64,000 nucleotides of DNA from Tannerella sp. (GTDB taxonomy: Bacteria > Bacteroidota > Bacteroidia > Bacteroidales > Tannerellaceae), in the NCBI GenBank assembly GCA_031285565.1, contig JAITVY010000036.1:36301-100300 (forward strand). The letters are read 5' to 3'. The translations under genes were made by a program, and so were the position numbers. Under the pieces are notes generated by a model that did not search any database, was not told the origin of the DNA, and worked only from the letters and a program-made list of their open reading frames with translations. Shown one piece after another: positions 1 through 64,000 of the stretch. The stretch's first letter is position 1. Every line of letters begins with the position of its first letter.

Positions 1-127
1 CTGTAGGAAAATAATTTTCTTAATTACTCTCATGTTAATAAGTATATTAGTAAGTTAGATATTAGGGGGTGTTAAGATTTAAACACCCCTTGGTTTTGAT
101 ATAAAGGAAGTTTTTGTAACCGTCGGA

Positions 128-781
128 TTAATTAGCTTTTAACGACTTGGTTACATTTGAAGCAATCTTAGATGTAGATTTTAAACTGATCTTACGGAGT
201 ATTTCCGGTTTTTCCAGATGCATGCTGGTAAAATATTGATTACCTCTGCACACCTCTTTTTTATCTTTGTCAAAAACAGTGTAACTGACAATATGAAAAA
301 GAGTACGTAACGGTACTTCCTGCCATTTCAGGTAGTGCTGATTAAGAATCAGCATATAATCCGCATTTACTTTGTCCAGCGTTTTTTGCCATTCGGCGGA
401 TGATACGGACGTAATGTCCGAATAGCAATCTTCACTTTCTCCGTTTACTTTAATTGACTGGAGAAACTGGTCATTAATTTGTTCCGGACCGGCTGATACG
501 AATTTACAATCTTTGTCTTTGTTGGATGTTGCAATATTTTCAGAAATAATCCGGTTAAATTCCAGATTTATACTATCTGCTTCTATGCCTGTTTCTTCAG
601 CGATCATTCCATTATAGTAATAGTTTGATTTAACATTTTCATCCAGTCCGATAATCAGAATGTGTGATGTTTGTTTATGAACATCTTTACTTTCTTTTGC
701 ATCTTTGTTGTCTTTTGCTTGTACTTGCATACTAAGAATTAAAAGCATACCTGTTACTAATAAAGAATACATTTTTCTCAT
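128..781 (-). CDS. secreted hypothetical protein
   Basis: This 217-residue protein has a clear N-terminal signal peptide (Lys/Arg start, hydrophobic LLVTGMLLILSM, then a QAKD-type cleavage region) and a lysine- and aspartate-rich linker after it. The mature part shows no motif I recognise. Two cysteines (DKDCKF and EDCYS) could form a disulfide. There is no lipobox, so a periplasmic location is inferred. A -7 promoter element lies about 30 bp upstream of the start, so it is probably transcribed alone. The function is unknown. Confidence 0.7.
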   Translation of the reverse strand: MRKMYSLLVTGMLLILSMQVQAKDNKDAKESKDVHKQTSHILIIGLDENVKSNYYYNGMIAEETGIEADSINLEFNRIISENIATSNKDKDCKFVSAGPEQINDQFLQSIKVNGESEDCYSDITSVSSAEWQKTLDKVNADYMLILNQHYLKWQEVPLRTLFHIVSYTVFDKDKKEVCRGNQYFTSMHLEKPEILRKISLKSTSKIASNVTKSLKAN

Positions 782-809
782 GATTTTTTTATTTAAATTA
801 AATCTCCGG

Positions 810-817
810 CAAAAGTA
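810..817 (-). promoter_or_regulatory. -7 promoter element for the secreted protein
   Basis: Read on the minus strand this is TACTTTTG, an exact match to the Bacteroidota -7 consensus TAnnTTTG, about 30 bp before the start codon at 781. I see no TTTG at the expected -33 distance. Confidence 0.5.
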
Positions 818-1015
818 TTTACTGCATGTTACAAAAGTGTGACAAGCATATGAATTTACTGTTACAATGCACGACGAGCAAATAATCTATAGCTCATTCA
901 GAGCTGTAAATCTGTATGATCCGAATATTTATAGACTGGATAAAGAAGATAAAAGTGTTAACAATTAAGTGGGTAATTATAAGTAATTTAAATGAAATGC
1001 TGATAGAAGCCTTGA

Positions 1016-2197
1016 TTACTTTTCTTTATTTAGCTTGTATACTTTATTTTCTGCGATTGCTCTTATAATGGTTTGGGCTTTCTCTTTGCTTAAGTCGGAT
1101 GTTTCAATGTTATGAATGTCTTTTTTTCTGCTGGCAGAAATACTCTGATGTATTTTTTCAAGCGCCTTTTTTAAATCATTATTATTCGTAGTTCTGAAAT
1201 ACTCACCCCCGGTTGAATAAGCAATTTCTTTTAATGCCTCTTCGTCAATTTCAGAAGGAATCTGACGATATTGAATGCCGAATGGAGATTCCACCGGGTA
1301 GGGAGTTGGCGACGTATCACAAACCCCAACAACGTATAACTCGATATTATATAAATATGCGATTTCTGCAGCTGTTTTCAGTGAAATTTCACCCCTGTTA
1401 TTTGCGCCGTCAGTAAATAAAATGATGTATTTTTTAGTATTTTCATTATGTATAAGTTCGTCAATACTTGTTATCAGACCGGAACTGATAGCTGTACCTT
1501 CTTTATTGATATCTACCCGGTTTATATTTTCTATTGCGTTCCGGAAAGCTACAGAATTATCAGTCAATGAAGATAAAATCATAACATCTTTACCAAAGAC
1601 AATCAGTCCGGTTTGGTAATATTGCTCATAATTGCCCGGTTCTGCCAGAATGTTTTTAGTCGCTTCAAGGCGGTTAGGGCTAAAGTCTTCAGCCAACATT
1701 GAACTTGATACGTCAAGTAAATAAATTAAATCTGTATTGGGCTGTTTTTCAATATCTGTTACATCAACCGTTTTATACGTTTTCTGTAGTATCATTTCTA
1801 TGAGAGGTGAAGATAGTATAGCACATAAAGCTAGTATAAATATACCTGCAATAAAAAGAAAGTGAAGCCCTATAGAAAACCCCTTTTTAGTTTGCAGATC
1901 GTGAGTGTCTTTTTTAGTAGCGCTGATTAAAAGACTGATGTAAAAAATGATTAGTAATATTAAGAATGAGCATACTACATAAAATGTAATTCTTTTATAA
2001 TCCAAATGCTTTATGTTTGCCAGTATTGATTCCGTCGATTGATCCGTATCATTATTTTCAATCAATGTGTTTTTATTGACTGTATTTTCTGTTATAGCAT
2101 TTCCATTAATGGCATTGGCTGCACGAAGTTTAAAAGAAATATGGAGTACACAAAATAAAATAATTAGTATACCGGAAATTAGAACTCGCTTTTTCAT
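1016..2197 (-). CDS. BatA-like membrane protein with von Willebrand factor A domain
   Basis: This 393-residue protein has an N-terminal hydrophobic signal or anchor, then an Asn/Thr-rich spacer, two strong membrane segments (about residues 72-92 and 108-128), and a cytosolic or periplasmic VWA domain (about 150-345). The metal-binding MIDAS motif is intact: DVSSSM and, further on, LFTDGAN. Bacteroidota BatA/BatB proteins of the aerotolerance operon have the same VWA type. Here the usual neighbours (an MoxR ATPase, a DUF58 protein, BatB to BatE) are missing, and the C-terminal membrane helix typical of BatA is replaced by a charged tail. It is therefore an orphan of uncertain role, probably in envelope protein interaction. 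Confidence 0.75.
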   Translation of the reverse strand: MKKRVLISGILIILFCVLHISFKLRAANAINGNAITENTVNKNTLIENNDTDQSTESILANIKHLDYKRITFYVVCSFLILLIIFYISLLISATKKDTHDLQTKKGFSIGLHFLFIAGIFILALCAILSSPLIEMILQKTYKTVDVTDIEKQPNTDLIYLLDVSSSMLAEDFSPNRLEATKNILAEPGNYEQYYQTGLIVFGKDVMILSSLTDNSVAFRNAIENINRVDINKEGTAISSGLITSIDELIHNENTKKYIILFTDGANNRGEISLKTAAEIAYLYNIELYVVGVCDTSPTPYPVESPFGIQYRQIPSEIDEEALKEIAYSTGGEYFRTTNNNDLKKALEKIHQSISASRKKDIHNIETSDLSKEKAQTIIRAIAENKVYKLNKEK

Positions 2198-2366
2198 TTA
2201 CAAAATCCCTAATAATTATTTAATATATAGATGAAAATACTACCGTTTTTCCATAACCAAATAACCTACTGATACCAAGAGAAATTTCAGATGAGAAGAG
2301 ATAAGGGGATAATTATTTATTTGAAATGATAATCATTTGAGTATGCTAATGACTAAAGCTTATTTT

Positions 2367-3032
2367 TTAAAGTAAGATATTGTTATTAATATTTAGTTTA
2401 AAAGTCAAATCAAGAGCTTCGGCAGCTTTGCGGGATAATAACATACGGTTGAGGAATATTTCAAAATAATCCATAACAGCACAGATATGTGTATCAATGG
2501 TCAGGTATAAAGTAACGGTTTTAGTCGCTATGTCTAATTTTAATTCAGCTTTTTCAACTGCGTAGTTAACGCGATCGTGAATATCACTTTGAATAGTATG
2601 CCAATCGCGCACGCGACTCCGACGTACATCCGTCTTATCTGCCAGGATAAGTGCAGCCGCAACTTCGTTTACCGGAAACGCAGTCCCCTCGTCATGGTTA
2701 CCAATAGCTGTCACAACACGTGCCGTGTCTTTAGGATCCATACCCATCTTATCTAAAATGCGGAATGCCATAATAGCCCCGCTTTGCGCATGGTCTGCCC
2801 GGTTTACCACATTCCCGATATCATGCATATATCCGGCAATTTTGGCCAATTCTACTGTTTGGTCATCATACTCTAAAGCCTTTAATAAGTCGCCTGCTAC
2901 TTTGGCACATTTGGCACAATGGGCTAAATTATGTTCGGTGTAGCCCATTACTTCTAATGACGCATCGGCCTGCCTGATATAGGTATTTACCTCTTCAGAG
3001 TTCTTGATATCCTTATATGTTATTTGACTCAT
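2367..3032 (-). CDS. HD-domain phosphohydrolase
   Basis: This 221-residue protein carries an HD metal-dependent phosphohydrolase domain. The metal ligands visible are an early His (HNLAHCAKC), the HD pair in YMHDIGNV (near residue 68), and a later His-Asp in GNHDEGT. Such proteins hydrolyse phosphate esters of nucleotides or other small molecules; the substrate is not evident. The region after the core (residues 140-205) resembles the accessory part of the HD proteins related to the thermophilic 'phosphohydrolase' family. The yjdM gene ends 12 bp upstream on the same strand, so the two are probably one transcript. Confidence 0.8.
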   Translation of the reverse strand: MSQITYKDIKNSEEVNTYIRQADASLEVMGYTEHNLAHCAKCAKVAGDLLKALEYDDQTVELAKIAGYMHDIGNVVNRADHAQSGAIMAFRILDKMGMDPKDTARVVTAIGNHDEGTAFPVNEVAAALILADKTDVRRSRVRDWHTIQSDIHDRVNYAVEKAELKLDIATKTVTLYLTIDTHICAVMDYFEIFLNRMLLSRKAAEALDLTFKLNINNNILL

Positions 3033-3044
3033 TAAAACAGATTC

Positions 3045-3377
3045 TTAATTCTTTTTGAGGAAACAGGTTTTCAATACAATACCCGAACCATCGATTTTGC
3101 AGTCAACTTCTTCCGGATTATCTGTCAGGCGAATACTTTTTACTTTCGTACCCCGTTTGATAACCATTGACGAACCTTTCACATTCAGGTCTTTGATAAC
3201 CGTAACGGCATCTCCGTCTTTCAGTTCGGTTCCGTTACTGTCTTTCGGAACATCGGAAGCCTCTGTATCTTCTTCACCGGAAATCCATTCATGACTACAA
3301 TCAGGACATATATTTACCGTACCATCAAAGTACGTATTTTCCATTTCACATTTCGGACAATTCGATATTTCTGTCAT
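3045..3377 (-). CDS. yjdM: YjdM/PhnA-type zinc-ribbon protein
   Basis: This 110-residue protein begins with a zinc ribbon (CPKCEMEN near the start, then CPDCSHEW) and ends with the PhnA-family beta domain (DSNGTELKDGDAVTVIKDLNVKGSS). The family was named after alkylphosphonate genes, but most members, including E. coli YjdM, have no proven role in phosphonate use. Length and motif order match the family. The start is supported by a -7 element 28 bp upstream. It leads a two-gene unit with the HD protein. Confidence 0.88.
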   Translation of the reverse strand: MTEISNCPKCEMENTYFDGTVNICPDCSHEWISGEEDTEASDVPKDSNGTELKDGDAVTVIKDLNVKGSSMVIKRGTKVKSIRLTDNPEEVDCKIDGSGIVLKTCFLKKN

Positions 3378-3404
3378 AATTCAGATATTTTTAAAAAGGA
3401 AGCG

Positions 3405-3412
3405 CAAAGGTA
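3405..3412 (-). promoter_or_regulatory. -7 promoter element for yjdM and the HD gene
   Basis: TACCTTTG on the minus strand is an exact Bacteroidota -7 element, 28 bp upstream of the yjdM start. Confidence 0.55.
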
Positions 3413-3449
3413 AGCTATTTTGCAAAGGAAAAAAATAGGGTGAACTTTA

Positions 3450-4226
3450 TCACTTAACTTTATATAGAATATGATTGTCATTTGCTTCGAAAATGAAACC
3501 CGGTAATTGAATCACGATAAAATTCTGCAGATCAGGTTGTATGAAACCATAAAAAGACGTACCGGACTCGGAAATAAGTGTAATCAACTGGTTTTCCTGT
3601 AGCCATTTTCCTTGTATTAGCGGATAGTGCATAAACTGATAGTTGAAAGTTTGATCTTCATTCAGCTGTAAATCAGCTAAAATCTGGTCGGAGAATATTT
3701 TTGTTTGATACCGGTAGCCGATAGCATTGTCATCTGATTTTGTGGCTTTAGCCTGGTCAATTGCAGCCTGAATAACATCTTCTGAAAAGGTATTATATGA
3801 GTACGGAGGACCGGGTAACTGGCTTGTTTTTTCAGCGAATGTAAATACCCCTCCGGTCATGAAATCAAATCCCTGTTCGAAAACAAAATCATTGACCTCA
3901 TCCTGTTTTGCTTTCATTGCCAGATGGTTTACATCATCCCACAATGTTAATTGATGATCGATGTTTGTATATTCGCCTTGCGACAGGAAGTAAGACTGGG
4001 TAAGTTCAGGGGTAATATGGTAATTAGCAATTAACATATACGTGTGTGAAGGTTCAAATAAATACAGGTAACATTCAGTACTATCTGAATTTTCTTCCAG
4101 AATATAGTATTCGGTAAACTGATCATTTTCGGTAGGAATTGTTTTCCGGACATGTGTTTGTGCCGGTAACAAATCAGAGAAAAGAAATAAAACAACGGTA
4201 ACAATTAAATAGAATTCTGACTTCAT
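3450..4226 (-). CDS. secreted hypothetical protein
   Basis: This 258-residue protein has a signal peptide (MKSEFYLIVTVVLFLFSDLLPAQT, cleaved probably after the alanine). The rest alternates short beta-type segments and is rich in Tyr, Phe and Gln, as in periplasmic or outer-membrane-associated beta proteins. I recognise no domain. It has its own -7 element and stands alone between yjdM and a divergent transporter gene. The function is unknown. Confidence 0.65.
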   Translation of the reverse strand: MKSEFYLIVTVVLFLFSDLLPAQTHVRKTIPTENDQFTEYYILEENSDSTECYLYLFEPSHTYMLIANYHITPELTQSYFLSQGEYTNIDHQLTLWDDVNHLAMKAKQDEVNDFVFEQGFDFMTGGVFTFAEKTSQLPGPPYSYNTFSEDVIQAAIDQAKATKSDDNAIGYRYQTKIFSDQILADLQLNEDQTFNYQFMHYPLIQGKWLQENQLITLISESGTSFYGFIQPDLQNFIVIQLPGFIFEANDNHILYKVK

Positions 4227-4249
4227 TTTTGACTTTCTAAAATATCAGG

Positions 4250-4257
4250 CAAAGGTA
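4250..4257 (-). promoter_or_regulatory. -7 promoter element for the secreted protein at 3450-4226
   Basis: TACCTTTG on the minus strand, 24 bp upstream of the start codon. Confidence 0.5.
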
Positions 4258-4425
4258 ATTTTTTCATGATTATTTTGTTTGGATAAGATTATCAAAAAGA
4301 TACTTTTCATTCTTTGACACTGTTTATTTTGAATAAAAATAGGCGAAAATACAATAATCCCCATCTGAAAAACCTGGTTTTACATCATCGGGAGCCATTA
4401 TTTTAAGTAGCTACCCAAAATTTCT

Positions 4426-4433
4426 TACCTTTG
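4426..4433 (+). promoter_or_regulatory. -7 promoter element for the EamA transporter
   Basis: TACCTTTG on the plus strand, 44 bp before the ATG at 4478. It favours that ATG over upstream alternatives in other frames. Confidence 0.5.
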
Positions 4434-4477
4434 CTGCTCCCGGGAATTGTACAGTTCCTTGGAAATCGTAAATACAT

Positions 4478-5380
4478 ATGGATATTAAAATCAGGGCGAT
4501 TGCGGCTTGTCTGCTTTGGGGGTCGGCTTTTGCCGGTGCTAAAATTGGCTTTCAGTATGCAGAACCTATTTTTCTGTCAGGTATGCGCTTTACCCTGGCA
4601 GGTTTACTGTTGCTCCCATTGATCCGAATGCAAAGGATTGATATTCGTGCAAATTTAAAGCATTGGCGTTTCATGCTATTATTTGCATTTGTGCAAACAT
4701 TTCTGCAATACGGATTATTCTTTATGGGGCTCAACAAAGTGCCCGGAGCCACTTCGGCTGTAATTATTGGAGCGGGGCCACTGTTTGTTACTATCATGGC
4801 ACATCTGACATTGAAGAATGATAAACTAACCTGGCGTAAAATGATTGCCATCGGATTGGGTATTGCCGGTGTTGTATTTATTAGTCTGGCAAAAGGCAGT
4901 TTGATGTCCAATGATCCCACATTTTATACCGGTGTCATATTATTATTGTTAAGCAATATGATTGGTAGCTATACGAATATTATGGTCGTAAAGAAAAAGT
5001 CGTATAATATCTCTCCGATAGTGCTAACTTCATTTGCTAATTTTACAGGAGGTATCATGTTGTTAATTACTGCATCTATAGTAGAAAAACCTGAATTGAA
5101 AATTTACCCGACTGAATTTTATATCGCACTCTTGTGGCTGGCTTTTATTCCTGCTGCCGGTTTTTCTTTATGGTACGGACTATTGCAGCGGCCTGAGGTG
5201 AAAGTCTCGGAGCTGAACATCTGGAAATTCCTGATACCGGTTACAGGAAGCGTATTAAGCTGGATCTTACTGCCGGATGAATCTCCTGATATTACGACTA
5301 TTATAGGTATCTTGATTATTACTGTAGCTTTGCTTTTACTTCAATTGCCCAAACGTTTTTTTGCGAATAAAATCAGGTAA
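4478..5380 (+). CDS. EamA-family drug/metabolite transporter
   Basis: This 300-residue, very hydrophobic protein has about ten transmembrane helices made of two repeated EamA halves. The first starts at CLLWGSAFAGAKIGFQYAEP, with the typical W-G-x-x-F-x-x-x-K pattern. The second half begins near residue 150 (LLLLSNMIGSYTNI). Family members are inner-membrane exporters or permeases of amino acids or other small metabolites; the substrate cannot be read from sequence. Its 3' end overlaps the 3' end of the convergent TPR gene by 8 bp. Confidence 0.85.
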   Translation: MDIKIRAIAACLLWGSAFAGAKIGFQYAEPIFLSGMRFTLAGLLLLPLIRMQRIDIRANLKHWRFMLLFAFVQTFLQYGLFFMGLNKVPGATSAVIIGAGPLFVTIMAHLTLKNDKLTWRKMIAIGLGIAGVVFISLAKGSLMSNDPTFYTGVILLLLSNMIGSYTNIMVVKKKSYNISPIVLTSFANFTGGIMLLITASIVEKPELKIYPTEFYIALLWLAFIPAAGFSLWYGLLQRPEVKVSELNIWKFLIPVTGSVLSWILLPDESPDITTIIGILIITVALLLLQLPKRFFANKIR

Positions 5381-6821
5381 AATAAGCGTAACTGTTTGGA
5401 TTCTTAGTCTTGATATAGCTGCTGCTTATATTCTCTTTCTCTTCCGGCATTTTGTCCGGAAGTTGCTGAATTAATTCGTTGAGTTTCTCAAGTGTAATTG
5501 TTGTTTTCTTATTGTCAGGAGCCAATAATATATGCTCTCTTACACCCCGGAAGAACATATCTTCATGAAACTGTTCTAATTGTTTACGTGCGAAGTACTG
5601 GATAGCTTTTCCTTTATTCTCTCTAATATATTCATTAGCTAACAGTACATTAATGAAAAGGCATCGCTGACGTTTTACTTCATCGGTCACTTTAGATAGA
5701 TCCGAAATCATATTTAATTGCCAGATTTGTTCAAGATGATTCGTCTTCTTGCTACTATTCCATAGTTCATAATAAAGTACTGATGCATTATTCAACTGAC
5801 CGTCGCGGGCAAATGTCTCTGCTCTGAATTGCTTTAACATATTGACAAATAATGGTGCCGGCTGCAGTAATTGTTCTGCATAATCAAATAATTCAAAAGC
5901 CCTTTTACGATCATAGGTGCGTCCGAGAGCCGAACCCAGAAGCATACACACTTCAGTAGCAGTTGTGTCTTTTCGGAAAGCATATTCCAGAGGTTCAATA
6001 GAATCCAGATATTTCCCGGCATAATATCTGGATATGGCTCCGTATTTTAATGTTTTATAAGTAGAATCGCCTTCTGCAACTAATTTGGTATATATCTCAT
6101 CGGCTTGTGTATAATCTTTGAGTGTGAAAAGTACGATCGCTTTGCTTTGAAGTAATAATCGGTTGGCCGGACTGTATGATAATGCCGTATCACAAATTGT
6201 TAATGCGGCTTCCGGTTCCTGAATTAATAATAATGTATTCACTAAAGTAGATGCTGCCGACGCATTCTCTTTGTTGTTCTGAAATGCCTTTGTATAGTAG
6301 GTTGAGGCGTTCATCAGTTGGTCTGTGCGGTTGTAACAATCACCTATATTTCGTAAAATAACCGGATTGTCGGGATCTTGTTCCAGTAAATAAAAAAAGC
6401 GGTCCATCGCATCTGTATACCTGCTAGCCTGCATATACAACCGGGCCAATTGATAATTAGCATAAAAATCGGTGCTGTCCTGCTCTAATACCTTATGAAA
6501 ATATAGTTCCGACTCTCTGGCTTTTCCGATATATGCTGCCGTACGGGCGATTGTATTCAGCAAATCAATACGGGTTGTATCAGAAGAAAGACAATGCAGG
6601 TAGCATTGATAGGCTTCTTTGTATTTTAACATGCCTTCATAAGCTTGCCCGATGATATATATATTCTGAATATCTGAAGAATCGGATTTATTCAGGTTTG
6701 CAGCATATTTAATTATATCCTGATAACGTTTTTGATTGATAAGTGTTTGCAGAGAAGGGTGTTGCGCTTGGGTAATTGAGGCGAGGCTACATATAAAAAA
6801 CAAGAAGAACAACTTTTTCAT
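5373..6821 (-). CDS. tetratricopeptide-repeat protein with signal peptide
   Basis: This 482-residue protein starts with a signal peptide (KKLFFLFFICSLASITQAQ) and continues with at least eight TPR units spaced about 34 residues apart (for example AYQCYLHCLSSDTTRIDLLNTIA, YFHKVLEQDSTDFYANYQLARLY). The C-terminal 120 residues are less repetitive and include EQFHEDMFFRGVREHILL. TPR proteins of this kind are periplasmic scaffolds; the partner is unknown. A TATATTTG element lies 47 bp upstream. It converges with the EamA gene, overlapping by 8 bp. Confidence 0.8.
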   Translation of the reverse strand: MKKLFFLFFICSLASITQAQHPSLQTLINQKRYQDIIKYAANLNKSDSSDIQNIYIIGQAYEGMLKYKEAYQCYLHCLSSDTTRIDLLNTIARTAAYIGKARESELYFHKVLEQDSTDFYANYQLARLYMQASRYTDAMDRFFYLLEQDPDNPVILRNIGDCYNRTDQLMNASTYYTKAFQNNKENASAASTLVNTLLLIQEPEAALTICDTALSYSPANRLLLQSKAIVLFTLKDYTQADEIYTKLVAEGDSTYKTLKYGAISRYYAGKYLDSIEPLEYAFRKDTTATEVCMLLGSALGRTYDRKRAFELFDYAEQLLQPAPLFVNMLKQFRAETFARDGQLNNASVLYYELWNSSKKTNHLEQIWQLNMISDLSKVTDEVKRQRCLFINVLLANEYIRENKGKAIQYFARKQLEQFHEDMFFRGVREHILLAPDNKKTTITLEKLNELIQQLPDKMPEEKENISSSYIKTKNPNSYAYFT

Positions 6822-6867
6822 ATATACTTATTTTGGTTATGGATTTTTTACTTAAATCACCTATCTA

Positions 6868-6875
6868 CAAATATA
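6868..6875 (-). promoter_or_regulatory. -7 promoter element for the TPR gene
   Basis: TATATTTG on the minus strand, 47 bp upstream of the TPR gene start. Confidence 0.45.
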
Positions 6876-7021
6876 TAATTATTTTTATACTTGCGGATAA
6901 ATCTTTGTTAATTCCCAACAGATTATTTGAATATGTTATATTTCGTAGCTAATTTTACGGTCGTTTTGCTGGAGGGTAAAAGAACAGATCAATCGAAATA
7001 TACCATAAATATAAAATTAAT

Positions 7022-10000
7022 ATGTCAAAAATTGGAGTGAAGAAAGTAATAGTATTAGGCTCAGGCGCATTAAAGATTGGCCAGGCCGGTGAATTTGACT
7101 ATTCCGGGTCGCAGGCATTGAAAGCGTTGCGGGAAGAAGGGGTTCAATCGGTTTTAATAAACCCGAACATCGCAACGATTCAAACTTCCGAAGGTGTGGC
7201 TGACAGCGTTTATTTCCTGCCGATCACACCTTTTTTTGTAGAGGAAGTTATCAAAAAAGAGAAACCGGATGGTATATTACTTGCTTTTGGTGGGCAAACA
7301 GCGCTTAATTGCGGAACCAAGCTATATACGGATGGCACATTAGATAAATATGGAGTCAAGGTTCTGGGAACTTCGGTTGAGGCTATTATGTATACCGAAG
7401 ATCGTGATCTGTTTGTTAAGAAGCTTGATGAGAAAGGGTTAAAAACTCCCGTTAGCCAGGCAGTCGAAACAATGGAAGATGCAATAGCAGCAGCTAACCG
7501 GATTGGTTTTCCGGTTATGGTTCGTTCGGCGTATGCGTTGGGGGGATTAGGTAGCGGTATCTGTAAAGATGAGGCTGAATTGCGTACCCTGGCTGAAAGC
7601 GCTTTCGCATTTTCATCACAAATCCTGGTAGAAGAATCGCTGAAAGGTTGGAAAGAGATTGAATTTGAAGTTATACGCGATAAAAACGACCATTGCTTTA
7701 CGGTTGTAAGCATGGAAAATGTTGATCCGCTAGGGGTGCATACCGGCGAAAGTATTGTAGTGGCTCCTACCTGTTCGTTGAATGATGAAGAACTGGAAAT
7801 GTTGCAGGACATTTCAGTACGGTCTATACGGCATTTAGGTATTGTGGGTGAATGTAATATCCAGTATGCTTATAGCTCAGAAACAGGAGATTACCGGATT
7901 ATTGAAGTAAATGCCCGTCTGAGCCGTTCATCAGCATTGGCTTCGAAAGCAAGCGGATATCCATTGGCTTTTGTTGCAGCAAAGCTGGCATTAGGATATG
8001 GGTTGGATGAGATCGGAGAAATGGGTACACCCAATTCGGCATATAAAGCGCCTGAAGTAGATTATATAATAGCTAAGATACCACGATGGGACTTGACTAA
8101 ATTTGCCGGAGTTAGCCGTCAGATCGGTTCAAGTATGAAATCTGTCGGTGAAATCATGTCAATCGGAAAAAGCTTTGAAGAAATCATGCAAAAAGGATTG
8201 CGTATGATAGGGCAGGGGATGCATGGTTTCGTAGGTAATAATGACCTGGAATTTGAAAATCTGGATGATGAACTGGAGAACCCAACCGACCTGCGTATCT
8301 TCGCCGTAGCCAAAGCATTGGAAAAAGGATATACTGTTGACCGTATTTATGAGTTAACGAAAATCAACCAGTGGTTCCTGAATAAACTTAAGAATATTGT
8401 TGATTATACAAAGGTATTGTCTGGGTATAATAAAATAGAAGATTTACCTGTAGATGTATTGAAGGAAGCTAAACGTTTAGGATTTTCAGACTTCCAGATT
8501 GTCCGTTTTGTGGAAAATCCACAAGGTAATATGGAAAAGGAAAATATCCGTGTACGTTCGTTACGGAAGAAACTGGGCATTTTACCCAGTGTGAAACGGA
8601 TTAATACAATTGCTTCCGAGCATCCTGAACTGACGAATTACCTGTATATGACGTATGATGGTAGCGAGCACGATATCCCCTACTATAAAAATGATAAGAG
8701 TGTCATTATACTAGGGTCGGGAGCTTATCGTATCGGTTCGTCAGTAGAGTTTGACTGGTGTTCGGTAAATGCGACTCAAACTGCACGTAACCTGGGGTAT
8801 AAGTCAATAATGATCAATTATAACCCCGAAACAGTATCGACAGATTATGATATGTGCGACCGTCTGTATTTTGATGAGTTATCATTTGAACGGGTGTTGG
8901 ATGTCGTTGACCTGGAGATGCCGAAAGGTGTAATTGTTTCAATGGGTGGGCAGATACCGAATAACCTGGCAATGAAACTTTACCGTCAACAGGTGCCGAT
9001 ATTGGGAACATCACCGCTTTCTATCGACAGGGCTGAAAACCGCCATAAATTCTCAGCAATGCTCGATACGCTGGGTATTGACCAGCCCAGGTGGGCCGAA
9101 TTAACGAGTATGGATGAAATTGATAACTTTATTGCAGAGGTTGGTTTCCCTATCTTGATTCGTCCGTCTTATGTATTAAGCGGGGCAGCAATGAATGTAT
9201 GTTATACAAAAGAACAACTGGTTGAATTCTTAAAGGTTGCTGCTAAAATTTCTAAAGAATATCCGGTTGTAGTTTCGGAATTTTTGCAGGATGCGAAAGA
9301 AGTCGAATTTGATGCGGTTGCGATGAATGGCGAAGTTGTTGAATATGCTATTTCGGAACATGTTGAATTTGCAGGTGTGCATTCGGGTGATGCTACACTC
9401 GTATTCCCGGCGCAAAAAATATATTTCGAGACGGCGCGCCGTATCAAGAAAGTTAGTCGTATGATTGCTAAGGAACTTAATATCAGTGGACCTTTCAATA
9501 TCCAATATCTGGCGAAAAATAATGATGTAAAAGTGATTGAATGTAATCTGCGTGCATCGCGGAGTTTCCCATTTGTATCAAAAGTCTTGAAACGCAACTT
9601 TATTGAAACAGCAACCCGTATTATGCTGGATGCACCTTATTCAAAACCGGATAAATCAGCATTTGACATTGATTGGATTGGTGTAAAAGCATCCCAGTTC
9701 TCTTTTGGGCGTTTACATAATGCGGATCCTGTATTAGGTGTTGATATGAGTTCAACCGGTGAAGTTGGTTGTATTGGCGACGATTTCGATGAAGCATTAT
9801 TGTCTGCAATGATTGCAGTAGGCAATTTTATACCGAAGAAAAATGTAATGGTTTCGTCGGGAGGAGCAAAGAGTAAGGTTGATTTGCTTGAGCCTTGTTT
9901 AATGCTCGAAGCGAAAGGATATAAAATTTATGCAACAAACGGTACTGCAAAATTCCTGAATGATAATGGTATTGAGGCTACTGCTGTTTGCTGGCCGGAC

Positions 10001-10240
10001 GAACGCGGCGAATTAAATATTATGGATATGTTTAGCGATCATATCTTTGAATTGGTCATAAACATACCTAAAGACCATAGTCGCCGCGAGTTGACAAATG
10101 GTTATAAGATTCGTCGTGCTGCAATTGATCATAATATTCCGCTGATTACGAATGCCCGTCTGGCAAGCGCTTTTATCCGTGCATTTTGTAATATTTCCGA
10201 GTCTGATATAGCTATCAAGAACTGGCAGGAATATCAATAA
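7022..10240 (+). CDS. carB: carbamoyl-phosphate synthase large subunit
   Basis: This 1072-residue protein has the full length of CarB (E. coli 1073). It makes carbamoyl phosphate from bicarbonate, two ATP and ammonia for arginine and pyrimidine synthesis. The two homologous ATP-grasp halves each open with the glycine-rich signature (GSGALKIGQAGEFDYSGSQA near residue 13; GSGAYRIGSSVEFDW near 565). The first ATP-grasp core contains ENVDPLGVHTGES and the second EHVEFAGVHSGD. The C-terminal allosteric MGS-like domain (from about 940) ends the chain. The small subunit carA is not adjacent in the window, so carB is separately transcribed here or carA is elsewhere. Confidence 0.97.
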   Translation: MSKIGVKKVIVLGSGALKIGQAGEFDYSGSQALKALREEGVQSVLINPNIATIQTSEGVADSVYFLPITPFFVEEVIKKEKPDGILLAFGGQTALNCGTKLYTDGTLDKYGVKVLGTSVEAIMYTEDRDLFVKKLDEKGLKTPVSQAVETMEDAIAAANRIGFPVMVRSAYALGGLGSGICKDEAELRTLAESAFAFSSQILVEESLKGWKEIEFEVIRDKNDHCFTVVSMENVDPLGVHTGESIVVAPTCSLNDEELEMLQDISVRSIRHLGIVGECNIQYAYSSETGDYRIIEVNARLSRSSALASKASGYPLAFVAAKLALGYGLDEIGEMGTPNSAYKAPEVDYIIAKIPRWDLTKFAGVSRQIGSSMKSVGEIMSIGKSFEEIMQKGLRMIGQGMHGFVGNNDLEFENLDDELENPTDLRIFAVAKALEKGYTVDRIYELTKINQWFLNKLKNIVDYTKVLSGYNKIEDLPVDVLKEAKRLGFSDFQIVRFVENPQGNMEKENIRVRSLRKKLGILPSVKRINTIASEHPELTNYLYMTYDGSEHDIPYYKNDKSVIILGSGAYRIGSSVEFDWCSVNATQTARNLGYKSIMINYNPETVSTDYDMCDRLYFDELSFERVLDVVDLEMPKGVIVSMGGQIPNNLAMKLYRQQVPILGTSPLSIDRAENRHKFSAMLDTLGIDQPRWAELTSMDEIDNFIAEVGFPILIRPSYVLSGAAMNVCYTKEQLVEFLKVAAKISKEYPVVVSEFLQDAKEVEFDAVAMNGEVVEYAISEHVEFAGVHSGDATLVFPAQKIYFETARRIKKVSRMIAKELNISGPFNIQYLAKNNDVKVIECNLRASRSFPFVSKVLKRNFIETATRIMLDAPYSKPDKSAFDIDWIGVKASQFSFGRLHNADPVLGVDMSSTGEVGCIGDDFDEALLSAMIAVGNFIPKKNVMVSSGGAKSKVDLLEPCLMLEAKGYKIYATNGTAKFLNDNGIEATAVCWPDERGELNIMDMFSDHIFELVINIPKDHSRRELTNGYKIRRAAIDHNIPLITNARLASAFIRAFCNISESDIAIKNWQEYQ

Positions 10241-10253
10241 TAAACTTCAGTCT

Positions 10254-10283
10254 CCTTTAGGGGAACTCACCATCCTCTAAAGG
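10254..10283. terminator. hairpin downstream of carB
   Basis: CCTTTAGGGGA at 10254-10264 pairs with TCCTCTAAAGG at 10273-10283 (one G-U pair, 8-nt loop), 14 bp after the carB stop. It lacks a long T run, so it may be a 3' stabilising hairpin. A similar phrase, CCTCTAAAGGG followed by TCTTTT, recurs near 19510. Confidence 0.4.
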
Positions 10284-10412
10284 GGCTTTTAGGAAAAGGA
10301 GATATTTGTACAATTAGTTCTCATTTTCAACTCTCAATTTTCCAATTTCCATTTTCAATTAAAGCTCCCCTTCTGGGATTTGGGGGATGATTTGTATTAT
10401 TAATAATTAAAG

Positions 10413-11807
10413 ATGAGTAAAGATATAAGAATAGACGATGATTCAGCGCAGATTGAATCTTTAGTAAAAGAGAAGAAAGGTATGAGCCGCCGGCAGTTTA
10501 TTGCTTTGTTGTCGGCAGCAGGTGTTGCTACTTATTTTGGTGTTCATAAAGCAAAGTTATTTTCGAGTAATGCGAAAGGGAAAATACTTATTATCGGTGG
10601 AGGAGCTGCCGGTTTGAGTATGGCAGCCCGGTTGTCGCAGTATCTGAAAGATCCTGATATTACTTTGATTGATCCAAGTGACCGTCAATATTACCAACCG
10701 GGATTTACATTGATTGCCTCAGGTGTTTATAAACCGGATGAAGTTTGGAAGCCGCAGGCTGATTGTATGCCAAGCGGAGTGAAATGGGTGAAAGATTCGG
10801 TTACACAGGTTGACCCGGTTAAGCAAACTGTAGCAACGCGAAAAGAAGGTTCTTTCCCATATGACTTCCTGGTTTTGGCTCCGGGGCTTCAAACCAATTG
10901 GGAAAAGGTTGAAGGCCTGACGCAAGCTACGTTAGGGCAGGGAAATGCCCATTCAATATATGATTTTGGAGGCGCCCAAAAGACCTGGGTAGCCATTCAG
11001 GAGTTTTCGAAAACAGGTGGACGAGGTATCTATACCGACACATATACGAAGCATAAATGTGGAGGCGCCCCGAAAAAAATATGCCTGCTGACAGAGGATT
11101 ATACACATAAGCAGGGTACGCGTGATAGTGTTCAACTGAATTATTATACAGCATCGCATGAGTTGTATGATGTTCCTTATTTCACTCCACGGTTGGAAGA
11201 AATCTATGAGGAACGTAATATTCCTGTTTATCTGAATGTACGATTGAAGGGGGTGGACACGGTTGCCAAGCGTGCTTATTTCGAAAAAATTGAGACTATT
11301 AATGACGAAAAGGTGGTTTCTCCTTTTGTTGAGGATTATGAATTTTTGCATTTTACACCACCAATGTCTGCACCTAATTTTGTACGTGAAGCAGGTTTAG
11401 GGTGGACTGAAGGCAAATTGGCAGCTGAAGCTTGGGTAATGGTGAACAAAGAGACGCTGATTCATAAAATATATCCGAATATTGTTTCGTTGGGTGATGT
11501 AGCAGGTATTCCGACCAGTAAAACATCTGCTGCGGTCCGGGTTCAGGTTCCGATTGCAGCAAAGAACTTAGTTGCGTTGATGGAAGGTAAAGAACCTACC
11601 GAAAAGTATAATGGCTATGCTGCTTGTCCGATTATTACAGAATATGGAAAAGTATTGCTCTGTGAATTTGATTATGATAAGAATCCGCAAATCTCATTTC
11701 CTTTCAGTATGTTGGATATGTCGAAAGAGCAATGGGCCGGTTGGATGCTCAAAGTTCATGCATTGAAACCGATGTATTTTTATGGAATGCTGAATGGTTG
11801 GGCGTAG
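10413..11807 (+). CDS. Tat-exported sulfide:quinone-oxidoreductase-like flavoprotein
   Basis: This 464-residue protein has a twin-arginine signal (MSRRQFIALLSAAGV, Arg-Arg near residue 26), followed by a Rossmann FAD site (IIGGGAAGLS near 60) and the disulfide-reductase fold of sulfide:quinone reductases. Redox cysteines typical of SQR are present in KCGGAPKKI (near 213), and another lies in AACPIITEYGKV (near 400). Family members oxidise sulfide and pass electrons to quinone on the outer face of the inner membrane. The Tat leader is unusual for classical SQR and fits a periplasmic flavoprotein. A strong hairpin follows the stop. FAD dependence is likely; sulfide as substrate is inferred. Confidence 0.85.
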   Translation: MSKDIRIDDDSAQIESLVKEKKGMSRRQFIALLSAAGVATYFGVHKAKLFSSNAKGKILIIGGGAAGLSMAARLSQYLKDPDITLIDPSDRQYYQPGFTLIASGVYKPDEVWKPQADCMPSGVKWVKDSVTQVDPVKQTVATRKEGSFPYDFLVLAPGLQTNWEKVEGLTQATLGQGNAHSIYDFGGAQKTWVAIQEFSKTGGRGIYTDTYTKHKCGGAPKKICLLTEDYTHKQGTRDSVQLNYYTASHELYDVPYFTPRLEEIYEERNIPVYLNVRLKGVDTVAKRAYFEKIETINDEKVVSPFVEDYEFLHFTPPMSAPNFVREAGLGWTEGKLAAEAWVMVNKETLIHKIYPNIVSLGDVAGIPTSKTSAAVRVQVPIAAKNLVALMEGKEPTEKYNGYAACPIITEYGKVLLCEFDYDKNPQISFPFSMLDMSKEQWAGWMLKVHALKPMYFYGMLNGWA

Positions 11808-11824
11808 ATATTGTGTGAAAAATA

Positions 11825-11862
11825 AAAAAACCATTCATCTGATCAGATGAATGGTTTTTTTA
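11825..11862. terminator. bidirectional intrinsic terminator
   Basis: A perfect 24-nt palindrome (arm CCATTCATCTGA at 11831-11842) is flanked by A7 on the left and T7 on the right. It lies between the convergent SQR-like gene and the lipoprotein gene and can serve both strands. Confidence 0.9.
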
Positions 11863-11878
11863 TTTCACAGTCGTTATT

Positions 11879-12457
11879 TTATTTTCCTCCAAATGAAAAG
11901 TGTACAGGTATATAAACCGGAGATGCGATTAATGAACCCCCAACGTTGAAGGTTGGTTTTAATTGTACGGTTACTTTTGATTTTTCATCACCTACACCAA
12001 CAAAGTTTTTTGCAATATTGACGATTGCAGACTTTGAATTCTTGGAAATAAGCTGTGCTAAATCTACTCCGATTGTAATAGGTAATTGTTTAGTATCGCC
12101 TGCATTTACACTGAAGGCCTGCGTCAGATAGCCGGTAGTAAACTCTACATCATCAATTTCAACAATGTAGCTGAGTGCCTGAAAAGCTGCCTGCGATGTA
12201 TTTGGGTTATATACATCCAGATTCAATGTGAAATCTAATGGTATCGATGAAGATGAGCCATTTAGAAGAGCCAGGATTTTTGCAGCATTCAAAGCAGAAA
12301 TACCATTAGAAAGATTCATTTCCGATAAAGTCAGGTTCGAAATCGATTTGTACGAGTATGTACAGTTTTTCAGATTATAAGCGCTTTGCAAACTACTACA
12401 GCCCGGTAAAAACATGATAGCTGCCAATAATAAAGCTGCAATGAATTTATTCTTCAT
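11879..12457 (-). CDS. LEA-type (water stress/hypersensitive response) lipoprotein
   Basis: This 192-residue protein has a lipoprotein signal (LLLAAIMFLPGC, modified Cys near residue 20). The mature part has the beta-sandwich pattern of LEA14-like domains: DFTLNLDVYNPNTSQAAFQALSY with the conserved N-P-N, then a second strand set ending in PVYIPVHFSFGG. Such lipoproteins are anchored in the cell envelope, and their function is not established. It is convergent with the SQR-like gene and shares its terminator. Confidence 0.75.
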   Translation of the reverse strand: MKNKFIAALLLAAIMFLPGCSSLQSAYNLKNCTYSYKSISNLTLSEMNLSNGISALNAAKILALLNGSSSSIPLDFTLNLDVYNPNTSQAAFQALSYIVEIDDVEFTTGYLTQAFSVNAGDTKQLPITIGVDLAQLISKNSKSAIVNIAKNFVGVGDEKSKVTVQLKPTFNVGGSLIASPVYIPVHFSFGGK

Positions 12458-12496
12458 AATTTCTGATATATAGTTATTAGTATGAGTTATTCCTTA

Positions 12497-13654
12497 TTAA
12501 AGCTGATCTGAGAACCAGGCTTTGGGCAATGACCGGCAATTGTATTGTGAAGCCATCACTTCGCCATATGCGCCTGCAGAACGGAAAGCAATCAAATCAT
12601 TCCTACGGACTTCGTTTAATTTTACATCTTTGCCGAACACGTCGGATGACTCACAAATAGGACCAACAACATCATATATTTCTATCGTACCATCGTTTGT
12701 AATGTTTTCCATATGATGATAGGCATCGTACATTGCCGGGCGGATTAATTCCGTAAATCCTGCATCCAGAATGGCAAATTTTTTCACTTCGCCTTCTTTG
12801 ACATACAGTACTTTTGATATAAGTGAGCCGCATTGTGCTACAATCGAACGGCCGAGTTCAAAATGGATTTGTTGTCCGGGACGTTGTTTTATCAGTTTGT
12901 GGAATGATGCAAAATAATTTTCAAAATCAGGCATCGGAATGTGGTTTGGATGATAATAGTCGATACCTAATCCTCCTCCGAAGTTCGCATTTTCTAAAGT
13001 GATACCGCTTGCTTCCAGATTATCCTGTAATTCATTAAAACGGATACATAAATCGCGGAAAGCCGACATATCGGTGATTTGTGAACCGATATGAAAATGA
13101 ATGCCTGTAAAGCAGACATTTTTGAGTTTAGGCAGTTCTTCAAATACACCGGGTAGCATACCGATATTTATGCCGAATTTGTTTTCCTGCAATCCTGTTG
13201 TAATTTTAGCATGTGTATGTGCATCTACATTGGGATTAACGCGTAATGCAATGGTTGCTGTTTTTCCTTTGTCAGCAGCCAGTTCGTTAATAACACGTAA
13301 TTCAGCTAACGATTCAACGTTAAAACAGGCAATATCATTATCTAATCCCAGGTTAATTTCCCAGTCTGCTTTCCCTACGCCAGCAAACACAATTCTGCCG
13401 ACAGGAAATCCTGCATCCAATGCAGCTTGTACTTCTCCTCCGCTAACACAGTCAGCACCGAAACCACTTTCTGCAATTATACGCAGGATATATGGATTGG
13501 CATTTGCTTTGATTGCATAGTGCTGATGATAGCCGTATTTGGAAATTAATGAATTTACCGTTTCTAAAGTTTCACGAAGTAATTCAATGTTATAATAATA
13601 AAAGGGTGTTTTAAGCCCTTTAAATTTATCAATTGGAAATGTCCCTTTAATCAT
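12497..13654 (-). CDS. lysA: diaminopimelate decarboxylase
   Basis: This 385-residue fold-type III PLP enzyme performs the last step of lysine synthesis, decarboxylation of meso-diaminopimelate. Visible motifs are the PLP lysine in HYAIKANAN (near residue 48), the glycine loop GGGLGIDYY, the substrate Arg in ELGRSIVA, and the catalytic Cys in GPICESSDVF. Length is near the short end of the family (about 380-420). It follows lysC on the same strand with a 58-bp gap, giving a lysC-lysA unit in which the first and last enzymes of the pathway are linked. Confidence 0.96.
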   Translation of the reverse strand: MIKGTFPIDKFKGLKTPFYYYNIELLRETLETVNSLISKYGYHQHYAIKANANPYILRIIAESGFGADCVSGGEVQAALDAGFPVGRIVFAGVGKADWEINLGLDNDIACFNVESLAELRVINELAADKGKTATIALRVNPNVDAHTHAKITTGLQENKFGINIGMLPGVFEELPKLKNVCFTGIHFHIGSQITDMSAFRDLCIRFNELQDNLEASGITLENANFGGGLGIDYYHPNHIPMPDFENYFASFHKLIKQRPGQQIHFELGRSIVAQCGSLISKVLYVKEGEVKKFAILDAGFTELIRPAMYDAYHHMENITNDGTIEIYDVVGPICESSDVFGKDVKLNEVRRNDLIAFRSAGAYGEVMASQYNCRSLPKAWFSDQL

Positions 13655-13712
13655 ATTAAAAGTAGTTAGTAGTCAGTAGCTAGTAGTCGGATTGTTAATT
13701 AACCTCTAATCA

Positions 13713-15032
13713 TTAACCATTAATAAATAGGTGATCGCTTAGTGCCTGAAGTGCTTTTTTCTTATCGGAAGCTTTTACCAATAGTGACACATTGTAATTA
13801 CTTCCACCATAAGAAATCATACGAACAGGAATGTCTTTCAATGCCGAAACGATTTTTGCTTCAAAACCGAGATTTTCCCATTCCATATCTCCGACAACAC
13901 ATACGATTACCAGATCCTGATCAACTGTGATTGTTCCGTATTGCTTCAGGTCTTCAATAATTCTCTGCAGATTTGTACAATTATCGATTGTAATTGATAC
14001 GCCTACTTCAGAAGTTGTAACAACATCAATGGGGGTTTTATGCTTTTCAAAAGTTTCGAAGATCTTACGTAAGAATCCTGTAGCAAGCAGCATCCGCGTG
14101 CTCTTGATTTTGATTGCTGTAATATTGTCTTTTGCAGCAACAGCTTTTATTTTTCCTTTTTCTGTTTCGTTAGAAATGGTTGTACCGGGAGCATTTGGCT
14201 CCATTGTGTTTAGCAAACGTACCGGAATATTATTTTGTTTTGCCGGAAGAATACAGGTGGGATGAAGTATTTTTGCACCAAAATAAGCCAATTCCGCTGC
14301 TTCTTCAAAATGTAGTTGACGTACCGGAGATGTTTTTTCTACAAGCCGTGGATCGTTGTTATGCATACCGTCAATATCTGTCCAGATTTGAATTTCATCA
14401 GCCTGGACGGCTGCACCAATCAGAGAAGCGGTATAATCGCTTCCACCGCGCTGCAGATTGTCGATCTCTCCATATGCATTTCTGCAGATATATCCCTGGG
14501 TTATATAAAGCTCTGCATCTTTGTTTTGTGTTAATAAAGCCTGAAGTTTTTCTTTAATATATGTCGGGTCAGGTTCTGCATTCTTATCGGTACGCATATA
14601 ATCTAATGCAGGAATTAATACTGAATGTACGCCTTGTTCGTTCAGGTATAAATTCATCATTCCGGTGGAAATCAATTCGCCTTGTGCCAGGATTTCTTTT
14701 TCTTCAAATAATGTAAATAGATCTTTGACAAAAGAACGGATATAGTCGAAGTGCTTCTGAACGAGTTTTTTTGCTTCGTGTTTATATTCCTGTGTACTGT
14801 ATAAATCATTGATTACATCTATATATTTAAGCAATAGTTTATTCGTGATATCATTAGCTCCATCCGGATTTTTTTTATACAAGTAATCTGAAATTTCAAC
14901 CAACGAGTTGGTTGTACCGGACATAGCGGATAATACCACTATTTTCTGAGTGCCATCACAAATTAATTTTGCAACATCTTTGATTCGTTGCGCTGACCCG
15001 ACGGATGTTCCGCCAAACTTTAAAACTTTCAT
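13713..15032 (-). CDS. lysC: aspartate kinase (monofunctional)
   Basis: This 439-residue enzyme phosphorylates aspartate, the entry step to lysine, threonine and methionine. It has the kinase N-terminus KFGGTSVGSAQR, the substrate loop with RGGSDYTASLIGA and the WTDIDGMHNNDPR segment, then two ACT domains (about 290-439: VTTSEVGVSITIDN, VSLLVKASDKKKAL) that bind lysine as feedback inhibitor in this class. There is no homoserine dehydrogenase fusion. A palindromic leader (15070-15120) precedes it, too short for a lysine riboswitch. Confidence 0.95.
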   Translation of the reverse strand: MKVLKFGGTSVGSAQRIKDVAKLICDGTQKIVVLSAMSGTTNSLVEISDYLYKKNPDGANDITNKLLLKYIDVINDLYSTQEYKHEAKKLVQKHFDYIRSFVKDLFTLFEEKEILAQGELISTGMMNLYLNEQGVHSVLIPALDYMRTDKNAEPDPTYIKEKLQALLTQNKDAELYITQGYICRNAYGEIDNLQRGGSDYTASLIGAAVQADEIQIWTDIDGMHNNDPRLVEKTSPVRQLHFEEAAELAYFGAKILHPTCILPAKQNNIPVRLLNTMEPNAPGTTISNETEKGKIKAVAAKDNITAIKIKSTRMLLATGFLRKIFETFEKHKTPIDVVTTSEVGVSITIDNCTNLQRIIEDLKQYGTITVDQDLVIVCVVGDMEWENLGFEAKIVSALKDIPVRMISYGGSNYNVSLLVKASDKKKALQALSDHLFING

Positions 15033-15136
15033 GTATAATATCTATTAATTTTTTAACACTAAGGTCACATGAAACGAATGAATTCAAAATATTGAATTAA
15101 GTTTACCTATTCATTTCATGAAGTGATTGCTTATTT

Positions 15137-15859
15137 TTATATTAATTTCTGTTTGATCTCTCTTTCGCTTTTAGGTTTCACCTGGTAATCAATATTAGAT
15201 AGAACCATATTAGCACATCTGACGACCCTTGCCGGTAACTCTTCAACGATATTATAATTATGGGTTGACATAATTACAGCAGTTCCTGTCTCACAGATGT
15301 TATGTAATAATTGAACAATCTGTTTGCTTGTTTCCGGATCGAGATTCCCTGTCGGTTCGTCGGCAAGAATAATTTTAGGCTTGTTTAATAATGAACGTGC
15401 GATGGCTACACGCTGCTGTTCGCCTCCGGATAACTCATGTGGCATTTTGTAACCTTTATTAGGTAGGCCAACCTGTTCGAGTACTTCCCGGATACGGGTC
15501 TTTATTAATTCTTTTTTTTTCCATCCGGTTGCTTTCAATACAAATTCCAGGTTTTTAATAACCGACCGGTCGGTTAATAATTGAAAGTCTTGAAATACGA
15601 TACCCAGTTTTCGCCGTAAATAAGGAATGTCTTTTTGTTTAATATTGCATAAATCATATCCCAAGACCCATGCGCTCCCTTCCGGGATCGGAATTTCGCA
15701 ATATAAGGATTTTAGTAAACTACTTTTTCCGGATCCGACTTTGCCGATAACATATACAAATTCACCATCGTGAAGCGTTAGTGACGTATCCCGTAGAACA
15801 ATGTTTTCCTCTATACAAATTTCAACATTATCTAATTGAAGCAGTACTTCAGCACTCAT
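15137..15859 (-). CDS. ftsE: FtsE-like ABC transporter ATPase
   Basis: This 240-residue ABC ATPase has Walker [10 protein letters not shown] (near residue 40), the Q-loop in VFQDFQLL, the signature [16 protein letters not shown], and Walker B with the [10 protein letters not shown] run typical of FtsE/LolD-type ATPases. FtsE works with the membrane protein FtsX to control cell-wall hydrolases during division. ftsX is not adjacent. The gene starts 4 bp after the hisIE stop, so it is the distal gene of the histidine unit. Other MacB/LolD-type assignments are possible, but the length and the lack of a partner fit FtsE as annotated in Bacteroidota. Confidence 0.85.
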
Positions 15860-15863
15860 TTTC

Positions 15864-16463
15864 TTATTCTTTATGTCTTTTTTTCAGTTCATCAGCCAAT
15901 GTTTCCAATCGCATTCCTTTGCTGGTTAACAGAACAATCAAATGGTATAACAAATCGGATGCTTCGTATATAAAACCATTTTCAGTTCCATTTGTTGCTT
16001 CTATCACGGTTTCGACCGCCTCTTCTCCAACTTTCTGTGCCATCCGGTTGATACCTTTCTGGAATAATGAGGTAGTGTAGGAACCTTCGGGCATTTCTTT
16101 ATACCGTCGATCTATAAAATCCTGCAAATATTTAAGGAAAAGGATCTGATCGGGAGTATTGGTTTCGCCGAAACATGTATCTGTCCCGGTATGGCATACA
16201 GGCCCTGCTGGGTTAGCTTTGATCAACAAGGTATCATCATCACAATCTTTCAGAATATTTACTACATGCAAATAGTTACCGCTTGTTTCGCCTTTTGTCC
16301 AAAGACGTTGTTTGGTACGGCTGAAAAATGTTACTTTATTGGTTTCAACCGTTTTTTGATATGCTTCTTCATTCATAAATCCCAACATTAATATTTTGTT
16401 GGTTTGTGCATCCTGAATGATTGCAGGAATCAGTCCTCCTTGTTTATTAAAATCCAGTTTCAT
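15864..16463 (-). CDS. hisI: bifunctional phosphoribosyl-AMP cyclohydrolase / phosphoribosyl-ATP pyrophosphatase
   Basis: This 199-residue fusion (HisIE) carries out steps 2 and 3 of histidine synthesis. The N-terminal cyclohydrolase domain (1-105) has the zinc/metal site in VCHTGTDTCFG and the W-x-K-G-E-x-S-G pattern (LWTKGETSGN). The C-terminal pyrophosphatase domain (110-199) has the GEEAVETVIEA helix of MazG-like folds and YEASDLLYHLIV. It sits between hisF and ftsE in a close-packed unit. Confidence 0.96.
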   Translation of the reverse strand: MKLDFNKQGGLIPAIIQDAQTNKILMLGFMNEEAYQKTVETNKVTFFSRTKQRLWTKGETSGNYLHVVNILKDCDDDTLLIKANPAGPVCHTGTDTCFGETNTPDQILFLKYLQDFIDRRYKEMPEGSYTTSLFQKGINRMAQKVGEEAVETVIEATNGTENGFIYEASDLLYHLIVLLTSKGMRLETLADELKKRHKE

Positions 16464-16479
16464 TTGATATTTACGTTTG

Positions 16480-17247
16480 TCAGATTCTTACATTAACTCC
16501 TTTTTGGCTTAATTCGACTTTTAAATCATGAATGTCGATTTCGCCAAAATGAAAAACACTAGCAGCTAAAGCTGCATCTGCTTTCCCAATTGTAAATGCA
16601 TCGTAAAAATGCGATGTGGTTCCGGCACCACCGGAAGCTATGATCGGGATATGCAAACGGTCTGCTAATTTCGCCAATGCTTCATTGGGATATCCTGTTT
16701 TTACTCCGTCGTGTGACATGCTTGTAAACAGAATTTCACCGGCTCCGCGATTTTCAGCTTCACTCGCCCAGTCGAAAAGATTTTTATCCGTTGCGATTCT
16801 GCCACCGTTGAGATAACACATCCATTCATTTCCTTCTTCATTGGCATCAATAGCAACTACACATACTTGGCTGCCGAAGTTACGGCTTATTTCATCAATC
16901 AGTTCAGGGCGACGAAGTGCAGCTGAGTTTATCGATATTTTATCGGCTCCGGCATTTAAAAGACGTTCTACATCTGCCAATTCATTAATTCCTCCTCCAA
17001 CGGTAAATGGTATATTAATATTTGCAGCAACTTTTTTTACCAGTTCAGTAAACGTTTTACGCCCTTCGTGCGAAGCCGTTATATCAAGATAGACTAATTC
17101 GTCTGCTCCTTTTTGGCTGTACATGGCTCCTAATTCAACAGGGTCGCCGGCTTCGCGTAAGTTGACGAAGTTGATTCCTTTGACGGTCATTCCATCTTTA
17201 ATATCTAAACAGGGTATGATTCTTTTTGCTAGCATTTGGTTATTCAT
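16480..17247 (-). CDS. hisF: imidazole glycerol phosphate synthase, cyclase subunit
   Basis: This 255-residue TIM barrel uses the ammonia delivered by HisH to form imidazole glycerol phosphate and AICAR. Catalytic Asp residues lie in PCLDIKDG (near residue 14) and VAIDANEEG (near 133). The phosphate loops VGGGIN and SGGAGT are present. The family usually begins M-L-A-K-R-I-I-P; that Met is at 17235. The ATG at 17247 would add four residues and overlap the hisA stop by 8 bp, and I cannot choose between them. Confidence 0.96.
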
Positions 17248-17974
17248 TTGAATTATCAGTGAAACGTATTAAATCTTTTAATTGTATTCGCCCTTCGTAA
17301 ATTGCTTTTCCGAATATTACCGCAGGTATTCCGGCTGTTTCAAGTTGTTCGATATCACCAATCGAACTGACTCCACCACTTGCTATCAAATAAATTTCCG
17401 GCAACACCTGCCGTATTTCTTTGTATAGTTCTGTTGAAGGGCCTTCCAGCATACCGTCACGGCTTATATCCGTGCAAATTACTTTCGTGATACCTTTCTG
17501 ATGATACTGCTCAATAAAAGGAATCAGCTCATCTTCAGTTGTATTTTGCCATCCATTAATAGCTATTTTTTTATCTTTAGCATCTGCTCCCAGAATGATT
17601 TTCTTACTTCCGAATCGTTTTATCCATGAAGTGAAAATTTCGGGGGATTTTATAGCAATGCTACCGCCGGTAATCATTTGAGCCCCACTATCAAAAGCAA
17701 TTTCCAGATCTTCCTCACTTTTTAAACCACCACCGAAGTCGATAATCAACGCTGTACGTGATGCAATTCGTTCGAGTATGCGATAATTGATAATGCGTCC
17801 TTCGCGTGCACCATCCAGGTCAACGACATGCAAACGTCTTAATCCATGGGCTTCAAACATCTTTGCAACTTCAAGCGGTTCTTCATTATATATTTTTTTA
17901 GAAGCATAATCGCCTTGTGTTAGCCGTACGCATTTCCCATCTATGATGTCAATTGCAGGAATCAGTTCTATCAT
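17240..17974 (-). CDS. hisA: ProFAR isomerase (phosphoribosylformimino-AICAR-P isomerase)
   Basis: This 244-residue half-barrel-duplicated TIM protein catalyses step 4 of histidine synthesis. The catalytic Asp lies in [14 protein letters not shown] (near residue 8) and its partner in [10 protein letters not shown] (near 130). Phosphate-binding loops are FGGGLK and ASGGVSS. It lies 6 bp downstream of hisH and runs into hisF. Confidence 0.96.
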
Positions 17975-17980
17975 AGCATA

Positions 17981-18571
17981 CTATAGTTTTAGGAAGTTTG
18001 TTAGAATTTGCTCGCCAATTGTACCGCTTTTTTCAGGATGGAATTGGGTTGCATAGAAATTATCCTTGCGCATAGCAGCACTGAACGGCTGAATATATGT
18101 TGTTGTTGCTGCTGTATCATTCGTAACCGGTACATAATAACTATGTACAAAATAAACGAATGCGTCGTTTAATGCATCTGTGAATAAACCACTGTTTACA
18201 TTTGTGAGTGTATTCCAACCCATATGAGGCACTTTGTCTTCGTGTCGTTCAGGAGTAAAACGTTTTACATTCGCATCAAAAATACCTAAACATGGGGTGT
18301 TGCCTTCTTCGGAATGACTACACATTAGTTGCATGCCTATACAAATACCCAAAACCGGTTGTTTCAGTTCTTTGATCAGCCGGTCAAGCTTACGCTCCCC
18401 GAGGTATTGCATAGTTGTGCTTGCTTCACCTTGTCCCGGGAAAATTACTTTGTCAGCTTTTTGTATAATTTCTAAATCGTCGGTAATCAGCGGTGTAATG
18501 CCTAATCGTTTTAGTCCGTAATCTACGGAATAGATATTTCCTGCATTGTATTTGATGATGACTACATTCAT
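17981..18571 (-). CDS. hisH: imidazole glycerol phosphate synthase, glutamine amidotransferase subunit
   Basis: This 196-residue class I glutaminase supplies ammonia to HisF. The nucleophile Cys is in LGICIGMQLM (near residue 78), and the His-Glu pair in ATQFHPEKSG. The oxyanion loop is in FPGQGEA. It is the first gene of the hisH-hisA-hisF-hisIE-ftsE unit in this window and has a CAAAGATA (-7) element 30 bp upstream. hisG, hisD, hisC and hisB are not present here. Confidence 0.96.
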   Translation of the reverse strand: MNVVIIKYNAGNIYSVDYGLKRLGITPLITDDLEIIQKADKVIFPGQGEASTTMQYLGERKLDRLIKELKQPVLGICIGMQLMCSHSEEGNTPCLGIFDANVKRFTPERHEDKVPHMGWNTLTNVNSGLFTDALNDAFVYFVHSYYVPVTNDTAATTTYIQPFSAAMRKDNFYATQFHPEKSGTIGEQILTNFLKL

Positions 18572-18600
18572 CTCATCTTCATTCTTTTACTATTGGTCTG

Positions 18601-18608
18601 CAAAGATA
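18601..18608 (-). promoter_or_regulatory. -7 promoter element for the his operon tail
   Basis: TATCTTTG on the minus strand, 30 bp upstream of the hisH start. Confidence 0.55.
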
Positions 18609-18716
18609 GGAAAAAATGCGGGAAAAATCTGCGTATAGTTGATATTTTACAAAAATGAAGTGGGGAGCGCGAATTTGTTGAAAAAAGTCATCATATGTAA
18701 TAACTTTGCTTTCGTT

Positions 18717-19400
18717 TTATTTTTGATTAGTTAAATCTGGTCGCAATCGTTCAGTTCGTTCTTGTGCTTGCTGAAGTCGCCATTCATGGATATTTCGTTC
18801 ATGACCGGATAATAGCACATCAGGAACTTTCCATCCTTTGTAGTCGGCTGGGCGTGTATAAACGGGTGGAGCCAATAGTCCATCCTGAAAAGAGTCGGAA
18901 AGGGCGCTTTGTTCATCCCCGATCGCACCGGGAATCAGACGAACGATTGAATCTGTGATTACGGCTGCGGCTAACTCGCCTCCGGTCAAAACATAATCGC
19001 CGATAGATATTTCTTTAGTAATCAGGTGTTCGCGAATGCGATAGTCAACGCCTTTATAGTGGCCGCAAAGAATAATGAGGTTATTAAGTAGTGATAAACT
19101 GTTAGCCATGGGTTGATTGAATATTTCACCGTCAGGTGAGGTGAAAATTACTTCGTCGTAAGCACGTTCATTCTTAAGCGAGGATATTGCACGGTCTACC
19201 GGCTCGATTTGTATAACCATACCTGCTTCGCCTCCAAACGGATAATCATCTACACGCCGCCATTTATTGGTGGTATAATCACGCAGATTATGTAAGTGTA
19301 TTTCGGCTAAGCCTTTTTCCTGTGCACGTTTTAGTATAGAGCAGTTAAGGGTGCCATGAATCATTTCGGGGAGAACGGTTAGTATATCAATTCGCATCAT
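18717..19400 (-). CDS. trmD: tRNA (guanine37-N1)-methyltransferase
   Basis: This 227-residue SPOUT-class enzyme methylates G37 next to the anticodon, preventing frameshifting. The trefoil-knot AdoMet site is visible in [12 protein letters not shown] (near residue 112) and [12 protein letters not shown] (near 135). The N-terminus [12 protein letters not shown] is canonical. The first two codons are both ATG, so the start may be one residue later. It is not linked to rpsP/rimM/rplS as in many other phyla. It has its own -7 element. Confidence 0.95.
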
Positions 19401-19419
19401 CTTTGTTTTTTCAGAAGAA

Positions 19420-19427
19420 CAAAGATA
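19420..19427 (-). promoter_or_regulatory. -7 promoter element for trmD
   Basis: TATCTTTG on the minus strand, 20 bp upstream of the trmD start. Confidence 0.5.
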
Positions 19428-19436
19428 GGTATGAAT

Positions 19437-19460
19437 TATGAATTATGCGAATCAGTAGTT
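19437..19460. repeat. 24-nt dispersed repeat, copy 1
   Basis: This intergenic 24-mer (contains ATGCGAATCAGTAGTT) recurs at 63878-63901 with one mismatch in the same orientation. See the corresponding finding. Confidence 0.6.
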
Positions 19461-19608
19461 AAAGAAGTTGTTACTTCGATTGTAGTTAAGAAGTCAAAAT
19501 AACTCCAAACCTCTAAAGGGTCTTTTTACTTTTCCTGACTACTTTAACGACTAAAGTATTCCTGCCGAAAATTAATGATACTTTTAAAGGTTTAGAGCCT
19601 CATACTTC

Positions 19609-19965
19609 TTACTGTTGCTTACTTCTTCTTTGATCGTCATAGGTTGAAATCATCCAGAAAATGCTGCATACTGAAGCAACCAATGTTACCGGTAGAAGAA
19701 AAGTTATCGATTCCAGCGCATTTTTTCCTCCGGTTAAATAAACTCCAATACCTATCATAGCAATCAGGGCATACATAATGCCGAAAATAGAAAACATGTT
19801 ACCAATTAAAGGAGTACTGTTTTTGACTTTTTGAGGAGAGAATACTTTTTCCGTCTCAATTTGTTGCATGATCCGGTATTTCAGGTTTTTTCCGGCTTTT
19901 ATTTTTGTATCTGCTAATATCTCTTTTAGTAGACTATCCGGAGTATTTATATTGTCTTTATCCAT
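19609..19965 (-). CDS. two-helix membrane protein, possible anti-sigma partner
   Basis: The start at 19965 gives 118 residues beginning MDKDNINTPDSLLKEIL; the open frame extends 30 residues further upstream without obvious coding character. The N-terminal 60 residues are cytosolic and charged, followed by two hydrophobic helices (SIFGIMYALIAMIGIGVYL and ITFLLPVTLVASVCSIFWM). Its position 190 bp downstream of an ECF sigma gene and its helix layout suggest a membrane anti-sigma factor. It lacks a recognisable zinc-binding (ZAS) motif, so this is only inference. Confidence 0.6.
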   Translation of the reverse strand: MDKDNINTPDSLLKEILADTKIKAGKNLKYRIMQQIETEKVFSPQKVKNSTPLIGNMFSIFGIMYALIAMIGIGVYLTGGKNALESITFLLPVTLVASVCSIFWMISTYDDQRRSKQQ

Positions 19966-20155
19966 GTTACATGTTAATTTAAAATTCAATAAATATATTT
20001 TGAAGTTACTATGATCTTTTGCTGAATCAATAAGTTTTTTTGATCGGTTCATCATTTTTAGCTTTCCGGGAAATTAATTGTTCTTTTGTTGTGCTCAGAT
20101 GATGTATAGGATTCTTATTCTTCATATCAAGTAAACTTTTTCATCTTTTATAGTT

Positions 20156-20704
20156 TTATTGTACCATCATTTTACTCATAATATCAGCGATTCGTTTTCG
20201 TGCGCGGTGTAATTTTACTTTCACATTCGATTCTGTAAGACCTGTTATCTCAGCAATATCTTTAATCGAATTGTCTTCCAGATAGAAAAGACTAAGTATT
20301 AATCCTTCGTCTTTAGGCATTTTACTCAGTGCTGTGTTTACCAGAGTTTTCCGTTCTCTATCTTCAATTTGACTTATCGTATCGAGATCGGAGTAAAAGC
20401 CGGAAGTGTCTATTTGATTGTATTCAACATATTGTACATTGTATGTTGTGCTTTTAGCCTCTGTTATAGCTGTGTTATAGACAATCCGGTAGAACCAGGT
20501 TGAGAATTTGCTGTCTGATTTAAATGTATGAAGATTATGGAAAGTTTTTACAAATGCATTTTGCACAATATCTTCTGCATCCTGCATATTTCCGCAGACA
20601 CGAAAGGCTATGGTCATAGCCATATCCTGATATGTATCAACAAAGTAGCCGAAGGCAGATGTGTCTCCCTTCAGCACTTTGTGTATCTGCAGTTTTTCGT
20701 CCAT
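20156..20704 (-). CDS. ECF-type RNA polymerase sigma factor
   Basis: This 182-residue sigma-70 family protein has region 2 (GYFVDTYQDMAMTIAFRV then AEDIVQNAFVKTF and FSTWFYRIVYN) and region 4 with a helix-turn-helix (IKDIAEITGLTESNVKVKLHRARKRI). It would redirect RNA polymerase to a small regulon in response to an envelope or other signal. It overlaps the preceding membrane-protein gene by one base (TAATG), so the two are translationally coupled. Confidence 0.92.
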   Translation of the reverse strand: MDEKLQIHKVLKGDTSAFGYFVDTYQDMAMTIAFRVCGNMQDAEDIVQNAFVKTFHNLHTFKSDSKFSTWFYRIVYNTAITEAKSTTYNVQYVEYNQIDTSGFYSDLDTISQIEDRERKTLVNTALSKMPKDEGLILSLFYLEDNSIKDIAEITGLTESNVKVKLHRARKRIADIMSKMMVQ

Positions 20705-21081
20705 TAATATTCTTCGTTTTCCAGTTTCTTATTCTTTACAATCAAATAGAATACAAGATACCCTAATCCGAGGCACATAATTGTAGTAGAACAAATGATC
20801 AGGAATTCGATGTACTCTCTATACCCACCACTCAGAACTATTCGTGTCCCGATAGCGATTCCGATAGCGATTCCAATACATAGGATGCCGTTTCGTAACG
20901 TTCGATATTTATTCGGGGATGGTTTAGGTCTGACCGGTGCTACAATTCCATGACGAGCTAATTCCAAACGTTCCTGACTATTGGCATTGATATTTCTTAA
21001 AAGAACCAGTGAGCCGAATATTACGGGTAAGGCGATGGTACAAACAATTGCCACTATTGGTATTAATACACTTTCTAACAT
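20704..21081 (-). CDS. small membrane protein upstream of the ECF sigma gene
   Basis: This 125-residue protein has three hydrophobic segments (residues 5-27, 66-85, 93-117) separated by a basic, proline-containing loop (GIVAPVRPKPSPNKYRT). It resembles the DUF6249-type proteins often found next to ECF sigma genes in Bacteroidales, which I cannot confirm here. Its stop overlaps the sigma factor start (TAATG), which argues for a joint role in sigma control. Confidence 0.65.
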   Translation of the reverse strand: MLESVLIPIVAIVCTIALPVIFGSLVLLRNINANSQERLELARHGIVAPVRPKPSPNKYRTLRNGILCIGIAIGIAIGTRIVLSGGYREYIEFLIICSTTIMCLGLGYLVFYLIVKNKKLENEEY

Positions 21082-21388
21082 AATCTTTTTTATTTAAATG
21101 TTATTAATTTGTTTTCGAATATATGACAAATAAACAGATTGAAAGGTTACACTTTAATGATAAAAAAACTTTTTTTATTAGTGGTCGGAGAGAAAGGGGG
21201 AAAAGTAGAATGGTAAAAGTGGAAAGTAAAGAACGGGAAAAAGAATAACTGTAGCTATCTATGTCGCAGTTTATAATTGCTGAAAAGTAAGTTGTAAGTG
21301 ATCAAAAGTAAATAGGAAAAAAAAGCTTAACTTTGCTTCGTTATTCTTTATATAGGTTATTGTTGAAATAGATAGCTTCGTAATAAAA
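21082..21388. other. divergent intergenic region, ECF operon / lrgAB
   Basis: This 307-bp spacer contains no gene I can support. It includes a purine-rich plus-strand stretch (about 21185-21245, repeated GGAAAAG/GGGAAAA words) and the lrgA -7 element at 21328-21335. Confidence 0.5.
21328..21335 (+). promoter_or_regulatory. -7 promoter element for lrgAB
   Basis: TAACTTTG on the plus strand, 53 bp upstream of lrgA. Confidence 0.45.
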
Positions 21389-21745
21389 ATGATTAAAGGT
21401 CTCTTTTTTATTCTGCTTTTTTACTTTTTAGGAGAAATATGCAGTGTTCTGTTGGGAGGATTTATGCCTGGTAGTATAATCGGGATGATTTTGTTGTTTT
21501 TGAGTTTGTTTTTCAAACTGCTTGATCCATCCAGGGTGAGAGATGCTGCTACGGTAATAACAAAAAATATGGCTGTATTTTTTGTGCCTCCGGCTGTGGG
21601 ATTGATGGCGTACGCGGAGCTTATTTCAAAGTCGATCTGGTCAATTATGCTTGCTATTATAATCAGTACGGTATTGACAATTATTGTGGTAGCTCTGGTT
21701 CAGGAGAAGATGGAGAAAAACGGGAAAAAACGCAAATTGAAATGA
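21389..21745 (+). CDS. lrgA: CidA/LrgA-family holin-like protein
   Basis: This 118-residue protein has four membrane helices and the family signature GGFMPGSIIGMILLF. CidA/LrgA proteins are holin-like and, with their LrgB/CidB partners, influence murein hydrolase activity, export of small metabolites or pyruvate uptake in different bacteria. A charged C-terminal tail (QEKMEKNGKKRKLK) is cytosolic. The last four bases overlap the lrgB start (ATGA), so the pair is coupled. Confidence 0.88.
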   Translation: MIKGLFFILLFYFLGEICSVLLGGFMPGSIIGMILLFLSLFFKLLDPSRVRDAATVITKNMAVFFVPPAVGLMAYAELISKSIWSIMLAIIISTVLTIIVVALVQEKMEKNGKKRKLK

Positions 21746-22452
21746 ATGAATTGTTTGATAAAATAAAACCGTTGTTTTCCGGTGAAGTATTTTTACTCGC
21801 ATTGACATTAGGTTCATTTTTATTCGGTATTTATCTGTATAAGCGTTTGAAATTTCCATTGATTCAGCCTCTATTGATTGCGGTTGCAATCATTATTCCT
21901 TTTTTGAAGATTGCAGAGATTGATTATACGACGTTTTACGAACAGACCCGGATACTCAGTTTTATGCTGGGACCGAGTGTGGTTGCTTTGGGTTATGTAC
22001 TTTATGAACAGATTGAGCATATTAAAGGAAATGTGATTTCAATTCTTACATCTGTATTTATCGGAAGTATTGTAGGGATTGGCAGTGTGATCGGTGTTGC
22101 AAAATTGTTTGGGGCAGATCGAATGTTACTGATGTCATTGGCTCCTAAATCAGTAACTACTCCTATTGCGATCAGTATTGCCGAACAGACAGGTGGTGTG
22201 CCTGAGCTAGCAGTGGCTTTTGTTGTTATATGCGGTATTTTTGGGGGATTGGTTGGGCCGGTACTCTTGAGGTCTTTGGGTATAAAAAGCCGGATTGCTA
22301 AAGGACTGGCTATGGGATCAGCATCGCATGCCCTGGGTACTGCCCGTGCGTTGGAAATGGGGGCAATTGAAGGTGCAATTAGTGGATTGGCTATAGGGAT
22401 TATGGGGATTATGACTGCATTGTTGGTCCCTTTTGTAGAGAGGTTTCTGTGA
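21742..22452 (+). CDS. lrgB: LrgB/CidB-family membrane protein
   Basis: This 236-residue protein has seven or more helices. It shows the family signatures LAPKSVTTPIAISIAEQ (near residue 130) and GSASHALGTARALEMG (near 190). It functions with the upstream LrgA-type protein. The following spacer is a purine-rich stretch with repeated GAAAAAGGTGAAAG words. Confidence 0.9.
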   Translation: MNELFDKIKPLFSGEVFLLALTLGSFLFGIYLYKRLKFPLIQPLLIAVAIIIPFLKIAEIDYTTFYEQTRILSFMLGPSVVALGYVLYEQIEHIKGNVISILTSVFIGSIVGIGSVIGVAKLFGADRMLLMSLAPKSVTTPIAISIAEQTGGVPELAVAFVVICGIFGGLVGPVLLRSLGIKSRIAKGLAMGSASHALGTARALEMGAIEGAISGLAIGIMGIMTALLVPFVERFL

Positions 22453-22551
22453 TAGAAAGTCAGGTAAAAGGAAAAAGGTGAAAGGAAAAAGGTGAAAGGC
22501 AAAAGAATTGATTAATTGGAAAAACCTTTATCCTGATTTCAAAATATAATG

Positions 22552-22559
22552 TATATTTG
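22552..22559 (+). promoter_or_regulatory. -7 promoter element for the SGNH hydrolase
   Basis: TATATTTG on the plus strand, 31 bp before the ATG at 22591. It makes that ATG, not the in-frame ATG at 22549, the likely start. Confidence 0.55.
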
Positions 22560-22590
22560 CTACTCAATAAATAAACTTAAAGTTAGTATA

Positions 22591-23361
22591 ATGAATAACC
22601 GACGTGATTTTCTTAAAAAGGGAACAATGGCCGGATTAAGCCTGATGATGTTGCCGGAATTAGCCAAAGCTGTAGTTAAAGAACAGAACGGTGTTTCTGC
22701 ACCCAAAATACAGTTGAAAAAGGATAGTGTGATTCTTTTTCAAGGTGATTCGATTACAGATAGCGGACGTAATAAGGAAAGTAATATATGTAATACCTTT
22801 GATCAGTTAGGGAGTGGTTATGCGCTGTTCACTGCTACCCAATTATTAAAAACACATGCTGATAAACAGCTAAAGATATATAACAGGGGTATTAGTGGCA
22901 ATAAAGTATATCAATTGCGTGAGCGTTGGGAGATGGAAACATTGGCTTTTATGCCGGATGTTTTGAGTATCCTGATTGGTGTGAATGATTACTGGCATAC
23001 ATTGAGTGGCGGATATAAAGGTACACTTGAAATATATGATACAGACTTGCGTGCTTTATTGAAATATACGAAAGAGAAACTGCCGAATGTTCAATTGGTT
23101 CTTTGCGAGCCGTTTGCTGTTAAAGGGGGGGCTGCTATTGATGAACCGAAGTGGTTCCCTATGTTTGATGACTATCGCAAGGCTCTCAAACAGATTTCCG
23201 ATGATTTTAATGCTGTTTTTGTCCCCTATCAGTCTGCATTTGATGCAGCTATGAAATTAGCACCTGCGCGTTATTGGGCTGCAGACGGAGTACATCCGGA
23301 CCTGCCGGGGCGCCAATTAATGGCTGATGTCTGGTTGGAAGCAACGGGGTTGAGCAAATGA
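22591..23361 (+). CDS. exported SGNH/GDSL-family hydrolase
   Basis: From the start at 22591 the protein has 256 residues. It opens with a twin-arginine-type leader (MNNRRDFLKKGTMAGLSLMMLP). The four SGNH blocks are visible: GDSITDSGR (nucleophile Ser), RGISGN (Gly), IGVNDYWH (Asn) and ADGVHPDLPG (Asp and His). Members are esterases or lipases, many acting on acetylated or acylated carbohydrates; the substrate is not evident. The start was chosen because a -7 element overlaps the longer N-terminus. Confidence 0.88.
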   Translation: MNNRRDFLKKGTMAGLSLMMLPELAKAVVKEQNGVSAPKIQLKKDSVILFQGDSITDSGRNKESNICNTFDQLGSGYALFTATQLLKTHADKQLKIYNRGISGNKVYQLRERWEMETLAFMPDVLSILIGVNDYWHTLSGGYKGTLEIYDTDLRALLKYTKEKLPNVQLVLCEPFAVKGGAAIDEPKWFPMFDDYRKALKQISDDFNAVFVPYQSAFDAAMKLAPARYWAADGVHPDLPGRQLMADVWLEATGLSK

Positions 23362-23504
23362 TCAAGGATTTATTCATTGGGCATTGAATTGGAGCGAAGC
23401 GGAAATCAGCCATAGTCAAAGTGGAAAATTGAAAATGATAGAAAGAGGCTAAAGGCAAAGTAAAGGATTTTAAGTATAATCAGGTTTGGTAAAAATAGAA
23501 TCAT

Positions 23505-23531
23505 CTTATCTCAAAAAAATGTTGAGATAAG
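23505..23531. terminator. hairpin before the tRNA cluster
   Basis: CTTATCTCAA (23505-23514) pairs perfectly with TTGAGATAAG (23522-23531) across a 7-nt loop. It lacks a long T run, so termination strength is uncertain. Confidence 0.45.
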
Positions 23532-23554
23532 GTGCTATTTTATGAAAAAAGAAT

Positions 23555-23562
23555 TATCTTTG
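23555..23562 (+). promoter_or_regulatory. -7 promoter element for the tRNA cluster
   Basis: TATCTTTG on the plus strand, 12 bp before the tRNA-Gly gene, as expected for a tRNA operon. Confidence 0.6.
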
Positions 23563-23574
23563 CGCTCGTTATTT

Positions 23575-23647
23575 GCGGAAGTAGCTCAGTTGGTAGAGCA
23601 TAACCTTGCCAAGGTTAGGGTCGCGGGTTCGAGTCCCGTCTTCCGCT
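23575..23647 (+). tRNA. tRNA-Gly (GCC)
   Basis: A 73-nt cloverleaf: acceptor GCGGAAG with CTTCCGC, D arm AGCTCAGTTGGTAGAGC, anticodon loop TTGCCAA (GCC), and T arm GCGGGTTCGAGTCCCGT. CCA is not encoded. It is the first tRNA of a three-gene cluster. Confidence 0.96.
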
Positions 23648-23750
23648 CGTTTTCTTGTTTTAATCGACATGGAAACATTTGAATTCCTTATTTTGTAAAG
23701 GTTGAAGAGTGGCATGCGGCCATCTTTTTACAGAGATAAGTGAGAGTAAT

Positions 23751-23833
23751 GCCCAGGTGGCGGAATTGGTAGACGCGCTCGTTTCAGGTGCGAGTGGTTA
23801 ATAGCCGTGCAGGTTCGAGTCCTGTTCTGGGCA
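23751..23833 (+). tRNA. tRNA-Leu (CAG)
   Basis: A class II tRNA with a long variable arm (GTGGTTAATAGCCG). Acceptor GCCCAGG pairs with TCTGGGC, the anticodon loop is TTCAGGT (CAG), and the T arm is GCAGGTTCGAGTCCTGT. CCA is not encoded. Confidence 0.93.
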
Positions 23834-23850
23834 CATATCCAAGCAGATAT

Positions 23851-23934
23851 GCGCAGGTGGTGGAATTGGTAGACACGCTACTTTGAGGGGGTAGTGCCGG
23901 TAACGGTGTGTGAGTTCAAATCTCATCCTGCGTA
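23851..23934 (+). tRNA. tRNA-Leu (GAG)
   Basis: A second class II tRNA, 17 bp after the first leucine tRNA. Acceptor GCGCAGG pairs with CCTGCGT (G-U at the end), the anticodon loop is TTGAGGG (GAG), the variable arm is GTGCCGGTAACGGTGT, and the T arm contains GAGTTCAAATCTC. Confidence 0.93.
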
Positions 23935-23996
23935 CCGAACACATATATCTGCTGTTATTTCTTTACATTTTTGGAATAAAAAGTTAGGTGGAAAAG

Positions 23997-24027
23997 TTTG
24001 TAAAGAAAAAAAATATTCTTATCTTTG
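23997..24027 (+). promoter_or_regulatory. full-consensus promoter for rpmB-rpmG-DUF4295
   Basis: TTTG at 23997-24000, a 19-bp spacer, and TATCTTTG at 24020-24027. This matches the Bacteroidota housekeeping promoter exactly, 43 bp upstream of rpmB. Confidence 0.8.
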
Positions 24028-24069
24028 CGCCCTAATTAAGAAAATTGATTTGCATAAAATATAAAAGCG

Positions 24070-24321
24070 ATGTCTAAGATTTGTCAAATTACCGGAAAGA
24101 AAGCAATGGTTGGTAATAACGTTGCTCACTCAAATAAACGGACGAAACGTAAATTCAATGTGAATTTATTTTCGAAAAAATTCTATTGGGTAGAAGAAGA
24201 TCGTTGGGTTAACCTGAATATATCGGCATCAGGATTGCGCCTGATAAATAAAGTTGGTTTGGATGCGGCTATTAAAGACGCTGCCAGTAAAGGCTTTCTG
24301 CCGGTAGAAAAGTTACAGTAA
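24070..24321 (+). CDS. rpmB: 50S ribosomal protein L28
   Basis: This 83-residue protein begins [22 protein letters not shown], the diagnostic L28 start, and contains [15 protein letters not shown] and VSASGLRL-type strand [13 protein letters not shown]. It is a component of the large subunit near the exit-side rRNA. It leads a three-gene operon with rpmG and DUF4295. Confidence 0.97.
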
Positions 24322-24355
24322 TAGCTGTCTAACGTATAATTAGGAGGAAACAGAA

Positions 24356-24544
24356 ATGGCTAAGAAAGTAAAAGGAAACAGAGTTCAGGTAATTCTTGAG
24401 TGTACCGAACATAAAGAAAGCGGCATGCCGGGTATGTCTCGTTATATTACAACGAAAAACAGAAAAAATACAACACAACGTTTGGAAATAAAGAAGTACA
24501 ATCCTGTGTTGAAGAAAATGACAGTGCATAAAGAAATTAAGTAA
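24356..24544 (+). CDS. rpmG: 50S ribosomal protein L33
   Basis: This 62-residue protein starts [19 protein letters not shown] and has the L33 core [21 protein letters not shown]. The zinc-binding cysteines of the C+ form are absent apart from one Cys, so it is a zinc-free type. A clear AGGAGG-like sequence precedes the ATG at 24341-24346, which is uncommon in Bacteroidota. Confidence 0.96.
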
Positions 24545-24558
24545 TAGGAGATTAAACC

Positions 24559-24711
24559 ATGGCAAAGAAAGCAGTAGCATCATTTAAAAAAGGCGATGGC
24601 CGTACTTATTCGAAAGTGATTAAGATGGTGAAGTCACCGAAAACAGGAGCATATATCTTTCAGGAAGAGATGATTCCGAATGAAGAAGTAAAAGATTATT
24701 TTGCAAAGTAA
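24559..24711 (+). CDS. DUF4295 small basic ribosome-associated protein
   Basis: This 50-residue reading frame starts MAKKAVASFKKGDGRTYSKV and ends EEVKDYFAK. It is very basic at the N-terminus. The family is Bacteroidota-specific and always follows rpmB-rpmG. Structural work on a Flavobacterium ribosome assigned an extra large-subunit protein in this phylum; I believe DUF4295 is that protein, but I cannot verify it here. It starts 14 bp after the rpmG stop and is followed by a strong terminator. Confidence 0.9.
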   Translation: MAKKAVASFKKGDGRTYSKVIKMVKSPKTGAYIFQEEMIPNEEVKDYFAK

Positions 24712-24732
24712 TTTTGCTGAAATTATATATAT

Positions 24733-24768
24733 GTAAAAAAGAGCTTTTTTTAAAAAGCTCTTTTTTTG
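24733..24768 (+). terminator. terminator of the rpmB operon, possibly shared with ridA
   Basis: AAAAAAGAGCTTTTTT pairs with AAAAAGCTCTTTTTTT, giving a compact hairpin with T7 on the plus strand and a matching A run on the other side. It lies between the convergent DUF4295 and ridA genes. Confidence 0.9.
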
Positions 24769-24771
24769 TTT

Positions 24772-25152
24772 TTATGCTTTACAAGCAATCACTTCTATCT
24801 CAACCAGTCCGTTTTTTGGAAGCGTTTTGACTGCTACTGCAGAACGTGCGGGATAGCCTCCTTCGAAATGGGATGCATATACTTCGTTTATTGTAGCGAA
24901 ATCTGCCATATCTGCCAGAAATACAGTTGTTTTTATGATATCATGCATCGTGAATCCTGCTTCTGTAAGGATAGCATTGATGTTTTTAAATACCTGGAAT
25001 GTTTGTTCTTTAACGTTTCCTTCCACAAAATCACCGGTAACCGGATCTATTCCTAACTGACCAGAGGCAAATAGCATATTATCAACCCGGATTGCCTGAC
25101 TATATGGTCCGATTGCGGCAGGCGCATGTGTTGTTTGTATTACTTTTTTCAT
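24772..25152 (-). CDS. ridA: RidA-family enamine/imine deaminase
   Basis: This 126-residue protein has the RidA signatures HAPAAIGPYSQAIRV at the start and ARSAVAVKTLPKNGLVEIEVIA at the end, including the catalytic Arg (PARSAV). RidA hydrolyses reactive 2-aminoacrylate and related imines formed by PLP enzymes. It is a trimeric cytosolic protein. It follows rlmB by 27 bp on the same strand. Confidence 0.95.
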   Translation of the reverse strand: MKKVIQTTHAPAAIGPYSQAIRVDNMLFASGQLGIDPVTGDFVEGNVKEQTFQVFKNINAILTEAGFTMHDIIKTTVFLADMADFATINEVYASHFEGGYPARSAVAVKTLPKNGLVEIEVIACKA

Positions 25153-25179
25153 CTTTTTAATATAAATAATGTGATGTTT

Positions 25180-25917
25180 TTAATTCATTCGTTGTCTTAC
25201 TCCTTCATATACCAGAATCGATGTTGCTACTGACACATTGAGTGAACCAATGGTGCCAAACAAGGGTATCTTAATCATATCATCACAACTTCTTAAGTTT
25301 TCGGGAGAGACGCCTGTGTCTTCCGCTCCCATTACAATGGCAACAGGTCCGGTAAATGAGACTTCGGTATAATTTTTTACAGCTTTTTCGGTTGCAGCAA
25401 GTACTGTCACACCACAATCTTTCAAGTAACGAATTGCCTGATTGATTGATTTTTCTTTGCAGACAGGTAGTATATTTAATGCTCCGGCTGAGGTTTTCAT
25501 TGCATCGCCATTGACAGAAACACTGTCTCTTGACGGAATAACAATCGCGTCTACTCCGGCACATTCGCAAGTACGTGCAATTGCCCCAAAATTTCGTACA
25601 TCTGTGATACCGTCCAGTAGTACAATGAAGGGATCTTTACCTTGTTCGAATACAAATGGGATAATATCTTCAAGGCGATGGTATGTGACGACTGAAACAA
25701 ATGCAATCACTCCCTGGTGATTTTTGCGTGTAATACGATTCAAACGTTCGACCGGTACACGTTGTACAGGAATATTCAAATCTTTTAATGCGCTGTATAG
25801 TTCTTTAATCAACTCTCCCTGCAAATCTTTTTTTACAAGTATTTTGTCGATTTCTTTTCCGGCTTGTATGGCTTCAATTATAGCGCGGATGCCAAATATT
25901 ATATCGTTTTCTTTCAT
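25180..25917 (-). CDS. rlmB: 23S rRNA (guanosine2251-2'-O)-methyltransferase
   Basis: This 245-residue SpoU-type SPOUT methyltransferase has an N-terminal substrate-binding domain (IFGIRAIIEAIQAGKEIDKILV) and the knotted catalytic domain with motifs NFGAIARTCE, VMGAEDTGVSP and IPLFGTIGSLNVSVATSILVYE. Its start overlaps the recN stop by 4 bp (ATGA), so it is translationally coupled in the dnaN-to-rlmB cluster. Confidence 0.94.
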   Translation of the reverse strand: MKENDIIFGIRAIIEAIQAGKEIDKILVKKDLQGELIKELYSALKDLNIPVQRVPVERLNRITRKNHQGVIAFVSVVTYHRLEDIIPFVFEQGKDPFIVLLDGITDVRNFGAIARTCECAGVDAIVIPSRDSVSVNGDAMKTSAGALNILPVCKEKSINQAIRYLKDCGVTVLAATEKAVKNYTEVSFTGPVAIVMGAEDTGVSPENLRSCDDMIKIPLFGTIGSLNVSVATSILVYEGVRQRMN

Positions 25918-27578
25918 TGTCGGTTGTTCAATAATTCTTTTGCATTAGCCAATGCTGCTACGGTTAAGGAAGAGCCACTCAACATACGGGCAATTTCGTT
26001 GATACGTTCGTTCGTGTCTAGCTGACGGATGCGGGTGTAAGTTCGTTCGGTTGTATCTTCTTTATACACGTAGTATTGTTCGTTGCCTTTCGCTGCAATT
26101 TGAGGCAAATGTGTAATGGTGATTACCTGCATCTTTTGTCCCAGATCGTGCATGATATCTGCCATCTTGTCTGCTACTTCGCCGGATGTACCTGTGTCGA
26201 TTTCGTCGAAGATAATTGTAGGCAATGCCGTATATCCGGCAATCATTGCTTTAATGCAGAGCATAAGACGTGATATCTCACCTCCAGAAGCTGTTTGGGC
26301 TACTGGTTTTACAGATTCGTTTTTATTAGCAGAAAAAAGGAAATTTATTTCATCTATTCCATCCGCACCGGGCTTTGGTTTTGGAATGAAGTTAATTTTA
26401 AATTGAGTATTTGGAATTCCCAGCAAAACCATGCGTTTGATGATTTCTTCTTCAATGGTTTTGGCAGATTTTTTTCGTAAGGCACTAATTTCGTTTGCTT
26501 GTTTGATTAATCTTTCGTACGACGTTTGTTGCTGTTTGGTGATAGCAGTAATTTCTTCTTCGAACGATTCGATCTGATGCAATTGTGCTTCGAATTTGTG
26601 TAGACATTCAACTAATTCGTCTGCTGATTTTACATGGTGTTTTTGTTGTAACGAATAAAGTGTATTTAACCGGTTATTTACCCATTCTAACCGTTCCGGT
26701 TCAAAATCAATATCTTCTTTTAAAATATCAATTTCTGAAGCTAAGTCTTTTAGTTCAATATAAGCAGATTGTAAGCGCTCAGCAAATTCTTTTGCTTTTG
26801 GGTAAAATGTGTTTAATGAGTTAATAGCGGTTAGTGACTCTTTTACTAGTGGTGTTACTCCTTGTTCATCGCCATTGAGTAGTCCTGTTACTTTATATAA
26901 AGCACTTTTGATTTCTTCGGTATGGGACAAGATTTCCAACTCTTGCTCAAGTTCTGCTTGTTCTCCTTCTATTGGTTTAACTGCTTTTAGTTCTTCATAC
27001 TGAAAGCGAATATAATCTTCTTCATCTTTTGCTCTGGAAGCTTTTTCTGTCAGATCATTTAACTGATTCGTAAATGAGAGGTAGTTGTTATATTCCTTTT
27101 TGTATATATCTAATATGTGAGAGGTTTGAGCAATTGTATCGACTACATTTAGTTGAAAGTGTGTGTCTGCCAATAGCAGGTTTTGATGCTGCGAATGAAT
27201 ATCAATAAGCCTGTCACCCAGTAGTTTTATAACAGATAACGGTGCAGGTGTATCATTTACAAAAGCGCGTGATTTGCCTGAAATTAATAATTCACGCCGT
27301 ATGATACAGTTTTGTGCATCGAATTCGAGGTCGTTTGCCTCAAAGAACTCTTCCAGATGATATGCGGATATGTCGAATGCAGCTTCGACAATACATTTTT
27401 CGGCATTAGCCTGAATACTTTTGCTATCAGCCCGCTGGCCTAAAACGAGGCCTAATGCTCCTAAGATAATAGACTTTCCGGCACCTGTCTCACCTGTTAA
27501 AACCGAAAAACCATCTTTAAACTGGATATTTAAATTGTCAATGAGTACAAAGTTTTGTATAAGTAACGATTTTAGCAT
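25914..27578 (-). CDS. recN: DNA repair ATPase RecN
   Basis: This 554-residue SMC-like protein has an N-terminal ATP-binding half with Walker A GETGAGKSIIL (near residue 30), a central coiled coil (about 150-370), and a C-terminal half with the signature ASGGEISRLMLCIKAM and Walker B IIFDEIDTGTSG. RecN bridges DNA ends in double-strand break repair. Length is typical (550-560). It lies 15 bp after the DUF4835 gene. Confidence 0.96.
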   Translation of the reverse strand: MLKSLLIQNFVLIDNLNIQFKDGFSVLTGETGAGKSIILGALGLVLGQRADSKSIQANAEKCIVEAAFDISAYHLEEFFEANDLEFDAQNCIIRRELLISGKSRAFVNDTPAPLSVIKLLGDRLIDIHSQHQNLLLADTHFQLNVVDTIAQTSHILDIYKKEYNNYLSFTNQLNDLTEKASRAKDEEDYIRFQYEELKAVKPIEGEQAELEQELEILSHTEEIKSALYKVTGLLNGDEQGVTPLVKESLTAINSLNTFYPKAKEFAERLQSAYIELKDLASEIDILKEDIDFEPERLEWVNNRLNTLYSLQQKHHVKSADELVECLHKFEAQLHQIESFEEEITAITKQQQTSYERLIKQANEISALRKKSAKTIEEEIIKRMVLLGIPNTQFKINFIPKPKPGADGIDEINFLFSANKNESVKPVAQTASGGEISRLMLCIKAMIAGYTALPTIIFDEIDTGTSGEVADKMADIMHDLGQKMQVITITHLPQIAAKGNEQYYVYKEDTTERTYTRIRQLDTNERINEIARMLSGSSLTVAALANAKELLNNRQ

Positions 27579-27593
27579 ACTTAGTTCCGGTTT

Positions 27594-28499
27594 TTAATTT
27601 TTGAGTGCACTCAAACGACTAGACTGAGCAGGGAATAAGTTTGACAAAAGGTCGTATCCTTCTTGTTTTTCACGTTGGGTCGCTTTTGAGTAAACAACTA
27701 CTACTTCGTCTAATTTACTATCAGCAAAGAATTGCAATAAAACAGAGTTCGGACGCGCTTTTTTATATTCTGTCAGAGTGGGTAATATTTCTATTATATT
27801 CATCCGACCACGATCTGCATTACCTGCCATTTCGTCTAATCCTTTCCGATGGTAGTCGTACCAAAATTGCCGGAAAGATTCTCCCTGGTTTTCTGTTATT
27901 GCCGTAATAAGTGCATGACGATTCCGATCGCTGTCAAAGGCTTTCCATCCACTCCAACTGGAGTTGGCTTGTGCTAATGTGACAATTTGCTGCGCTTGTT
28001 GAAAGAATGGCGAACCTCCCTTTGGAGAAAAACTGTCGAAATCAAATCCCAGGATGATATAAATGTAATAGACAATGGTTGCTGTCAGATTGCTGTTTAA
28101 TGAGTTTTCTGTATATTCTAATGGCTCGAATTCTGTGTATTCAAAGTCAAATTGAGTGTCACGGAAATTAAAGACTGTTGTTGTATATGTTGAGTTATAT
28201 ACAGGACGACGTGCCTGTATCTGTATTTCTCCTTTAAACGCGTTGTCGGTCAACTCGTTTAGAATGATTGTAAATGAACAATCAATGCGCTCGTTTAAAG
28301 CAAATGTGGTATTGGTCCATTTTTTATTGTTGACAAACTCATTTAAAGCTGTTTGTAATGTCGTGAAAATCTGCGTATTTGTGCCTTGTATCTTTTCACC
28401 ATTAATTGTTATACGTGCATTTAATTCCGAAGACTGTGCTTGTATAGTTGTTATTGTAAAAAACAGGAAACATCCCCAAAGCAACCATTTTCTTATCAT
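27594..28499 (-). CDS. porD: DUF4835 protein (PorD-type, type IX secretion associated)
   Basis: This 301-residue protein has a signal peptide (LLWGCFLFFTITTIQAQS) and the DUF4835 pattern: N-terminal NARITINGEKIQGTNTQIF, middle YIYIILGFDFDSFSPKGGSPFFQQAQ, and C-terminal arginine-rich RPNSVLLQFFADSKLDEVV. Current databases name this family PorD, linking it to the type IX secretion system, but its exact role is not clear. It lies in the conserved dnaN-dnaQ-coaBC-DUF4835-recN cluster of the phylum, so its conservation may partly reflect the cluster. Confidence 0.85.
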   Translation of the reverse strand: MIRKWLLWGCFLFFTITTIQAQSSELNARITINGEKIQGTNTQIFTTLQTALNEFVNNKKWTNTTFALNERIDCSFTIILNELTDNAFKGEIQIQARRPVYNSTYTTTVFNFRDTQFDFEYTEFEPLEYTENSLNSNLTATIVYYIYIILGFDFDSFSPKGGSPFFQQAQQIVTLAQANSSWSGWKAFDSDRNRHALITAITENQGESFRQFWYDYHRKGLDEMAGNADRGRMNIIEILPTLTEYKKARPNSVLLQFFADSKLDEVVVVYSKATQREKQEGYDLLSNLFPAQSSRLSALKN

Positions 28500-28502
28500 G
28501 AT

Positions 28503-29702
28503 TTATTTAAATAATATTACTAATCTGTTTATAATCTCTGCCGCAACTTCTTTTTTACTTTTTAAAGGAAGCGTCAGTATTTCTCCTTTTCGATCAATGA
28601 TGGTAACTTTATTGGTGTCGTGCTGAAATCCGGCTCCTTCGTCCTGAAGCGAATTGAGTATGATCATATCCAGATTTTTCCGGGCTAATTTTTCATTCGC
28701 ATTTACTATGCCATCATTTGTTTCTAAAGCAAAACCAACTACTATCTGATTGGTTCGCTTCTTTTTACCTAACGTGGCAGCAATATCTTTATTGCGGACT
28801 AAGGATAAAGAAAGTGTTTCATCATGCTCACGTTTGATTTTACTTTCTTTTTGTTCTTTAGGACGATAGTCGGCTACTGCTGCACAAAGAATGGCTATAT
28901 CTGTTTGAGGAAAGGCTTCCGTTGTTGCTTTATACATTTCTTCCGCCGACTCGACATTTATACGCTGTATTTGTGGATGATGAGTTTTTAATGCTACGGG
29001 ACCGGTGATTAGTTTTACTTTTGCACCTCTTTGAGCACATGCTTCTGCTAGTGCAAATCCCATTTTACCGGAAGAGTAGTTTCCGATGAAACGTACCGGA
29101 TCAATTTTTTCGAATGTGGGTCCGGCTGTTATGATTATTTTTTTTTTTTGAAGATCGTTTTGTGTGACGAAAAAGTGTTCCAGCACTTCAATGATTTGTT
29201 CGGGTTCTTCCATTCGTCCTTTACCAACTAACTGACTTGCCAGGTCGCCTTCGGTCGGTTCGATAATTTGGTTCCCAAAAGAACGTAATCGTTCCACATT
29301 TTGTTGGGTGGAAGGATGTCCGAACATATCTAAATCCATAGCCGGTGCAACAAATACAGGGGCTTTACAGGAAAGGTAGGTTGTAACCAGCATATTATCA
29401 GCTATTCCATTGGCCATTTTGCCAATTGTAGCTGCAGTTGCAGGTGCTATCAGCATCACGTCTGCCCATAGTCCTAAATCGACATGGCTGTTCCATGATC
29501 CGTCGCGATTGGAAAAGAATTCACTTATCACTGGTTTCCTGCTTAGAGTGGCCAAAGTAAGCGGAGTTATAAATTCTTTTGCTGCGGGTGTCATGACGAC
29601 TTGTACTTCTGCACCTTTTTTTATGAATCCCCGAATTAAATGAGCCGCTTTATAGGCTGCAATACTTCCGGTAATGCCTAGTATAATTTTCTTACCTTTC
29701 AT
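28503..29702 (-). CDS. coaBC: phosphopantothenoylcysteine decarboxylase / phosphopantothenate-cysteine ligase
   Basis: The start at 29702 gives 399 residues beginning MKGKKIILGITGSIAAYKAA, the canonical CoaC opening; a longer open frame runs back into the upstream gene and is rejected. The N-terminal flavoprotein domain shows APATAATIGKMANGIADNML and PAMDLDMF. The C-terminal CoaB domain shows ITAGPTFEKIDPVRFIGNYSSGKMG. Together they convert phosphopantothenate to phosphopantetheine for coenzyme A. Confidence 0.95.
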   Translation of the reverse strand: MKGKKIILGITGSIAAYKAAHLIRGFIKKGAEVQVVMTPAAKEFITPLTLATLSRKPVISEFFSNRDGSWNSHVDLGLWADVMLIAPATAATIGKMANGIADNMLVTTYLSCKAPVFVAPAMDLDMFGHPSTQQNVERLRSFGNQIIEPTEGDLASQLVGKGRMEEPEQIIEVLEHFFVTQNDLQKKKIIITAGPTFEKIDPVRFIGNYSSGKMGFALAEACAQRGAKVKLITGPVALKTHHPQIQRINVESAEEMYKATTEAFPQTDIAILCAAVADYRPKEQKESKIKREHDETLSLSLVRNKDIAATLGKKKRTNQIVVGFALETNDGIVNANEKLARKNLDMIILNSLQDEGAGFQHDTNKVTIIDRKGEILTLPLKSKKEVAAEIINRLVILFK

Positions 29703-29725
29703 GAATAAATCGTCAAATGATGTAC

Positions 29726-30496
29726 TTATTTCCCTTGTATTGCCCGTAGACGGATTTCGGTCAAAACCTTTTTTGTATTTAACGGAAAGTCTCCATTCAT
29801 GATCCATGAATAGTAACTCGGATCAGAACTCAGTACTTCGGAAACCAGGCGTCCTTTGTATTTTCCGAAATTGATAATTTCTTCTCCTTTTTCGTTATAT
29901 ATCATACGACCGGCAAAATCGACATTATTGGTAAAGCTCGAAAATTCCGATAAAAATTTCATGTCGTTTTGTAATTCCGGGTATCTGTCTAATTGCGCTT
30001 GCAAGACTTCATAAGTTGCTTTTGTATCATGTTCAGCACTGTGTGCATTATCTAACTCCTTATCGCAATAGAATTTATATGCTGCTGAGAGTGTACGTTG
30101 CTCCATTTTGTGGAAAATCGTCTGAACATCAATGAATTTACGTTTGTTCAGGTCAATGTCGACACCGGCACGTAAAAATTCTTCGACCAATAAGGGTATA
30201 TCAAATCTGTTTGAATTGAATCCGGCCAGGTCGCAACCTTCAATGATAGCAGCTAACGACTTTGCAATTTCTTTAAATACCGGGCAGTCTTTGACGTCTT
30301 CATCCGTTATACCATGTATTTTCGTCGATTCGGGTGGTATAGGCATTTCTGGATTAATCCGACGTGTTTTACACTCTTCATCTCCATTGGGAAATACTTT
30401 CAGTAAAGAGATTTCAACAATTCTATCTTTATTGATGTTGATACCGGTAGTCTCGAGATCGAAAAATACCAATGGGTTTGCTAATTTTAATTGCAT
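29726..30496 (-). CDS. DnaQ-type 3'-5' exonuclease
   Basis: This 256-residue protein has the DEDDh exonuclease core: FFDLETTGIN (Exo I), LAGFNSNRFDIPLL (Exo II) and HSAEHDTKATYEV (Exo III). The C-terminal quarter (residues 190-256) is a DUF3820-like extension (NFGKYKGRLVSEVLSSDPSYYSWIM). It is a proofreading or DNA repair exonuclease. It lies 12 bp downstream of dnaN, which supports a replication link, though this is not necessarily the epsilon subunit of the main polymerase. Confidence 0.9.
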   Translation of the reverse strand: MQLKLANPLVFFDLETTGININKDRIVEISLLKVFPNGDEECKTRRINPEMPIPPESTKIHGITDEDVKDCPVFKEIAKSLAAIIEGCDLAGFNSNRFDIPLLVEEFLRAGVDIDLNKRKFIDVQTIFHKMEQRTLSAAYKFYCDKELDNAHSAEHDTKATYEVLQAQLDRYPELQNDMKFLSEFSSFTNNVDFAGRMIYNEKGEEIINFGKYKGRLVSEVLSSDPSYYSWIMNGDFPLNTKKVLTEIRLRAIQGK

Positions 30497-30507
30497 TTAT
30501 TTTTTTG

Positions 30508-31632
30508 TTAGTCGTTTAATACCATTGGCATTAATAACATTAATAATTCTTCGTTTTCTTCGTTTTCGGTGGGTACAATAACTCCGGCACGTGAAGGGTC
30601 TGCTAATTCCAGAACAATTTCTTCCGCATTAATATTACTTAGTATTTCAATTAAGAATGTGCCTTTAAATCCGATACTTAGTTCTGGGCTATCATACTGA
30701 CAGGCTATCTTCTCTTCTGCTGATGTAGAAAAATCTATATCTTGTGCCGAAACAATCACCTGGTTGGCTGATAATTGCAGCTTTATTAAACTGCTGGCGG
30801 GATTTGAAAAGACTGCTACGCGTTCTAATGCATTTAGAAATGAAACTCTGTCAATTGTAAGTTTGTTTGGGTTTTCCTGTGGAATGACACTATTGTAATT
30901 TGGGTAGCGTCCTTCAATCAGACGACAAATCATTTCAAAATTTTCCGTTGTTATATATGCATTATTTTCATCAAACTGAATTTTAACCGGATTGTTGTTT
31001 TTGCCCAGCAAATTCTTAAGTAGGTTAGCTGGTTTTTTAGGAAGAATAAATGAAGCGCGTCCGGCAGATTGGACTGCATTGTTGCGTAAACGTACCAGTT
31101 TATGTCCGTCGGATGCTACAAATGTCAGATTTTCAGCTTGAATGTCAAAATAGATTCCATTCATTACGGGACGAAGCTCGTCTTCGGCCGTGGCAAAAAG
31201 AGAACGGCTTATGCCATTCAGGAGTATCTGAGATTCCATATTCAGATCTATAGCAGCTTCACTTAATGGTTTTTGTTGGGGATATGTATCTCCTCTTTGA
31301 CCAATAAAATTGTATTTTCCGTTTTGGAAATATATAAATATTTCCATGTTATCATCGTTGATGTCGAATGTCAGCGGTTGTTCGGGCAGTTTTTTCAATG
31401 GTTCCAGCAGTATTTTAGCTGATACAGCGAATAATCCGCTACCTGAAGCATTTATTACATCTACTGTCGTTATTAAACGTGTTTCAACGTCCGAAGCAGT
31501 AATAATCAGTTTGTCTTCTTTCAATTGAAATAGGAAACTGTCCAGAATGGGTAATGTGTTTTTAGATGCAATTACTTTACTAATGGATTGCAAACGTGTT
31601 AATAAGGCCGAGCTTGATACGTCGAATTTCAT
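30508..31632 (-). CDS. dnaN: DNA polymerase III beta sliding clamp
   Basis: This 374-residue clamp subunit has the three-domain pattern. It begins MKFDVSSSALLTRLQSISKVI, contains FSVSA-like LFAVSAKILLEPLKKLP, the middle DELRPVMNGIYFDI, and ends with the conserved clamp terminus LLMLLMPMVLND. The ring tethers polymerase to DNA. It heads the cluster running to rlmB; dnaA is not adjacent. Confidence 0.96.
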   Translation of the reverse strand: MKFDVSSSALLTRLQSISKVIASKNTLPILDSFLFQLKEDKLIITASDVETRLITTVDVINASGSGLFAVSAKILLEPLKKLPEQPLTFDINDDNMEIFIYFQNGKYNFIGQRGDTYPQQKPLSEAAIDLNMESQILLNGISRSLFATAEDELRPVMNGIYFDIQAENLTFVASDGHKLVRLRNNAVQSAGRASFILPKKPANLLKNLLGKNNNPVKIQFDENNAYITTENFEMICRLIEGRYPNYNSVIPQENPNKLTIDRVSFLNALERVAVFSNPASSLIKLQLSANQVIVSAQDIDFSTSAEEKIACQYDSPELSIGFKGTFLIEILSNINAEEIVLELADPSRAGVIVPTENEENEELLMLLMPMVLND

Positions 31633-32058
31633 ACGAATTATATTTTTTCAGTTATTATTTATTTCATGTTTTAGCTGACGAACAAATATAGTGATTTTTT
31701 TCATTTATTATTTTGGAAAAGGTAAAAATAAAACCGGTTTATCGTTTCATGGATAACATTGATTTGTTTAAGAATCTGTTTAAATACAAAGGCTTCAAAC
31801 TAATTTGTTTAGCAAGCAAAATTTAAACAAATACTAAATAAGAAATATACAAAACCGGATAATTGTATAAGCAGGTCCTTTTAATTTATTACTTTTGTTA
31901 TATTGATTTCTTTTTAGTGAGTTTTTTTATTGTTACGCATTGGCGTATCTTTTTGACAATGAATGTCATGAAGTACGATTTGTTATTGCAATTGTGATAT
32001 GTAGTGTTTTATTTCTGTATTGCATATATCTTTTACATTAAAATAATATTATGAAATT
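31633..32058. other. divergent intergenic region, dnaN / araC-type regulator
   Basis: This 426-bp AT-rich spacer has no supportable gene. It carries a dnaN -7 element (31683-31690, TATATTTG on the minus strand) and a TACTTTTG on the plus strand at 31890-31897, 161 bp before the regulator. ATTTGTTTAA and TTTAAACAAAT words form imperfect inverted repeats between 31760 and 31840. Confidence 0.5.
31683..31690 (-). promoter_or_regulatory. -7 promoter element for dnaN cluster
   Basis: TATATTTG on the minus strand, 51 bp upstream of dnaN. Confidence 0.5.
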
Positions 32059-32922
32059 ATGGAATTACTGTATCCTCATGAACATTTTTCGTGTTATAAT
32101 TATGACAAAGGGCAGAATGCAGCCTTTGAAATTCTTAAAAGAAAAGCTGGTGATATTATAGAAAGGGATCTGATAGATACAGAAATTGTTTTTATCGTAA
32201 ACGGACATTTCACCTTATCATATTCAAAATATCTTGATTTGGATATAACGAAAGGAAAGATCTTATTTTTCCCTCCCGGTAGTCATGTTAAAGCCACTTT
32301 GATTGATGATACATACATTATCATCTGTAGGATAAGAGGTGTGTTGCAACTATGCGATTGCTTGCCTTTTGAGAAGCTTTATCGTGAATATGGGAAATTG
32401 AGCGAAGATGAATTTTATACGTTAGATGTCAATAAACGTGTCGATGATTATATAGAGCATTTTGTTGAATGTGTGGAGGATGGTCTTCGATGTTCTTATT
32501 ATTTTCGTACTAAGATGAAAGAACTTTTCTTCTTATTAAGGGCTTATTATACGAAAGAACAATTGGCGAGATTTTTTTCTCCGTTAATGAGTAAAAATTC
32601 TCAGTTTATGAATCTTATGTATAAAAATTATAGAAATGTGAAGAGTGTTCAGCAATTGGCTGATATATCTTTATATAGCCCTTCCGGGTTTAAAAAGCAA
32701 TTTAATAAAGTTTTTGGTACGTCGGCTTCAGAGTGGCTTAGTAATCAGAAAGCTGCATTGGTTTTTCAAGATTTGAACAACTCGAGTTTAACCATTAAAG
32801 AAATTGCTGAAAAGTATGATTTTTTATCGGTTCCATCTTTTAATTCATTTTGTATGAATAAGTTTGGTCTTTCTCCGGGGAGGATAAGGAAGGAAACGGA
32901 TATAAAGAATAGAGATAAATAG
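32059..32922 (+). CDS. AraC-family transcriptional regulator
   Basis: This 287-residue protein has a C-terminal AraC DNA-binding domain with two helix-turn-helices (KSVQQLADISLYSPSGFKKQFNKVFGTSASEWL and SLTIKEIAEKYDFLSVPSFNSFCMNKFGLSPG). The N-terminal 150 residues look like a degenerate cupin (ILFFPPGSHVKATLIDDTYIIICRI). The ligand is unknown. The MDR oxidoreductase 320 bp downstream on the same strand may be a target, but a terminator lies between them. Confidence 0.9.
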   Translation: MELLYPHEHFSCYNYDKGQNAAFEILKRKAGDIIERDLIDTEIVFIVNGHFTLSYSKYLDLDITKGKILFFPPGSHVKATLIDDTYIIICRIRGVLQLCDCLPFEKLYREYGKLSEDEFYTLDVNKRVDDYIEHFVECVEDGLRCSYYFRTKMKELFFLLRAYYTKEQLARFFSPLMSKNSQFMNLMYKNYRNVKSVQQLADISLYSPSGFKKQFNKVFGTSASEWLSNQKAALVFQDLNNSSLTIKEIAEKYDFLSVPSFNSFCMNKFGLSPGRIRKETDIKNRDK

Positions 32923-32980
32923 TGGCTGAATCATATAAAAAAAGGGCTTTGTCTGTAAAAAACAGAACGTTTTTTTATTT

Positions 32981-33108
32981 TATATTTGTAATGTAAAATA
33001 AATCGATATTTGTTTATATACAATAGGATAAATTGCAAACTAATATCATTAAGGGGGAAGATATTAGTTTGTTAGAGGCGGTAAATTTAAGGTTTACCGC
33101 CTTCTTTT
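32981..33108 (+). ncRNA. candidate small RNA with two hairpins
   Basis: A -7 element TATATTTG (32981-32988) predicts transcription from about 32995. A hairpin follows with a perfect 12-bp stem (CAAACTAATATC at 33036-33047 with GATATTAGTTTG at 33060-33071) and a purine loop containing AAGGGGGAA. A terminator hairpin then ends at 33108. The product would be about 115 nt. No -33 TTTG is at the right distance, and there is no comparative evidence, so this is tentative. Confidence 0.3.
33076..33108 (+). terminator. intrinsic terminator
   Basis: AGGCGGTAAA (33076-33085) pairs with TTTACCGCCT (33093-33102) across a 7-nt loop, followed by TCTTTTAT. Confidence 0.8.
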
Positions 33109-33240
33109 ATATAAGCTGTTTGTCGACTATGGTTAAGTATATTTCTGACAAGGAATATTTGCGGGCAAAAAATATTCTACTTAAATCTTTTTGAGTGGAT
33201 TGCTTGTTATTAATAGTAACAAATAAAATGTGATTATAAT

Positions 33241-34188
33241 ATGAAAACTGTCAGAGTACACAATTATGGGTCTTATGAACAATTGCATTATGAAGATGCT
33301 ATACCTCCAGAAATAAATGAAAATCAGGTTTTAATAAAAGTATATGCTGCATCAGTAAATCATTTGGAGATCAAAGGTACTTCAGGAGTAATGAAAGAAA
33401 GTATGCCTTTGAGTTTTCCATGGATCCCGGGGTATGATTTTGCAGGTGTTGTGGAAAACGTGGGTTTAAATGTTACTAATTTAATAAAGGGTGATAAGGT
33501 ATATGGGAATTGCATGGGTGGTTCTTATGCCGAATATTTAGCTGCAGATATTCATAAAACAGTAAAAATGCCGGAGAATCTTACTTTTGCAGAGGCGTCT
33601 TCTGTGCCTCATGTGGGTGAGACAGCCTGGCAGGCTCTTTATAAACATGGTCGGTTACAAAAAGGGGAAACAGTACTTATTCATGGTGGTGCGGGTGCTG
33701 TAGGCGGATTTGCTATTCAGTTTGCACATAATACAGGTGCGAAAGTTTTGAGTACAGCTTCAGGAGATGATATTCCGTTTGTGAAATCGTTAGGAGCTGA
33801 TGATGTTGTTGATTTCAGAACACAGGATTTTGCTTCTATTTTCAAAGATGTGGATTTGGTTTTGTGTTTGGTTGGAGGAAATGTTGAAGAGAAATCATAT
33901 TCTGTTCTGAAAAAAAGAGGGAAGTTAGTCAGTACTGTAGGGTTATCTTATCAAGATATAGCAAAACAAAAAGAGATTGAAGCGATCGCAATGGGTATTG
34001 AACAATCTGCTATTGATTTAAAAAGTATAACGGACTTAATAAAGGTCGGGAAAGTGAAAACAGATATCGGTATATCCTATCCGTTGAAAGATGTTGTTAC
34101 TGCGTGGAAAGCATTAGCTGGTGATAAGTCGGTGAAGCATCCGAGTCATGGTAAAATAATACTAGAGGTAAGTGGTAAATCTATATGA
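33241..34188 (+). CDS. MDR-family NADP-dependent oxidoreductase (quinone-reductase type)
   Basis: This 315-residue zinc-independent medium-chain reductase has an N-terminal GroES-like domain (PWIPGYDFAGVVENVG) and a Rossmann domain with HGGAGAVGGFAIQFAHNTGAK (near residue 140). The cysteines of the structural zinc lobe are missing. Family members reduce quinones or enals with NADPH. It lies downstream of the AraC gene but is separated from it by a terminator. The ssrA gene is convergent on its right. Confidence 0.9.
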   Translation: MKTVRVHNYGSYEQLHYEDAIPPEINENQVLIKVYAASVNHLEIKGTSGVMKESMPLSFPWIPGYDFAGVVENVGLNVTNLIKGDKVYGNCMGGSYAEYLAADIHKTVKMPENLTFAEASSVPHVGETAWQALYKHGRLQKGETVLIHGGAGAVGGFAIQFAHNTGAKVLSTASGDDIPFVKSLGADDVVDFRTQDFASIFKDVDLVLCLVGGNVEEKSYSVLKKRGKLVSTVGLSYQDIAKQKEIEAIAMGIEQSAIDLKSITDLIKVGKVKTDIGISYPLKDVVTAWKALAGDKSVKHPSHGKIILEVSGKSI

Positions 34189-34300
34189 AGTTAGTAGTGT
34201 TAGTTGGCTGTATTCGGTGTGCTTTCCTAAAATGGCATTTAGTCGGCTGATTACTCCATCTAATAATTGCAATAAAACGATATAAAATGCAGTTTTATTT

Positions 34301-34341
34301 AAGATGAAAACCCTGCTGATCAATTTCAGCAGGGTTTTTTG
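34301..34341. terminator. bidirectional terminator between the MDR gene and ssrA
   Basis: CCCTGCTGA (34311-34319) pairs with TCAGCAGGG (34326-34334) across a 6-nt loop; A4 is on the left and T6 on the right. It can end the MDR transcript rightward and the tmRNA transcript leftward (the tmRNA 3' end is 19 bp away). Confidence 0.9.
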
Positions 34342-34359
34342 ATGTTCGAACTTGTGAAG

Positions 34360-34756
34360 TGGAGCTGGAGAGATTCGAACTCTCGTCCAAACGAGGAATT
34401 AATTTGCTTTCTACATGCTTATCTTCGCTTAAATTGTCGGCTTAAAGCAAGACCGAAGCTACCAACTTTAAACTTAGCCTTTAAATTTTCATCAAATGTC
34501 TAAGGCAAACATTTGACTATCTCCGATATTGCTGTACCACCTGATCGGATTGCTTCGAAGCCACAGCTTCCGGGTGATATCTCGTTCCAGTACCTTGTAC
34601 CGGAATAAAGCTTTGATCTACTATACTTCGATTAAGCAGCGAGAGCGTAATTATTTTCGCCAGTTAATGTTTTGTCAACCGAGATTAAAGTGCCAATCAA
34701 CGACGCACTGCATGCTTACAAACCACTTCTGCCCGCTGTCAAAACCGGTCAGCCCC
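34360..34756 (-). ncRNA. ssrA: transfer-messenger RNA (tmRNA)
   Basis: On the minus strand the RNA begins GGGGCTGACCGGTTTTGACAG and ends with the T arm GAGAGTTCGAATCTCT and CCAGCTCCA, so the tRNA-like ends pair (GGGGCTG with CAGCTCC). The tag frame at 34632-34661 encodes GENNYALAA followed by TAA, the usual Bacteroidales tag. tmRNA rescues stalled ribosomes. The mature 5' end lies inside the att repeat of the mobile element, which has replaced everything upstream of it. Confidence 0.97.
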
Positions 34757-34758
34757 AT
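34736..34758. repeat. attL: 23-bp core repeat at the ssrA 5' end
   Basis: Identical to 49055-49077 and in the same orientation; the shared core includes AAAACCGGTCAGCCCC. It overlaps the first 21 bases of the tmRNA gene, so the insertion leaves the tmRNA body intact on the left. Confidence 0.93.
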
Positions 34759-34809
34759 AGAATTGTAACTTGTTTATATTCAAAAGAAACCGACCGTCTT
34801 TTTATTTGT

Positions 34810-34835
34810 GGGTGACAAACTAGGGACAAAATTGA
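34810..34835 (+). repeat. left arm-type integrase binding repeat (candidate)
   Basis: GGGTGACAAAC followed by TAGGGACAAAATTGA. A 26-nt match with about five differences occurs at 48898-48923 near the right end in the same orientation. Both copies hold two GGGACAAA-like boxes 11 bp apart. Such paired sites inside both ends are typical arm sites of tyrosine recombinases. Confidence 0.55.
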
Positions 34836-34870
34836 AGAAATAATCATCAAAAGATCGGCTTCTTTCAATA

Positions 34871-34902
34871 CAAAGGTACTTATTATTTTTAAGTAGAGCA
34901 AA
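34871..34902 (-). promoter_or_regulatory. full-consensus promoter driving ssrA from within the element
   Basis: On the minus strand TTTG (34899-34902), a 20-bp spacer, then TACCTTTG (34871-34878). This is a complete Bacteroidota promoter. Transcription would begin near 34864 and run about 108 nt into the tmRNA 5' end at 34756. No protein gene lies between. Confidence 0.75.
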
Positions 34903-35318
34903 TTCGAATGACACCTGTTTTTTATGTTTCGGATAATTCGGTTTATTCCACGTGCTAAGACCTTTAATAAATTTAATGTACGCGTACTTAAATTAGCAAC
35001 CCTATTCATTTCGATTTAATAATAAGTTTCTGTTGAAAAATTCCCTTAATAAATGTCAGGTTTTGTCAGGTTCGATTTTTTTATACATCTCTTTTTAATA
35101 GACTCGTAAAATGCTCTTTTTTTATGCACTCCGAAAACTCCGTTTTTTTATAGCGTCAGGAAAGTCAGATTTTGTTTTTAAATTACTTATAATATGGGTA
35201 TTTAAATCTGTCGAAAAGTCGGTTCATTCAGTTTCTGTTTGCTACAATCTAATATTTATGTAGCCCAGGCATAAACAATAGTGTTAGAGAAGTATATTCT
35301 TTGTCTGGATAACAGGTT

Positions 35319-35600
35319 TTAACATGTTTTCAGCGGCAATTTGTCGAGCAAATGTTTTGCCATGTCCTGCATCTCTTTAATCCTTTTTTGGATTTCAACA
35401 TTCTTCAACAATCTTTGTCCTATAGAGTAGGCTGTATCTTCTGAATACCCAGCTCGTATAGTATTTTCTTTATTCTGTTTTGAATGTTAGCTTTTGTTAG
35501 GTTCTGACATCCGGTGACACGCGCTGTTTTTTCTTTATACTCTGCCTCATGAGGGAGAGCGCCGGATAAGTGAGGGAGAGTAATGGACATCACAATTTGT
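35319..35600 (-). pseudogene. phage terminase small-subunit relic (frameshifted)
   Basis: One minus-strand frame reads ...KEKTARVTGCQNLTKANIQNRIKKILYELG and then stops soon after. A one-base shift at about 35447 restores YSEDTAYSIGQRLLKNVEIQ and KRIKEMQDMAKHLLDKL to the stop at 35319-35321. The pattern (AGYSxxTAxxIGxxLLKNxxIQxxI) is that of Terminase_2/XtmA small terminases, which have an N-terminal HTH. The 5' half is also short, so the gene is broken. No terminase large subunit is nearby. Confidence 0.65.
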
Positions 35601-35658
35601 GATCTCAAGTTGATATCTCGGTATATTATTACCACTTGACTTGATATCTAACTATTTT

Positions 35659-35694
35659 CAAAAAAATGAGGCATCCTTATCTAAAGATAAGCCT
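35659..35694 (-). terminator. terminator after the ORF6N gene
   Basis: Read on the minus strand, AGGCTTATC pairs with GATAAGGATGCCT (4-nt bulge), followed by CATTTTTTTG. It lies just past the ORF6N stop and isolates the outward ssrA promoter from the repressor operon. Confidence 0.7.
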
Positions 35695-35699
35695 TTTAT

Positions 35700-36272
35700 C
35701 TAATCATCCGTCTTCCTGAATCCAACCGGATTACGGGGTTTGCTTACTTGCTTATGTTTGGCTGCTAGCTCTGCTAATGCTAAATAAATATCGTCAAACT
35801 CTTTCCGGTTATCTTCTGACAGATCGTTTATTGCAGCCAGAGTTTCTTCGCTAACTTCCTCTAATGCTTTGATACGATCTATAAGAGATGGCAACTGGTC
35901 ACTTTTTTTGGCGGCAGCTAAGACATTTCGAATAGCAACAAATGCACGCATAATGTTAATATTTACCTGAACGGCAACAGGAGACCGCAATACGCCGGAT
36001 AACATTGCTACTCCTTCCTGCGTGAATACAGACGGTGTAACAGGACTGTATTTAACTCCCTTTGGTAGGTTGTCGCAATTTGCGATAAGCTCTGTCCATT
36101 CATCTTTGGTTAACTGAAACATGAAATCATCAGGGAATCTTTCAATATTGCGTTTAACCTGTTCTTTAAGGCGTCTTGTCTCTACATCGTACATTTCCGC
36201 CAAATCAAAGTCCAGCATCACCCGTTGACCTCTGATCTCATAAATCTTGTTTTGGATTACCTGTAGTTCCAT
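35700..36272 (-). CDS. ORF6N-domain protein (phage antirepressor type)
   Basis: The start at 36272 gives 190 residues (MELQVIQNKIYEIRGQRVML). Residues 8-95 form the ORF6N domain: DFDLAEMYDVETRRLKEQVKRN, FPDDFMFQLTKDEW, and VFTQEGVAMLSGVLRSPVAVQVN. The C-terminal third is a coiled coil (DQLPSLIDRIKALEEVSEET). ORF6N proteins occur in phages and mobile elements as DNA-binding or antirepressor proteins. GGAGG at the end of the upstream XRE gene serves as ribosome site, 10 bp before the ATG, and the genes are 4 bp apart. Confidence 0.85.
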   Translation of the reverse strand: MELQVIQNKIYEIRGQRVMLDFDLAEMYDVETRRLKEQVKRNIERFPDDFMFQLTKDEWTELIANCDNLPKGVKYSPVTPSVFTQEGVAMLSGVLRSPVAVQVNINIMRAFVAIRNVLAAAKKSDQLPSLIDRIKALEEVSEETLAAINDLSEDNRKEFDDIYLALAELAAKHKQVSKPRNPVGFRKTDD

Positions 36273-36276
36273 AGAT

Positions 36277-36522
36277 TCACTCCTCCATCTTAAAGCGTTT
36301 ACCACAATTCGGGCAGGTTATTACATCGGTTGCCGGTTGCTCGAATAGTTCGGAGATAGGAACGTTTAAAGCCGTTGCTATGCGATCAAAAACGTCAATT
36401 GATGGTTTTGATTTTCCGTTAATCAAGTTACTTAAATTAGGCGTAGCAAGGTCAATCATTAACGCAAGCTCTTTGATTGCAATACCTTTTTCTTTCAAAA
36501 CGTCCTTAATTCTTAATTCCAT
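36277..36522 (-). CDS. XRE-family repressor with C-terminal zinc-knuckle motif
   Basis: This 81-residue protein has an HTH_3 domain (IKDVLKEKGIAIKELALMIDLATPNLSNLINGKSKPSIDVFDRIATAL) followed by a short C-terminal CPNCGKRF, half of a zinc ribbon that could pair between subunits. It is the likely repressor of the divergent genes. The intergenic region holds three similar operator-like words. Confidence 0.85.
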   Translation of the reverse strand: MELRIKDVLKEKGIAIKELALMIDLATPNLSNLINGKSKPSIDVFDRIATALNVPISELFEQPATDVITCPNCGKRFKMEE

Positions 36523-36529
36523 ATCCTTT

Positions 36530-36549
36530 ATATTAATGTTAAACGTTAT
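36530..36549 (-). promoter_or_regulatory. operator-like repeat O1
   Basis: On the minus strand ATAACGTTTAACATTAATAT. It matches 36598-36617 on the plus strand at 16 of 20 positions, and the core TTTAACATT also occurs at 36586-36597. The copies flank both predicted -7 elements. Confidence 0.5.
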
Positions 36550-36550
36550 G

Positions 36551-36558
36551 CAAATATA
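36551..36558 (-). promoter_or_regulatory. -7 element of the repressor gene
   Basis: TATATTTG on the minus strand, 29 bp upstream of the XRE start and adjacent to operator-like repeat O1. Confidence 0.5.
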
Positions 36559-36597
36559 AGCACAAATAATGACCGGCGTTATGAATAAATGTTAAAT

Positions 36598-36617
36598 ATA
36601 TCGTTTAGCGTTAATTT
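36598..36617 (+). promoter_or_regulatory. operator-like repeat O2
   Basis: ATATCGTTTAGCGTTAATTT on the plus strand, inverted relative to O1 (36530-36549). It ends 13 bp before the -33 box of the divergent promoter. Confidence 0.5.
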
Positions 36618-36630
36618 TATTGCCAAATAA

Positions 36631-36662
36631 TTTGCAATGCATAATGTCGCGTATTATCTTTG
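36631..36662 (+). promoter_or_regulatory. full-consensus promoter of the rightward gene group
   Basis: TTTG (36631-36634), 20-bp spacer, TATCTTTG (36655-36662). Transcription would begin near 36669. Confidence 0.75.
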
Positions 36663-36687
36663 TGTTGTAAAAATAATGACAGGCGAT

Positions 36688-37005
36688 ATGACAACGACAT
36701 CCAAATACAACAAGAGCAATATCATGAAAAGGGCATGGGAAATTAAAAGAGGTCGTCACTTCTCTTATCCAAGAGGCACACGCAATTGGTCATTTGCAAA
36801 ATGTCTTTCTTATGCTTGGGCTGATGAAAAAAGAATGGTTGCCAGGATCAACGAAGATGCAAACAAGCGTAACCGCACCGGTGAATGGTCAGCTGAGAAG
36901 GTAGCCGAAAGAAATGCAGCTATAAAAAAAACAAATGTATCACTTGCTTACTTGGCAGATACGCTTACTGATTACTACGCAAACAATCGCTATAACGGAG
37001 ATTAA
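36688..37005 (+). CDS. small phage-type basic protein
   Basis: Starting at 36688 (MTTTSKYNKSNIMKRAWEIKRG) the protein has 105 residues; in-frame ATGs at 36637 and 36676 lie before or just after the predicted transcription start. The basic N-terminus, KRAWEIK and WSFAKCLSYAWADEKRMV form a pattern I associate with small proteins of Bacteroidales phages and plasmids. It is the first gene under the divergent promoter and likely acts early. The function is unknown. Confidence 0.6.
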   Translation: MTTTSKYNKSNIMKRAWEIKRGRHFSYPRGTRNWSFAKCLSYAWADEKRMVARINEDANKRNRTGEWSAEKVAERNAAIKKTNVSLAYLADTLTDYYANNRYNGD

Positions 37006-37034
37006 TATTTACAAACAGATAAAACAACAAGACT

Positions 37035-37271
37035 ATGAAGACATTAAGATTAAATGAAAAACTTGAAAGCGCAATGAAAGCCGCTATAGTATTTAAATCA
37101 GAGATAAACGCTCTTGCATGTAATAAGGGCGAAGTATTCAATTGTAACAGTAAGTCTGTTATGCTAACGCTCGGACAGATGGATGACGATCTGTCTGATA
37201 TGATGCTTAAGCTAAGCGAGATTATCGGTTCTGATATATTTGAGAACGCGATAATTGATTCAAACGAGTAG
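37035..37271 (+). CDS. small hypothetical protein
   Basis: A 78-residue acidic, mostly helical protein (MKTLRLNEKLESAMKAAIVF ... LGQMDDDLSDMMLKLSEIIG). It begins 29 bp after the preceding gene on the same strand. I recognise no family. Confidence 0.5.
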   Translation: MKTLRLNEKLESAMKAAIVFKSEINALACNKGEVFNCNSKSVMLTLGQMDDDLSDMMLKLSEIIGSDIFENAIIDSNE

Positions 37272-37359
37272 TATGAGAACAAAAGTTTATAAGAAAAGTG
37301 CATAATCAATATATCCAGCGCGTCAGGGATTGGCGCTTTCTTATCACCACAATTTTATT

Positions 37360-37383
37360 CCTCCCGGCAATACGGTCGGGAGG
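37360..37383 (+). terminator. hairpin between small genes
   Basis: CCTCCCG (37360-37366) pairs with CGGGAGG (37377-37383), 10-nt loop. No long T run follows. Confidence 0.45.
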
Positions 37384-37482
37384 GTTTAGAAAGTGGTTGT
37401 TTCTTTTATCATCTACTTACTGAATTATAATGTGAAACTGAATACAAATTTAAATTAACTAACAATTTGAAATAGTATAACT

Positions 37483-37791
37483 ATGGACAAAAAGATAATT
37501 GAATGCCTTGAAAGGTTAAAAGACAGCAAAATAGTAAAGTCAGAATTTTACCATATCGACTTAACGACATTATGCGATGTAATCGAGTTCTTATCAGCCG
37601 ATGCCGGTCATGTACTCGACCTTATACAGAATTCGGGTTCAATAGATTCATTCAACCATCTTTTAGAGGATTTGCAAAGGCAGTTTTCTGTTATTTGGAC
37701 GCTGTGTGGAAAAATGAGAGATGAACTATCGAACGATGATTTTTATTGCCTGGGTGAGCTTTTTTATAATTACAAACAAGAATCAAAATGA
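37483..37791 (+). CDS. small hypothetical protein
   Basis: A 102-residue acidic helical protein (MDKKIIECLERLKDSKIV ... CGKMRDELSNDDFYCLGELF). It is the last rightward gene and ends at a hairpin shared with the convergent tape-measure gene. No family is recognised. Confidence 0.5.
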   Translation: MDKKIIECLERLKDSKIVKSEFYHIDLTTLCDVIEFLSADAGHVLDLIQNSGSIDSFNHLLEDLQRQFSVIWTLCGKMRDELSNDDFYCLGELFYNYKQESK

Positions 37792-37812
37792 GCCGAAGCA
37801 GAGCATAGTTGC

Positions 37813-37838
37813 CCCGCCTCAAAAAAAGGTGGGCTTTT
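37813..37838 (+). terminator. terminator of the rightward gene group
   Basis: CCCGCCT (37813-37819) pairs with AGGTGGG (37827-37833), with a loop of A residues, followed by CTTTTATT. Confidence 0.65.
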
Positions 37839-37846
37839 ATTGTCTA

Positions 37847-40800
37847 TTACAGCCCCAATCCAGCCCCTTTCATCTTAACCCCTCCAGATTCAATAGCCTG
37901 AATGCTCGCAGCGGATTTGCCGACACTGACAGCTATGTTATCGTTAGAAGTTGCTATCCTATAATTCGTATCCCGTATTTCGCCCGACATAGTTTCCATG
38001 CGCCCGACTATCTCCCGGATCAGGGAGACGTCACGCCAACCGGCGACTTGTGCATCTTTCATGAGCTGGATGTTCTCAAATACCGGATTGAAAACGGATA
38101 TATCAAACATGGTTCCGAGTGTCCTTTCTAAGATTTCTTTGATACTTTCTAAAGCTACGCGCGCGGCTCCGGTCTGTCCGGCTAAAAGGTCAATAGATTC
38201 CTGTGAGGCTTTAGCGTATGCGCCTTTGAGGGTGTTTTCAGATGCATTTGAGTCTGTATTTAACAGAGACATGTCCCATCCCATATCAGTTGCCATTTTA
38301 TCCCAATTTTCTGCAACTGCAGTCCATGCGTCAATTGCCGTAGGTATTCCATCAAAGATCTCGGTCGTAATTGCAAGAAGTTCATTTTGTACCGCAGCTG
38401 GATCTCCCAGCCCGAACGCTTCCCGGATCTTTGGTCTGAATTGCTCCAAATATTCACCCAGAATCATTTCCTGTAGTAATGCTTTACCCAACGCATCCAC
38501 AACTTTTAAACCGGCTTTCTCGAATAAATCCCATGCGTCAGATCCATTTCTGACAGCTTCAAAGATTATGTCCGTTAAATCTGTTGCAATATTCCCGAAC
38601 GTAGACTCTATATGATCGTCAAGAACTTTCATTGCAGCGTCATACGCATCTTTTTGCTCAATGGAAAGTTCTAATTGCGTCCGAAGTTCATCAGAAATAT
38701 CTTTATGTGTTTCCAGAAACAACCGTGCAGCTTCGGCGTCAAACTCGCCATTTATGTCCCCTCCCCAGATTTCAGGGGCAAAATCAAAGAGTGTCTTGAA
38801 TCTATCCTTGGAGCCAAATTTATACCATTCATGTTCTGCAATCTGGATAAGACTCCCTTGCAAGACGCTCATATCCCGATCCATAGCATCTTGCAGAACT
38901 TTGCGAGCGTTAGACCGGACGGTATTATTTAAAAAGAATCCCTGGTATTTCTTTGTATTGTATAAGTCGAGATCAAGTTTTTCATTAACAGAATCATAAT
39001 ACGAGTTTACAGTTTTATTATAACTCTCGTAAGCCTTTATAGCTTGTTCTATACCGCGTTTTCCAAAAAAAGAGCTATACTCTTCTTCAAGATAGTTACG
39101 TTCCATCAACAATAAATTATACCTTTGAGCCCATTCCAGCTGCTCATTTTGCATTTGACGTATACGCTCCTGTTCCTTTATGTAACCATTAAATACAGAT
39201 GTTCCAACACCGCTAACTAATCCTCCTATAGCGCCCCATATCCCACCTGATTTCGCCCCTGAAGCAGTTTTGGTTAAGATGTCACTCCAGTCGTTCAAAG
39301 TTTCCGTGAAATCTTTTAGCCGTTGATCGCCGGTTACATCAGCAACTTCGCTAATCATTCCGGATATTTCAGACAACCCCTCTGCCGCCTGCAATGCTCC
39401 GTCTAATAGGTAATCTAAGCCCTCTTGTTTTGAAGCATCAGCTTTGTCTTCGAATAATTTTTTCTTAGCCTTATCTGTTTCTTTAATCGCTTTTTTTGTT
39501 TCCTCTGCAGATTCTTTCAGGCGATTAAAGCCCTTGATGATGTTTGAAAATGGATAATTTGTTTTATTGTCGTACTCTTCTTGCTTCTGAATCAGGGCGT
39601 CATAAATAGCTTTCAGTTTTTCAGGATCTTCTTTCAGTGCTTTAATTTGTTCCTCTGAAAAGCCGACCGGGATCTCAACCCCTTCCACTCCGTTAATGTA
39701 ATCCAGAAGGCGTTTGGTGTTTTTTATAATTTCATCGATACGCTTGCGGCTCATTTTAGAAGCATTGGAAAACAGGTCTGTAAACAGGTTGGATTTACCG
39801 GCAAACTCCTGATGAATGGCTTTGAGTTCCTTTTCCATTTCTTTCTCCAAAGATTTGCGTTCGCCTTCAGTTTTGGCATCGGTAATTTTTTTTGAATAAA
39901 TTTCTGTTGTAGCCAGGATCTTCTCTTGATATTTTCCATACTCTTTCAGGTATTCATTCATTGCCTGTTTTTCTGATTCAATTTGCTCTTTTATAGATTT
40001 TTTCCTGGCTTCTTCGGCAAGAAACGCATTATCTTCCAAATATTTTTGTTGAGAAGCCGGAAGCTGACCTACAGATGTTGTAGTAGGGGTGAAAGTCATC
40101 CCTTTTTCTTTCCATTTAGGGTTTTGCACCTCCCAGATTTTGCGTTCAATATCCTGTTGGGCTTTGATCATCTCGTCACCATTACGGGCAATATCAGCCA
40201 ATCTCTTTTCATAGTCAAGTTCTATTTGTGCATGAACTTTTGCAGATCCTTCGTCCATAAGGCTAATTTGCTGCTGTTGCAGATCGAGCTCGTTTTGGTA
40301 TTCCTGCTGTTTGATCTTTTTTTGTGCTTCCTGAATGGCGGCCAACCGGTCGGCTATTCCGGACTTTGATTTGTTGGAATCATTGGATGATTTTCTGGAA
40401 GTATCCCAAATTTTCAGCTTCTCCCGGGCGTTATTTACCCGCTCTAAAGCTTTATTCCATTTTTCAGATCCTTTTTCGGCTTCGTCAATTGCAGTGAATG
40501 CAGCTTTTGCTCCCTCCAATTCTTTTTTCCAAAATTCTTCATTTTTGACAACTGATTGATTCCTGGAATTAAGGGTATCGGTCAATGATTTTATCTGGTC
40601 TTGCAATTCGCTTTCACTAAAATCAAAGTCTATTCCCATATCAGACAAATTAACTTTTTCTCCACCATTATTTTTCAATATGGAAATAAGCCTTTGCCTT
40701 TGTTCTATGGCAGTATTAGCCTGCTCATCGGTAAGGTCTTTAAGTGTCGTTTTCCACTCCGCAACTGCATTATTTTTAACATCTTGCTGCTTCAATTTGA

Positions 40801-42433
40801 TAGCCTCCGCTAAATACTTCTCTACAGACGTTCCGCGTTCGTACCCCATTGAGTCAAGCAGGTCAAGTTCGTCTTTAGTCAATTGGATCGGAGTAAAACC
40901 ACCTTTCTTGTCCCGCGCCTGATCGATTTTTTCACTCAATTTCATTAACTGATCCAGCTCGCCCGAATCTGCCTGGATTTTTTGGTGTGCATCCAAATCC
41001 GCTAGTTCTTTCTTTAAGGCTATTAAATCCCGCAAATGCCCTTTTTCGTCGATATACTTTTCAATGATCCCGGGATACGCCCGCTTAAGTTCATCAAGGG
41101 CGCCAATCCGGTCTAACTCTGCTGTAGTGGCTTCATTTATTTTGGAAATAAGCTCATCAATCTTTCTTTTATGATCCTGCTCCTGTTGAAGAACGTCCTC
41201 TTTCCGTTTATTATAGGCAGCCTGCGCTTTTTCTGCCGCGTTGGTACTTTCCGACAATGCCCACATGGAAGCGACCAAACCAACTAAAACTGTAGCAGCT
41301 AAAACATAAGGGTTTTTTAGCATGGTAGCATTCAACAGCTTTTGAGCCTTTTCTACCAAAAGAAGTGCTTTGTAATTTGCTAGCTGCGCAATAGTCCAAC
41401 CTTGTTCGGCAGTGGTTGCTATTATAACGGCGGCTTTATATGTCCCATATGTTGCAATAAGTCCTGCCATAATTCTTCCGATCTTTTCATAATTAGCGAC
41501 AAGATTGGAAGCAACACCCACGGCATCATAAATAATGCCTTGATTTGCCTGACCTATACTGTTAAACATCATTTGTAATTCATCTTGCAGTTTGGATATT
41601 TGCCCGGTAACAGAAGCATTCTGTTTTTCCATCAAATTATAGAATCGACCCCCTTCGCTTGACATGTTCTTAAAGGCTTGTTCGACAAGAGGAAATCCAA
41701 TCTTGCCGGCTTCCACCATTTCGGATATTTCGGCGGATGTTTTTCCGAGCATTTTTGATAATTCATCAACGACAGGTATACCAGCCATTGCAAAGTCTCT
41801 GATTTCCCTTGATTGCAACCGCCCTAAAGCAGCCACCTGACCATAATTGACGGCAATACGAGAAATGGGGACAGAAACCCCGGCTGCTACATCTCCTAAT
41901 GCTTTCATCGTATCAATGACTTTATCAGCTTCAATGCCCATGGCAATTAGCTGCTTAGTATTGTCCGCAACTTCAGTAAGAGTGAAAGGTGTTTTTAGGG
42001 CTAATTCTTTAATATCCGACATCATGGAATCAGCTTTTGATTTGCTATTAAGCATTGTTTCGAAAGCTATTTCAAGCTGTTGGATTTCGCCTCTCACACT
42101 TACAACCTGACTGGCGAAGTTTTTGAGTGCATTAAGAGATAACGCCGCACCTCCAAGTTTATAAATAGCATTTGTAAAACGTTCAATATCATGTTCTGCA
42201 ACCTGAAAGTCTTTTCCGGAGCTTCTTATTTTATTTGCAGCCTTTTGTACACTTTCAGCTGTTTTATCATAGCTTTTTTGTAGCCCATTCAACTCTTTGA
42301 CTAATTTATCTACCGCCTTCCTGTCGCCCGATTGATTCATTTTATCGAGACTGTTTTTAACCCGGTCAATTTCTTCTTTCAGCTTAACAAGCTTTTCAAG
42401 ATTTACCGTAATATCAAATTTTAATCCTGCCAT
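37847..42433 (-). CDS. phage tail tape-measure protein
   Basis: This 1528-residue protein starts with a coiled coil (residues 1-75: KLKEEIDRVKNSLDKMNQ), then the tape-measure N-terminal domain (about 95-300: FETMLNSKSKADSMMSDIKELALKTPF, GDVAAGVSVPISRIAVNYGQVAALG, SREIRDFAMAGIPVVDELS). A hydrophobic segment follows (about 375-395: NPYVLAATVLVGLVASMWAL), then long coiled coils to about 1050, a Gly-rich hydrophobic stretch (SGGIWGAIGGLVSGVG), and a C-terminal helical part. In siphophages the protein sets tail length and passes into the cell with DNA. The frame is intact although no other virion gene is present. It begins 4 bp after the sigma-like gene. Confidence 0.92.
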   Translation of the reverse strand: MAGLKFDITVNLEKLVKLKEEIDRVKNSLDKMNQSGDRKAVDKLVKELNGLQKSYDKTAESVQKAANKIRSSGKDFQVAEHDIERFTNAIYKLGGAALSLNALKNFASQVVSVRGEIQQLEIAFETMLNSKSKADSMMSDIKELALKTPFTLTEVADNTKQLIAMGIEADKVIDTMKALGDVAAGVSVPISRIAVNYGQVAALGRLQSREIRDFAMAGIPVVDELSKMLGKTSAEISEMVEAGKIGFPLVEQAFKNMSSEGGRFYNLMEKQNASVTGQISKLQDELQMMFNSIGQANQGIIYDAVGVASNLVANYEKIGRIMAGLIATYGTYKAAVIIATTAEQGWTIAQLANYKALLLVEKAQKLLNATMLKNPYVLAATVLVGLVASMWALSESTNAAEKAQAAYNKRKEDVLQQEQDHKRKIDELISKINEATTAELDRIGALDELKRAYPGIIEKYIDEKGHLRDLIALKKELADLDAHQKIQADSGELDQLMKLSEKIDQARDKKGGFTPIQLTKDELDLLDSMGYERGTSVEKYLAEAIKLKQQDVKNNAVAEWKTTLKDLTDEQANTAIEQRQRLISILKNNGGEKVNLSDMGIDFDFSESELQDQIKSLTDTLNSRNQSVVKNEEFWKKELEGAKAAFTAIDEAEKGSEKWNKALERVNNAREKLKIWDTSRKSSNDSNKSKSGIADRLAAIQEAQKKIKQQEYQNELDLQQQQISLMDEGSAKVHAQIELDYEKRLADIARNGDEMIKAQQDIERKIWEVQNPKWKEKGMTFTPTTTSVGQLPASQQKYLEDNAFLAEEARKKSIKEQIESEKQAMNEYLKEYGKYQEKILATTEIYSKKITDAKTEGERKSLEKEMEKELKAIHQEFAGKSNLFTDLFSNASKMSRKRIDEIIKNTKRLLDYINGVEGVEIPVGFSEEQIKALKEDPEKLKAIYDALIQKQEEYDNKTNYPFSNIIKGFNRLKESAEETKKAIKETDKAKKKLFEDKADASKQEGLDYLLDGALQAAEGLSEISGMISEVADVTGDQRLKDFTETLNDWSDILTKTASGAKSGGIWGAIGGLVSGVGTSVFNGYIKEQERIRQMQNEQLEWAQRYNLLLMERNYLEEEYSSFFGKRGIEQAIKAYESYNKTVNSYYDSVNEKLDLDLYNTKKYQGFFLNNTVRSNARKVLQDAMDRDMSVLQGSLIQIAEHEWYKFGSKDRFKTLFDFAPEIWGGDINGEFDAEAARLFLETHKDISDELRTQLELSIEQKDAYDAAMKVLDDHIESTFGNIATDLTDIIFEAVRNGSDAWDLFEKAGLKVVDALGKALLQEMILGEYLEQFRPKIREAFGLGDPAAVQNELLAITTEIFDGIPTAIDAWTAVAENWDKMATDMGWDMSLLNTDSNASENTLKGAYAKASQESIDLLAGQTGAARVALESIKEILERTLGTMFDISVFNPVFENIQLMKDAQVAGWRDVSLIREIVGRMETMSGEIRDTNYRIATSNDNIAVSVGKSAASIQAIESGGVKMKGAGLGL

Positions 42434-42436
42434 CTT

Positions 42437-43123
42437 TTAATAATTATGTTTTTCTAAAATATAAGCAAACATGCTTTTTCTTTGATAATAAGCGATTAAA
42501 ATCTCTTTTATTCGCTCATTCGTTTTTTTATCTTTTGTCGTTTTCACTAAGGAACATTTATTTCTATCTTCCTGGTGTATAATTTCTGCTATTGCCTCAC
42601 GGACTATTTTATATTTTGAATAAAGTACGCTTTTGGATTCACCACCTGTCCATTCACTAAGAGGTTCGTTGCATATAAAATAATAATGAAAGACCCTGTA
42701 CTCCAAATCAGTCAATGTAAGCTCATCAAATATTTCACGGATCCTACTCATTGATTTAAGCACATAATCATCATTTTCATTTTCTTCATCAATATCTTCT
42801 TCATCCGGAATATGGTATAGCTGCTCATAATCGATATTTTCATCGATAGGCGGCATTCGATGTTTGCAGCGGTAAGAGGATGTTTCGGAATTAACGCTAA
42901 GGTTAATTATACGGAGGATGTAAAAGTCAAGGCTCCGGTATATTCCATGTTCGGTAAGGTATAACTCCTCTATATCGTCTTCGCTTTTTGACATTAACGA
43001 AATAATAGCTTCGTGCAGCACATCTCCGGCTTCGTCTTCTTTGCCAGCCCTGGCGCAATGGAATTTAGCATAATCAAGCCAGCGGTTGTAACGCTGATTG
43101 ATATATTTATTTAGAACATTCAT
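42437..43123 (-). CDS. phage-associated sigma-70-like protein
   Basis: This 228-residue protein has a sigma region-2-like N-terminus (NKYINQRYNRWLDYAKFHCARAGKEDEAGDVLHEAIISLM, then LDFYILRIINLSVNS), an acidic linker (DEEDIDEENENDD), and a C-terminal part with the helix run of region 4 (LTDLEYRVFHYYFICNEPLSEWTGGES). The match is weak, so it could be a DNA-binding protein that merely shares the fold. It lies directly upstream of the tape-measure gene, with a hairpin separating it from the gene before. Confidence 0.6.
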   Translation of the reverse strand: MNVLNKYINQRYNRWLDYAKFHCARAGKEDEAGDVLHEAIISLMSKSEDDIEELYLTEHGIYRSLDFYILRIINLSVNSETSSYRCKHRMPPIDENIDYEQLYHIPDEEDIDEENENDDYVLKSMSRIREIFDELTLTDLEYRVFHYYFICNEPLSEWTGGESKSVLYSKYKIVREAIAEIIHQEDRNKCSLVKTTKDKKTNERIKEILIAYYQRKSMFAYILEKHNY

Positions 43124-43174
43124 GCTGATTTATATTTTAGTTCAGCATGCCAAATTTTAATCCTCTGTAAAGAT

Positions 43175-43205
43175 AAGGTCGCTAACTCCTGTTACTAGCG
43201 GCCTT
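43175..43205 (-). terminator. hairpin upstream of the sigma-like gene
   Basis: On the plus strand AAGG-T-CGCTA (43175-43184) pairs with TAGCG-G-CCTT (43196-43205). On the minus strand it is followed by ATCTTTA. It could stop or weaken transcription between the 158-residue gene and the sigma-like gene. Confidence 0.5.
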
Positions 43206-43219
43206 TCTTTTATACGCCA

Positions 43220-43696
43220 TCAAGCTATCTTAAGTAAACTATATTCTTCGTTGACAAGATTTGCAAAGTAATCCGGATGAGGCGATAGGAAATACTTTTT
43301 ATCTGCATCCGGATAGAATTTCTTTATTACCCGTTGTATTCTCTTATTGAGCTTAATCATTTCAGGGATCAGTTCATATAATTCTTTTTCCTGTAGCCGT
43401 TGATATAATGCATAGATGACAGCGTATAGTACAATTATAGCCGAAACATCTTCTTCCGGAGTAAATAGTCCCTTAAGCCTGATATTTAGTTCTCTGCTAT
43501 TACCTGAAAATCCGGTCAATAACCGCCGATAAAAGTACATTATACCATCGATATCATACATAAAGCTGATGATACTTTGAGGATGTCCCTGTGTTACTGC
43601 TCTATCCCCATGCTGTCCAAGATCTTTTATCAAATCGAAAACGTAACTTGCTAAATCCGGCCTGTCTTTTGTGTTATAGAATTCGTAGTAGTTCAT
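43220..43696 (-). CDS. hypothetical element protein
   Basis: A 158-residue helical protein (MNYYEFYNTKDRPDLASYVF ... IPEMIKLNKRIQRVIKKFYP). There is no signal peptide or recognised domain. It starts 3 bp after the preceding 80-residue gene. It belongs to the leftward block that ends with the tape-measure gene. Confidence 0.6.
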   Translation of the reverse strand: MNYYEFYNTKDRPDLASYVFDLIKDLGQHGDRAVTQGHPQSIISFMYDIDGIMYFYRRLLTGFSGNSRELNIRLKGLFTPEEDVSAIIVLYAVIYALYQRLQEKELYELIPEMIKLNKRIQRVIKKFYPDADKKYFLSPHPDYFANLVNEEYSLLKIA

Positions 43697-43699
43697 ATC

Positions 43700-43942
43700 C
43701 TATCCTCTTTCTTCGACCATTTTCATTAATACCCCAGCCAGCTTTTTCGCTTCATCTCTGGACACACAGAGAACTAAATCCCCATTTATCACTTTTTTTC
43801 GTGTGACGCCCTCTATAAGGAATACCACCTCATCAGGCAAATCACGAATGCCGTCCTTCGAACGAAGTCTGACTGTTGATACACTCGTTGTAAAACGTAC
43901 CCCTAAATCATTTTTAATCTCATGAATTTTGATCGTACTCAT
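43700..43942 (-). CDS. small hypothetical element protein
   Basis: An 80-residue protein with alternating beta strands (GVRFTTSVSTVRLRSKDGIRDLPDEVVFLIEG) and a C-terminal helix. Its start overlaps the VRR-NUC gene's end by 23 bp. No function is known. Confidence 0.6.
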   Translation of the reverse strand: MSTIKIHEIKNDLGVRFTTSVSTVRLRSKDGIRDLPDEVVFLIEGVTRKKVINGDLVLCVSRDEAKKLAGVLMKMVEERG

Positions 43943-44477
43943 AGTTCTTTATTTTTAGCAAGAAATCATTGTAATTTTTTATTATGATATAAATACCACC
44001 TGCACTTTCAATGCTTTTCTGCATGGCTAATTGCTTTTCACTTTGTTTATCTTTTCCAATTTTAATCTCAATGTTAAATACAATACCATTGTAAATTATC
44101 AAAGTGTCTGTCACTCCTTTTGTTGAGCCGGAATGCCTGTACTTACCGATTTTGTAATCAAATATTCCAGTAGTATTCATGCGTTGGAAGTGTGCCCCAT
44201 TGATCTTACTCCATGCTTGCAAACACTTCGTCAATCCGTTTGAGGCATCATCCCGGAACTTAGTTATGAACCGGCAATTATCAGGAATAACTGAATCTTT
44301 GTACTTCCAGCTGAAGTAATCCTGTTCAAGCTGTTTAACTGAATCCGGTTTAACATAAGTCTTTTTAATTCGTACTTTCTGCTTATTTGTTTGTATCGGT
44401 ATGATTTCTTGTATATTCATTTGTTCTTTTGTTTTAAAATTCTTGATTTCAATTTCAGGTTTTCTTAGGTTTTGCAT
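43920..44477 (-). CDS. VRR-NUC-type nuclease (PD-(D/E)XK fold)
   Basis: The start at 44477 (MQNLRKPEIEIKNF) gives 185 residues; the ATG at 44519 lies inside the GTATAC repeat array. The C-terminal half shows the VRR-NUC pattern: STKGVTDTLIIYNGIVFNIEIKIGKDKQSEKQLAMQKSIESAGGIYIII, with the Asp and the EIK as metal ligands. Phage VRR-NUC proteins act as Holliday-junction resolvase-like or replication/recombination nucleases. It lies directly downstream of the RecA-fold ATPase and the repeat array. Confidence 0.85.
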   Translation of the reverse strand: MQNLRKPEIEIKNFKTKEQMNIQEIIPIQTNKQKVRIKKTYVKPDSVKQLEQDYFSWKYKDSVIPDNCRFITKFRDDASNGLTKCLQAWSKINGAHFQRMNTTGIFDYKIGKYRHSGSTKGVTDTLIIYNGIVFNIEIKIGKDKQSEKQLAMQKSIESAGGIYIIIKNYNDFLLKIKNYEYDQNS

Positions 44478-44499
44478 TACTGTAATATTGAAGCTATTT

Positions 44500-44615
44500 G
44501 GTATACAAAAGGTATACAATTTGGTATACTATAAGGTATACATGGTATAGAGGTATACAGTATACAGTGCCATATATGTATGGCACTGATATACTATACC
44601 AATATGTAGTATACT
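44500..44615. repeat. GTATAC iteron-like array with central hairpin
   Basis: GGTATAC or a one-base variant begins at 44500, 44511, 44523, 44535, 44544 (GGTATAG) and 44552; AGTATAC follows at 44559. Beyond the hairpin the words reappear at 44590 (TATAC), 44595 (TATACC) and 44608 (AGTATACT). Most spacings are 11-12 bp, near one helical turn. The hairpin (44565-44588) has stem CAGTGCCATA with TATGGCACTG. The array separates the ATPase and nuclease genes and is a candidate origin or regulator-binding site. Confidence 0.75.
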
Positions 44616-45672
44616 AAAAAGGTAAATTGCTCTGTTCATTTTGTGCTGGTTTAAAAATCCGGTGATACATCTTCACTTCGTTCTTCTCAATAATTCCAAG
44701 ATTTACCGCATCAGAAATCTGTCTTTTCGCATATGCAATCTTCACATTTTCGGATTCCATTATCTTTTCAGCCAATACTGTGTATGAGATAACACCTGGC
44801 AGCAATGGCATGACTTCATTCATTAGTTGCTCTAAACGTTCCTTTTTTGGAGTACGTTTTTCAACTTCGGTACATATTGGTAAGCCATCAAATACAGCAA
44901 AAGCAAAGTCATCCGGTCTAATGTCACGTGTCTTCGCAAACTTGCATAAAGAATTATCTCCGTCTGCTGTTATGCTAATTGCCGTTTCGCATTTCCTCAA
45001 CGCTTCGCTTCCCAGATGCCCGCGGGCTTTGTCACTTCCTATATTCGCATGAATAACCGTTAGGATATGGCAATCCAGCTTCTTAGTCACGTTAAGCAAA
45101 TAAGAGATAACCTCTGTACTTTGGTCGGGATTATTCGGGTCCGTGATCAGATCAGATAAACCATCCAGGATGATAAAGTCGGGCTTAAAATAATCAATAG
45201 CGAATTCGGCTATTTTCCTGCGTTCTGACGGACTTAATTCCCGGAGCATAAGAATGACTATGTTATCATTATTAACCTCAACCGGGAGCCCTGCAATGCG
45301 ATGCAGGCGCTTTCCGATTCGTGCTACATGTCCGGCGGCTTGTTCGGTGTCAATCCAAAGTATTTTCCCGGTTCCGTTAGGTGCTTCCATTCCTAAATAT
45401 CCGTTTTCGTTGAGGAGATTCCCGGCTATTCCGGTACAGAGGAAAGATTTCCGGCTTCCGGGCAAGCCTATCACTACCGAAAAGTTTCCCCGGGTACATA
45501 CGGGCAAGCCGGATAAAGTTATCATTGGCGCCGGATCCGGGTTTGATTTGGCAAGATCTAACCGGTAGCTATTGACTTTTTCAATAAGTAAAACCTTTTC
45601 TTTTTCCTTATCCGGATCGTATGGCTCACCGTTAAGCCTATGACCTATCAGCTTTGTTATTTCATTTTGCAT
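44614..45672 (-). CDS. RecA-fold replicative ATPase (RepA/AAA_25-type)
   Basis: The start at 45672 (MQNEITKLIGHRLNG) gives 352 residues; an in-frame ATG at 45696 would overlap the upstream gene. Walker A is in VVIGLPGSRKSFLCTG (near residue 67), a DnaB-type strand GKILWIDTEQ follows, and Walker B is FIILDGLSDLI. Motif spacing matches hexameric RepA helicase-type proteins of plasmids and phage elements. The C-terminal 90 residues (EQLMNEVMPLLPGVISYTVLAEKI) resemble a winged helix. It is the best candidate for the element's replication protein and its stop overlaps the repeat array. Confidence 0.85.
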   Translation of the reverse strand: MQNEITKLIGHRLNGEPYDPDKEKEKVLLIEKVNSYRLDLAKSNPDPAPMITLSGLPVCTRGNFSVVIGLPGSRKSFLCTGIAGNLLNENGYLGMEAPNGTGKILWIDTEQAAGHVARIGKRLHRIAGLPVEVNNDNIVILMLRELSPSERRKIAEFAIDYFKPDFIILDGLSDLITDPNNPDQSTEVISYLLNVTKKLDCHILTVIHANIGSDKARGHLGSEALRKCETAISITADGDNSLCKFAKTRDIRPDDFAFAVFDGLPICTEVEKRTPKKERLEQLMNEVMPLLPGVISYTVLAEKIMESENVKIAYAKRQISDAVNLGIIEKNEVKMYHRIFKPAQNEQSNLPF

Positions 45673-45676
45673 AGGC

Positions 45677-46120
45677 TTAATGTTTGTTTGATGCATATTC
45701 CTGAAATAACTGACCTCTATTATACTCGTAACCCCTTGGATTTTCAAAACTGTACCCGCATAAATCAATAACAATCTGTTTAGCGGTAGCGTAATCCGGC
45801 AGGTCGGGTTTTAGCGGGAAATAAACCAGAGCCATATCGCCATTAAATTCGTGATGCCTGGCATGGTTTAATTTATCCCATATAAGCCGCCAGATATCTA
45901 TTGGTTCGCATTGCTCTAATGCCCGGCAAATTTCATCCAGGGCATTGATAAGGTCAGCCCTTTTATTTATACTTGTAATTGAATCAGGATACTTTCGCTT
46001 ATACTGAACTAAATTTACATCCATTTGATCAACAATCAAACGAAGCTGTCCGATCGGGTTATCAGCGCCTTGCCGGTTTTTGATAGCTGATTGCATCCGT
46101 GTCCCAATGTTATTATTCAT
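45677..46120 (-). CDS. hypothetical element protein
   Basis: The start at 46120 (MNNNIGTRMQSAIKNRQ) is preceded by AAGGAGG 5 bp upstream, which decides it over the ATG at 46138 (147 residues). The helical N-terminal part (QLRLIVDQMDVNLVQYKRKYP) is followed by a C-terminal segment rich in aromatic residues. It resembles nothing I can name. It stands between small regulators and the ATPase. Confidence 0.6.
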   Translation of the reverse strand: MNNNIGTRMQSAIKNRQGADNPIGQLRLIVDQMDVNLVQYKRKYPDSITSINKRADLINALDEICRALEQCEPIDIWRLIWDKLNHARHHEFNGDMALVYFPLKPDLPDYATAKQIVIDLCGYSFENPRGYEYNRGQLFQEYASNKH

Positions 46121-46445
46121 AACAGCCTCCTTCCTCATCGAATAGTGACATTTGTACAGGAAATTTCTTTAAGTGCCTTGGATCGGTAGTATAGTAGTTT
46201 ACCATTAAGCCGGTAAAATCACAACGGCCACGATGATGTACAATGATCTGGTTATTTGCTCTAAGCATTCCGGAATACCAACAGATATTACTTCTTTCCT
46301 CGCTTAATTCAATTGCTACCTGGCGCATTGTTTTGGGACATTCGCAAAATGAATCTTTTACCCGTTGAAGTTGGTTTTCAGAAAAGGATGTGTTATCTTT
46401 GTGATGCGTTTGGGCGGCTTCGGTCGCTCTTTTCTTTTGTCTCAT
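46113..46445 (-). CDS. small putative winged-helix element protein
   Basis: A 110-residue protein with a likely winged helix (VKDSFCECPKTMRQVAIELSEERSNICWYSGMLRANNQIIVHHRG). Similar small proteins accompany Bacteroidales integrases. Its start overlaps the preceding HTH gene by 4 bp (ATGA). Confidence 0.6.
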   Translation of the reverse strand: MRQKKRATEAAQTHHKDNTSFSENQLQRVKDSFCECPKTMRQVAIELSEERSNICWYSGMLRANNQIIVHHRGRCDFTGLMVNYYTTDPRHLKKFPVQMSLFDEEGGCYE

Positions 46446-46741
46446 TTTGAAACCCTCCCGATATTACCGGTAACAATATAATCCGTTGCCATTTTGTCAA
46501 TCTCATTACTGGTTGATACCCTGTTTTGTTTCATCCAATTTTCCAATTCCAAACGATCAAAATAAATTTGCTTACCATTGGGTTTGTAATGTGGAATTTG
46601 GTGTGAACAAGTTAGTTTATACAAATGGCTTTTTGACAAGCCGGTTAATAAAGCAACATCTTCAAAAGTTAAAACGTTTTTTGCTGATAACAAGCTATTA
46701 CGCTCTATTCTGCTTAACTGATCTAAAATTTTTTCTTCCAT
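46442..46741 (-). CDS. excisionase-like HTH_17 protein
   Basis: A 99-residue MerR-type helix-turn-helix protein (LTFEDVALLTGLSKSHLYKLTCSHQIPHYKPNGKQIYFDRLELENWM), the pattern of Bacteroides excisionase/DNA-binding proteins. It would act as recombination directionality factor or as an activator of the genes it leads. Its gene follows the 47-kb block and leads the packed group down to the ATPase. Confidence 0.8.
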   Translation of the reverse strand: MEEKILDQLSRIERNSLLSAKNVLTFEDVALLTGLSKSHLYKLTCSHQIPHYKPNGKQIYFDRLELENWMKQNRVSTSNEIDKMATDYIVTGNIGRVSK

Positions 46742-46827
46742 AATTTAAATTTTAGACAATGGCAAGCTGTGCACCGCTAACCTTTGTCGGTTATGATGCA
46801 AAGATGAGAATATGGAGAAAAAGAAGA

Positions 46828-46852
46828 GGGTTACAATACATTACTGTAACCC
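46828..46852 (-). terminator. terminator after the 259-residue protein gene
   Basis: GGGTTACA (46828-46835) pairs with TGTAACCC (46845-46852). On the minus strand it is followed by TCTTCTTTTT. Confidence 0.65.
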
Positions 46853-46885
46853 CAACTGTTGTGTGCTGTTATGTTGTGTAATCCT

Positions 46886-47665
46886 TTATACTTTTAGGAT
46901 ATTGTCTAAATCATCAAATTCTTTTGGACGGTCCTTATAACCGTTCTTAATCTTACTTAGTGTTGTTTTCATTGTATCTGTGTTTGGCTTTTCTCCTTTC
47001 AAGGTAAAGATCTTACTTGTGATACTCCATAATCTTGACCCATCTGTATCCCCAAACAAAGTGTTTACAAGATGAGCTAATAGCTGCTGATCCTTTATCC
47101 AATTAAGGGGTGTTGCAGGTATCTGTTTGGTGGTGTTTCCACAACAAATGTAAAGCCATGTTTGCAAATCACTGTTAGCATCAAAATATTTGTGCTCTTT
47201 AAGCTTTTCAAATATCGTTGTTAAGTTTATTTCTGTTTCTCCAGAATGAAAGTTTGTTCCTTTATCAGTATCTAATCCTTTAGGCAAAGTCTTGGGAGTT
47301 TCTGATAGTTTCTGTTTAGGTTCATTCTCTGTATTTTTTGATTCTTCTGAATGTAAATTTTGTGGTGCAATATTAACTAAATGCGCACAGCAGTCAGTCA
47401 CACTATTTCTTGTTTTATTACTTAGTTCATACCAGCCTAATAGCTGGTGCAAGGTGTATCGTTGGGTATTTTCTACTTCATTAAGGAAGTTACTATCTTT
47501 TGACATCAAAACGTATATTTCCATTTTCTTAGACATTTCTCCAACTCTATCCAGATCCGAAATAATAGCTGGAGGAATTTCCATTTTACGCTCAACAAAT
47601 AAACATGTAGTATTTATAATTTTTCTCAATTCAACCAATAATCCGTATGCCTCGGTTTTGTCCAT
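46886..47665 (-). CDS. hypothetical protein downstream of the integrase
   Basis: A 259-residue protein. The N-terminal 120 residues are helical; a linker rich in Glu/Lys/Thr follows; the C-terminal 100 residues read IFEKLKEHKYFDANSDLQTWLYICCG ... LNWIKDQQLLAHLVNTLF, a W-x-x-x-x-x-L-A pattern reminiscent of RteC-like regulators in Bacteroides mobile elements. That likeness is weak. The gene lies 17 bp after the integrase stop and ends at a terminator. Confidence 0.6.
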   Translation of the reverse strand: MDKTEAYGLLVELRKIINTTCLFVERKMEIPPAIISDLDRVGEMSKKMEIYVLMSKDSNFLNEVENTQRYTLHQLLGWYELSNKTRNSVTDCCAHLVNIAPQNLHSEESKNTENEPKQKLSETPKTLPKGLDTDKGTNFHSGETEINLTTIFEKLKEHKYFDANSDLQTWLYICCGNTTKQIPATPLNWIKDQQLLAHLVNTLFGDTDGSRLWSITSKIFTLKGEKPNTDTMKTTLSKIKNGYKDRPKEFDDLDNILKV

Positions 47666-47682
47666 AATTCTTTTCGTCTTTA

Positions 47683-48846
47683 TTAATCAAATAACCCATC
47701 TTGTTTTTTTACAGCTTCTTTTTTGCTCTCATCTATGATCTTTGCATAGATTTGAGTAGTCGATATCTTAGTGTGTCCTAAGAGCTTTGAAACCGTTTCT
47801 ATTGGTACGCCTAAACTTAGGTTAAGCGTTGCCGCAGTATGACGTGAGCAATGAAATGAGAGCCGTTTATTTATATTGGCTGCTTCGCTCCATTTACGTA
47901 GCTTTCTGTTGGCGTGATCGTTTTTAGGCAGGATAAAAACATACTTCTCATCGTTTGCTTCGTTTCTATCCGGAAGCCATTTTAACGCCTCGTTACTGAT
48001 AGGGAAGTCTTCATGGCGTTTCGTCTTTAAAACTTTCAGTCTCAATATGACCTCTCCGTCATTATCCTTATAAAACTGCCCCCATGTTAAATTCTTTACA
48101 TCGCTATACCGGATACCACATAGACAGCAAAACAGAAAAGCACGTTTTATCATATCATCGTTACAAGGTGCTTTAATGAGCATCTTCATTTCTTCAATAG
48201 TAAGAAACTCCCGGGTTCCGTCTTCTCCTTTTGGTTTATCATCGCTATCAATTTTATCCAATGGATTGACCTGGATGATTTCGGCTAGTATTGCCTTCTT
48301 AATGACGTATGCAAACTTCTTGAATAAGTTATGTTGTGTGTTAGGTGACAATATGCCATCCTCAACTTCTTTTTTTAGTAAATTAAAGTTTTTAGCTGAT
48401 CGCAGATATACAATGAATCTTTTTACAAAGTCATGATCTACTTGCTGAAATGTGATTTTGTCACCGGCAAAACTGTTGAGATGCTTTGCTAATGAGTGAA
48501 GAGTATAGTAATAGCTTCTTTTGTTTCCGGTTTTAGCCAATGCTTCATCTGCAAGAAACAGGACATAGCCGATGAGGTTTGTTTTGGATTTGGTTGTATT
48601 GTTTTTAAATCCGTATTCATTATTCTGGATTTGAACAATACGTTTTGCTTTGATTGCATTAGCTAATTGAAGAGTGGTAGCATTTGTTTTACGTGCTTCT
48701 TTCGTTTGCTCTGGAATAAGATAAAGCTTAAGGTACTCTCTATTTCTTTTACCGTTGATATAGACATCAAGAAATAAACTTTGGCTTCCGTTAGAAAGCA
48801 TTTTTGTCCGGATCCTGATCGGCTCTTTCACTTTTGTCTCTTTCAT
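47683..48846 (-). CDS. tyrosine recombinase / integrase
   Basis: A 387-residue phage-integrase family protein. The N-terminal arm-binding region (1-90) and core-binding SAM-like domain (100-200: LNSFAGDKITFQQVDHDFVKRFIVYLRS) precede the catalytic domain with Arg in CGIRYSDVKNL, HxxR in SFHCSRHTAATL, His in LLGHTKISTTQIY and the tyrosine nucleophile in that IYAKI segment. It resembles Bacteroidales mobile-element integrases and would catalyse insertion at the ssrA core. A terminator lies upstream. Confidence 0.95.
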   Translation of the reverse strand: MKETKVKEPIRIRTKMLSNGSQSLFLDVYINGKRNREYLKLYLIPEQTKEARKTNATTLQLANAIKAKRIVQIQNNEYGFKNNTTKSKTNLIGYVLFLADEALAKTGNKRSYYYTLHSLAKHLNSFAGDKITFQQVDHDFVKRFIVYLRSAKNFNLLKKEVEDGILSPNTQHNLFKKFAYVIKKAILAEIIQVNPLDKIDSDDKPKGEDGTREFLTIEEMKMLIKAPCNDDMIKRAFLFCCLCGIRYSDVKNLTWGQFYKDNDGEVILRLKVLKTKRHEDFPISNEALKWLPDRNEANDEKYVFILPKNDHANRKLRKWSEAANINKRLSFHCSRHTAATLNLSLGVPIETVSKLLGHTKISTTQIYAKIIDESKKEAVKKQDGLFD

Positions 48847-48897
48847 TTTCGAATTAATTTGTCACCCAACACAAAGTTAATATTTATTTCTGTATTC

Positions 48898-48923
48898 GGG
48901 GGACAAACGGGGGACAAAAATGA
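48898..48923 (+). repeat. right arm-type integrase binding repeat (candidate)
   Basis: GGGGGACAAACG followed by GGGGACAAAAATGA, matching the left copy at 34810-34835 with about five differences. An inverted half copy, TTTGTCACCC, lies at 48858-48867. Confidence 0.55.
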
Positions 48924-48924
48924 G

Positions 48925-48970
48925 TAAAAAAAGAGCCAATCAAAAGAAAATTAACATTTCTTAATTGGCT
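48925..48970 (-). terminator. terminator between the host side and the integrase gene
   Basis: Read on the minus strand AGCCAATTAAGAAA pairs with TTTCTTTTGATTGGCT (two-base bulge, 7-nt loop), followed by CTTTTTTTAC. It would stop transcription entering from the stranded ssrA promoter before the integrase gene. Confidence 0.75.
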
Positions 48971-49054
48971 TATAATATGACTGTAAGAGTCTGAAATTCT
49001 TTCTTTTATTTGACTTTTTCTTTGCTCTTATTTACTGTTGATTTTTGGGCTATT

Positions 49055-49077
49055 CTGTCAAAACCGGTCAGCCCCAT
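49055..49077. repeat. attR: 23-bp core repeat
   Basis: Identical to 34736-34758 and in the same orientation. Beyond it to the right lies the original ssrA upstream region with its promoter. Confidence 0.93.
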
Positions 49078-49097
49078 GATTTCTGTAATTATATATG

Positions 49098-49105
49098 CAA
49101 AGGTA
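49098..49105 (-). promoter_or_regulatory. original ssrA -7 promoter element, now stranded
   Basis: TACCTTTG on the minus strand, 23 bp from the base that was the ancestral tmRNA 5' end (49075). No clear TTTG lies at -33. In the present arrangement it reads leftward into the element's right end. Confidence 0.6.
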
Positions 49106-49131
49106 TGAAAAATATCAGAAATATAACTTTT

Positions 49132-50013
49132 TTATTCTTCAATAACTCCGATTTCACGGAACCAGTCTTCTGCGCGATCGGGCCAACTATTGGCTTCTGT
49201 CCCTGTGTCGCGAAGTCCATAGCCGTGTCCTCCTTTATTGTATAGATGCATCCAGGCAGGTACGCCAGCTTCTTTTAGTGCATAATAATAGAATAAGCTA
49301 CTGTTTATATATGACTTGTCGTCTTGAGATTGGATCAGTAGTGTAGGAGGGGTTTTCGGTTTTATGATTATTTCAGGTGCAATACCAAAATTTTCTCCTT
49401 CGAGATAGGCTGGGTAAATCAACATACAAAAATTCGGGCGACAACTGTATTTATCTATTTTTTCTACTAAAGGGTATGTTCTTTGTTCATAGGTGGTTGA
49501 TGCCATGACAGCTAAATGTGCTCCTGCAGAGAATCCCATAACGCCGACTCTATCGGGATCAATATTTAAGACATCAGCGTTTGCCCGGACGTAACTGATA
49601 GCACGTTGTAAATCCTGTAGAGGTGCTTCGTGTTTCTCTTTCCCTTCTCTTTGCGGCACCCTGTATTTTAAAAGAATAGCAGTGATTCCTAATTCATTTA
49701 ACCAAAGGCATACTTCATCTCCTTCCAGATCATAGGCTAAAATGTTATAACCACCTCCCGGACAGACAACAATAGCAGAACCACTGGCAAGTTCTTCAGG
49801 TGCTTCATAAATTGAGATGGTCGGCTCACTGACATCGGTAATCCTTAATACAGTTTCTTTAGCAACCCGGTTCCCTTCTCTGTTTTGTTTTTCTTCTAAT
49901 TGCGTAGTTTCTCCCGGGACTCCTTCGGGAAATAATTTTATAGTTTGCTCTTGAGCCATAGCAAATGAAAGTGAAAATATCATACATAAGAATAGAAAAA
50001 GCTTTTTTTCCAT
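49132..50013 (-). CDS. secreted alpha/beta hydrolase (esterase-like)
   Basis: A 293-residue protein with signal peptide (KKLFLFLCMIFSLSFAMAQE). The alpha/beta-hydrolase fold shows the oxyanion CPGGGYNILA, the nucleophile elbow GFSAGAHLAVM, Asp in IQSQDDKSYI and His in KGGHGYGLRD. This matches the BD-FAE/acetyl-xylan-esterase-like group of Bacteroidota. It lies just upstream of the ancestral ssrA promoter on the same strand. Confidence 0.9.
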   Translation of the reverse strand: MEKKLFLFLCMIFSLSFAMAQEQTIKLFPEGVPGETTQLEEKQNREGNRVAKETVLRITDVSEPTISIYEAPEELASGSAIVVCPGGGYNILAYDLEGDEVCLWLNELGITAILLKYRVPQREGKEKHEAPLQDLQRAISYVRANADVLNIDPDRVGVMGFSAGAHLAVMASTTYEQRTYPLVEKIDKYSCRPNFCMLIYPAYLEGENFGIAPEIIIKPKTPPTLLIQSQDDKSYINSSLFYYYALKEAGVPAWMHLYNKGGHGYGLRDTGTEANSWPDRAEDWFREIGVIEE

Positions 50014-50059
50014 ACTTTTATATTTTAAAAAATATTTTTAGCGTTTTGGTATGTTGATG

Positions 50060-50067
50060 CAAATCTA
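50060..50067 (-). promoter_or_regulatory. -7 promoter element for the hydrolase gene
   Basis: TAGATTTG on the minus strand, 47 bp upstream of the start codon. Confidence 0.45.
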
Positions 50068-50103
50068 CGAAAATATACTAAAAAGAAATTCTTTTTCTTT
50101 AAA

Positions 50104-51678
50104 TTATTTTATTTCTCTTTCATCTTGCATGTCAAGTTCATTACGTTCCTGATCATAGAATTTGTATTCAAGAAATGCCAAATTTTGATTTGGAATTATT
50201 TTCATATGCCAGGAGTATTTAAACTTCCATTTCAGACGTAAAGGATAAATTCCTTTGTTGATATATGCAGCAACATACGGATGAATATGTAACGTGAATT
50301 TTTTTACATGATGCTTATTTACTAAACAATCTATTTTTCTTTCTAAGCTATCAGTAAATAATATAGAAGATTTAATTTTTCCTGTACCGAGGCAGGATGG
50401 GCAATCTTCTGAAGTTCGTACTTCTAAAATCGGACGCACACGTTGGCGCGTAATTTGCATCAGGCAAAACTTACTTAAAGGGAGAATGTTGTGTTTTGCA
50501 CGATCGTGTGCCAACATTTTCGTCATGTGTTCAAAGAGTTTCTGTCGATTTGAAATATCCGCCATATCGATAAAATCGATGACAATGATACCTCCCATAT
50601 CCCTTAAACGTAGCTGACGTGCTATTTCATCAGCAGCAGCAATATTTACTTCAAATGCTGTTTTTTCTTGTTCAGTACTTCCTTTGGTGCGATTGCCACT
50701 GTTTACATCAATGACATGCATTGCTTCTGTATGCTCTATGATTAGGTAAGCTCCTCCTCTGTAGGTAACGGTGCGGCCAAACGAAGATTTTATTTGTTTG
50801 GTAATACCGAATTTATCAAAAATGGGTAATTCATCTTTGTATAATTTTACAATGTCTTTTTTTTCAGGAGCAATTATACTAACATAGTCATATATGCTGG
50901 TATAAACATCTTTATCGTTGATGTATATATGTTCAAAAGATGAGTTGAAAATATCGCGTATAATAGCTACCGTACGTGCCGTCTCTTCATATACGACAGC
51001 AGGCGCTTTTAATTTTGGAACTTTAATGAGATTGTCATCCCAACGTTTTACTAACGTTTTAAGTTCCCAATCGAGTTCAGCAACACGTTTTTCTTCTGCA
51101 GATGTTCGAACAATCACACTGAAGTTTTTTGGCTTTACGCTTTGAAGCAGCTGGCGTAAACGTGCCCGTTCTTCGTTGGATTTGATTTTTGTGGAAATAG
51201 AAATTTTGTTTGCAAAAGGTATCAATACCAAAAAACGACCTGCCAGAGATAATTCGGCTGTCAATCGTGGTCCTTTGGTAGAAATTGGCTCTTTAGCAAT
51301 TTGTACAAGTAGCTCTTGTCCAACAGTTAGCACATCTCCTATGCTTCCGTCTTTTTCAATATCGGGAAGGATTTGTACTTTATTAATTGGTGGGACACGT
51401 TTTTTAGGATCATTCAATAGTTGCTTTAAATATGCTTGTTGCGTGTTAAAGTTTGCACCAAGATCCTGATAATGAAGAAATGCTTCTTTTTTGTAGCCCA
51501 CATCCACAAATGCGGCATTTAAACCGGGTAATAACTTTTTTACTTTTCCAAGGTATATATTACCCACAGCAAAAGATTCACTTTGAGCTTCTTTTTGAAG
51601 TTCTACCAGATTCTTGTCTTCTAATACAGCTATTGAGACTTCCTTTTTATTTACATCAACAACTAATTCGCTAATCAC
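50104..51678 (-). CDS. rng: ribonuclease G (RNase E/G family)
   Basis: A 524-residue protein starting with the RNase E/G S1 domain (SFAVGNIYLGKVKKLLPGLNAAFVDVGYKKEAFLHY). The RNase H-like part and catalytic aspartates are in GGIIVIDFIDMAD, and the zinc link has C-x2-C in DCPSCLGTGK. It cuts single-stranded RNA and helps 16S rRNA maturation. It lacks the long C-terminal scaffold of RNase E. It follows the HU and COX24-type genes on the same strand. Confidence 0.93.
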   Translation of the reverse strand: MISELVVDVNKKEVSIAVLEDKNLVELQKEAQSESFAVGNIYLGKVKKLLPGLNAAFVDVGYKKEAFLHYQDLGANFNTQQAYLKQLLNDPKKRVPPINKVQILPDIEKDGSIGDVLTVGQELLVQIAKEPISTKGPRLTAELSLAGRFLVLIPFANKISISTKIKSNEERARLRQLLQSVKPKNFSVIVRTSAEEKRVAELDWELKTLVKRWDDNLIKVPKLKAPAVVYEETARTVAIIRDIFNSSFEHIYINDKDVYTSIYDYVSIIAPEKKDIVKLYKDELPIFDKFGITKQIKSSFGRTVTYRGGAYLIIEHTEAMHVIDVNSGNRTKGSTEQEKTAFEVNIAAADEIARQLRLRDMGGIIVIDFIDMADISNRQKLFEHMTKMLAHDRAKHNILPLSKFCLMQITRQRVRPILEVRTSEDCPSCLGTGKIKSSILFTDSLERKIDCLVNKHHVKKFTLHIHPYVAAYINKGIYPLRLKWKFKYSWHMKIIPNQNLAFLEYKFYDQERNELDMQDEREIK

Positions 51679-51769
51679 AATTAATCGTGTTTCTTGTTTA
51701 TTCTGTCTTAAAAAAAGAACAAACTTAAAAGGATGCTCTATTAAGTTTGTTCTGTAGTCGTTTTAAGAC

Positions 51770-51859
51770 TTATTTTTTCTTATGGCGATTCTTTTTAAGT
51801 CTTTTTTTACGCTTATGCGTTGCCATTTTATGTCTTTTTCTTTTCTTTCCGCTTGGCAT
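51770..51859 (-). CDS. AURKAIP1/COX24-type small basic protein
   Basis: A 29-residue reading frame starting MPSGKKRKRHKMATHKRKK and ending LKKNRHKKK, with Lys/Arg/His at over half of all positions. This conserved micro-protein belongs to the AURKAIP1/COX24 family (related to mitochondrial ribosomal mS38), and its position between the HU gene and rng is typical of Bacteroidota. A ribosomal role is inferred from the family and the charge. The frame has exactly 30 codons including the stop. Confidence 0.85.
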   Translation of the reverse strand: MPSGKKRKRHKMATHKRKKRLKKNRHKKK

Positions 51860-51895
51860 GGGTTTAATAAAATTAAAATTAAAGAATCTTGTTGT

Positions 51896-52174
51896 TTATT
51901 TTTTAGCTACGCTATTTAAAAATACTTTAGCAGGCTTAAATGCTGGAATGTTGTGTTCCGGAATAATGATTGTTGTATTTTTAGAGATGTTACGTGCTGT
52001 TTTTTGCGCTCTCTTTTTTACTACGAAACTACCGAATCCTCTTAGGTATACGTTTTCTCCACTAGCCAAAGAATCTTTGATTACACCCATAAATGATTCT
52101 ACACTTGCCAAAACTGTGTTTTTGTCAATTCCAGTGTTCTTTGCAATTTCACTAACAATGTCTGCTTTCGTCAT
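51896..52174 (-). CDS. HU-family DNA-binding protein
   Basis: The start at 52174 gives 92 residues (MTKADIVSEIAKNTGIDKNTV). The open frame continues 110 residues upstream, but that part overlaps the divergent mutY gene and has no HU character, so it is rejected. The beta-arm signature GFGSFVVKKRAQKTARNISKN and PAFKPAKVF match HU/IHF. HU bends DNA and organises the nucleoid. A TATATTTG element 45 bp upstream supports the start. Confidence 0.93.
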   Translation of the reverse strand: MTKADIVSEIAKNTGIDKNTVLASVESFMGVIKDSLASGENVYLRGFGSFVVKKRAQKTARNISKNTTIIIPEHNIPAFKPAKVFLNSVAKK

Positions 52175-52218
52175 GTCTAAATTATTTTTTAAATGAATAA
52201 ATTCTAATTTTTTGGACT

Positions 52219-52226
52219 GCAAATAT
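52219..52226 (-). promoter_or_regulatory. -7 promoter element for the HU gene
   Basis: TATATTTG on the minus strand, 45 bp upstream of the HU start. Confidence 0.5.
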
Positions 52227-52345
52227 ATAGCTTTTATTTCAATTATAACTAATTTTTTTACAAAAAAAGAAATATATCTTTTGACTAAGAATATGTATGT
52301 TTGTCTGAGGATTTTAAAAACATTAAAGGTTGAGGGGTTAATACG

Positions 52346-53392
52346 TTGAAATATAGTGTTATTTTGGTGGACTGGTATCGTAAGAATAAGCGTGACTTGC
52401 CATGGCGCAATATAAAAGATCCATATTGTATATGGATCTCGGAAATTATTCTTCAGCAGACGCGTGTTGTACAAGGATATGGTTATTACCAACGATTTAT
52501 ACAACGTTTTCCTGATGTGGAAAGTTTGTCTTCTGCAGATCAGGAAGAGGTTTTGAAATATTGGCAGGGGTTAGGCTATTATTCACGTGCAAGGAATTTG
52601 CATGAAGCTGCAAAAGTTGTCATGAGTGATTTTAATGGGGCTTTTCCGCAGGATTATAAAGATATTTTATCGTTGAAGGGTATAGGTGAATATACAGCTG
52701 CAGCAATTGTTTCTTTTGTATGGAATCAACCCTATCCGGTTGTTGATGGGAATGTTTTCCGCGTATTGAGCAGACTTTTTGCAATAGATACACCTATTGA
52801 TACGGGGGTAGGAAAGAAGCAAATTTTTGAATTGGCTCAATCATTGATGGATCCGAAGTATGCTGGTTTACATAATCAGGCGATTATGGAATTCGGGGCG
52901 TTGCAATGTGTGCCGCAAAATCCTAATTGCGGGATATGTCCATTTGTCGATCGTTGTTTGGGGTATGCCTCCGGAAATGTTCTGCAATTTCCTGTAAAAC
53001 GAAATAAAACCAAAATACGTAACCGGTATTTTAATTATTTTTTTATCACTTATGGAGGGAATACTTATCTTCAACGAAGGTCCGGGAAAGATATCTGGGA
53101 GGGGTTGTTTGAGTTTCCACTGATAGAAACTGATGGCGCAGAGAATTTTGAAGCATTGAAAACTACTGAAAGATTTAAAGCATTATTTGATATGACAGGG
53201 CAGCCGGTATTCTCTATCGAGAAGGCCGGAGTGAAACATGCATTGTCTCATCAGGTGCTATATGTGACTTTTTATAGAGTCGAGATTCAAGTTGAAAATA
53301 AAACCTTGACTAATTATCTCCGGGTTCCGATTTCTTCCATTGATAATTATCCGGTTTCACAGTTGATCCATAGCTATTTGATCTCAAAATAA
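52346..53392 (+). CDS. mutY: A/G-specific adenine glycosylase
   Basis: A 348-residue DNA repair enzyme that removes adenine mispaired with 8-oxoguanine. Motifs are the helix-hairpin-helix LKGIGEYTAAAIVSF, catalytic Glu in ISEIILQQTRVVQG, catalytic Asp in PVVDGNVFRVLSR, and the [4Fe-4S] cysteines in CVPQNPNCGICPFVDRC. The C-terminal NUDIX-like domain (from about 230) recognises 8-oxoG. The start is TTG; no ATG occurs upstream in frame. Confidence 0.95.
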   Translation: MKYSVILVDWYRKNKRDLPWRNIKDPYCIWISEIILQQTRVVQGYGYYQRFIQRFPDVESLSSADQEEVLKYWQGLGYYSRARNLHEAAKVVMSDFNGAFPQDYKDILSLKGIGEYTAAAIVSFVWNQPYPVVDGNVFRVLSRLFAIDTPIDTGVGKKQIFELAQSLMDPKYAGLHNQAIMEFGALQCVPQNPNCGICPFVDRCLGYASGNVLQFPVKRNKTKIRNRYFNYFFITYGGNTYLQRRSGKDIWEGLFEFPLIETDGAENFEALKTTERFKALFDMTGQPVFSIEKAGVKHALSHQVLYVTFYRVEIQVENKTLTNYLRVPISSIDNYPVSQLIHSYLISK

Positions 53393-53425
53393 TAAAGGAG
53401 AGGGTGTCTTTACTCTCTCCTTTAT
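53392..53425 (+). terminator. hairpin after mutY
   Basis: ATAAAGGAGAG (53392-53402) pairs perfectly with CTCTCCTTTAT (53415-53425) across a 12-nt loop, starting at the mutY stop. The tail is not T-rich. Confidence 0.6.
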
Positions 53426-53446
53426 CAATCTATTATCTATGACTCG

Positions 53447-53490
53447 TATATCGATCCTATATCGATCGTATATCCATCCTATATCGATCT
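53447..53490. repeat. four tandem 11-bp repeats
   Basis: Four units: TATATCGATCC, TATATCGATCG, TATATCCATCC and TATATCGATCT, with no spacers. They lie between convergent mutY and the DUF1080 gene. Confidence 0.85.
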
Positions 53491-53539
53491 GTCAGGGATG
53501 ATAATCTGTAATCCTTTAATTCTGTTAATGGGATTGGTT

Positions 53540-54403
53540 TTAATCTAAAATTTTAATCTTGATGTTGCGGAACCATGCATCTTCTCCGTGATCCTGGAAT
53601 CCCATAAACCCTTCTCTGTTTTTACCTCCTGTATTGTTCAACAGTTCAAAAGCCAAAGGCCATTTTTCCTGACTGAATTTGCTTGCCTGAAGCATATCTG
53701 TCCATTGTTTTGTCCATAAGTGATATTCAACAACGGCTTCATCATTCTGATAATGAACAATTGTGCCTTTGTAACTCATGATTTTACCTTTGTTCCATTC
53801 GCCGAATGGTTTTGAATTCTGTGGTTTTGCCGGAATCATGTCATACAGCGAAGCAGACATACGATTTCCATCAACGCCTAATTTAGCGTCCGGATGGTTC
53901 TCGTTGTCCAGAATTTGATATTCAGGAGCTGAAATATACGAAGGTTCTCCCTCGACTTCCTGGATCATATAGAAAACACCGGAGTTAGATCCTTTGCCTA
54001 CTTTCCATTCGAATTCAAGTTCGAAATTTTTGAATTTGTGTGCAAAAATAAGGTCTCCGCCATCTTCGGCGCCGGCTTCTCCAGTGCCTGAACCTTTAAT
54101 TTTAATGGCTCCGTCTTCGATTATCCATGCCGCAGGAACAACCTCGCTGTTATATCCTCTCCAGCCGTTGAATGTTTTGCCGTCGAATAGTGTAATCCAT
54201 CCATCTGCATCTTTAGGAAAATCGGCTAAATTTACTGTAGGTAAATTCAGCAATGTATATTCCGGAGTCTCTGCGGCAGCTGATGTCGTTTCTGTTGTAG
54301 CAGATTCAGACTCTTGCGCGGAGTCGGCTTTTTTGCCTTCTCCACATGAAGTGAAATATCCCATTAAAACAACAGCACTTGCTAATAAAACTATTTTTTT
54401 CAT
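53540..54403 (-). CDS. DUF1080 lipoprotein (3-keto-disaccharide hydrolase family)
   Basis: A 287-residue lipoprotein (lipobox GYFTSC near residue 20) with an acidic, threonine-rich linker. The DUF1080 beta-sandwich (about 65-287) reads DGWITLFDGKTFNGWRGYNS, FEWKVGKGSNSGVFYMIQE, and GFMGFQDHGEDAWFRNIKIK. The family was identified as hydrolases that act on 3-keto-glycosides. It lies 21 bp after the Gfo/Idh/MocA gene and ends the locus. Confidence 0.85.
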   Translation of the reverse strand: MKKIVLLASAVVLMGYFTSCGEGKKADSAQESESATTETTSAAAETPEYTLLNLPTVNLADFPKDADGWITLFDGKTFNGWRGYNSEVVPAAWIIEDGAIKIKGSGTGEAGAEDGGDLIFAHKFKNFELEFEWKVGKGSNSGVFYMIQEVEGEPSYISAPEYQILDNENHPDAKLGVDGNRMSASLYDMIPAKPQNSKPFGEWNKGKIMSYKGTIVHYQNDEAVVEYHLWTKQWTDMLQASKFSQEKWPLAFELLNNTGGKNREGFMGFQDHGEDAWFRNIKIKILD

Positions 54404-54424
54404 GTGATTTCTAATTTAAATTGA

Positions 54425-55900
54425 TCAAGGCATATCTACTAATTTCCAGCCCGTCCGGTAATTGTGTTTAATTAATTCGGATGCGAATTGTTGTGCATTC
54501 ACCGGATCTGTCCAGTCCTTTTTAAATGAAGGATGTCCGTCTTTAATGGTAAACCCGTCTTTAATGACTGTTTTGATTGTCTCGTCAGCTCCAATGTTGG
54601 TAAATTTCATATTTGGCCCATCCCATTGTAGTTCTTTGTTCAACGATTGCAAGCGGACGGCTAATACCCCCATTACTACCATTTCATTGAATGGTCCTGC
54701 TTCAGAAAAATCAGATTTTGTCATAGTGCGGTTGGCCGCGTTTTCTTTACATGCGCGTATCCAGTCTTGTTGATGACCACCACGCATTGCATTTTCAACA
54801 CGCCGGCAAACTTTAGGGACATTAGGTGTCCGTCCGGATAATAACCATGGATTTACACCATAGCAACCACAAATTAATGTATCTTTTGTTCCGTGGAAAA
54901 TAACGGCGCCTCCCTGATCGTTTAATTCACGTCCGGCAGGGTAACCTTCGGGTAGCGGTGGCTTTAATCCACCATCATACCAATGTACTTCAACTTCGGG
55001 TAAAGCCACTTTCGGCATGTTTTCACGGGAGGGGAAAATTAATTTTACATATTGGGCCTGTGGAGCACAGTCTCTTAATAATAGGGTAGAGGAGCCTTGT
55101 ACTTTGGTTGGATAGCCTAATTTCAATCCCTTAAATACGGGATGTAAAATATGACAAGCCATATCGCCTAAAGCGCCTGTTCCGTATGCCCACCAACCAC
55201 GCCAGTTCCAGGGATGGTAAAGACTATTATAAGGTCTCATTTCTGCCGGGCCTGTAAATAAATCCCAGTTTAGCGTAGATGGGATTTTATCTGCTTTTTC
55301 AGGTGTCATTAAACCTTGTGGCCAGATGGGACGATCGGTAAATGCTTCTACTTTTGTTACTTCTCCGATTTCTCCATTCCAGATCCATTCGCATACCAGG
55401 TCTACCCCTTCTGCTGATGATCCCTGGTTACCCATTTGAGTTGCTACTTTTTGTTTAGCAGCCAGTTTGGTTAATAGGCGTGATTCGTAGACTGAGTGTG
55501 TTAACGGTTTTTCGCAATATACATGTTTTCCTAATGTCATGGCATCCGATGCTATTAATGCGTGTGTATGGTCGGCTGTTGCTACCATTACAGCATCAAT
55601 GTCTTTTCCCATTTCATCAAATAATTTGCGATAATCCCAATATTTTTTTGCCTGTGGATATTTGGCAAATACATCTTTAGAATATTTCCAGTCTACATCA
55701 CACAATGCGATCAGGTTCTCTGTTTCCATACCACTAAGTACACCTGCACCTCTGCCACCGATACCGATACCTGCGATATTTAATTTGTCAGTCGGGGCGG
55801 TATACCCATGGCTTTTTCCAAGGATCGTGTTTGGTGCAATTGTAAAGGCTGCAGCCGCCATTGTCCCTTTTTGTAAAAAGGATCTTCTTGAAATTTTCAT
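54425..55900 (-). CDS. exported Gfo/Idh/MocA-family oxidoreductase
   Basis: A 491-residue protein with a twin-arginine leader (MKISRRSFLQKGTMAAAAF). The Rossmann domain reads GIGIGGRGAGVLSGM and the conserved EKP motif is in YCEKPLTHSVYE, with dinucleotide-binding Lys. The C-terminal catalytic part has typical HPWNWRGWWAYGTGALGDMACH. Such Tat-exported enzymes oxidise or epimerise sugars at C3, producing keto-sugars. With DUF1080 next door, a 3-keto-glycoside route is the best guess. Confidence 0.9.
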   Translation of the reverse strand: MKISRRSFLQKGTMAAAAFTIAPNTILGKSHGYTAPTDKLNIAGIGIGGRGAGVLSGMETENLIALCDVDWKYSKDVFAKYPQAKKYWDYRKLFDEMGKDIDAVMVATADHTHALIASDAMTLGKHVYCEKPLTHSVYESRLLTKLAAKQKVATQMGNQGSSAEGVDLVCEWIWNGEIGEVTKVEAFTDRPIWPQGLMTPEKADKIPSTLNWDLFTGPAEMRPYNSLYHPWNWRGWWAYGTGALGDMACHILHPVFKGLKLGYPTKVQGSSTLLLRDCAPQAQYVKLIFPSRENMPKVALPEVEVHWYDGGLKPPLPEGYPAGRELNDQGGAVIFHGTKDTLICGCYGVNPWLLSGRTPNVPKVCRRVENAMRGGHQQDWIRACKENAANRTMTKSDFSEAGPFNEMVVMGVLAVRLQSLNKELQWDGPNMKFTNIGADETIKTVIKDGFTIKDGHPSFKKDWTDPVNAQQFASELIKHNYRTGWKLVDMP

Positions 55901-55975
55901 ATTATATTTATTTTATGATTCGTATATTTTATAAAAGAAGAGCGCTGCTTTAGAGAAGCAGGCTCTGTCTTATTT

Positions 55976-57547
55976 TTAGAATGTTGGATACCCAGGATTT
56001 TGTACCAGATTTTGGTTCGTCTGCCAGGCATCTTGTGAAACCGGATACAGTTTTAAATGATCGCCTTTACTTCTTGGGCAATTAGACGCTGACCATGCCG
56101 GTGTTTCAAAAGTGCCGAATCGTATATCATCTTGTCGTGAATAGGCTTCCCAAGCTAATTCAAACTTACGTTCTAAAGCGATTTTATCTAAGTCAACTGT
56201 AGTATAATTATGTGTAGCATCTCCATATGCTCTTGAACGAATCTCATTCACTAATTTGGTGGCTTCGGCTACATCTCCTCCTGAACGAAGCAACGCTTCC
56301 GCCTTCATCAGGTAAATATCGGCCAAACGGAAAATATGGAAATGATTCTCCATTGCATCGCTTAATCCGGCTGCGTAATCCCATTTCTGGCAACGGGCTC
56401 CGGCTTCCTGAACAACCGCACCCCAGGGACCTCCATCATATTCGGTACCCTCAATGATCGTGAAGTCTACTGTATAGATCAGCGGAGCACCGTGGTCTGT
56501 TTGCAGCATTTCTCCTGTAGCCGCATTCCGACGTTCTCCTATGCGGAATGTTCCTTCATAACGAGGATCTTCAGTATCAAATAATTTCACATAATCGGGT
56601 TGAGCACATACACCATTCCAAGAGCTATATGTCGCATTGTCAGCTAAATAATCCTGATAATGAAGCGTCCGAAGCATCATGGTATTTTGATTTTCAGTAT
56701 CTTTATTAGAGAAGCATATTGAAAAGATCGCTTCCTGTGAATTCATATTGTTTATCGAAAAATTAGTTTTCCAATTCGGTTCAATGATATAATAATTAAA
56801 GCTCATTATTTTGTCACAAGCAGCAATACATTGTTGGTATGCATTTCCTGATACAGTTACATTCCAGGCTTCAGCATTTAAATAAAGCTTGGCAAGGAGT
56901 GCATAAGCTGACCCTTTTGTGAATTTGCCGTACGTATCGGCTGACACGTCCGGACAATTGTCTGCAATTTCAGTTACTTCTTTGATTAACCAATCAAAAA
57001 CTTCCTGACGAGTTTTATTTGTCGGCAGTTCTTTGTCATTATAATCGGTTACCAGGGGCACATTTCCATAGCAATCCATCATCGCATAAATCCAAAATGC
57101 ACGTACGCCCCGCATGGCAGATACATTTGTTAATTTTTCAGCATCACTTAAAAATGTGGAATTTTCAAGTGTATTAATTGTCGCATTGCAAATGCCAATT
57201 CCTTCGGAAGCAGCAGCCCAGGAGTTTTTTACATGAGCGGTCTGTGCAGTCCATTGATGCATATAAATTTCGCGGTATTGTCCTCCGTCGTACCAATCTC
57301 CCCCTCTACGGGTAGGTGTTACGGCCATCGAACCTCCACATTCCTGTAAATACATGAAACGATCGGGCCAATATTTTTTCAAGGTATTATATGTCGACCC
57401 CATAAGGGCATTTACTTCAGCTGCTGTATTGCCAAAGTCTTCAGCCGGTAATTTATCATATACATTTTCATCCAGATCGGTGCATGACGGCATAGTCATT
57501 ATTAATGCCAAGCCGGCCAAAAATGATGTTATAATTTTCTTTTTCAT
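55976..57547 (-). CDS. susD: SusD/RagB-family outer-membrane lipoprotein
   Basis: A 523-residue SusD-like glycan-binding lipoprotein. The lipobox is in MTMPSCTDLDENVYDKLP (Cys near residue 22). TPR-like helices and the Arg/Trp-rich binding core are seen (MYLQECGGSMAVTPTRRGGDWYDGG). The C-terminus reads KIALERKFELAWEAYSRQDDIRFG, the usual SusD finish before the last helices. It caps the SusC barrel. It is 22 bp after susC. Confidence 0.93.
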   Translation of the reverse strand: MKKKIITSFLAGLALIMTMPSCTDLDENVYDKLPAEDFGNTAAEVNALMGSTYNTLKKYWPDRFMYLQECGGSMAVTPTRRGGDWYDGGQYREIYMHQWTAQTAHVKNSWAAASEGIGICNATINTLENSTFLSDAEKLTNVSAMRGVRAFWIYAMMDCYGNVPLVTDYNDKELPTNKTRQEVFDWLIKEVTEIADNCPDVSADTYGKFTKGSAYALLAKLYLNAEAWNVTVSGNAYQQCIAACDKIMSFNYYIIEPNWKTNFSINNMNSQEAIFSICFSNKDTENQNTMMLRTLHYQDYLADNATYSSWNGVCAQPDYVKLFDTEDPRYEGTFRIGERRNAATGEMLQTDHGAPLIYTVDFTIIEGTEYDGGPWGAVVQEAGARCQKWDYAAGLSDAMENHFHIFRLADIYLMKAEALLRSGGDVAEATKLVNEIRSRAYGDATHNYTTVDLDKIALERKFELAWEAYSRQDDIRFGTFETPAWSASNCPRSKGDHLKLYPVSQDAWQTNQNLVQNPGYPTF

Positions 57548-57569
57548 AATCTGTTTTTTAGTTTTTTAA

Positions 57570-60557
57570 TTAAAAAGTTAAATTAATACCAAATGTGAAA
57601 GAACGTGCTCTGGGGAAATAGTTACGTGCTTCGATGCCCGGAGATAATCCGGCATCCTGATCTTGTCTGTTATCTCCCCTGAAAAGTTCAACTTCCGGAT
57701 CCAGACCGGAATAACCTGTAATTACAAATAAATTCTGTGCAGCTACATACACACGTGCCTTGTCTAACCAATCTAATTTTTTTGTGTTAAATGTATATCC
57801 AATTGACATATTGTCTAAACGCGCAAATGAGGCATCTTCCAGATAGAATGAACAAACTCGTGAATTTTCGCTGAATTTCAGTAGGTTGTCATTATCCATT
57901 ACATTGTTTCCACTGATATAGGTATTGTTCCCATAGGCGGCTACAGGATTGTTTAATACTTTATTCCCGATCGTTCCACGGATAAAGAAGCTGGCATCCC
58001 AGTTTTTCCAATTGAATGTGTTATTCCATCCGAATGTTAAATCCGGTTGAGCGCTTCCTACATATGTACGGTCGTCATCTGTAATTTGTCCATCTTTATT
58101 GGTATCTTCAATGATGAATTTGCCATCAGCATCCAATCCATTGCATTTCAGCATATAGAATTGACCTACAGGATATCCTTCTTCGATTATATGGGAAGTT
58201 ACTCCGGATGCTCCACGAATCCAGGGGTCACCCGTATAAACACGATCGGTTGAATACAGGTCGTTAGACAACCTGGTAATTTCATTTTTATTATGTGATA
58301 AATTAATAGATGTATTCCAGTTAAATGTTTTATTTCTTACAACGTCGACATTTACTAAGAATTCAATACCTGTATTTTTCATGTCGCCTACATTGGCCTG
58401 GATTCTGTCATATACGTAGGTTGGGGTTGGCACTTTATAAGTATAAAGCATGTCGGTTGTTTCCTTATTATACCATTCGATTGTACCTCCTACACGTCCG
58501 TTAAAGAAGGAGAAATCTATACCAATATTCAACATGGCGGTTTCTTCCCATTTCAAGTCAGGATTGGCATTTTGCGAAACTTTAAATGCCGTAGGAAGAC
58601 TGGTCGTCGTATAATAAGTTCCACTGGCTTCATATAATTCAAGTGATTTATAGGGTTGCAATCCATCCTGATTACCGGTAACTCCATAACCTGCACGTAA
58701 TTTTAAATCGTTCACCCAACTAATATCTTTCATGAAACTTTCTTGTGAAATACCCCATGCTGCCGAAGCCGAAGGGAATGTTCCCCATTTGTTGTTGGCA
58801 CCGAATTTGGAAGAACCGTCGCGGCGGATTGTCGCAGTAATCATATAACGTTCATCGTATGAATAGTGTGCACGTGCGAAGAACGAAATTAATTTATATT
58901 CGTTTTTAGAAGATTTTATATTTCCTTGTTTTAGTTGATTTCCGGTTTGGATACTATTGGCTCCCATTGAGCTTACCGTGAAATCTGTAACTTCGGCATA
59001 TTGATCCTGATATTGATTATTTTCCCAGGAGTATCCGATAATTGCATCTGTTTTATGTTTTCCTTCTGCTCCAAAGCTCCTGTCAAAATTAGCAGTCCAT
59101 TCCATCAACTCACGATCTCCTGTAGTCGCTTCTTTTCTGGCACGTCCATTATTACTACGGCCAATGGTGTTAGTAGGTGCTTCCCAATCGCTTCGGTCCA
59201 TACTGAAACGACTTTTATACAGATGGGCTTTTATATTTAGTCCATCGATGATATCAAACTGAATATCACCGGCTCCATAGAAATAGTTCATCTTACGAAG
59301 GCGGTAATTTTCTTCCTGATTTTGAACGGGATTTCCCTGGTCATATTTTCCAAACATTCCGGTATAATAACTGCCATCAGTATTGTACACCGGGTAAACC
59401 GGCAAGTTGTTGTAGGCAAGGATAAAATTATCCCGGAAAGGCAATTGCATATCATTCATCGTAGCGGATCCTGTTAATCCAACCCGTAGACGATCATTAA
59501 TAGCACGTTGTTGGAACTGGAAACGGAAATTATGACGTTTCATGTAATTATCATTTGAAATACCTTTTCGATCCAGATATGTGTAAGAGGCACGATAGTT
59601 GTTTTTTGGTCCTCCGCCAGACATGGATATAGAGTGGTTTTGTGATACTCCTGTACGCAATAATTCATCAAACCAGTCTGTGTTAGAATTAAAAGAGTCG
59701 TATTCGCTGATGTCATTTCCTAACTCGGCATTTGCTGCGCGCCACTCATTGGCATCCAGCATATCCGGTTTGTTGGCAACCACATCCATGGATACATATC
59801 CGTTGTAATTGATTTGTGTTTTCGAACCGGAACCTCTTTTCGTTGTGATTAATATAACTCCACCTGCTGCCCGTGATCCATAGATTGCCGCCGAAGAAGC
59901 ATCTTTTAATACAGAGATAGATTCAATGTCCGAAGGCGCTACGGTTGACATATCGCCACCAGGAATCCCGTCAATTACAATCATTGGCCCCTGGTCGTTT
60001 TGTAAAGTTGATGTACCACGAAGACGTATTTCACTTCCGCGTGTTACATCTCCGGAACCGGATGTGATGGTAAGACCTGCCACTTTTCCTTGTAATAAGT
60101 CAGCGGCATCGCGAGTTACTCCTTTATTAAAGTTTTCTTCGGAAACATTTGCAATCGAACCTGTGATTTCACGACGGGTTTGCGTTCCATAGCCAATTGC
60201 TACTACTTCACCCAGGTTGACAACAGATGGTTCTAATGTGACATCGATCGTTGTCCGGCCGTTTACGGTTTCTTCGTGTGTATTATAACCAATATACGAA
60301 AATTGTATAACAGCCCTCTGTGCATTGCTGACAGTAAGACTGTAATTTCCATTTACATCAGTAATAATACCGTTTGTTGTTCCTTTTTCAATAACATTTC
60401 CACCAATTACTGCATCTCCAAATTCATCAATGACTTTACCTTTTATGGTTGCAGACTGAGCAAAGACAGCAGTAATTACGCCGAAACTCATTATCAAAGA
60501 AAGAAATCCGATTCTTTGAAATGAGCTGAATAAACAGTTCATCTTTTTTTGTTTCAT
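57570..60557 (-). CDS. susC: SusC/RagA-family TonB-dependent transporter
   Basis: A 995-residue protein with a signal peptide, then a carboxypeptidase-regulatory-like domain (KGKVIDEFGDAVIGGNVIEKGTTNGIITD), the plug (RDAADLLQGKVAGLTITSGSGD, VLKDASSAAIYGSRAAGGVILITTKRGSGSKT) and a large beta barrel ending FGINLTF. It imports oligosaccharides with the SusD lid, driven by TonB. It is the first gene of the locus and faces the DUF6377 regulator. Confidence 0.95.
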   Translation of the reverse strand: MKQKKMNCLFSSFQRIGFLSLIMSFGVITAVFAQSATIKGKVIDEFGDAVIGGNVIEKGTTNGIITDVNGNYSLTVSNAQRAVIQFSYIGYNTHEETVNGRTTIDVTLEPSVVNLGEVVAIGYGTQTRREITGSIANVSEENFNKGVTRDAADLLQGKVAGLTITSGSGDVTRGSEIRLRGTSTLQNDQGPMIVIDGIPGGDMSTVAPSDIESISVLKDASSAAIYGSRAAGGVILITTKRGSGSKTQINYNGYVSMDVVANKPDMLDANEWRAANAELGNDISEYDSFNSNTDWFDELLRTGVSQNHSISMSGGGPKNNYRASYTYLDRKGISNDNYMKRHNFRFQFQQRAINDRLRVGLTGSATMNDMQLPFRDNFILAYNNLPVYPVYNTDGSYYTGMFGKYDQGNPVQNQEENYRLRKMNYFYGAGDIQFDIIDGLNIKAHLYKSRFSMDRSDWEAPTNTIGRSNNGRARKEATTGDRELMEWTANFDRSFGAEGKHKTDAIIGYSWENNQYQDQYAEVTDFTVSSMGANSIQTGNQLKQGNIKSSKNEYKLISFFARAHYSYDERYMITATIRRDGSSKFGANNKWGTFPSASAAWGISQESFMKDISWVNDLKLRAGYGVTGNQDGLQPYKSLELYEASGTYYTTTSLPTAFKVSQNANPDLKWEETAMLNIGIDFSFFNGRVGGTIEWYNKETTDMLYTYKVPTPTYVYDRIQANVGDMKNTGIEFLVNVDVVRNKTFNWNTSINLSHNKNEITRLSNDLYSTDRVYTGDPWIRGASGVTSHIIEEGYPVGQFYMLKCNGLDADGKFIIEDTNKDGQITDDDRTYVGSAQPDLTFGWNNTFNWKNWDASFFIRGTIGNKVLNNPVAAYGNNTYISGNNVMDNDNLLKFSENSRVCSFYLEDASFARLDNMSIGYTFNTKKLDWLDKARVYVAAQNLFVITGYSGLDPEVELFRGDNRQDQDAGLSPGIEARNYFPRARSFTFGINLTF

Positions 60558-60876
60558 GGTTAATAGATTATGTATTTAACAAAAATATAGCTTGTTGCAA
60601 ATATATTAAATAAAAAAAACGTAAAAGACGCTTTGTGTGGTTACTTGTGGTAAAGTAGCCTTTTGGTAAATTTGTGTAATGTTATACTGCTAATTTGTAG
60701 TTGTTTGTGTCTTTATGTGAGTAGTTGTGTTGTAGTTTGTGTTTTTGTTTTATTGAAAAAAATATTATATTTGCTTTGAATATTTTTTATTTGCACAAAG
60801 GTTTATGTTATAAAACCGGAATTTGACTTGTAAAAAAATAAATCTATACCATCGATCTTCAATAATAAATAATCAT
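60558..60876. other. divergent intergenic region, susC / DUF6377 regulator
   Basis: This 319-bp very T-rich spacer contains a minus-strand TATTTTTG at 60580-60587 (susC) and a complete plus-strand promoter at 60744-60773. No gene is seen. The susC control region should be here. Confidence 0.5.
60744..60773 (+). promoter_or_regulatory. promoter of the DUF6377 regulator
   Basis: TTTG (60744-60747), 18-bp spacer, TATATTTG (60766-60773). The start at 60877 is 103 bp downstream. Confidence 0.6.
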
Positions 60877-62514
60877 ATGAGAAAGCAAATCGCCTTATTG
60901 TTTTTATTATGGATACAATCCTTGTCTCTTTTTTCTAGTAATACTATTAACGTATTATTGGATGAATTAGATCAGACTCTCTTAAATGGAACATTTTACA
61001 TGGAACAAAAAGAGTTACGCCTGAATCGTTTGAAGAATCAATTCCGTCAGGAAATTACACTTGAAAAACAATTTGAACTATGCTCCCAGATTATTGATGA
61101 ATATAAAAGTTATATAAGTGATTCGGCATTCGTTTATATTAATCATAATCTGGAGTATGCCAGGATTTTTGATCGCAAAGACTGGCTTATACGAACAGAA
61201 CTGCAATATTCTTTTGTACTATCGTCATCCGGGTTATTTGTAGAATCAAGAGAGGTCTTAGCACGTATAAACAGAAATTATATTCCTAAGGGTTTGCTGG
61301 TTGAATATTTTAAGTGTTATGAAATGCTTTATACAAATATGAACATCTATCAGGATGAAAGATTAGTAGAAGATAATTATCGACGAAGTATCCGGGAAGC
61401 AAGGGATTCTGTTTTGTTTTATTTGCCTATGTATTCGAATGAGCATTTGTTTTATTCTTATTTAGTATCAGAATCCGAAAACAGATTGTCTGAGGCGAAA
61501 GATTATCTGGAGGATTATTTACAGTCGATACAGCCAGGTACGCATGATCATGCTAAGAAGAATTATAGTCTGGCTTTACTTTATTCTAAACTGGGCGATA
61601 CGGATAATCAGATAAAATATTTGATTATCGCAGTAATATCGGATGTAAAGGATGCCGTGAAAGAAAACAGGGCATTATCAGATCTTTCGGTTTGTCTTTA
61701 TGAGCGGAAAGATATCAATCGTGCGTATAATTATATCCAGTATGCTTTGAATGATGCTAATTTTTATGGTGCTCGTTTTCGGTTTTTTGAAATATCCAAG
61801 TTGCTTCCTATTATTACTGCAACAAGCCAGAAACAAAGTGATCAACAAAATCGTCGGTTGAAAATTACTTTTTTTATAATCTGTGTTTTATTTGTGTTGC
61901 TTTTGGTGCTGACTATCTATATGCTTCAACAAATGAGGGCCTTAGCAAAAGCCAGATATCATTTGAAAAAAAGTAATGGGAATCTGGCAGAAATGAATCA
62001 GAAATTAAATCAATTAAATCATGATTTATCAGAAGCAAATTTGATTAAAGAAGAATATGTCGGATATTTCCTGGCCCTTTGTTCGGAATATATCGGATAT
62101 CTGGAAAATTACAGGAAAACAATTCATACAAAAATTGCAGCCAAGCAATTTGATGAATTGTTACGGATGACTTCTTCGGCATCAGATAAAACTTCGGAAA
62201 TAAAAGAGTTATATATTAATTTTGATCGTGCATTTCTGACTATTTTTCCTGGTTTTGTAATTTCATTAAATAACTTGTTGAAGGAAGAGTTTCGTTTCGA
62301 CATTAGGAAAGGTGATTTGTTAAACACAGAATTACGTGTATTTGCTTTAATCAGATTGGGAATTACTGATTCAACTAAGATTGCAGCATTTCTTCGTTGT
62401 TCGGTCCAGACGGTATATAATTACCGGAGTAAAATAAAACGAAATAGTTTGGAACAATCTATTGATATTGAGGTGGAAATTAGAAATATTGGTGTGCTTA
62501 CAATAATCAATTAG
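60877..62514 (+). CDS. DUF6377 membrane-spanning regulator of the susCD locus
   Basis: The start at 60877 (MRKQIALLFLLWIQSLSLF) gives 545 residues with a signal sequence; an upstream ATG at 60823 adds 18 residues of poor character. A periplasmic TPR-like sensor (about 20-325) precedes one membrane helix (LKITFFIICVLFVLLLVLTIYML), a coiled coil (NLAEMNQKLNQLNHDLSEANL), and a cytosolic part ending in a LuxR-type HTH (TELRVFALIRLGITDSTKIAAFLRCSVQTVYNYRSKIKRNS). This is the architecture of one-component PUL regulators of Bacteroidales, here divergent to susC. The 3' end overlaps mnmD by 8 bp. Confidence 0.9.
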   Translation: MRKQIALLFLLWIQSLSLFSSNTINVLLDELDQTLLNGTFYMEQKELRLNRLKNQFRQEITLEKQFELCSQIIDEYKSYISDSAFVYINHNLEYARIFDRKDWLIRTELQYSFVLSSSGLFVESREVLARINRNYIPKGLLVEYFKCYEMLYTNMNIYQDERLVEDNYRRSIREARDSVLFYLPMYSNEHLFYSYLVSESENRLSEAKDYLEDYLQSIQPGTHDHAKKNYSLALLYSKLGDTDNQIKYLIIAVISDVKDAVKENRALSDLSVCLYERKDINRAYNYIQYALNDANFYGARFRFFEISKLLPIITATSQKQSDQQNRRLKITFFIICVLFVLLLVLTIYMLQQMRALAKARYHLKKSNGNLAEMNQKLNQLNHDLSEANLIKEEYVGYFLALCSEYIGYLENYRKTIHTKIAAKQFDELLRMTSSASDKTSEIKELYINFDRAFLTIFPGFVISLNNLLKEEFRFDIRKGDLLNTELRVFALIRLGITDSTKIAAFLRCSVQTVYNYRSKIKRNSLEQSIDIEVEIRNIGVLTIIN

Positions 62515-63166
62515 CCGAGTTTTTCTCTGCTACGAGCATATGATGTTTGCTGCCGGCTCCGGGGAGGCGTTTGACTTCAAATCCTACGGCTCGTAATGCT
62601 CTTTTTACAGTACCTTTGGCTGAATAGGTTAATAATATGCCGTTGGGTGCTAAAGCATGAAACATTTTATTGAATATTTCTGCAGTCCATAACTCCGGTT
62701 GTGCATCAGGTGAGAATGCGTCAAAATAAATGATGTCAAAGAACTGATCCGGGATGTAGTCTTCGATTTTTGTATGTTTTTTCAGAAATGAAAAGTGTTG
62801 GAGTGTTTTGATTTCGCCGGGCAGGGCTTCATGTAGTTCTAAAAAGATTTCTTTATTACAGGATAATTTTTCCGGATAATTTAATTCGTAATATATTTCT
62901 TTCGGAACGGGATAGGCTTCAATGGTTTCGTAGAAAATAGTTTTGTTTGCTTTTTGTGATTCGAGTAGTGTGATGATTGTATTTAGTCCTGTTCCAAATC
63001 CAATTTCCAGAATATGTAATTCGTTTTTGTCCTGAAAGTGGGTTAAAGCAGGAGTGACATATACATGTTTTGCTTCCATTATGGCACCTTCCATAGAATG
63101 ATAGGTTTGTTTCGCCTTTGTGCTGAATAATGTATATGAGTTATCGGCTGTTTGCTGGAGTTTCAT
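62507..63166 (-). CDS. mnmD: tRNA (5-methylaminomethyl-2-thiouridine34)-methyltransferase MnmD
   Basis: A 219-residue Rossmann methyltransferase: AdoMet site EIGFGTGLNTI (near residue 52), DIIYFDAFSPDAQPELWTAE, and YSAKGTVKRALRAVGFEVKRLPG near the C-terminus. It makes the final methyl transfer on the wobble uridine. Many bacteria have an MnmC fusion; here the methyltransferase is separate, as usual in Bacteroidota. It converges on the DUF6377 gene. Confidence 0.92.
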   Translation of the reverse strand: MKLQQTADNSYTLFSTKAKQTYHSMEGAIMEAKHVYVTPALTHFQDKNELHILEIGFGTGLNTIITLLESQKANKTIFYETIEAYPVPKEIYYELNYPEKLSCNKEIFLELHEALPGEIKTLQHFSFLKKHTKIEDYIPDQFFDIIYFDAFSPDAQPELWTAEIFNKMFHALAPNGILLTYSAKGTVKRALRAVGFEVKRLPGAGSKHHMLVAEKNSAN

Positions 63167-63232
63167 AAGTCTTTTAATCTACTTATTGCGGAAAAAAAAT
63201 AGAAGTGGTAAAAATAATCAAAAAATAGAGAT

Positions 63233-63892
63233 TTATGTGTTTTTTTTTATCATAATATCCTGAAAGGGAATCAACGTCAGCCGACTTTCTATCCATGAAA
63301 GAAAGTCGAAAATACCCAATATATGTTGTTCGTATTTGTCATCTTTGATTTGATCTATTATCTTTTCGTTCTTTTTCCATAACATATTTCGTGTTTTTTC
63401 GTATTTAGGAATGGGAAATAGCATAACGAATTTTAAGATAAGTTGTTCTGTCTTATAAGCATGCTTTTCGTTGCGGATGGCCCGTTTGATGGAGCGTATC
63501 TCATTTTCCAATAAATCATAATCATTTGATTCTACATTAACAATCAGGTTTAAAATTCGTGCAGTCCTGTAAATAGGAAACATTTGAAATAATTTGCCTT
63601 CCATGATAATTTGCTTCATGTATCTTCTGGCTTTGACTAAATTGTTATTACATAAGTGTATTATAACTAATGATATGTATAATCGTAGTTGATCTTCTAA
63701 ATTAAGATGCCTGACTTTTTTAAGTAGTTTTTCATTATATTCTTCACATAGTAATACTGCTTCTTCAAAACGTCCGGTACGAATGTATAGCTCTGCTTGT
63801 GAATGAAATATAAGCCATGTTACTTTTGATTGAAAATTTATTGGGAAATCACTTCTGTTTAATGCTTGTAGTTTTTTTATGAATAATGCGAA
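63233..63892 (-). pseudogene. 5'-truncated helical/TPR-like protein gene
   Basis: From the ATG at 63619 the frame gives 128 residues, but the same frame is open and coding-like further upstream to the TGA at 63893-63895: FQSKVTWLIFHSQAELYIRTGR and FEEAVLLCEEYNEKLLKK read as TPR-type helices. No start codon exists in that part. The gene therefore lacks its 5' end, and the break coincides with a 24-nt repeat also found at 19437-19460. A short active gene starting at 63619 cannot be excluded. Confidence 0.55.
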
Positions 63893-63901
63893 TCAGTAGT
63901 T
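63878..63901. repeat. 24-nt dispersed repeat, copy 2
   Basis: Matches 19437-19460 at 23 of 24 positions and sits at the broken 5' end of the truncated gene. Nothing recognisable lies between here and the end of the window. Confidence 0.6.
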
Positions 63902-64000
63902 GAAAACCTAACGAATCGCAAGATGTTTAAAATATTTATTATCAATAAAATAAATGCATTAATATTTGCTCAATCCCCTAGGAATCATTAACTTAGAAGA

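Follow-up and report, generated by a model that had tools for sequence, protein, structure and literature searches.

A compact element in the 5' end of ssrA in Tannerella sp. that encodes a tape measure protein, one of a recurring set of putative phage satellites in Bacteroidales

Results

Boundaries of the element

The window, the whole 64-kb stretch of Tannerella sp. DNA analysed here, contains a 14.3-kb element that is integrated in the 5' end of ssrA and framed by a perfect 23-bp repeat. The target gene was located on the minus strand by ARAGORN at 34359..34756 (tag GENNYALAA) and by Rfam at 34357-34756 (tmRNA, 141 bits). The two att copies, at 34736..34758 and 49055..49077, match exactly, as the first-pass annotation of this DNA had it when it took them for the bounds, and form the only direct repeat of at least 20 bp in the window. 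The repeat comprises the first 21 tmRNA bases and two bases upstream, and copy 1 restores the 5' end of ssrA. Beyond copy 2 lies an esterase gene (49132..50013, minus strand), which comparison of esterase loci identifies as the original neighbour of ssrA. Use of a 5' end is uncommon, as had been stated, though known: in Islander the tDNA fragment is 5' in 159 islands and 3' in 3,760 (PMC4383910).

Gene content

The element encodes 17 proteins, and besides the integrase, RepA and the tape measure protein (TMP) the largest ORF has 259 residues. On the minus strand, from the esterase side, there follow one another a tyrosine integrase (47683..48846; Phage_integrase, 3.8e-24), the 259-aa protein (46886..47665), an excisionase-like HTH_17 protein (46442..46741; HTH_17/excise), a 110-aa protein (46113..46445), a 153-aa protein with relatives in genomes G175 and G052 (45677..46138) and a RepA-type AAA_25 ATPase, assigned by family match (repA, 44614..45774). 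Just 3' of repA lies an array of iteron-like GTATAC motifs with a palindrome (44496..44598), a candidate replication origin; a 161-bp stretch here holds seven of the nine GTATAC copies of the element. Iterons and a palindrome are found 3' of repA in all four RepA-type elements, with a different iteron in each. RepA relatives are widespread (61/295 genomes), and a RepA relative as such is no mark of satellites.

The next gene encodes a nuclease (43920..44519, minus strand) that resembles endonucleases and Holliday junction resolvases in PHROGs and has relatives in G162 and G068; the earlier call of a nuclease is thereby upheld and its VRR-NUC label is not, as no Pfam family matched at E 0.1. 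It is followed on the same strand by an 80-aa protein with a distant relative at locus L188 (43700..43942), a 158-aa protein of no family (43220..43696), a 228-aa protein without a family match (p228, 42437..43123) and, abutting the latter gene, that of the 1,528-aa TMP (37847..42433; TMP_3, 1.3e-26; phrog_9959, 3.7e-183), which is the only virion gene found. Three genes lie on the plus strand, encoding a 102-aa protein with relatives in G042 and G051 (37483..37791), a 78-aa protein of no family (37035..37271) and a 122-aa protein (p122, 36637..37005); an XRE-type regulator (HTH_3, 36277..36522, minus strand) diverges from the last. An ORF6N antirepressor-like protein (35700..36305, minus strand) was assigned by family match and is PADLOC candidate PDC-S05. 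Family matches and the position of the array thus agree with the first-pass annotation in its integrase, excisionase-like HTH protein, divergent XRE repressor, ATPase beside an iteron-like array and single virion gene.

The 71-aa ORF at 35420..35635 (minus strand) is possibly the small-terminase relic that had been proposed. The partial Terminase_2 match, which speaks for this, spans 32 residues and at 4.7e-6 is just over the cut-off; the small terminase of G042 and the packaging protein of G051, used as queries against 34759-37000, gave nothing at E 10.

Among 5.8 billion proteins searched with p228 there were two matches, one of them p228 itself. Its AlphaFold model is of low confidence (pLDDT 58) and Foldseek returned nothing at E 0.001; the numerous sigma factors among the top matches give a weak hint that p228 may be a sigma-factor-like late regulator. 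A different small gene, of 86-107 codons, lies directly upstream of the TMP gene in G162 and in both G068 elements (G068a and G068b), and one gene off in G042. We considered it as TMP-linked and possibly encoding an Rta-like inhibitor. A scan with its product returned two loci, one being the chromosomal G042 element itself and the other L188; since the latter has the family without a TMP, this idea was dropped and is not claimed.

Empty and occupied ssrA sites

Thirty esterase loci were fetched for the state of the ssrA junction. An intact tmRNA gene adjoins the esterase in 10 of them, an integrase lies at the junction in three (the window, G162 and G166), and the remaining 16 have neither tmRNA nor integrase in the stretch fetched. 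An empty site in G023, of the same genus, was pieced together from two overlapping contigs and brings the empty junctions to 11. G162, which belongs to another genus, carries a whole syntenic element between tmRNA and esterase, with an integrase 69% identical to that of the window and a 25-bp repeat. Empty sites in relatives and the same gene order at ssrA elsewhere, the comparisons suggested at first pass, are therefore both on hand. No full prophage of which the window element could be a deletion was found among the genomes searched (one per species), and the compact gene set recurs in other species and at other sites; a one-off deletion of a full prophage at this site is excluded among these genomes.

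Ends of the element and ssrA

Integration at the 5' end separates ssrA from its native promoter. The native promoter-like box, TACCTTTG (49098..49105, minus strand), is displaced across the element and now faces int at 28 bp from att. The left end of the element (34759..34928, minus strand) forms the present ssrA leader and may act as its promoter; it too has a TACCTTTG box, at 34871-34878 and 120 bp from att, which we read as promoter-like by the -7 box consensus. This end shares 73% identity with its G162 counterpart (124 bp) and 74% with the leader of ssrA in G035 (110 bp); upstream of the latter one ORF was seen, which does not encode an integrase. The TAACTTTG box at 48872..48879 (minus strand), which precedes int by 33 bp, is probably the promoter of int itself.

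Between attR and int there is a terminator-like hairpin followed by U7 (48926..48970, minus strand), with a folding energy of -13.1 kcal/mol and a z-score of -3.1 (1/200 shuffles as good). G162, G166 and G070 each have a hairpin in the corresponding place, which makes 4/4 int ends with an ssrA 5' fragment. A consensus terminator scanner listed none in 48800-49200; it is silent at the hairpin because the stem has a bulge. The idea of a two-sided promoter, by which the captured ssrA promoter would drive int after integration, was set aside because the hairpin intervenes. In the integrated state, ssrA would instead be fed from the promoter-like box in the left end, while int would be insulated by the hairpin from the native promoter, now displaced. 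Displacement of a tmRNA 5' fragment across the element is shared with the 5'-fragment islands of Islander (159 of 3,919); the window element has in addition the int-side hairpin and, at its other end, the replacement promoter-like box, both conserved in position, and is set here beside islands known by their fragment class alone. These end structures suggest concretely how an element could sever an important RNA gene from its promoter and yet leave the gene active.

Related att-bounded elements

Seven att-bounded elements of 14.3-21.0 kb were delimited, in the window, G162, G068 (two), G051, G042 and B. fragilis Q1F2. Parabacteroides sp. PFB2-12 has two of the elements. The G068a, G051a and G042 elements came from a search with the TMP, which matched in 35 of 148 genomes, and those of B. 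fragilis, G162 and G068b from searches with RepA. An integrase, an XRE regulator, a p122-like protein and a TMP are common to all seven, and genes for the first three are also found in a TMP-less relative. ORFs of at least 250 codons in the seven encode the integrase, the protein after it, replication-type proteins, the TMP and, in two elements, one unnamed protein. The position after int is always filled, by a protein of 259-329 aa, with no homology detected among these proteins. In the G042 element the small terminase is full (1.2e-30) and there is one further tail-gene homologue; the B. fragilis element has three such homologues.

Three of 20 regions around RepA matches match the TMP set, among them L127, which was chosen because the TMP had matched there too; one more region has a 627-aa PHROG-type TMP. 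Satellite-like RepA loci that are readable from rep to XRE contain a TMP in four of six cases (the window, G162, G068b and B. fragilis), a count that leaves out G175 (twice) and G167 as cut short or unclear. The TMP is not universal, being absent from the RepA-type relatives G052 and G070 and from L188. IMG/VR scans with the RepA, nuclease, p228 and TMP of the window gave no relative; of the 14 loci that a RepA alignment retrieved there, none matches the TMP set, and the phage collection contained no near-identical phage DNA. Five RepA contigs labelled 'human fecal samples' in GenBank were considered as packaged satellites and rejected, having other large proteins, several of which we take by eye to be conjugation-like, and no TMP match.

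Relationships of the tape measure protein

The TMP gene is open in all eight elements of our TMP table (1,281-1,605 aa), and the proteins differ strongly from element to element. The TMP of the window is homologous to prophage TMPs from the same bacterial family, and on the trees satellite and prophage TMPs are intermixed. A single satellite clade was rejected by the AU test with p 1.3e-6, and with p 1.1e-52 after a doubtful row, G111, was removed and the tree rebuilt, in trees that both omit the long-branch satellite TMPs of B. fragilis, G162 and G068b. The G111 TMP had been entered as a prophage row; it has no tail gene nearby and its neighbours are satellite-like. PRO_G035, an ORF without the N-terminal part, was left out of all three trees.

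Missing virion genes and resident prophages

None of the 17 window-element proteins was assigned to a large terminase, portal or capsid by family searches. Six element-bearing genomes were searched with six families: phrog_2, PF03237 and phrog_9 for the large terminase, PF04860 and phrog_12 for the portal and phrog_10 for the major head protein. The last PHROG of each kind was run as well because phrog_2 and PF03237 had missed the large terminase of a prophage on contig C34 of the host genome, which phrog_9 matched. In these genomes none of the six families matched inside any element; phrog_9, phrog_12 and phrog_10 gave three matches each, and the nine fall in G000, G162 and G042, always in a prophage region. 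The genomes of G068, G051 and B. fragilis had no phrog_9, portal or head match, and hence no resident helper of that type was seen there. The C34 prophage is a complete-looking siphophage in an assembly that is 83% complete. Its 1,076-aa TMP is of a different family (of 20 TMPs from satellites and phages, none matched it at E 1e-2), and for this reason the prophage is no obvious donor or helper.

Discussion

The first-pass annotation read the element as a phage satellite or a prophage reduced to the same set, to be doubted if relatives had a full prophage or lacked an empty site; both outcomes were looked for, neither occurred, and the reading is supported. It left the choice between the two open and had not seen the recurrence of the single virion gene. 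Features general to satellites are present: att repeats, an integrase, regulators and replication genes, together with the lack of a full virion set (no capsid, portal or large terminase in the families searched). We consider that the element is probably a helper-dependent phage satellite whose own TMP would be built into helper tails, with exit in chimeric particles. Helper infection or induction would relieve XRE repression, the integrase and the excisionase-like HTH protein would excise the element at the 23-bp repeats, and RepA would fire the iteron array beside its gene. The large terminase of the helper would then package the DNA into helper heads, and tails would be assembled on the satellite TMP with the tube, chaperone and tip of the helper. 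Judged from its sequence, the small terminase of the window appears to be a fragment only, which would leave packaging specificity unaccounted for and weighs against this model.

That fragment is relic-like and would suit an element that is simply a reduced prophage, a siphophage minus its head and most tail genes, with the TMP as a leftover without a role in transfer. Homology of the TMP to prophage TMPs of the same bacterial family, and the tail-gene homologues kept in G042 (one) and B. fragilis (three), point the same way. We nevertheless find this unlikely, since several genera have the same set, at att sites that differ and with the TMP open in 8/8, decay would hardly keep a 4-5-kb leftover open repeatedly, searches of the elements gave neither a large terminase nor a portal or head gene, and the integrase, XRE and p122-like genes are common to them and to a TMP-less relative.

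Rather less probable still is a mobile island that transfers by other means and whose TMP is a decoy or inhibitor, poisoning or rerouting the tail assembly of an invader and so protecting the host. The strong variation between TMPs would fit, and tail assembly is the target of the satellite- or prophage-borne defences Tab, Tai and Rta (PMC10884400, PMC11364771, PMC12987554); as described there, however, such inhibitors are separate proteins and not full-length TMPs. The replication modules and the small terminase of G042 point rather to packaging. The decoy and satellite-tail readings can both hold. An integrative mobilisable element with conjugative transfer and acquired phage genes is very improbable: RepA-type ATPases of the same family do also occur on contigs with genes that look to us conjugation-like by eye, but no relaxase or coupling protein was matched among the 17 proteins.

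The satellite reading has its closest parallel in the PLE satellites of Vibrio (PLE11 and relatives), where the satellite TMP is likewise unlike that of the phage, enters PLE virions to the exclusion of the phage TMP and follows a chimeric-tail logic (PMC12987554). PLE11, likened to our element by description only, additionally encodes a chaperone and a baseplate hub and has contractile tails; in the family described here, which is found in Bacteroidales, the TMP is mostly alone and follows a RepA/iteron, helicase or primase module. By the PLE ratio of 95 aa to roughly 10-15 nm, the 452 aa by which the TMP of the window exceeds that of the C34 prophage would correspond to about 48-71 nm of tail, were that phage the helper. 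A satellite-encoded tail TMP is already known from PLE, and the present family would be a variant of it.

With PICIs the family shares an int at one end, a divergent regulator, a replication module, a size of about 14-15 kb in most and a small terminase in some; in the window element XRE diverges from p122 and rep/ori lies downstream of int, with functions presumed from the arrangement. PICIs are defined by having no structural genes and by small-terminase or capsid redirection, whereas here, with genes assigned by family only, there is a large tail gene (the 1,528-aa TMP) and a 32-residue terminase match (full in G042). The cf-PICIs also bring virion parts, some having putative tmp genes according to the legend of Extended Data Fig. 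10 in PMC12987554, but they encode their own capsid and no capsid gene was found among the 17 window-element proteins.

More tentatively, and with slightly less than even confidence, we propose that an undescribed family of satellites is widespread in Bacteroidales, that its one recurring virion gene, the TMP, has been swapped repeatedly with siphophages and would re-tool helper tails, and that its ssrA branch carries a 5'-end kit of portable tmRNA promoter and terminator. If these elements work like PLE, theirs would be a general satellite strategy, present in another phylum and mostly cut down to a single protein, and one that could be tested in culturable commensals such as B. fragilis and Parabacteroides.

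Attachment site and gene content of the window element

The window element is bounded by a perfect 23-bp direct repeat (34736–34758 and 49055–49077), one copy of which covers bases 1–21 of the tmRNA gene (ssrA; 34359–34756, minus strand) and two bases upstream. As the first-pass annotation had stated, the repeat is exact, and no second direct repeat of at least 20 bp occurs in the 64-kb window. The two copies are separated by 14,296 bp, in which 17 genes were analysed. The integrase, excisionase-like HTH, ATPase, nuclease and XRE genes claimed for this block are all present, the identified products being a tyrosine integrase, an HTH_17 excisionase-like protein, an AAA_25 ATPase (RepA), a nuclease, a tape measure protein (TMP), an XRE regulator and an ORF6N protein. 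The small-terminase relic also proposed there corresponds to a real short ORF whose match is only partial; the remaining proteins are without known function, and no large-terminase, portal, major-capsid or tail-tube family is matched by any of the 17. The ORF6N protein (35700–36305), of a type usually read as an antirepressor, matches the PADLOC candidate defence family PDC-S05 (5.6e-56).

To probe the ssrA site, the esterase gene flanking the element on the right (49132–50013) was used. Of 123 genomes of the bacterial family, 113 have a relative, and the 30 best-matching loci were retrieved. An intact tmRNA gene adjoins the esterase (within 480 bp) in 10 of these loci, and G023, a member of the same genus, is also empty: its site spans two overlapping contigs that read straight through. 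An integrase gene occupies the site in three loci (window, G162 and G166), and the remaining 16 show neither an adjoining tmRNA gene nor an integrase within the stretch fetched. In G162, which belongs to another genus, a whole syntenic element bounded by a 25-bp repeat lies between tmRNA and esterase; its integrase is 69% identical to that of the window and is followed by HTH, RepA, a primase-like protein, nuclease, TMP, XRE and a relative of p122, the 122-aa protein at 36637–37005. The comparison with relatives proposed earlier yielded both empty sites and a shared gene order: elements truly attach at the 5' end of ssrA, and that of the window is no isolated case.

A recurring family of elements

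Direct repeats bound seven elements of 14.3–21.0 kb, namely those of the window (14.3 kb, 23-bp repeat), G162 (14.9 kb, 25 bp), G068 (G068a, 14.3 kb, 17 bp; G068b, 15.8 kb, 15 bp), G051 (G051a, 14.8 kb, 22 bp), G042 (20.1 kb, 19 bp) and Bacteroides fragilis Q1F2 (21.0 kb, 25 bp). The repeats of G068b and G068a overlap tRNA-Leu and tRNA-Ala genes, respectively. Grouping by homology (linkage at E 1e-4) places an integrase, an XRE regulator, a small p122-like protein and a TMP in all seven. The usual order is integrase, a post-integrase protein (259–329 aa, with no homology detected between elements), HTH in most, replication protein, TMP, and XRE with the p122-like protein. The replication protein is RepA in four elements, DnaB in G051a and G042 and of primase type in G068a. 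A complete small terminase is present in the G042 element, and further tail-gene homologues number one in G042 and three in B. fragilis. Two other TMP-bearing elements, with ends not mapped, occur in G051 (L127/L159) and in G111, from another bacterial family.

HMM searches of the six element-carrying genomes for large terminase (phrog_2, PF03237, phrog_9), portal (PF04860, phrog_12) and major head protein (phrog_10) gave no match inside the elements; these searches are not exhaustive, phrog_2 and PF03237 having overlooked the large terminase of one prophage. ORF sizes provide a second argument for the absence of these genes: at 250 aa or more, the ORFs encode integrase, post-integrase protein, TMP, replication-type proteins (G042 has a DUF1376 protein among these, B. 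fragilis a helicase-like one) and, in G042 and B. fragilis, one unnamed protein. Family-library scans covered all 17 window genes and selected proteins of the other elements. With the same compact set in seven att-bounded elements and no large terminase, portal or major head gene found, the earlier reading, a phage satellite or a prophage reduced to the same set, is supported, with the satellite as the likelier of the two.

Several other loci were observed. On G051 contig C10 (L127/L158) an integrase element lies directly at the ssrA 3' end, followed by a TMP-bearing element in opposite orientation. A satellite-like 14.7-kb IMG/VR contig (L168) encodes integrase, RepA, XRE, a head-maturation-protease-like protein and a 679-aa virion-like protein; it has no TMP match, and a second integrase fragment lies at its end. 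A relative of the backbone (L188, IMG/VR) has a 528-aa protein of unknown function in place of the TMP. The L119 element (G068, contig C10) encodes a 627-aa TMP-like protein of another family, phrog_24676, which also matches TMPs of the window genome, G042 and G162 prophages.

Directly 3' of repA, all four RepA-type elements contain a short-repeat array and an AT-rich palindrome. The window array has seven copies of GTATAC in 161 bp; the others, like the palindromes, were identified by eye and are GGGTAC-like (G162), GGGTA-like (G068b) and TACAC-like (B. fragilis). Because its position is conserved while the repeat sequence changes, the array is a candidate origin that would be read by a co-varying initiator.

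Promoter region of ssrA and the int end

Integration at the 5' end cuts ssrA off from its own promoter. A TAnnTTTG box, the Bacteroidetes −7 box, lies 20–42 bp from att in all 11 empty sites; in the window the native ssrA box, 28 bp from att, is displaced to the far side and faces int. The element end now preceding ssrA has a TAnnTTTG-type box at 120 bp, and the G162 end likewise has such a box. The window and G162 ends share 73% identity over 124 bp. Over 110 bp the window end also matches, at 74% identity, the ssrA leader of G035 (L004); in the 1.5 kb upstream of that leader a single ORF was seen, and it is not an integrase. Given these identities, the window end probably carries a captured ssrA promoter region. 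In this genus, species in which no element is visible differ in the distance from box to ssrA (~20 to ~123 bp; L005–L032). A great distance therefore does not by itself indicate insertion, and some long leaders may be what lost elements left behind. The ssrA leader of G051 contig C10 (L127/L158) resembles the G162 element end (70% over 124 bp).

A hairpin and, after it, a T-rich run lie at the same place between att and int in all four int ends with an ssrA 5' fragment (window, G162, G166 and G070), with differing stem sequences. The hairpin would halt native-promoter transcripts ahead of int and, in the excised circle, those from the portable promoter.

Relationships of the tape measure protein

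Satellite TMPs resemble those of prophages from the same bacterial family, and the two sorts are interspersed; in the closest satellite–prophage pair (G051a and the G072 prophage) identity is 53% over the whole length. In trees built on the first 480 residues, satellites formed a single branch in none of 200 bootstrap trees. A single satellite clade was rejected by the AU test (p 1.3e-6, five satellite versus 11 other rows), also without the doubtful G111 row (p 1.1e-52, five versus 10); both trees leave out three long-branch satellite TMPs, with which satellites again grouped together in 0 of 200 trees (bootstrap count only). Four label changes are needed on the tree, of which well-supported branches force three with the G111 row or two without it. 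Each of the 10 prophage rows in the final tree is adjoined by at least one further tail or head gene relative or is a source of those queries. Repeated exchange of TMPs between phages and satellites is therefore most likely. The eight satellite TMPs tabulated are all open reading frames of 1,281–1,605 codons, a pattern that would be more in keeping with continued use of the gene than with decay.

Candidate helpers and precedent

Contig C34 of the window's own genome (83% complete) holds at 1–36070 (L189, L190) a complete-looking siphophage prophage with small and large terminase, portal, major head protein and a 1,076-aa TMP. This TMP had no match at E 1e-2 among 20 satellite and phage TMPs of the set and is of a different family from that of the window satellite. 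No relation to that set was found for the G162 prophage TMP, and the 794-aa TMP of the G042 prophage is weakly related to the B. fragilis satellite TMP (2e-11). The G068, G051 and B. fragilis genomes gave no match to phrog_9, portal or head families. From these comparisons, the satellite looks to be matched to another class of phage than the resident prophages. In a phage collection the window TMP matches 203 records, of which none is covered to 80%; ranking highest among those listed are Bacteroides phages (31% identity over 53% of the query). A second phage-like contig of the window's own genome, C22 (L164, L165), presumably crAss-like as judged by eye, has a 708-aa ORF matching a large-terminase family.

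No paper joining phage satellite and tape measure in Bacteroid(ales) was found by a search outside which most subscription papers and bioRxiv lie, and among the matches listed for satellites in Bacteroid(ales) or Parabacteroides none describes these elements in its title or the start of its abstract. According to one report, the Vibrio phage satellite PLE11 has genes for a TMP, a chaperone and a baseplate hub of its own, its virions hold the PLE TMP with the phage TMP absent, and PLE-like elements and capsid-forming phage-inducible islands (cf-PICIs) also carry putative tmp genes (PMC12987554). The PLE is, on that account, a direct precedent for a satellite with its own TMP.

The elements are real and recurring. 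Their best reading, of moderate confidence and slightly lowered on account of three carrier genomes in which a resident helper was not seen, is a family of phage satellites that brings its own tape measure; by analogy with the PLE and from the anatomy of the elements, the TMP gene would lead to a chimeric tail.
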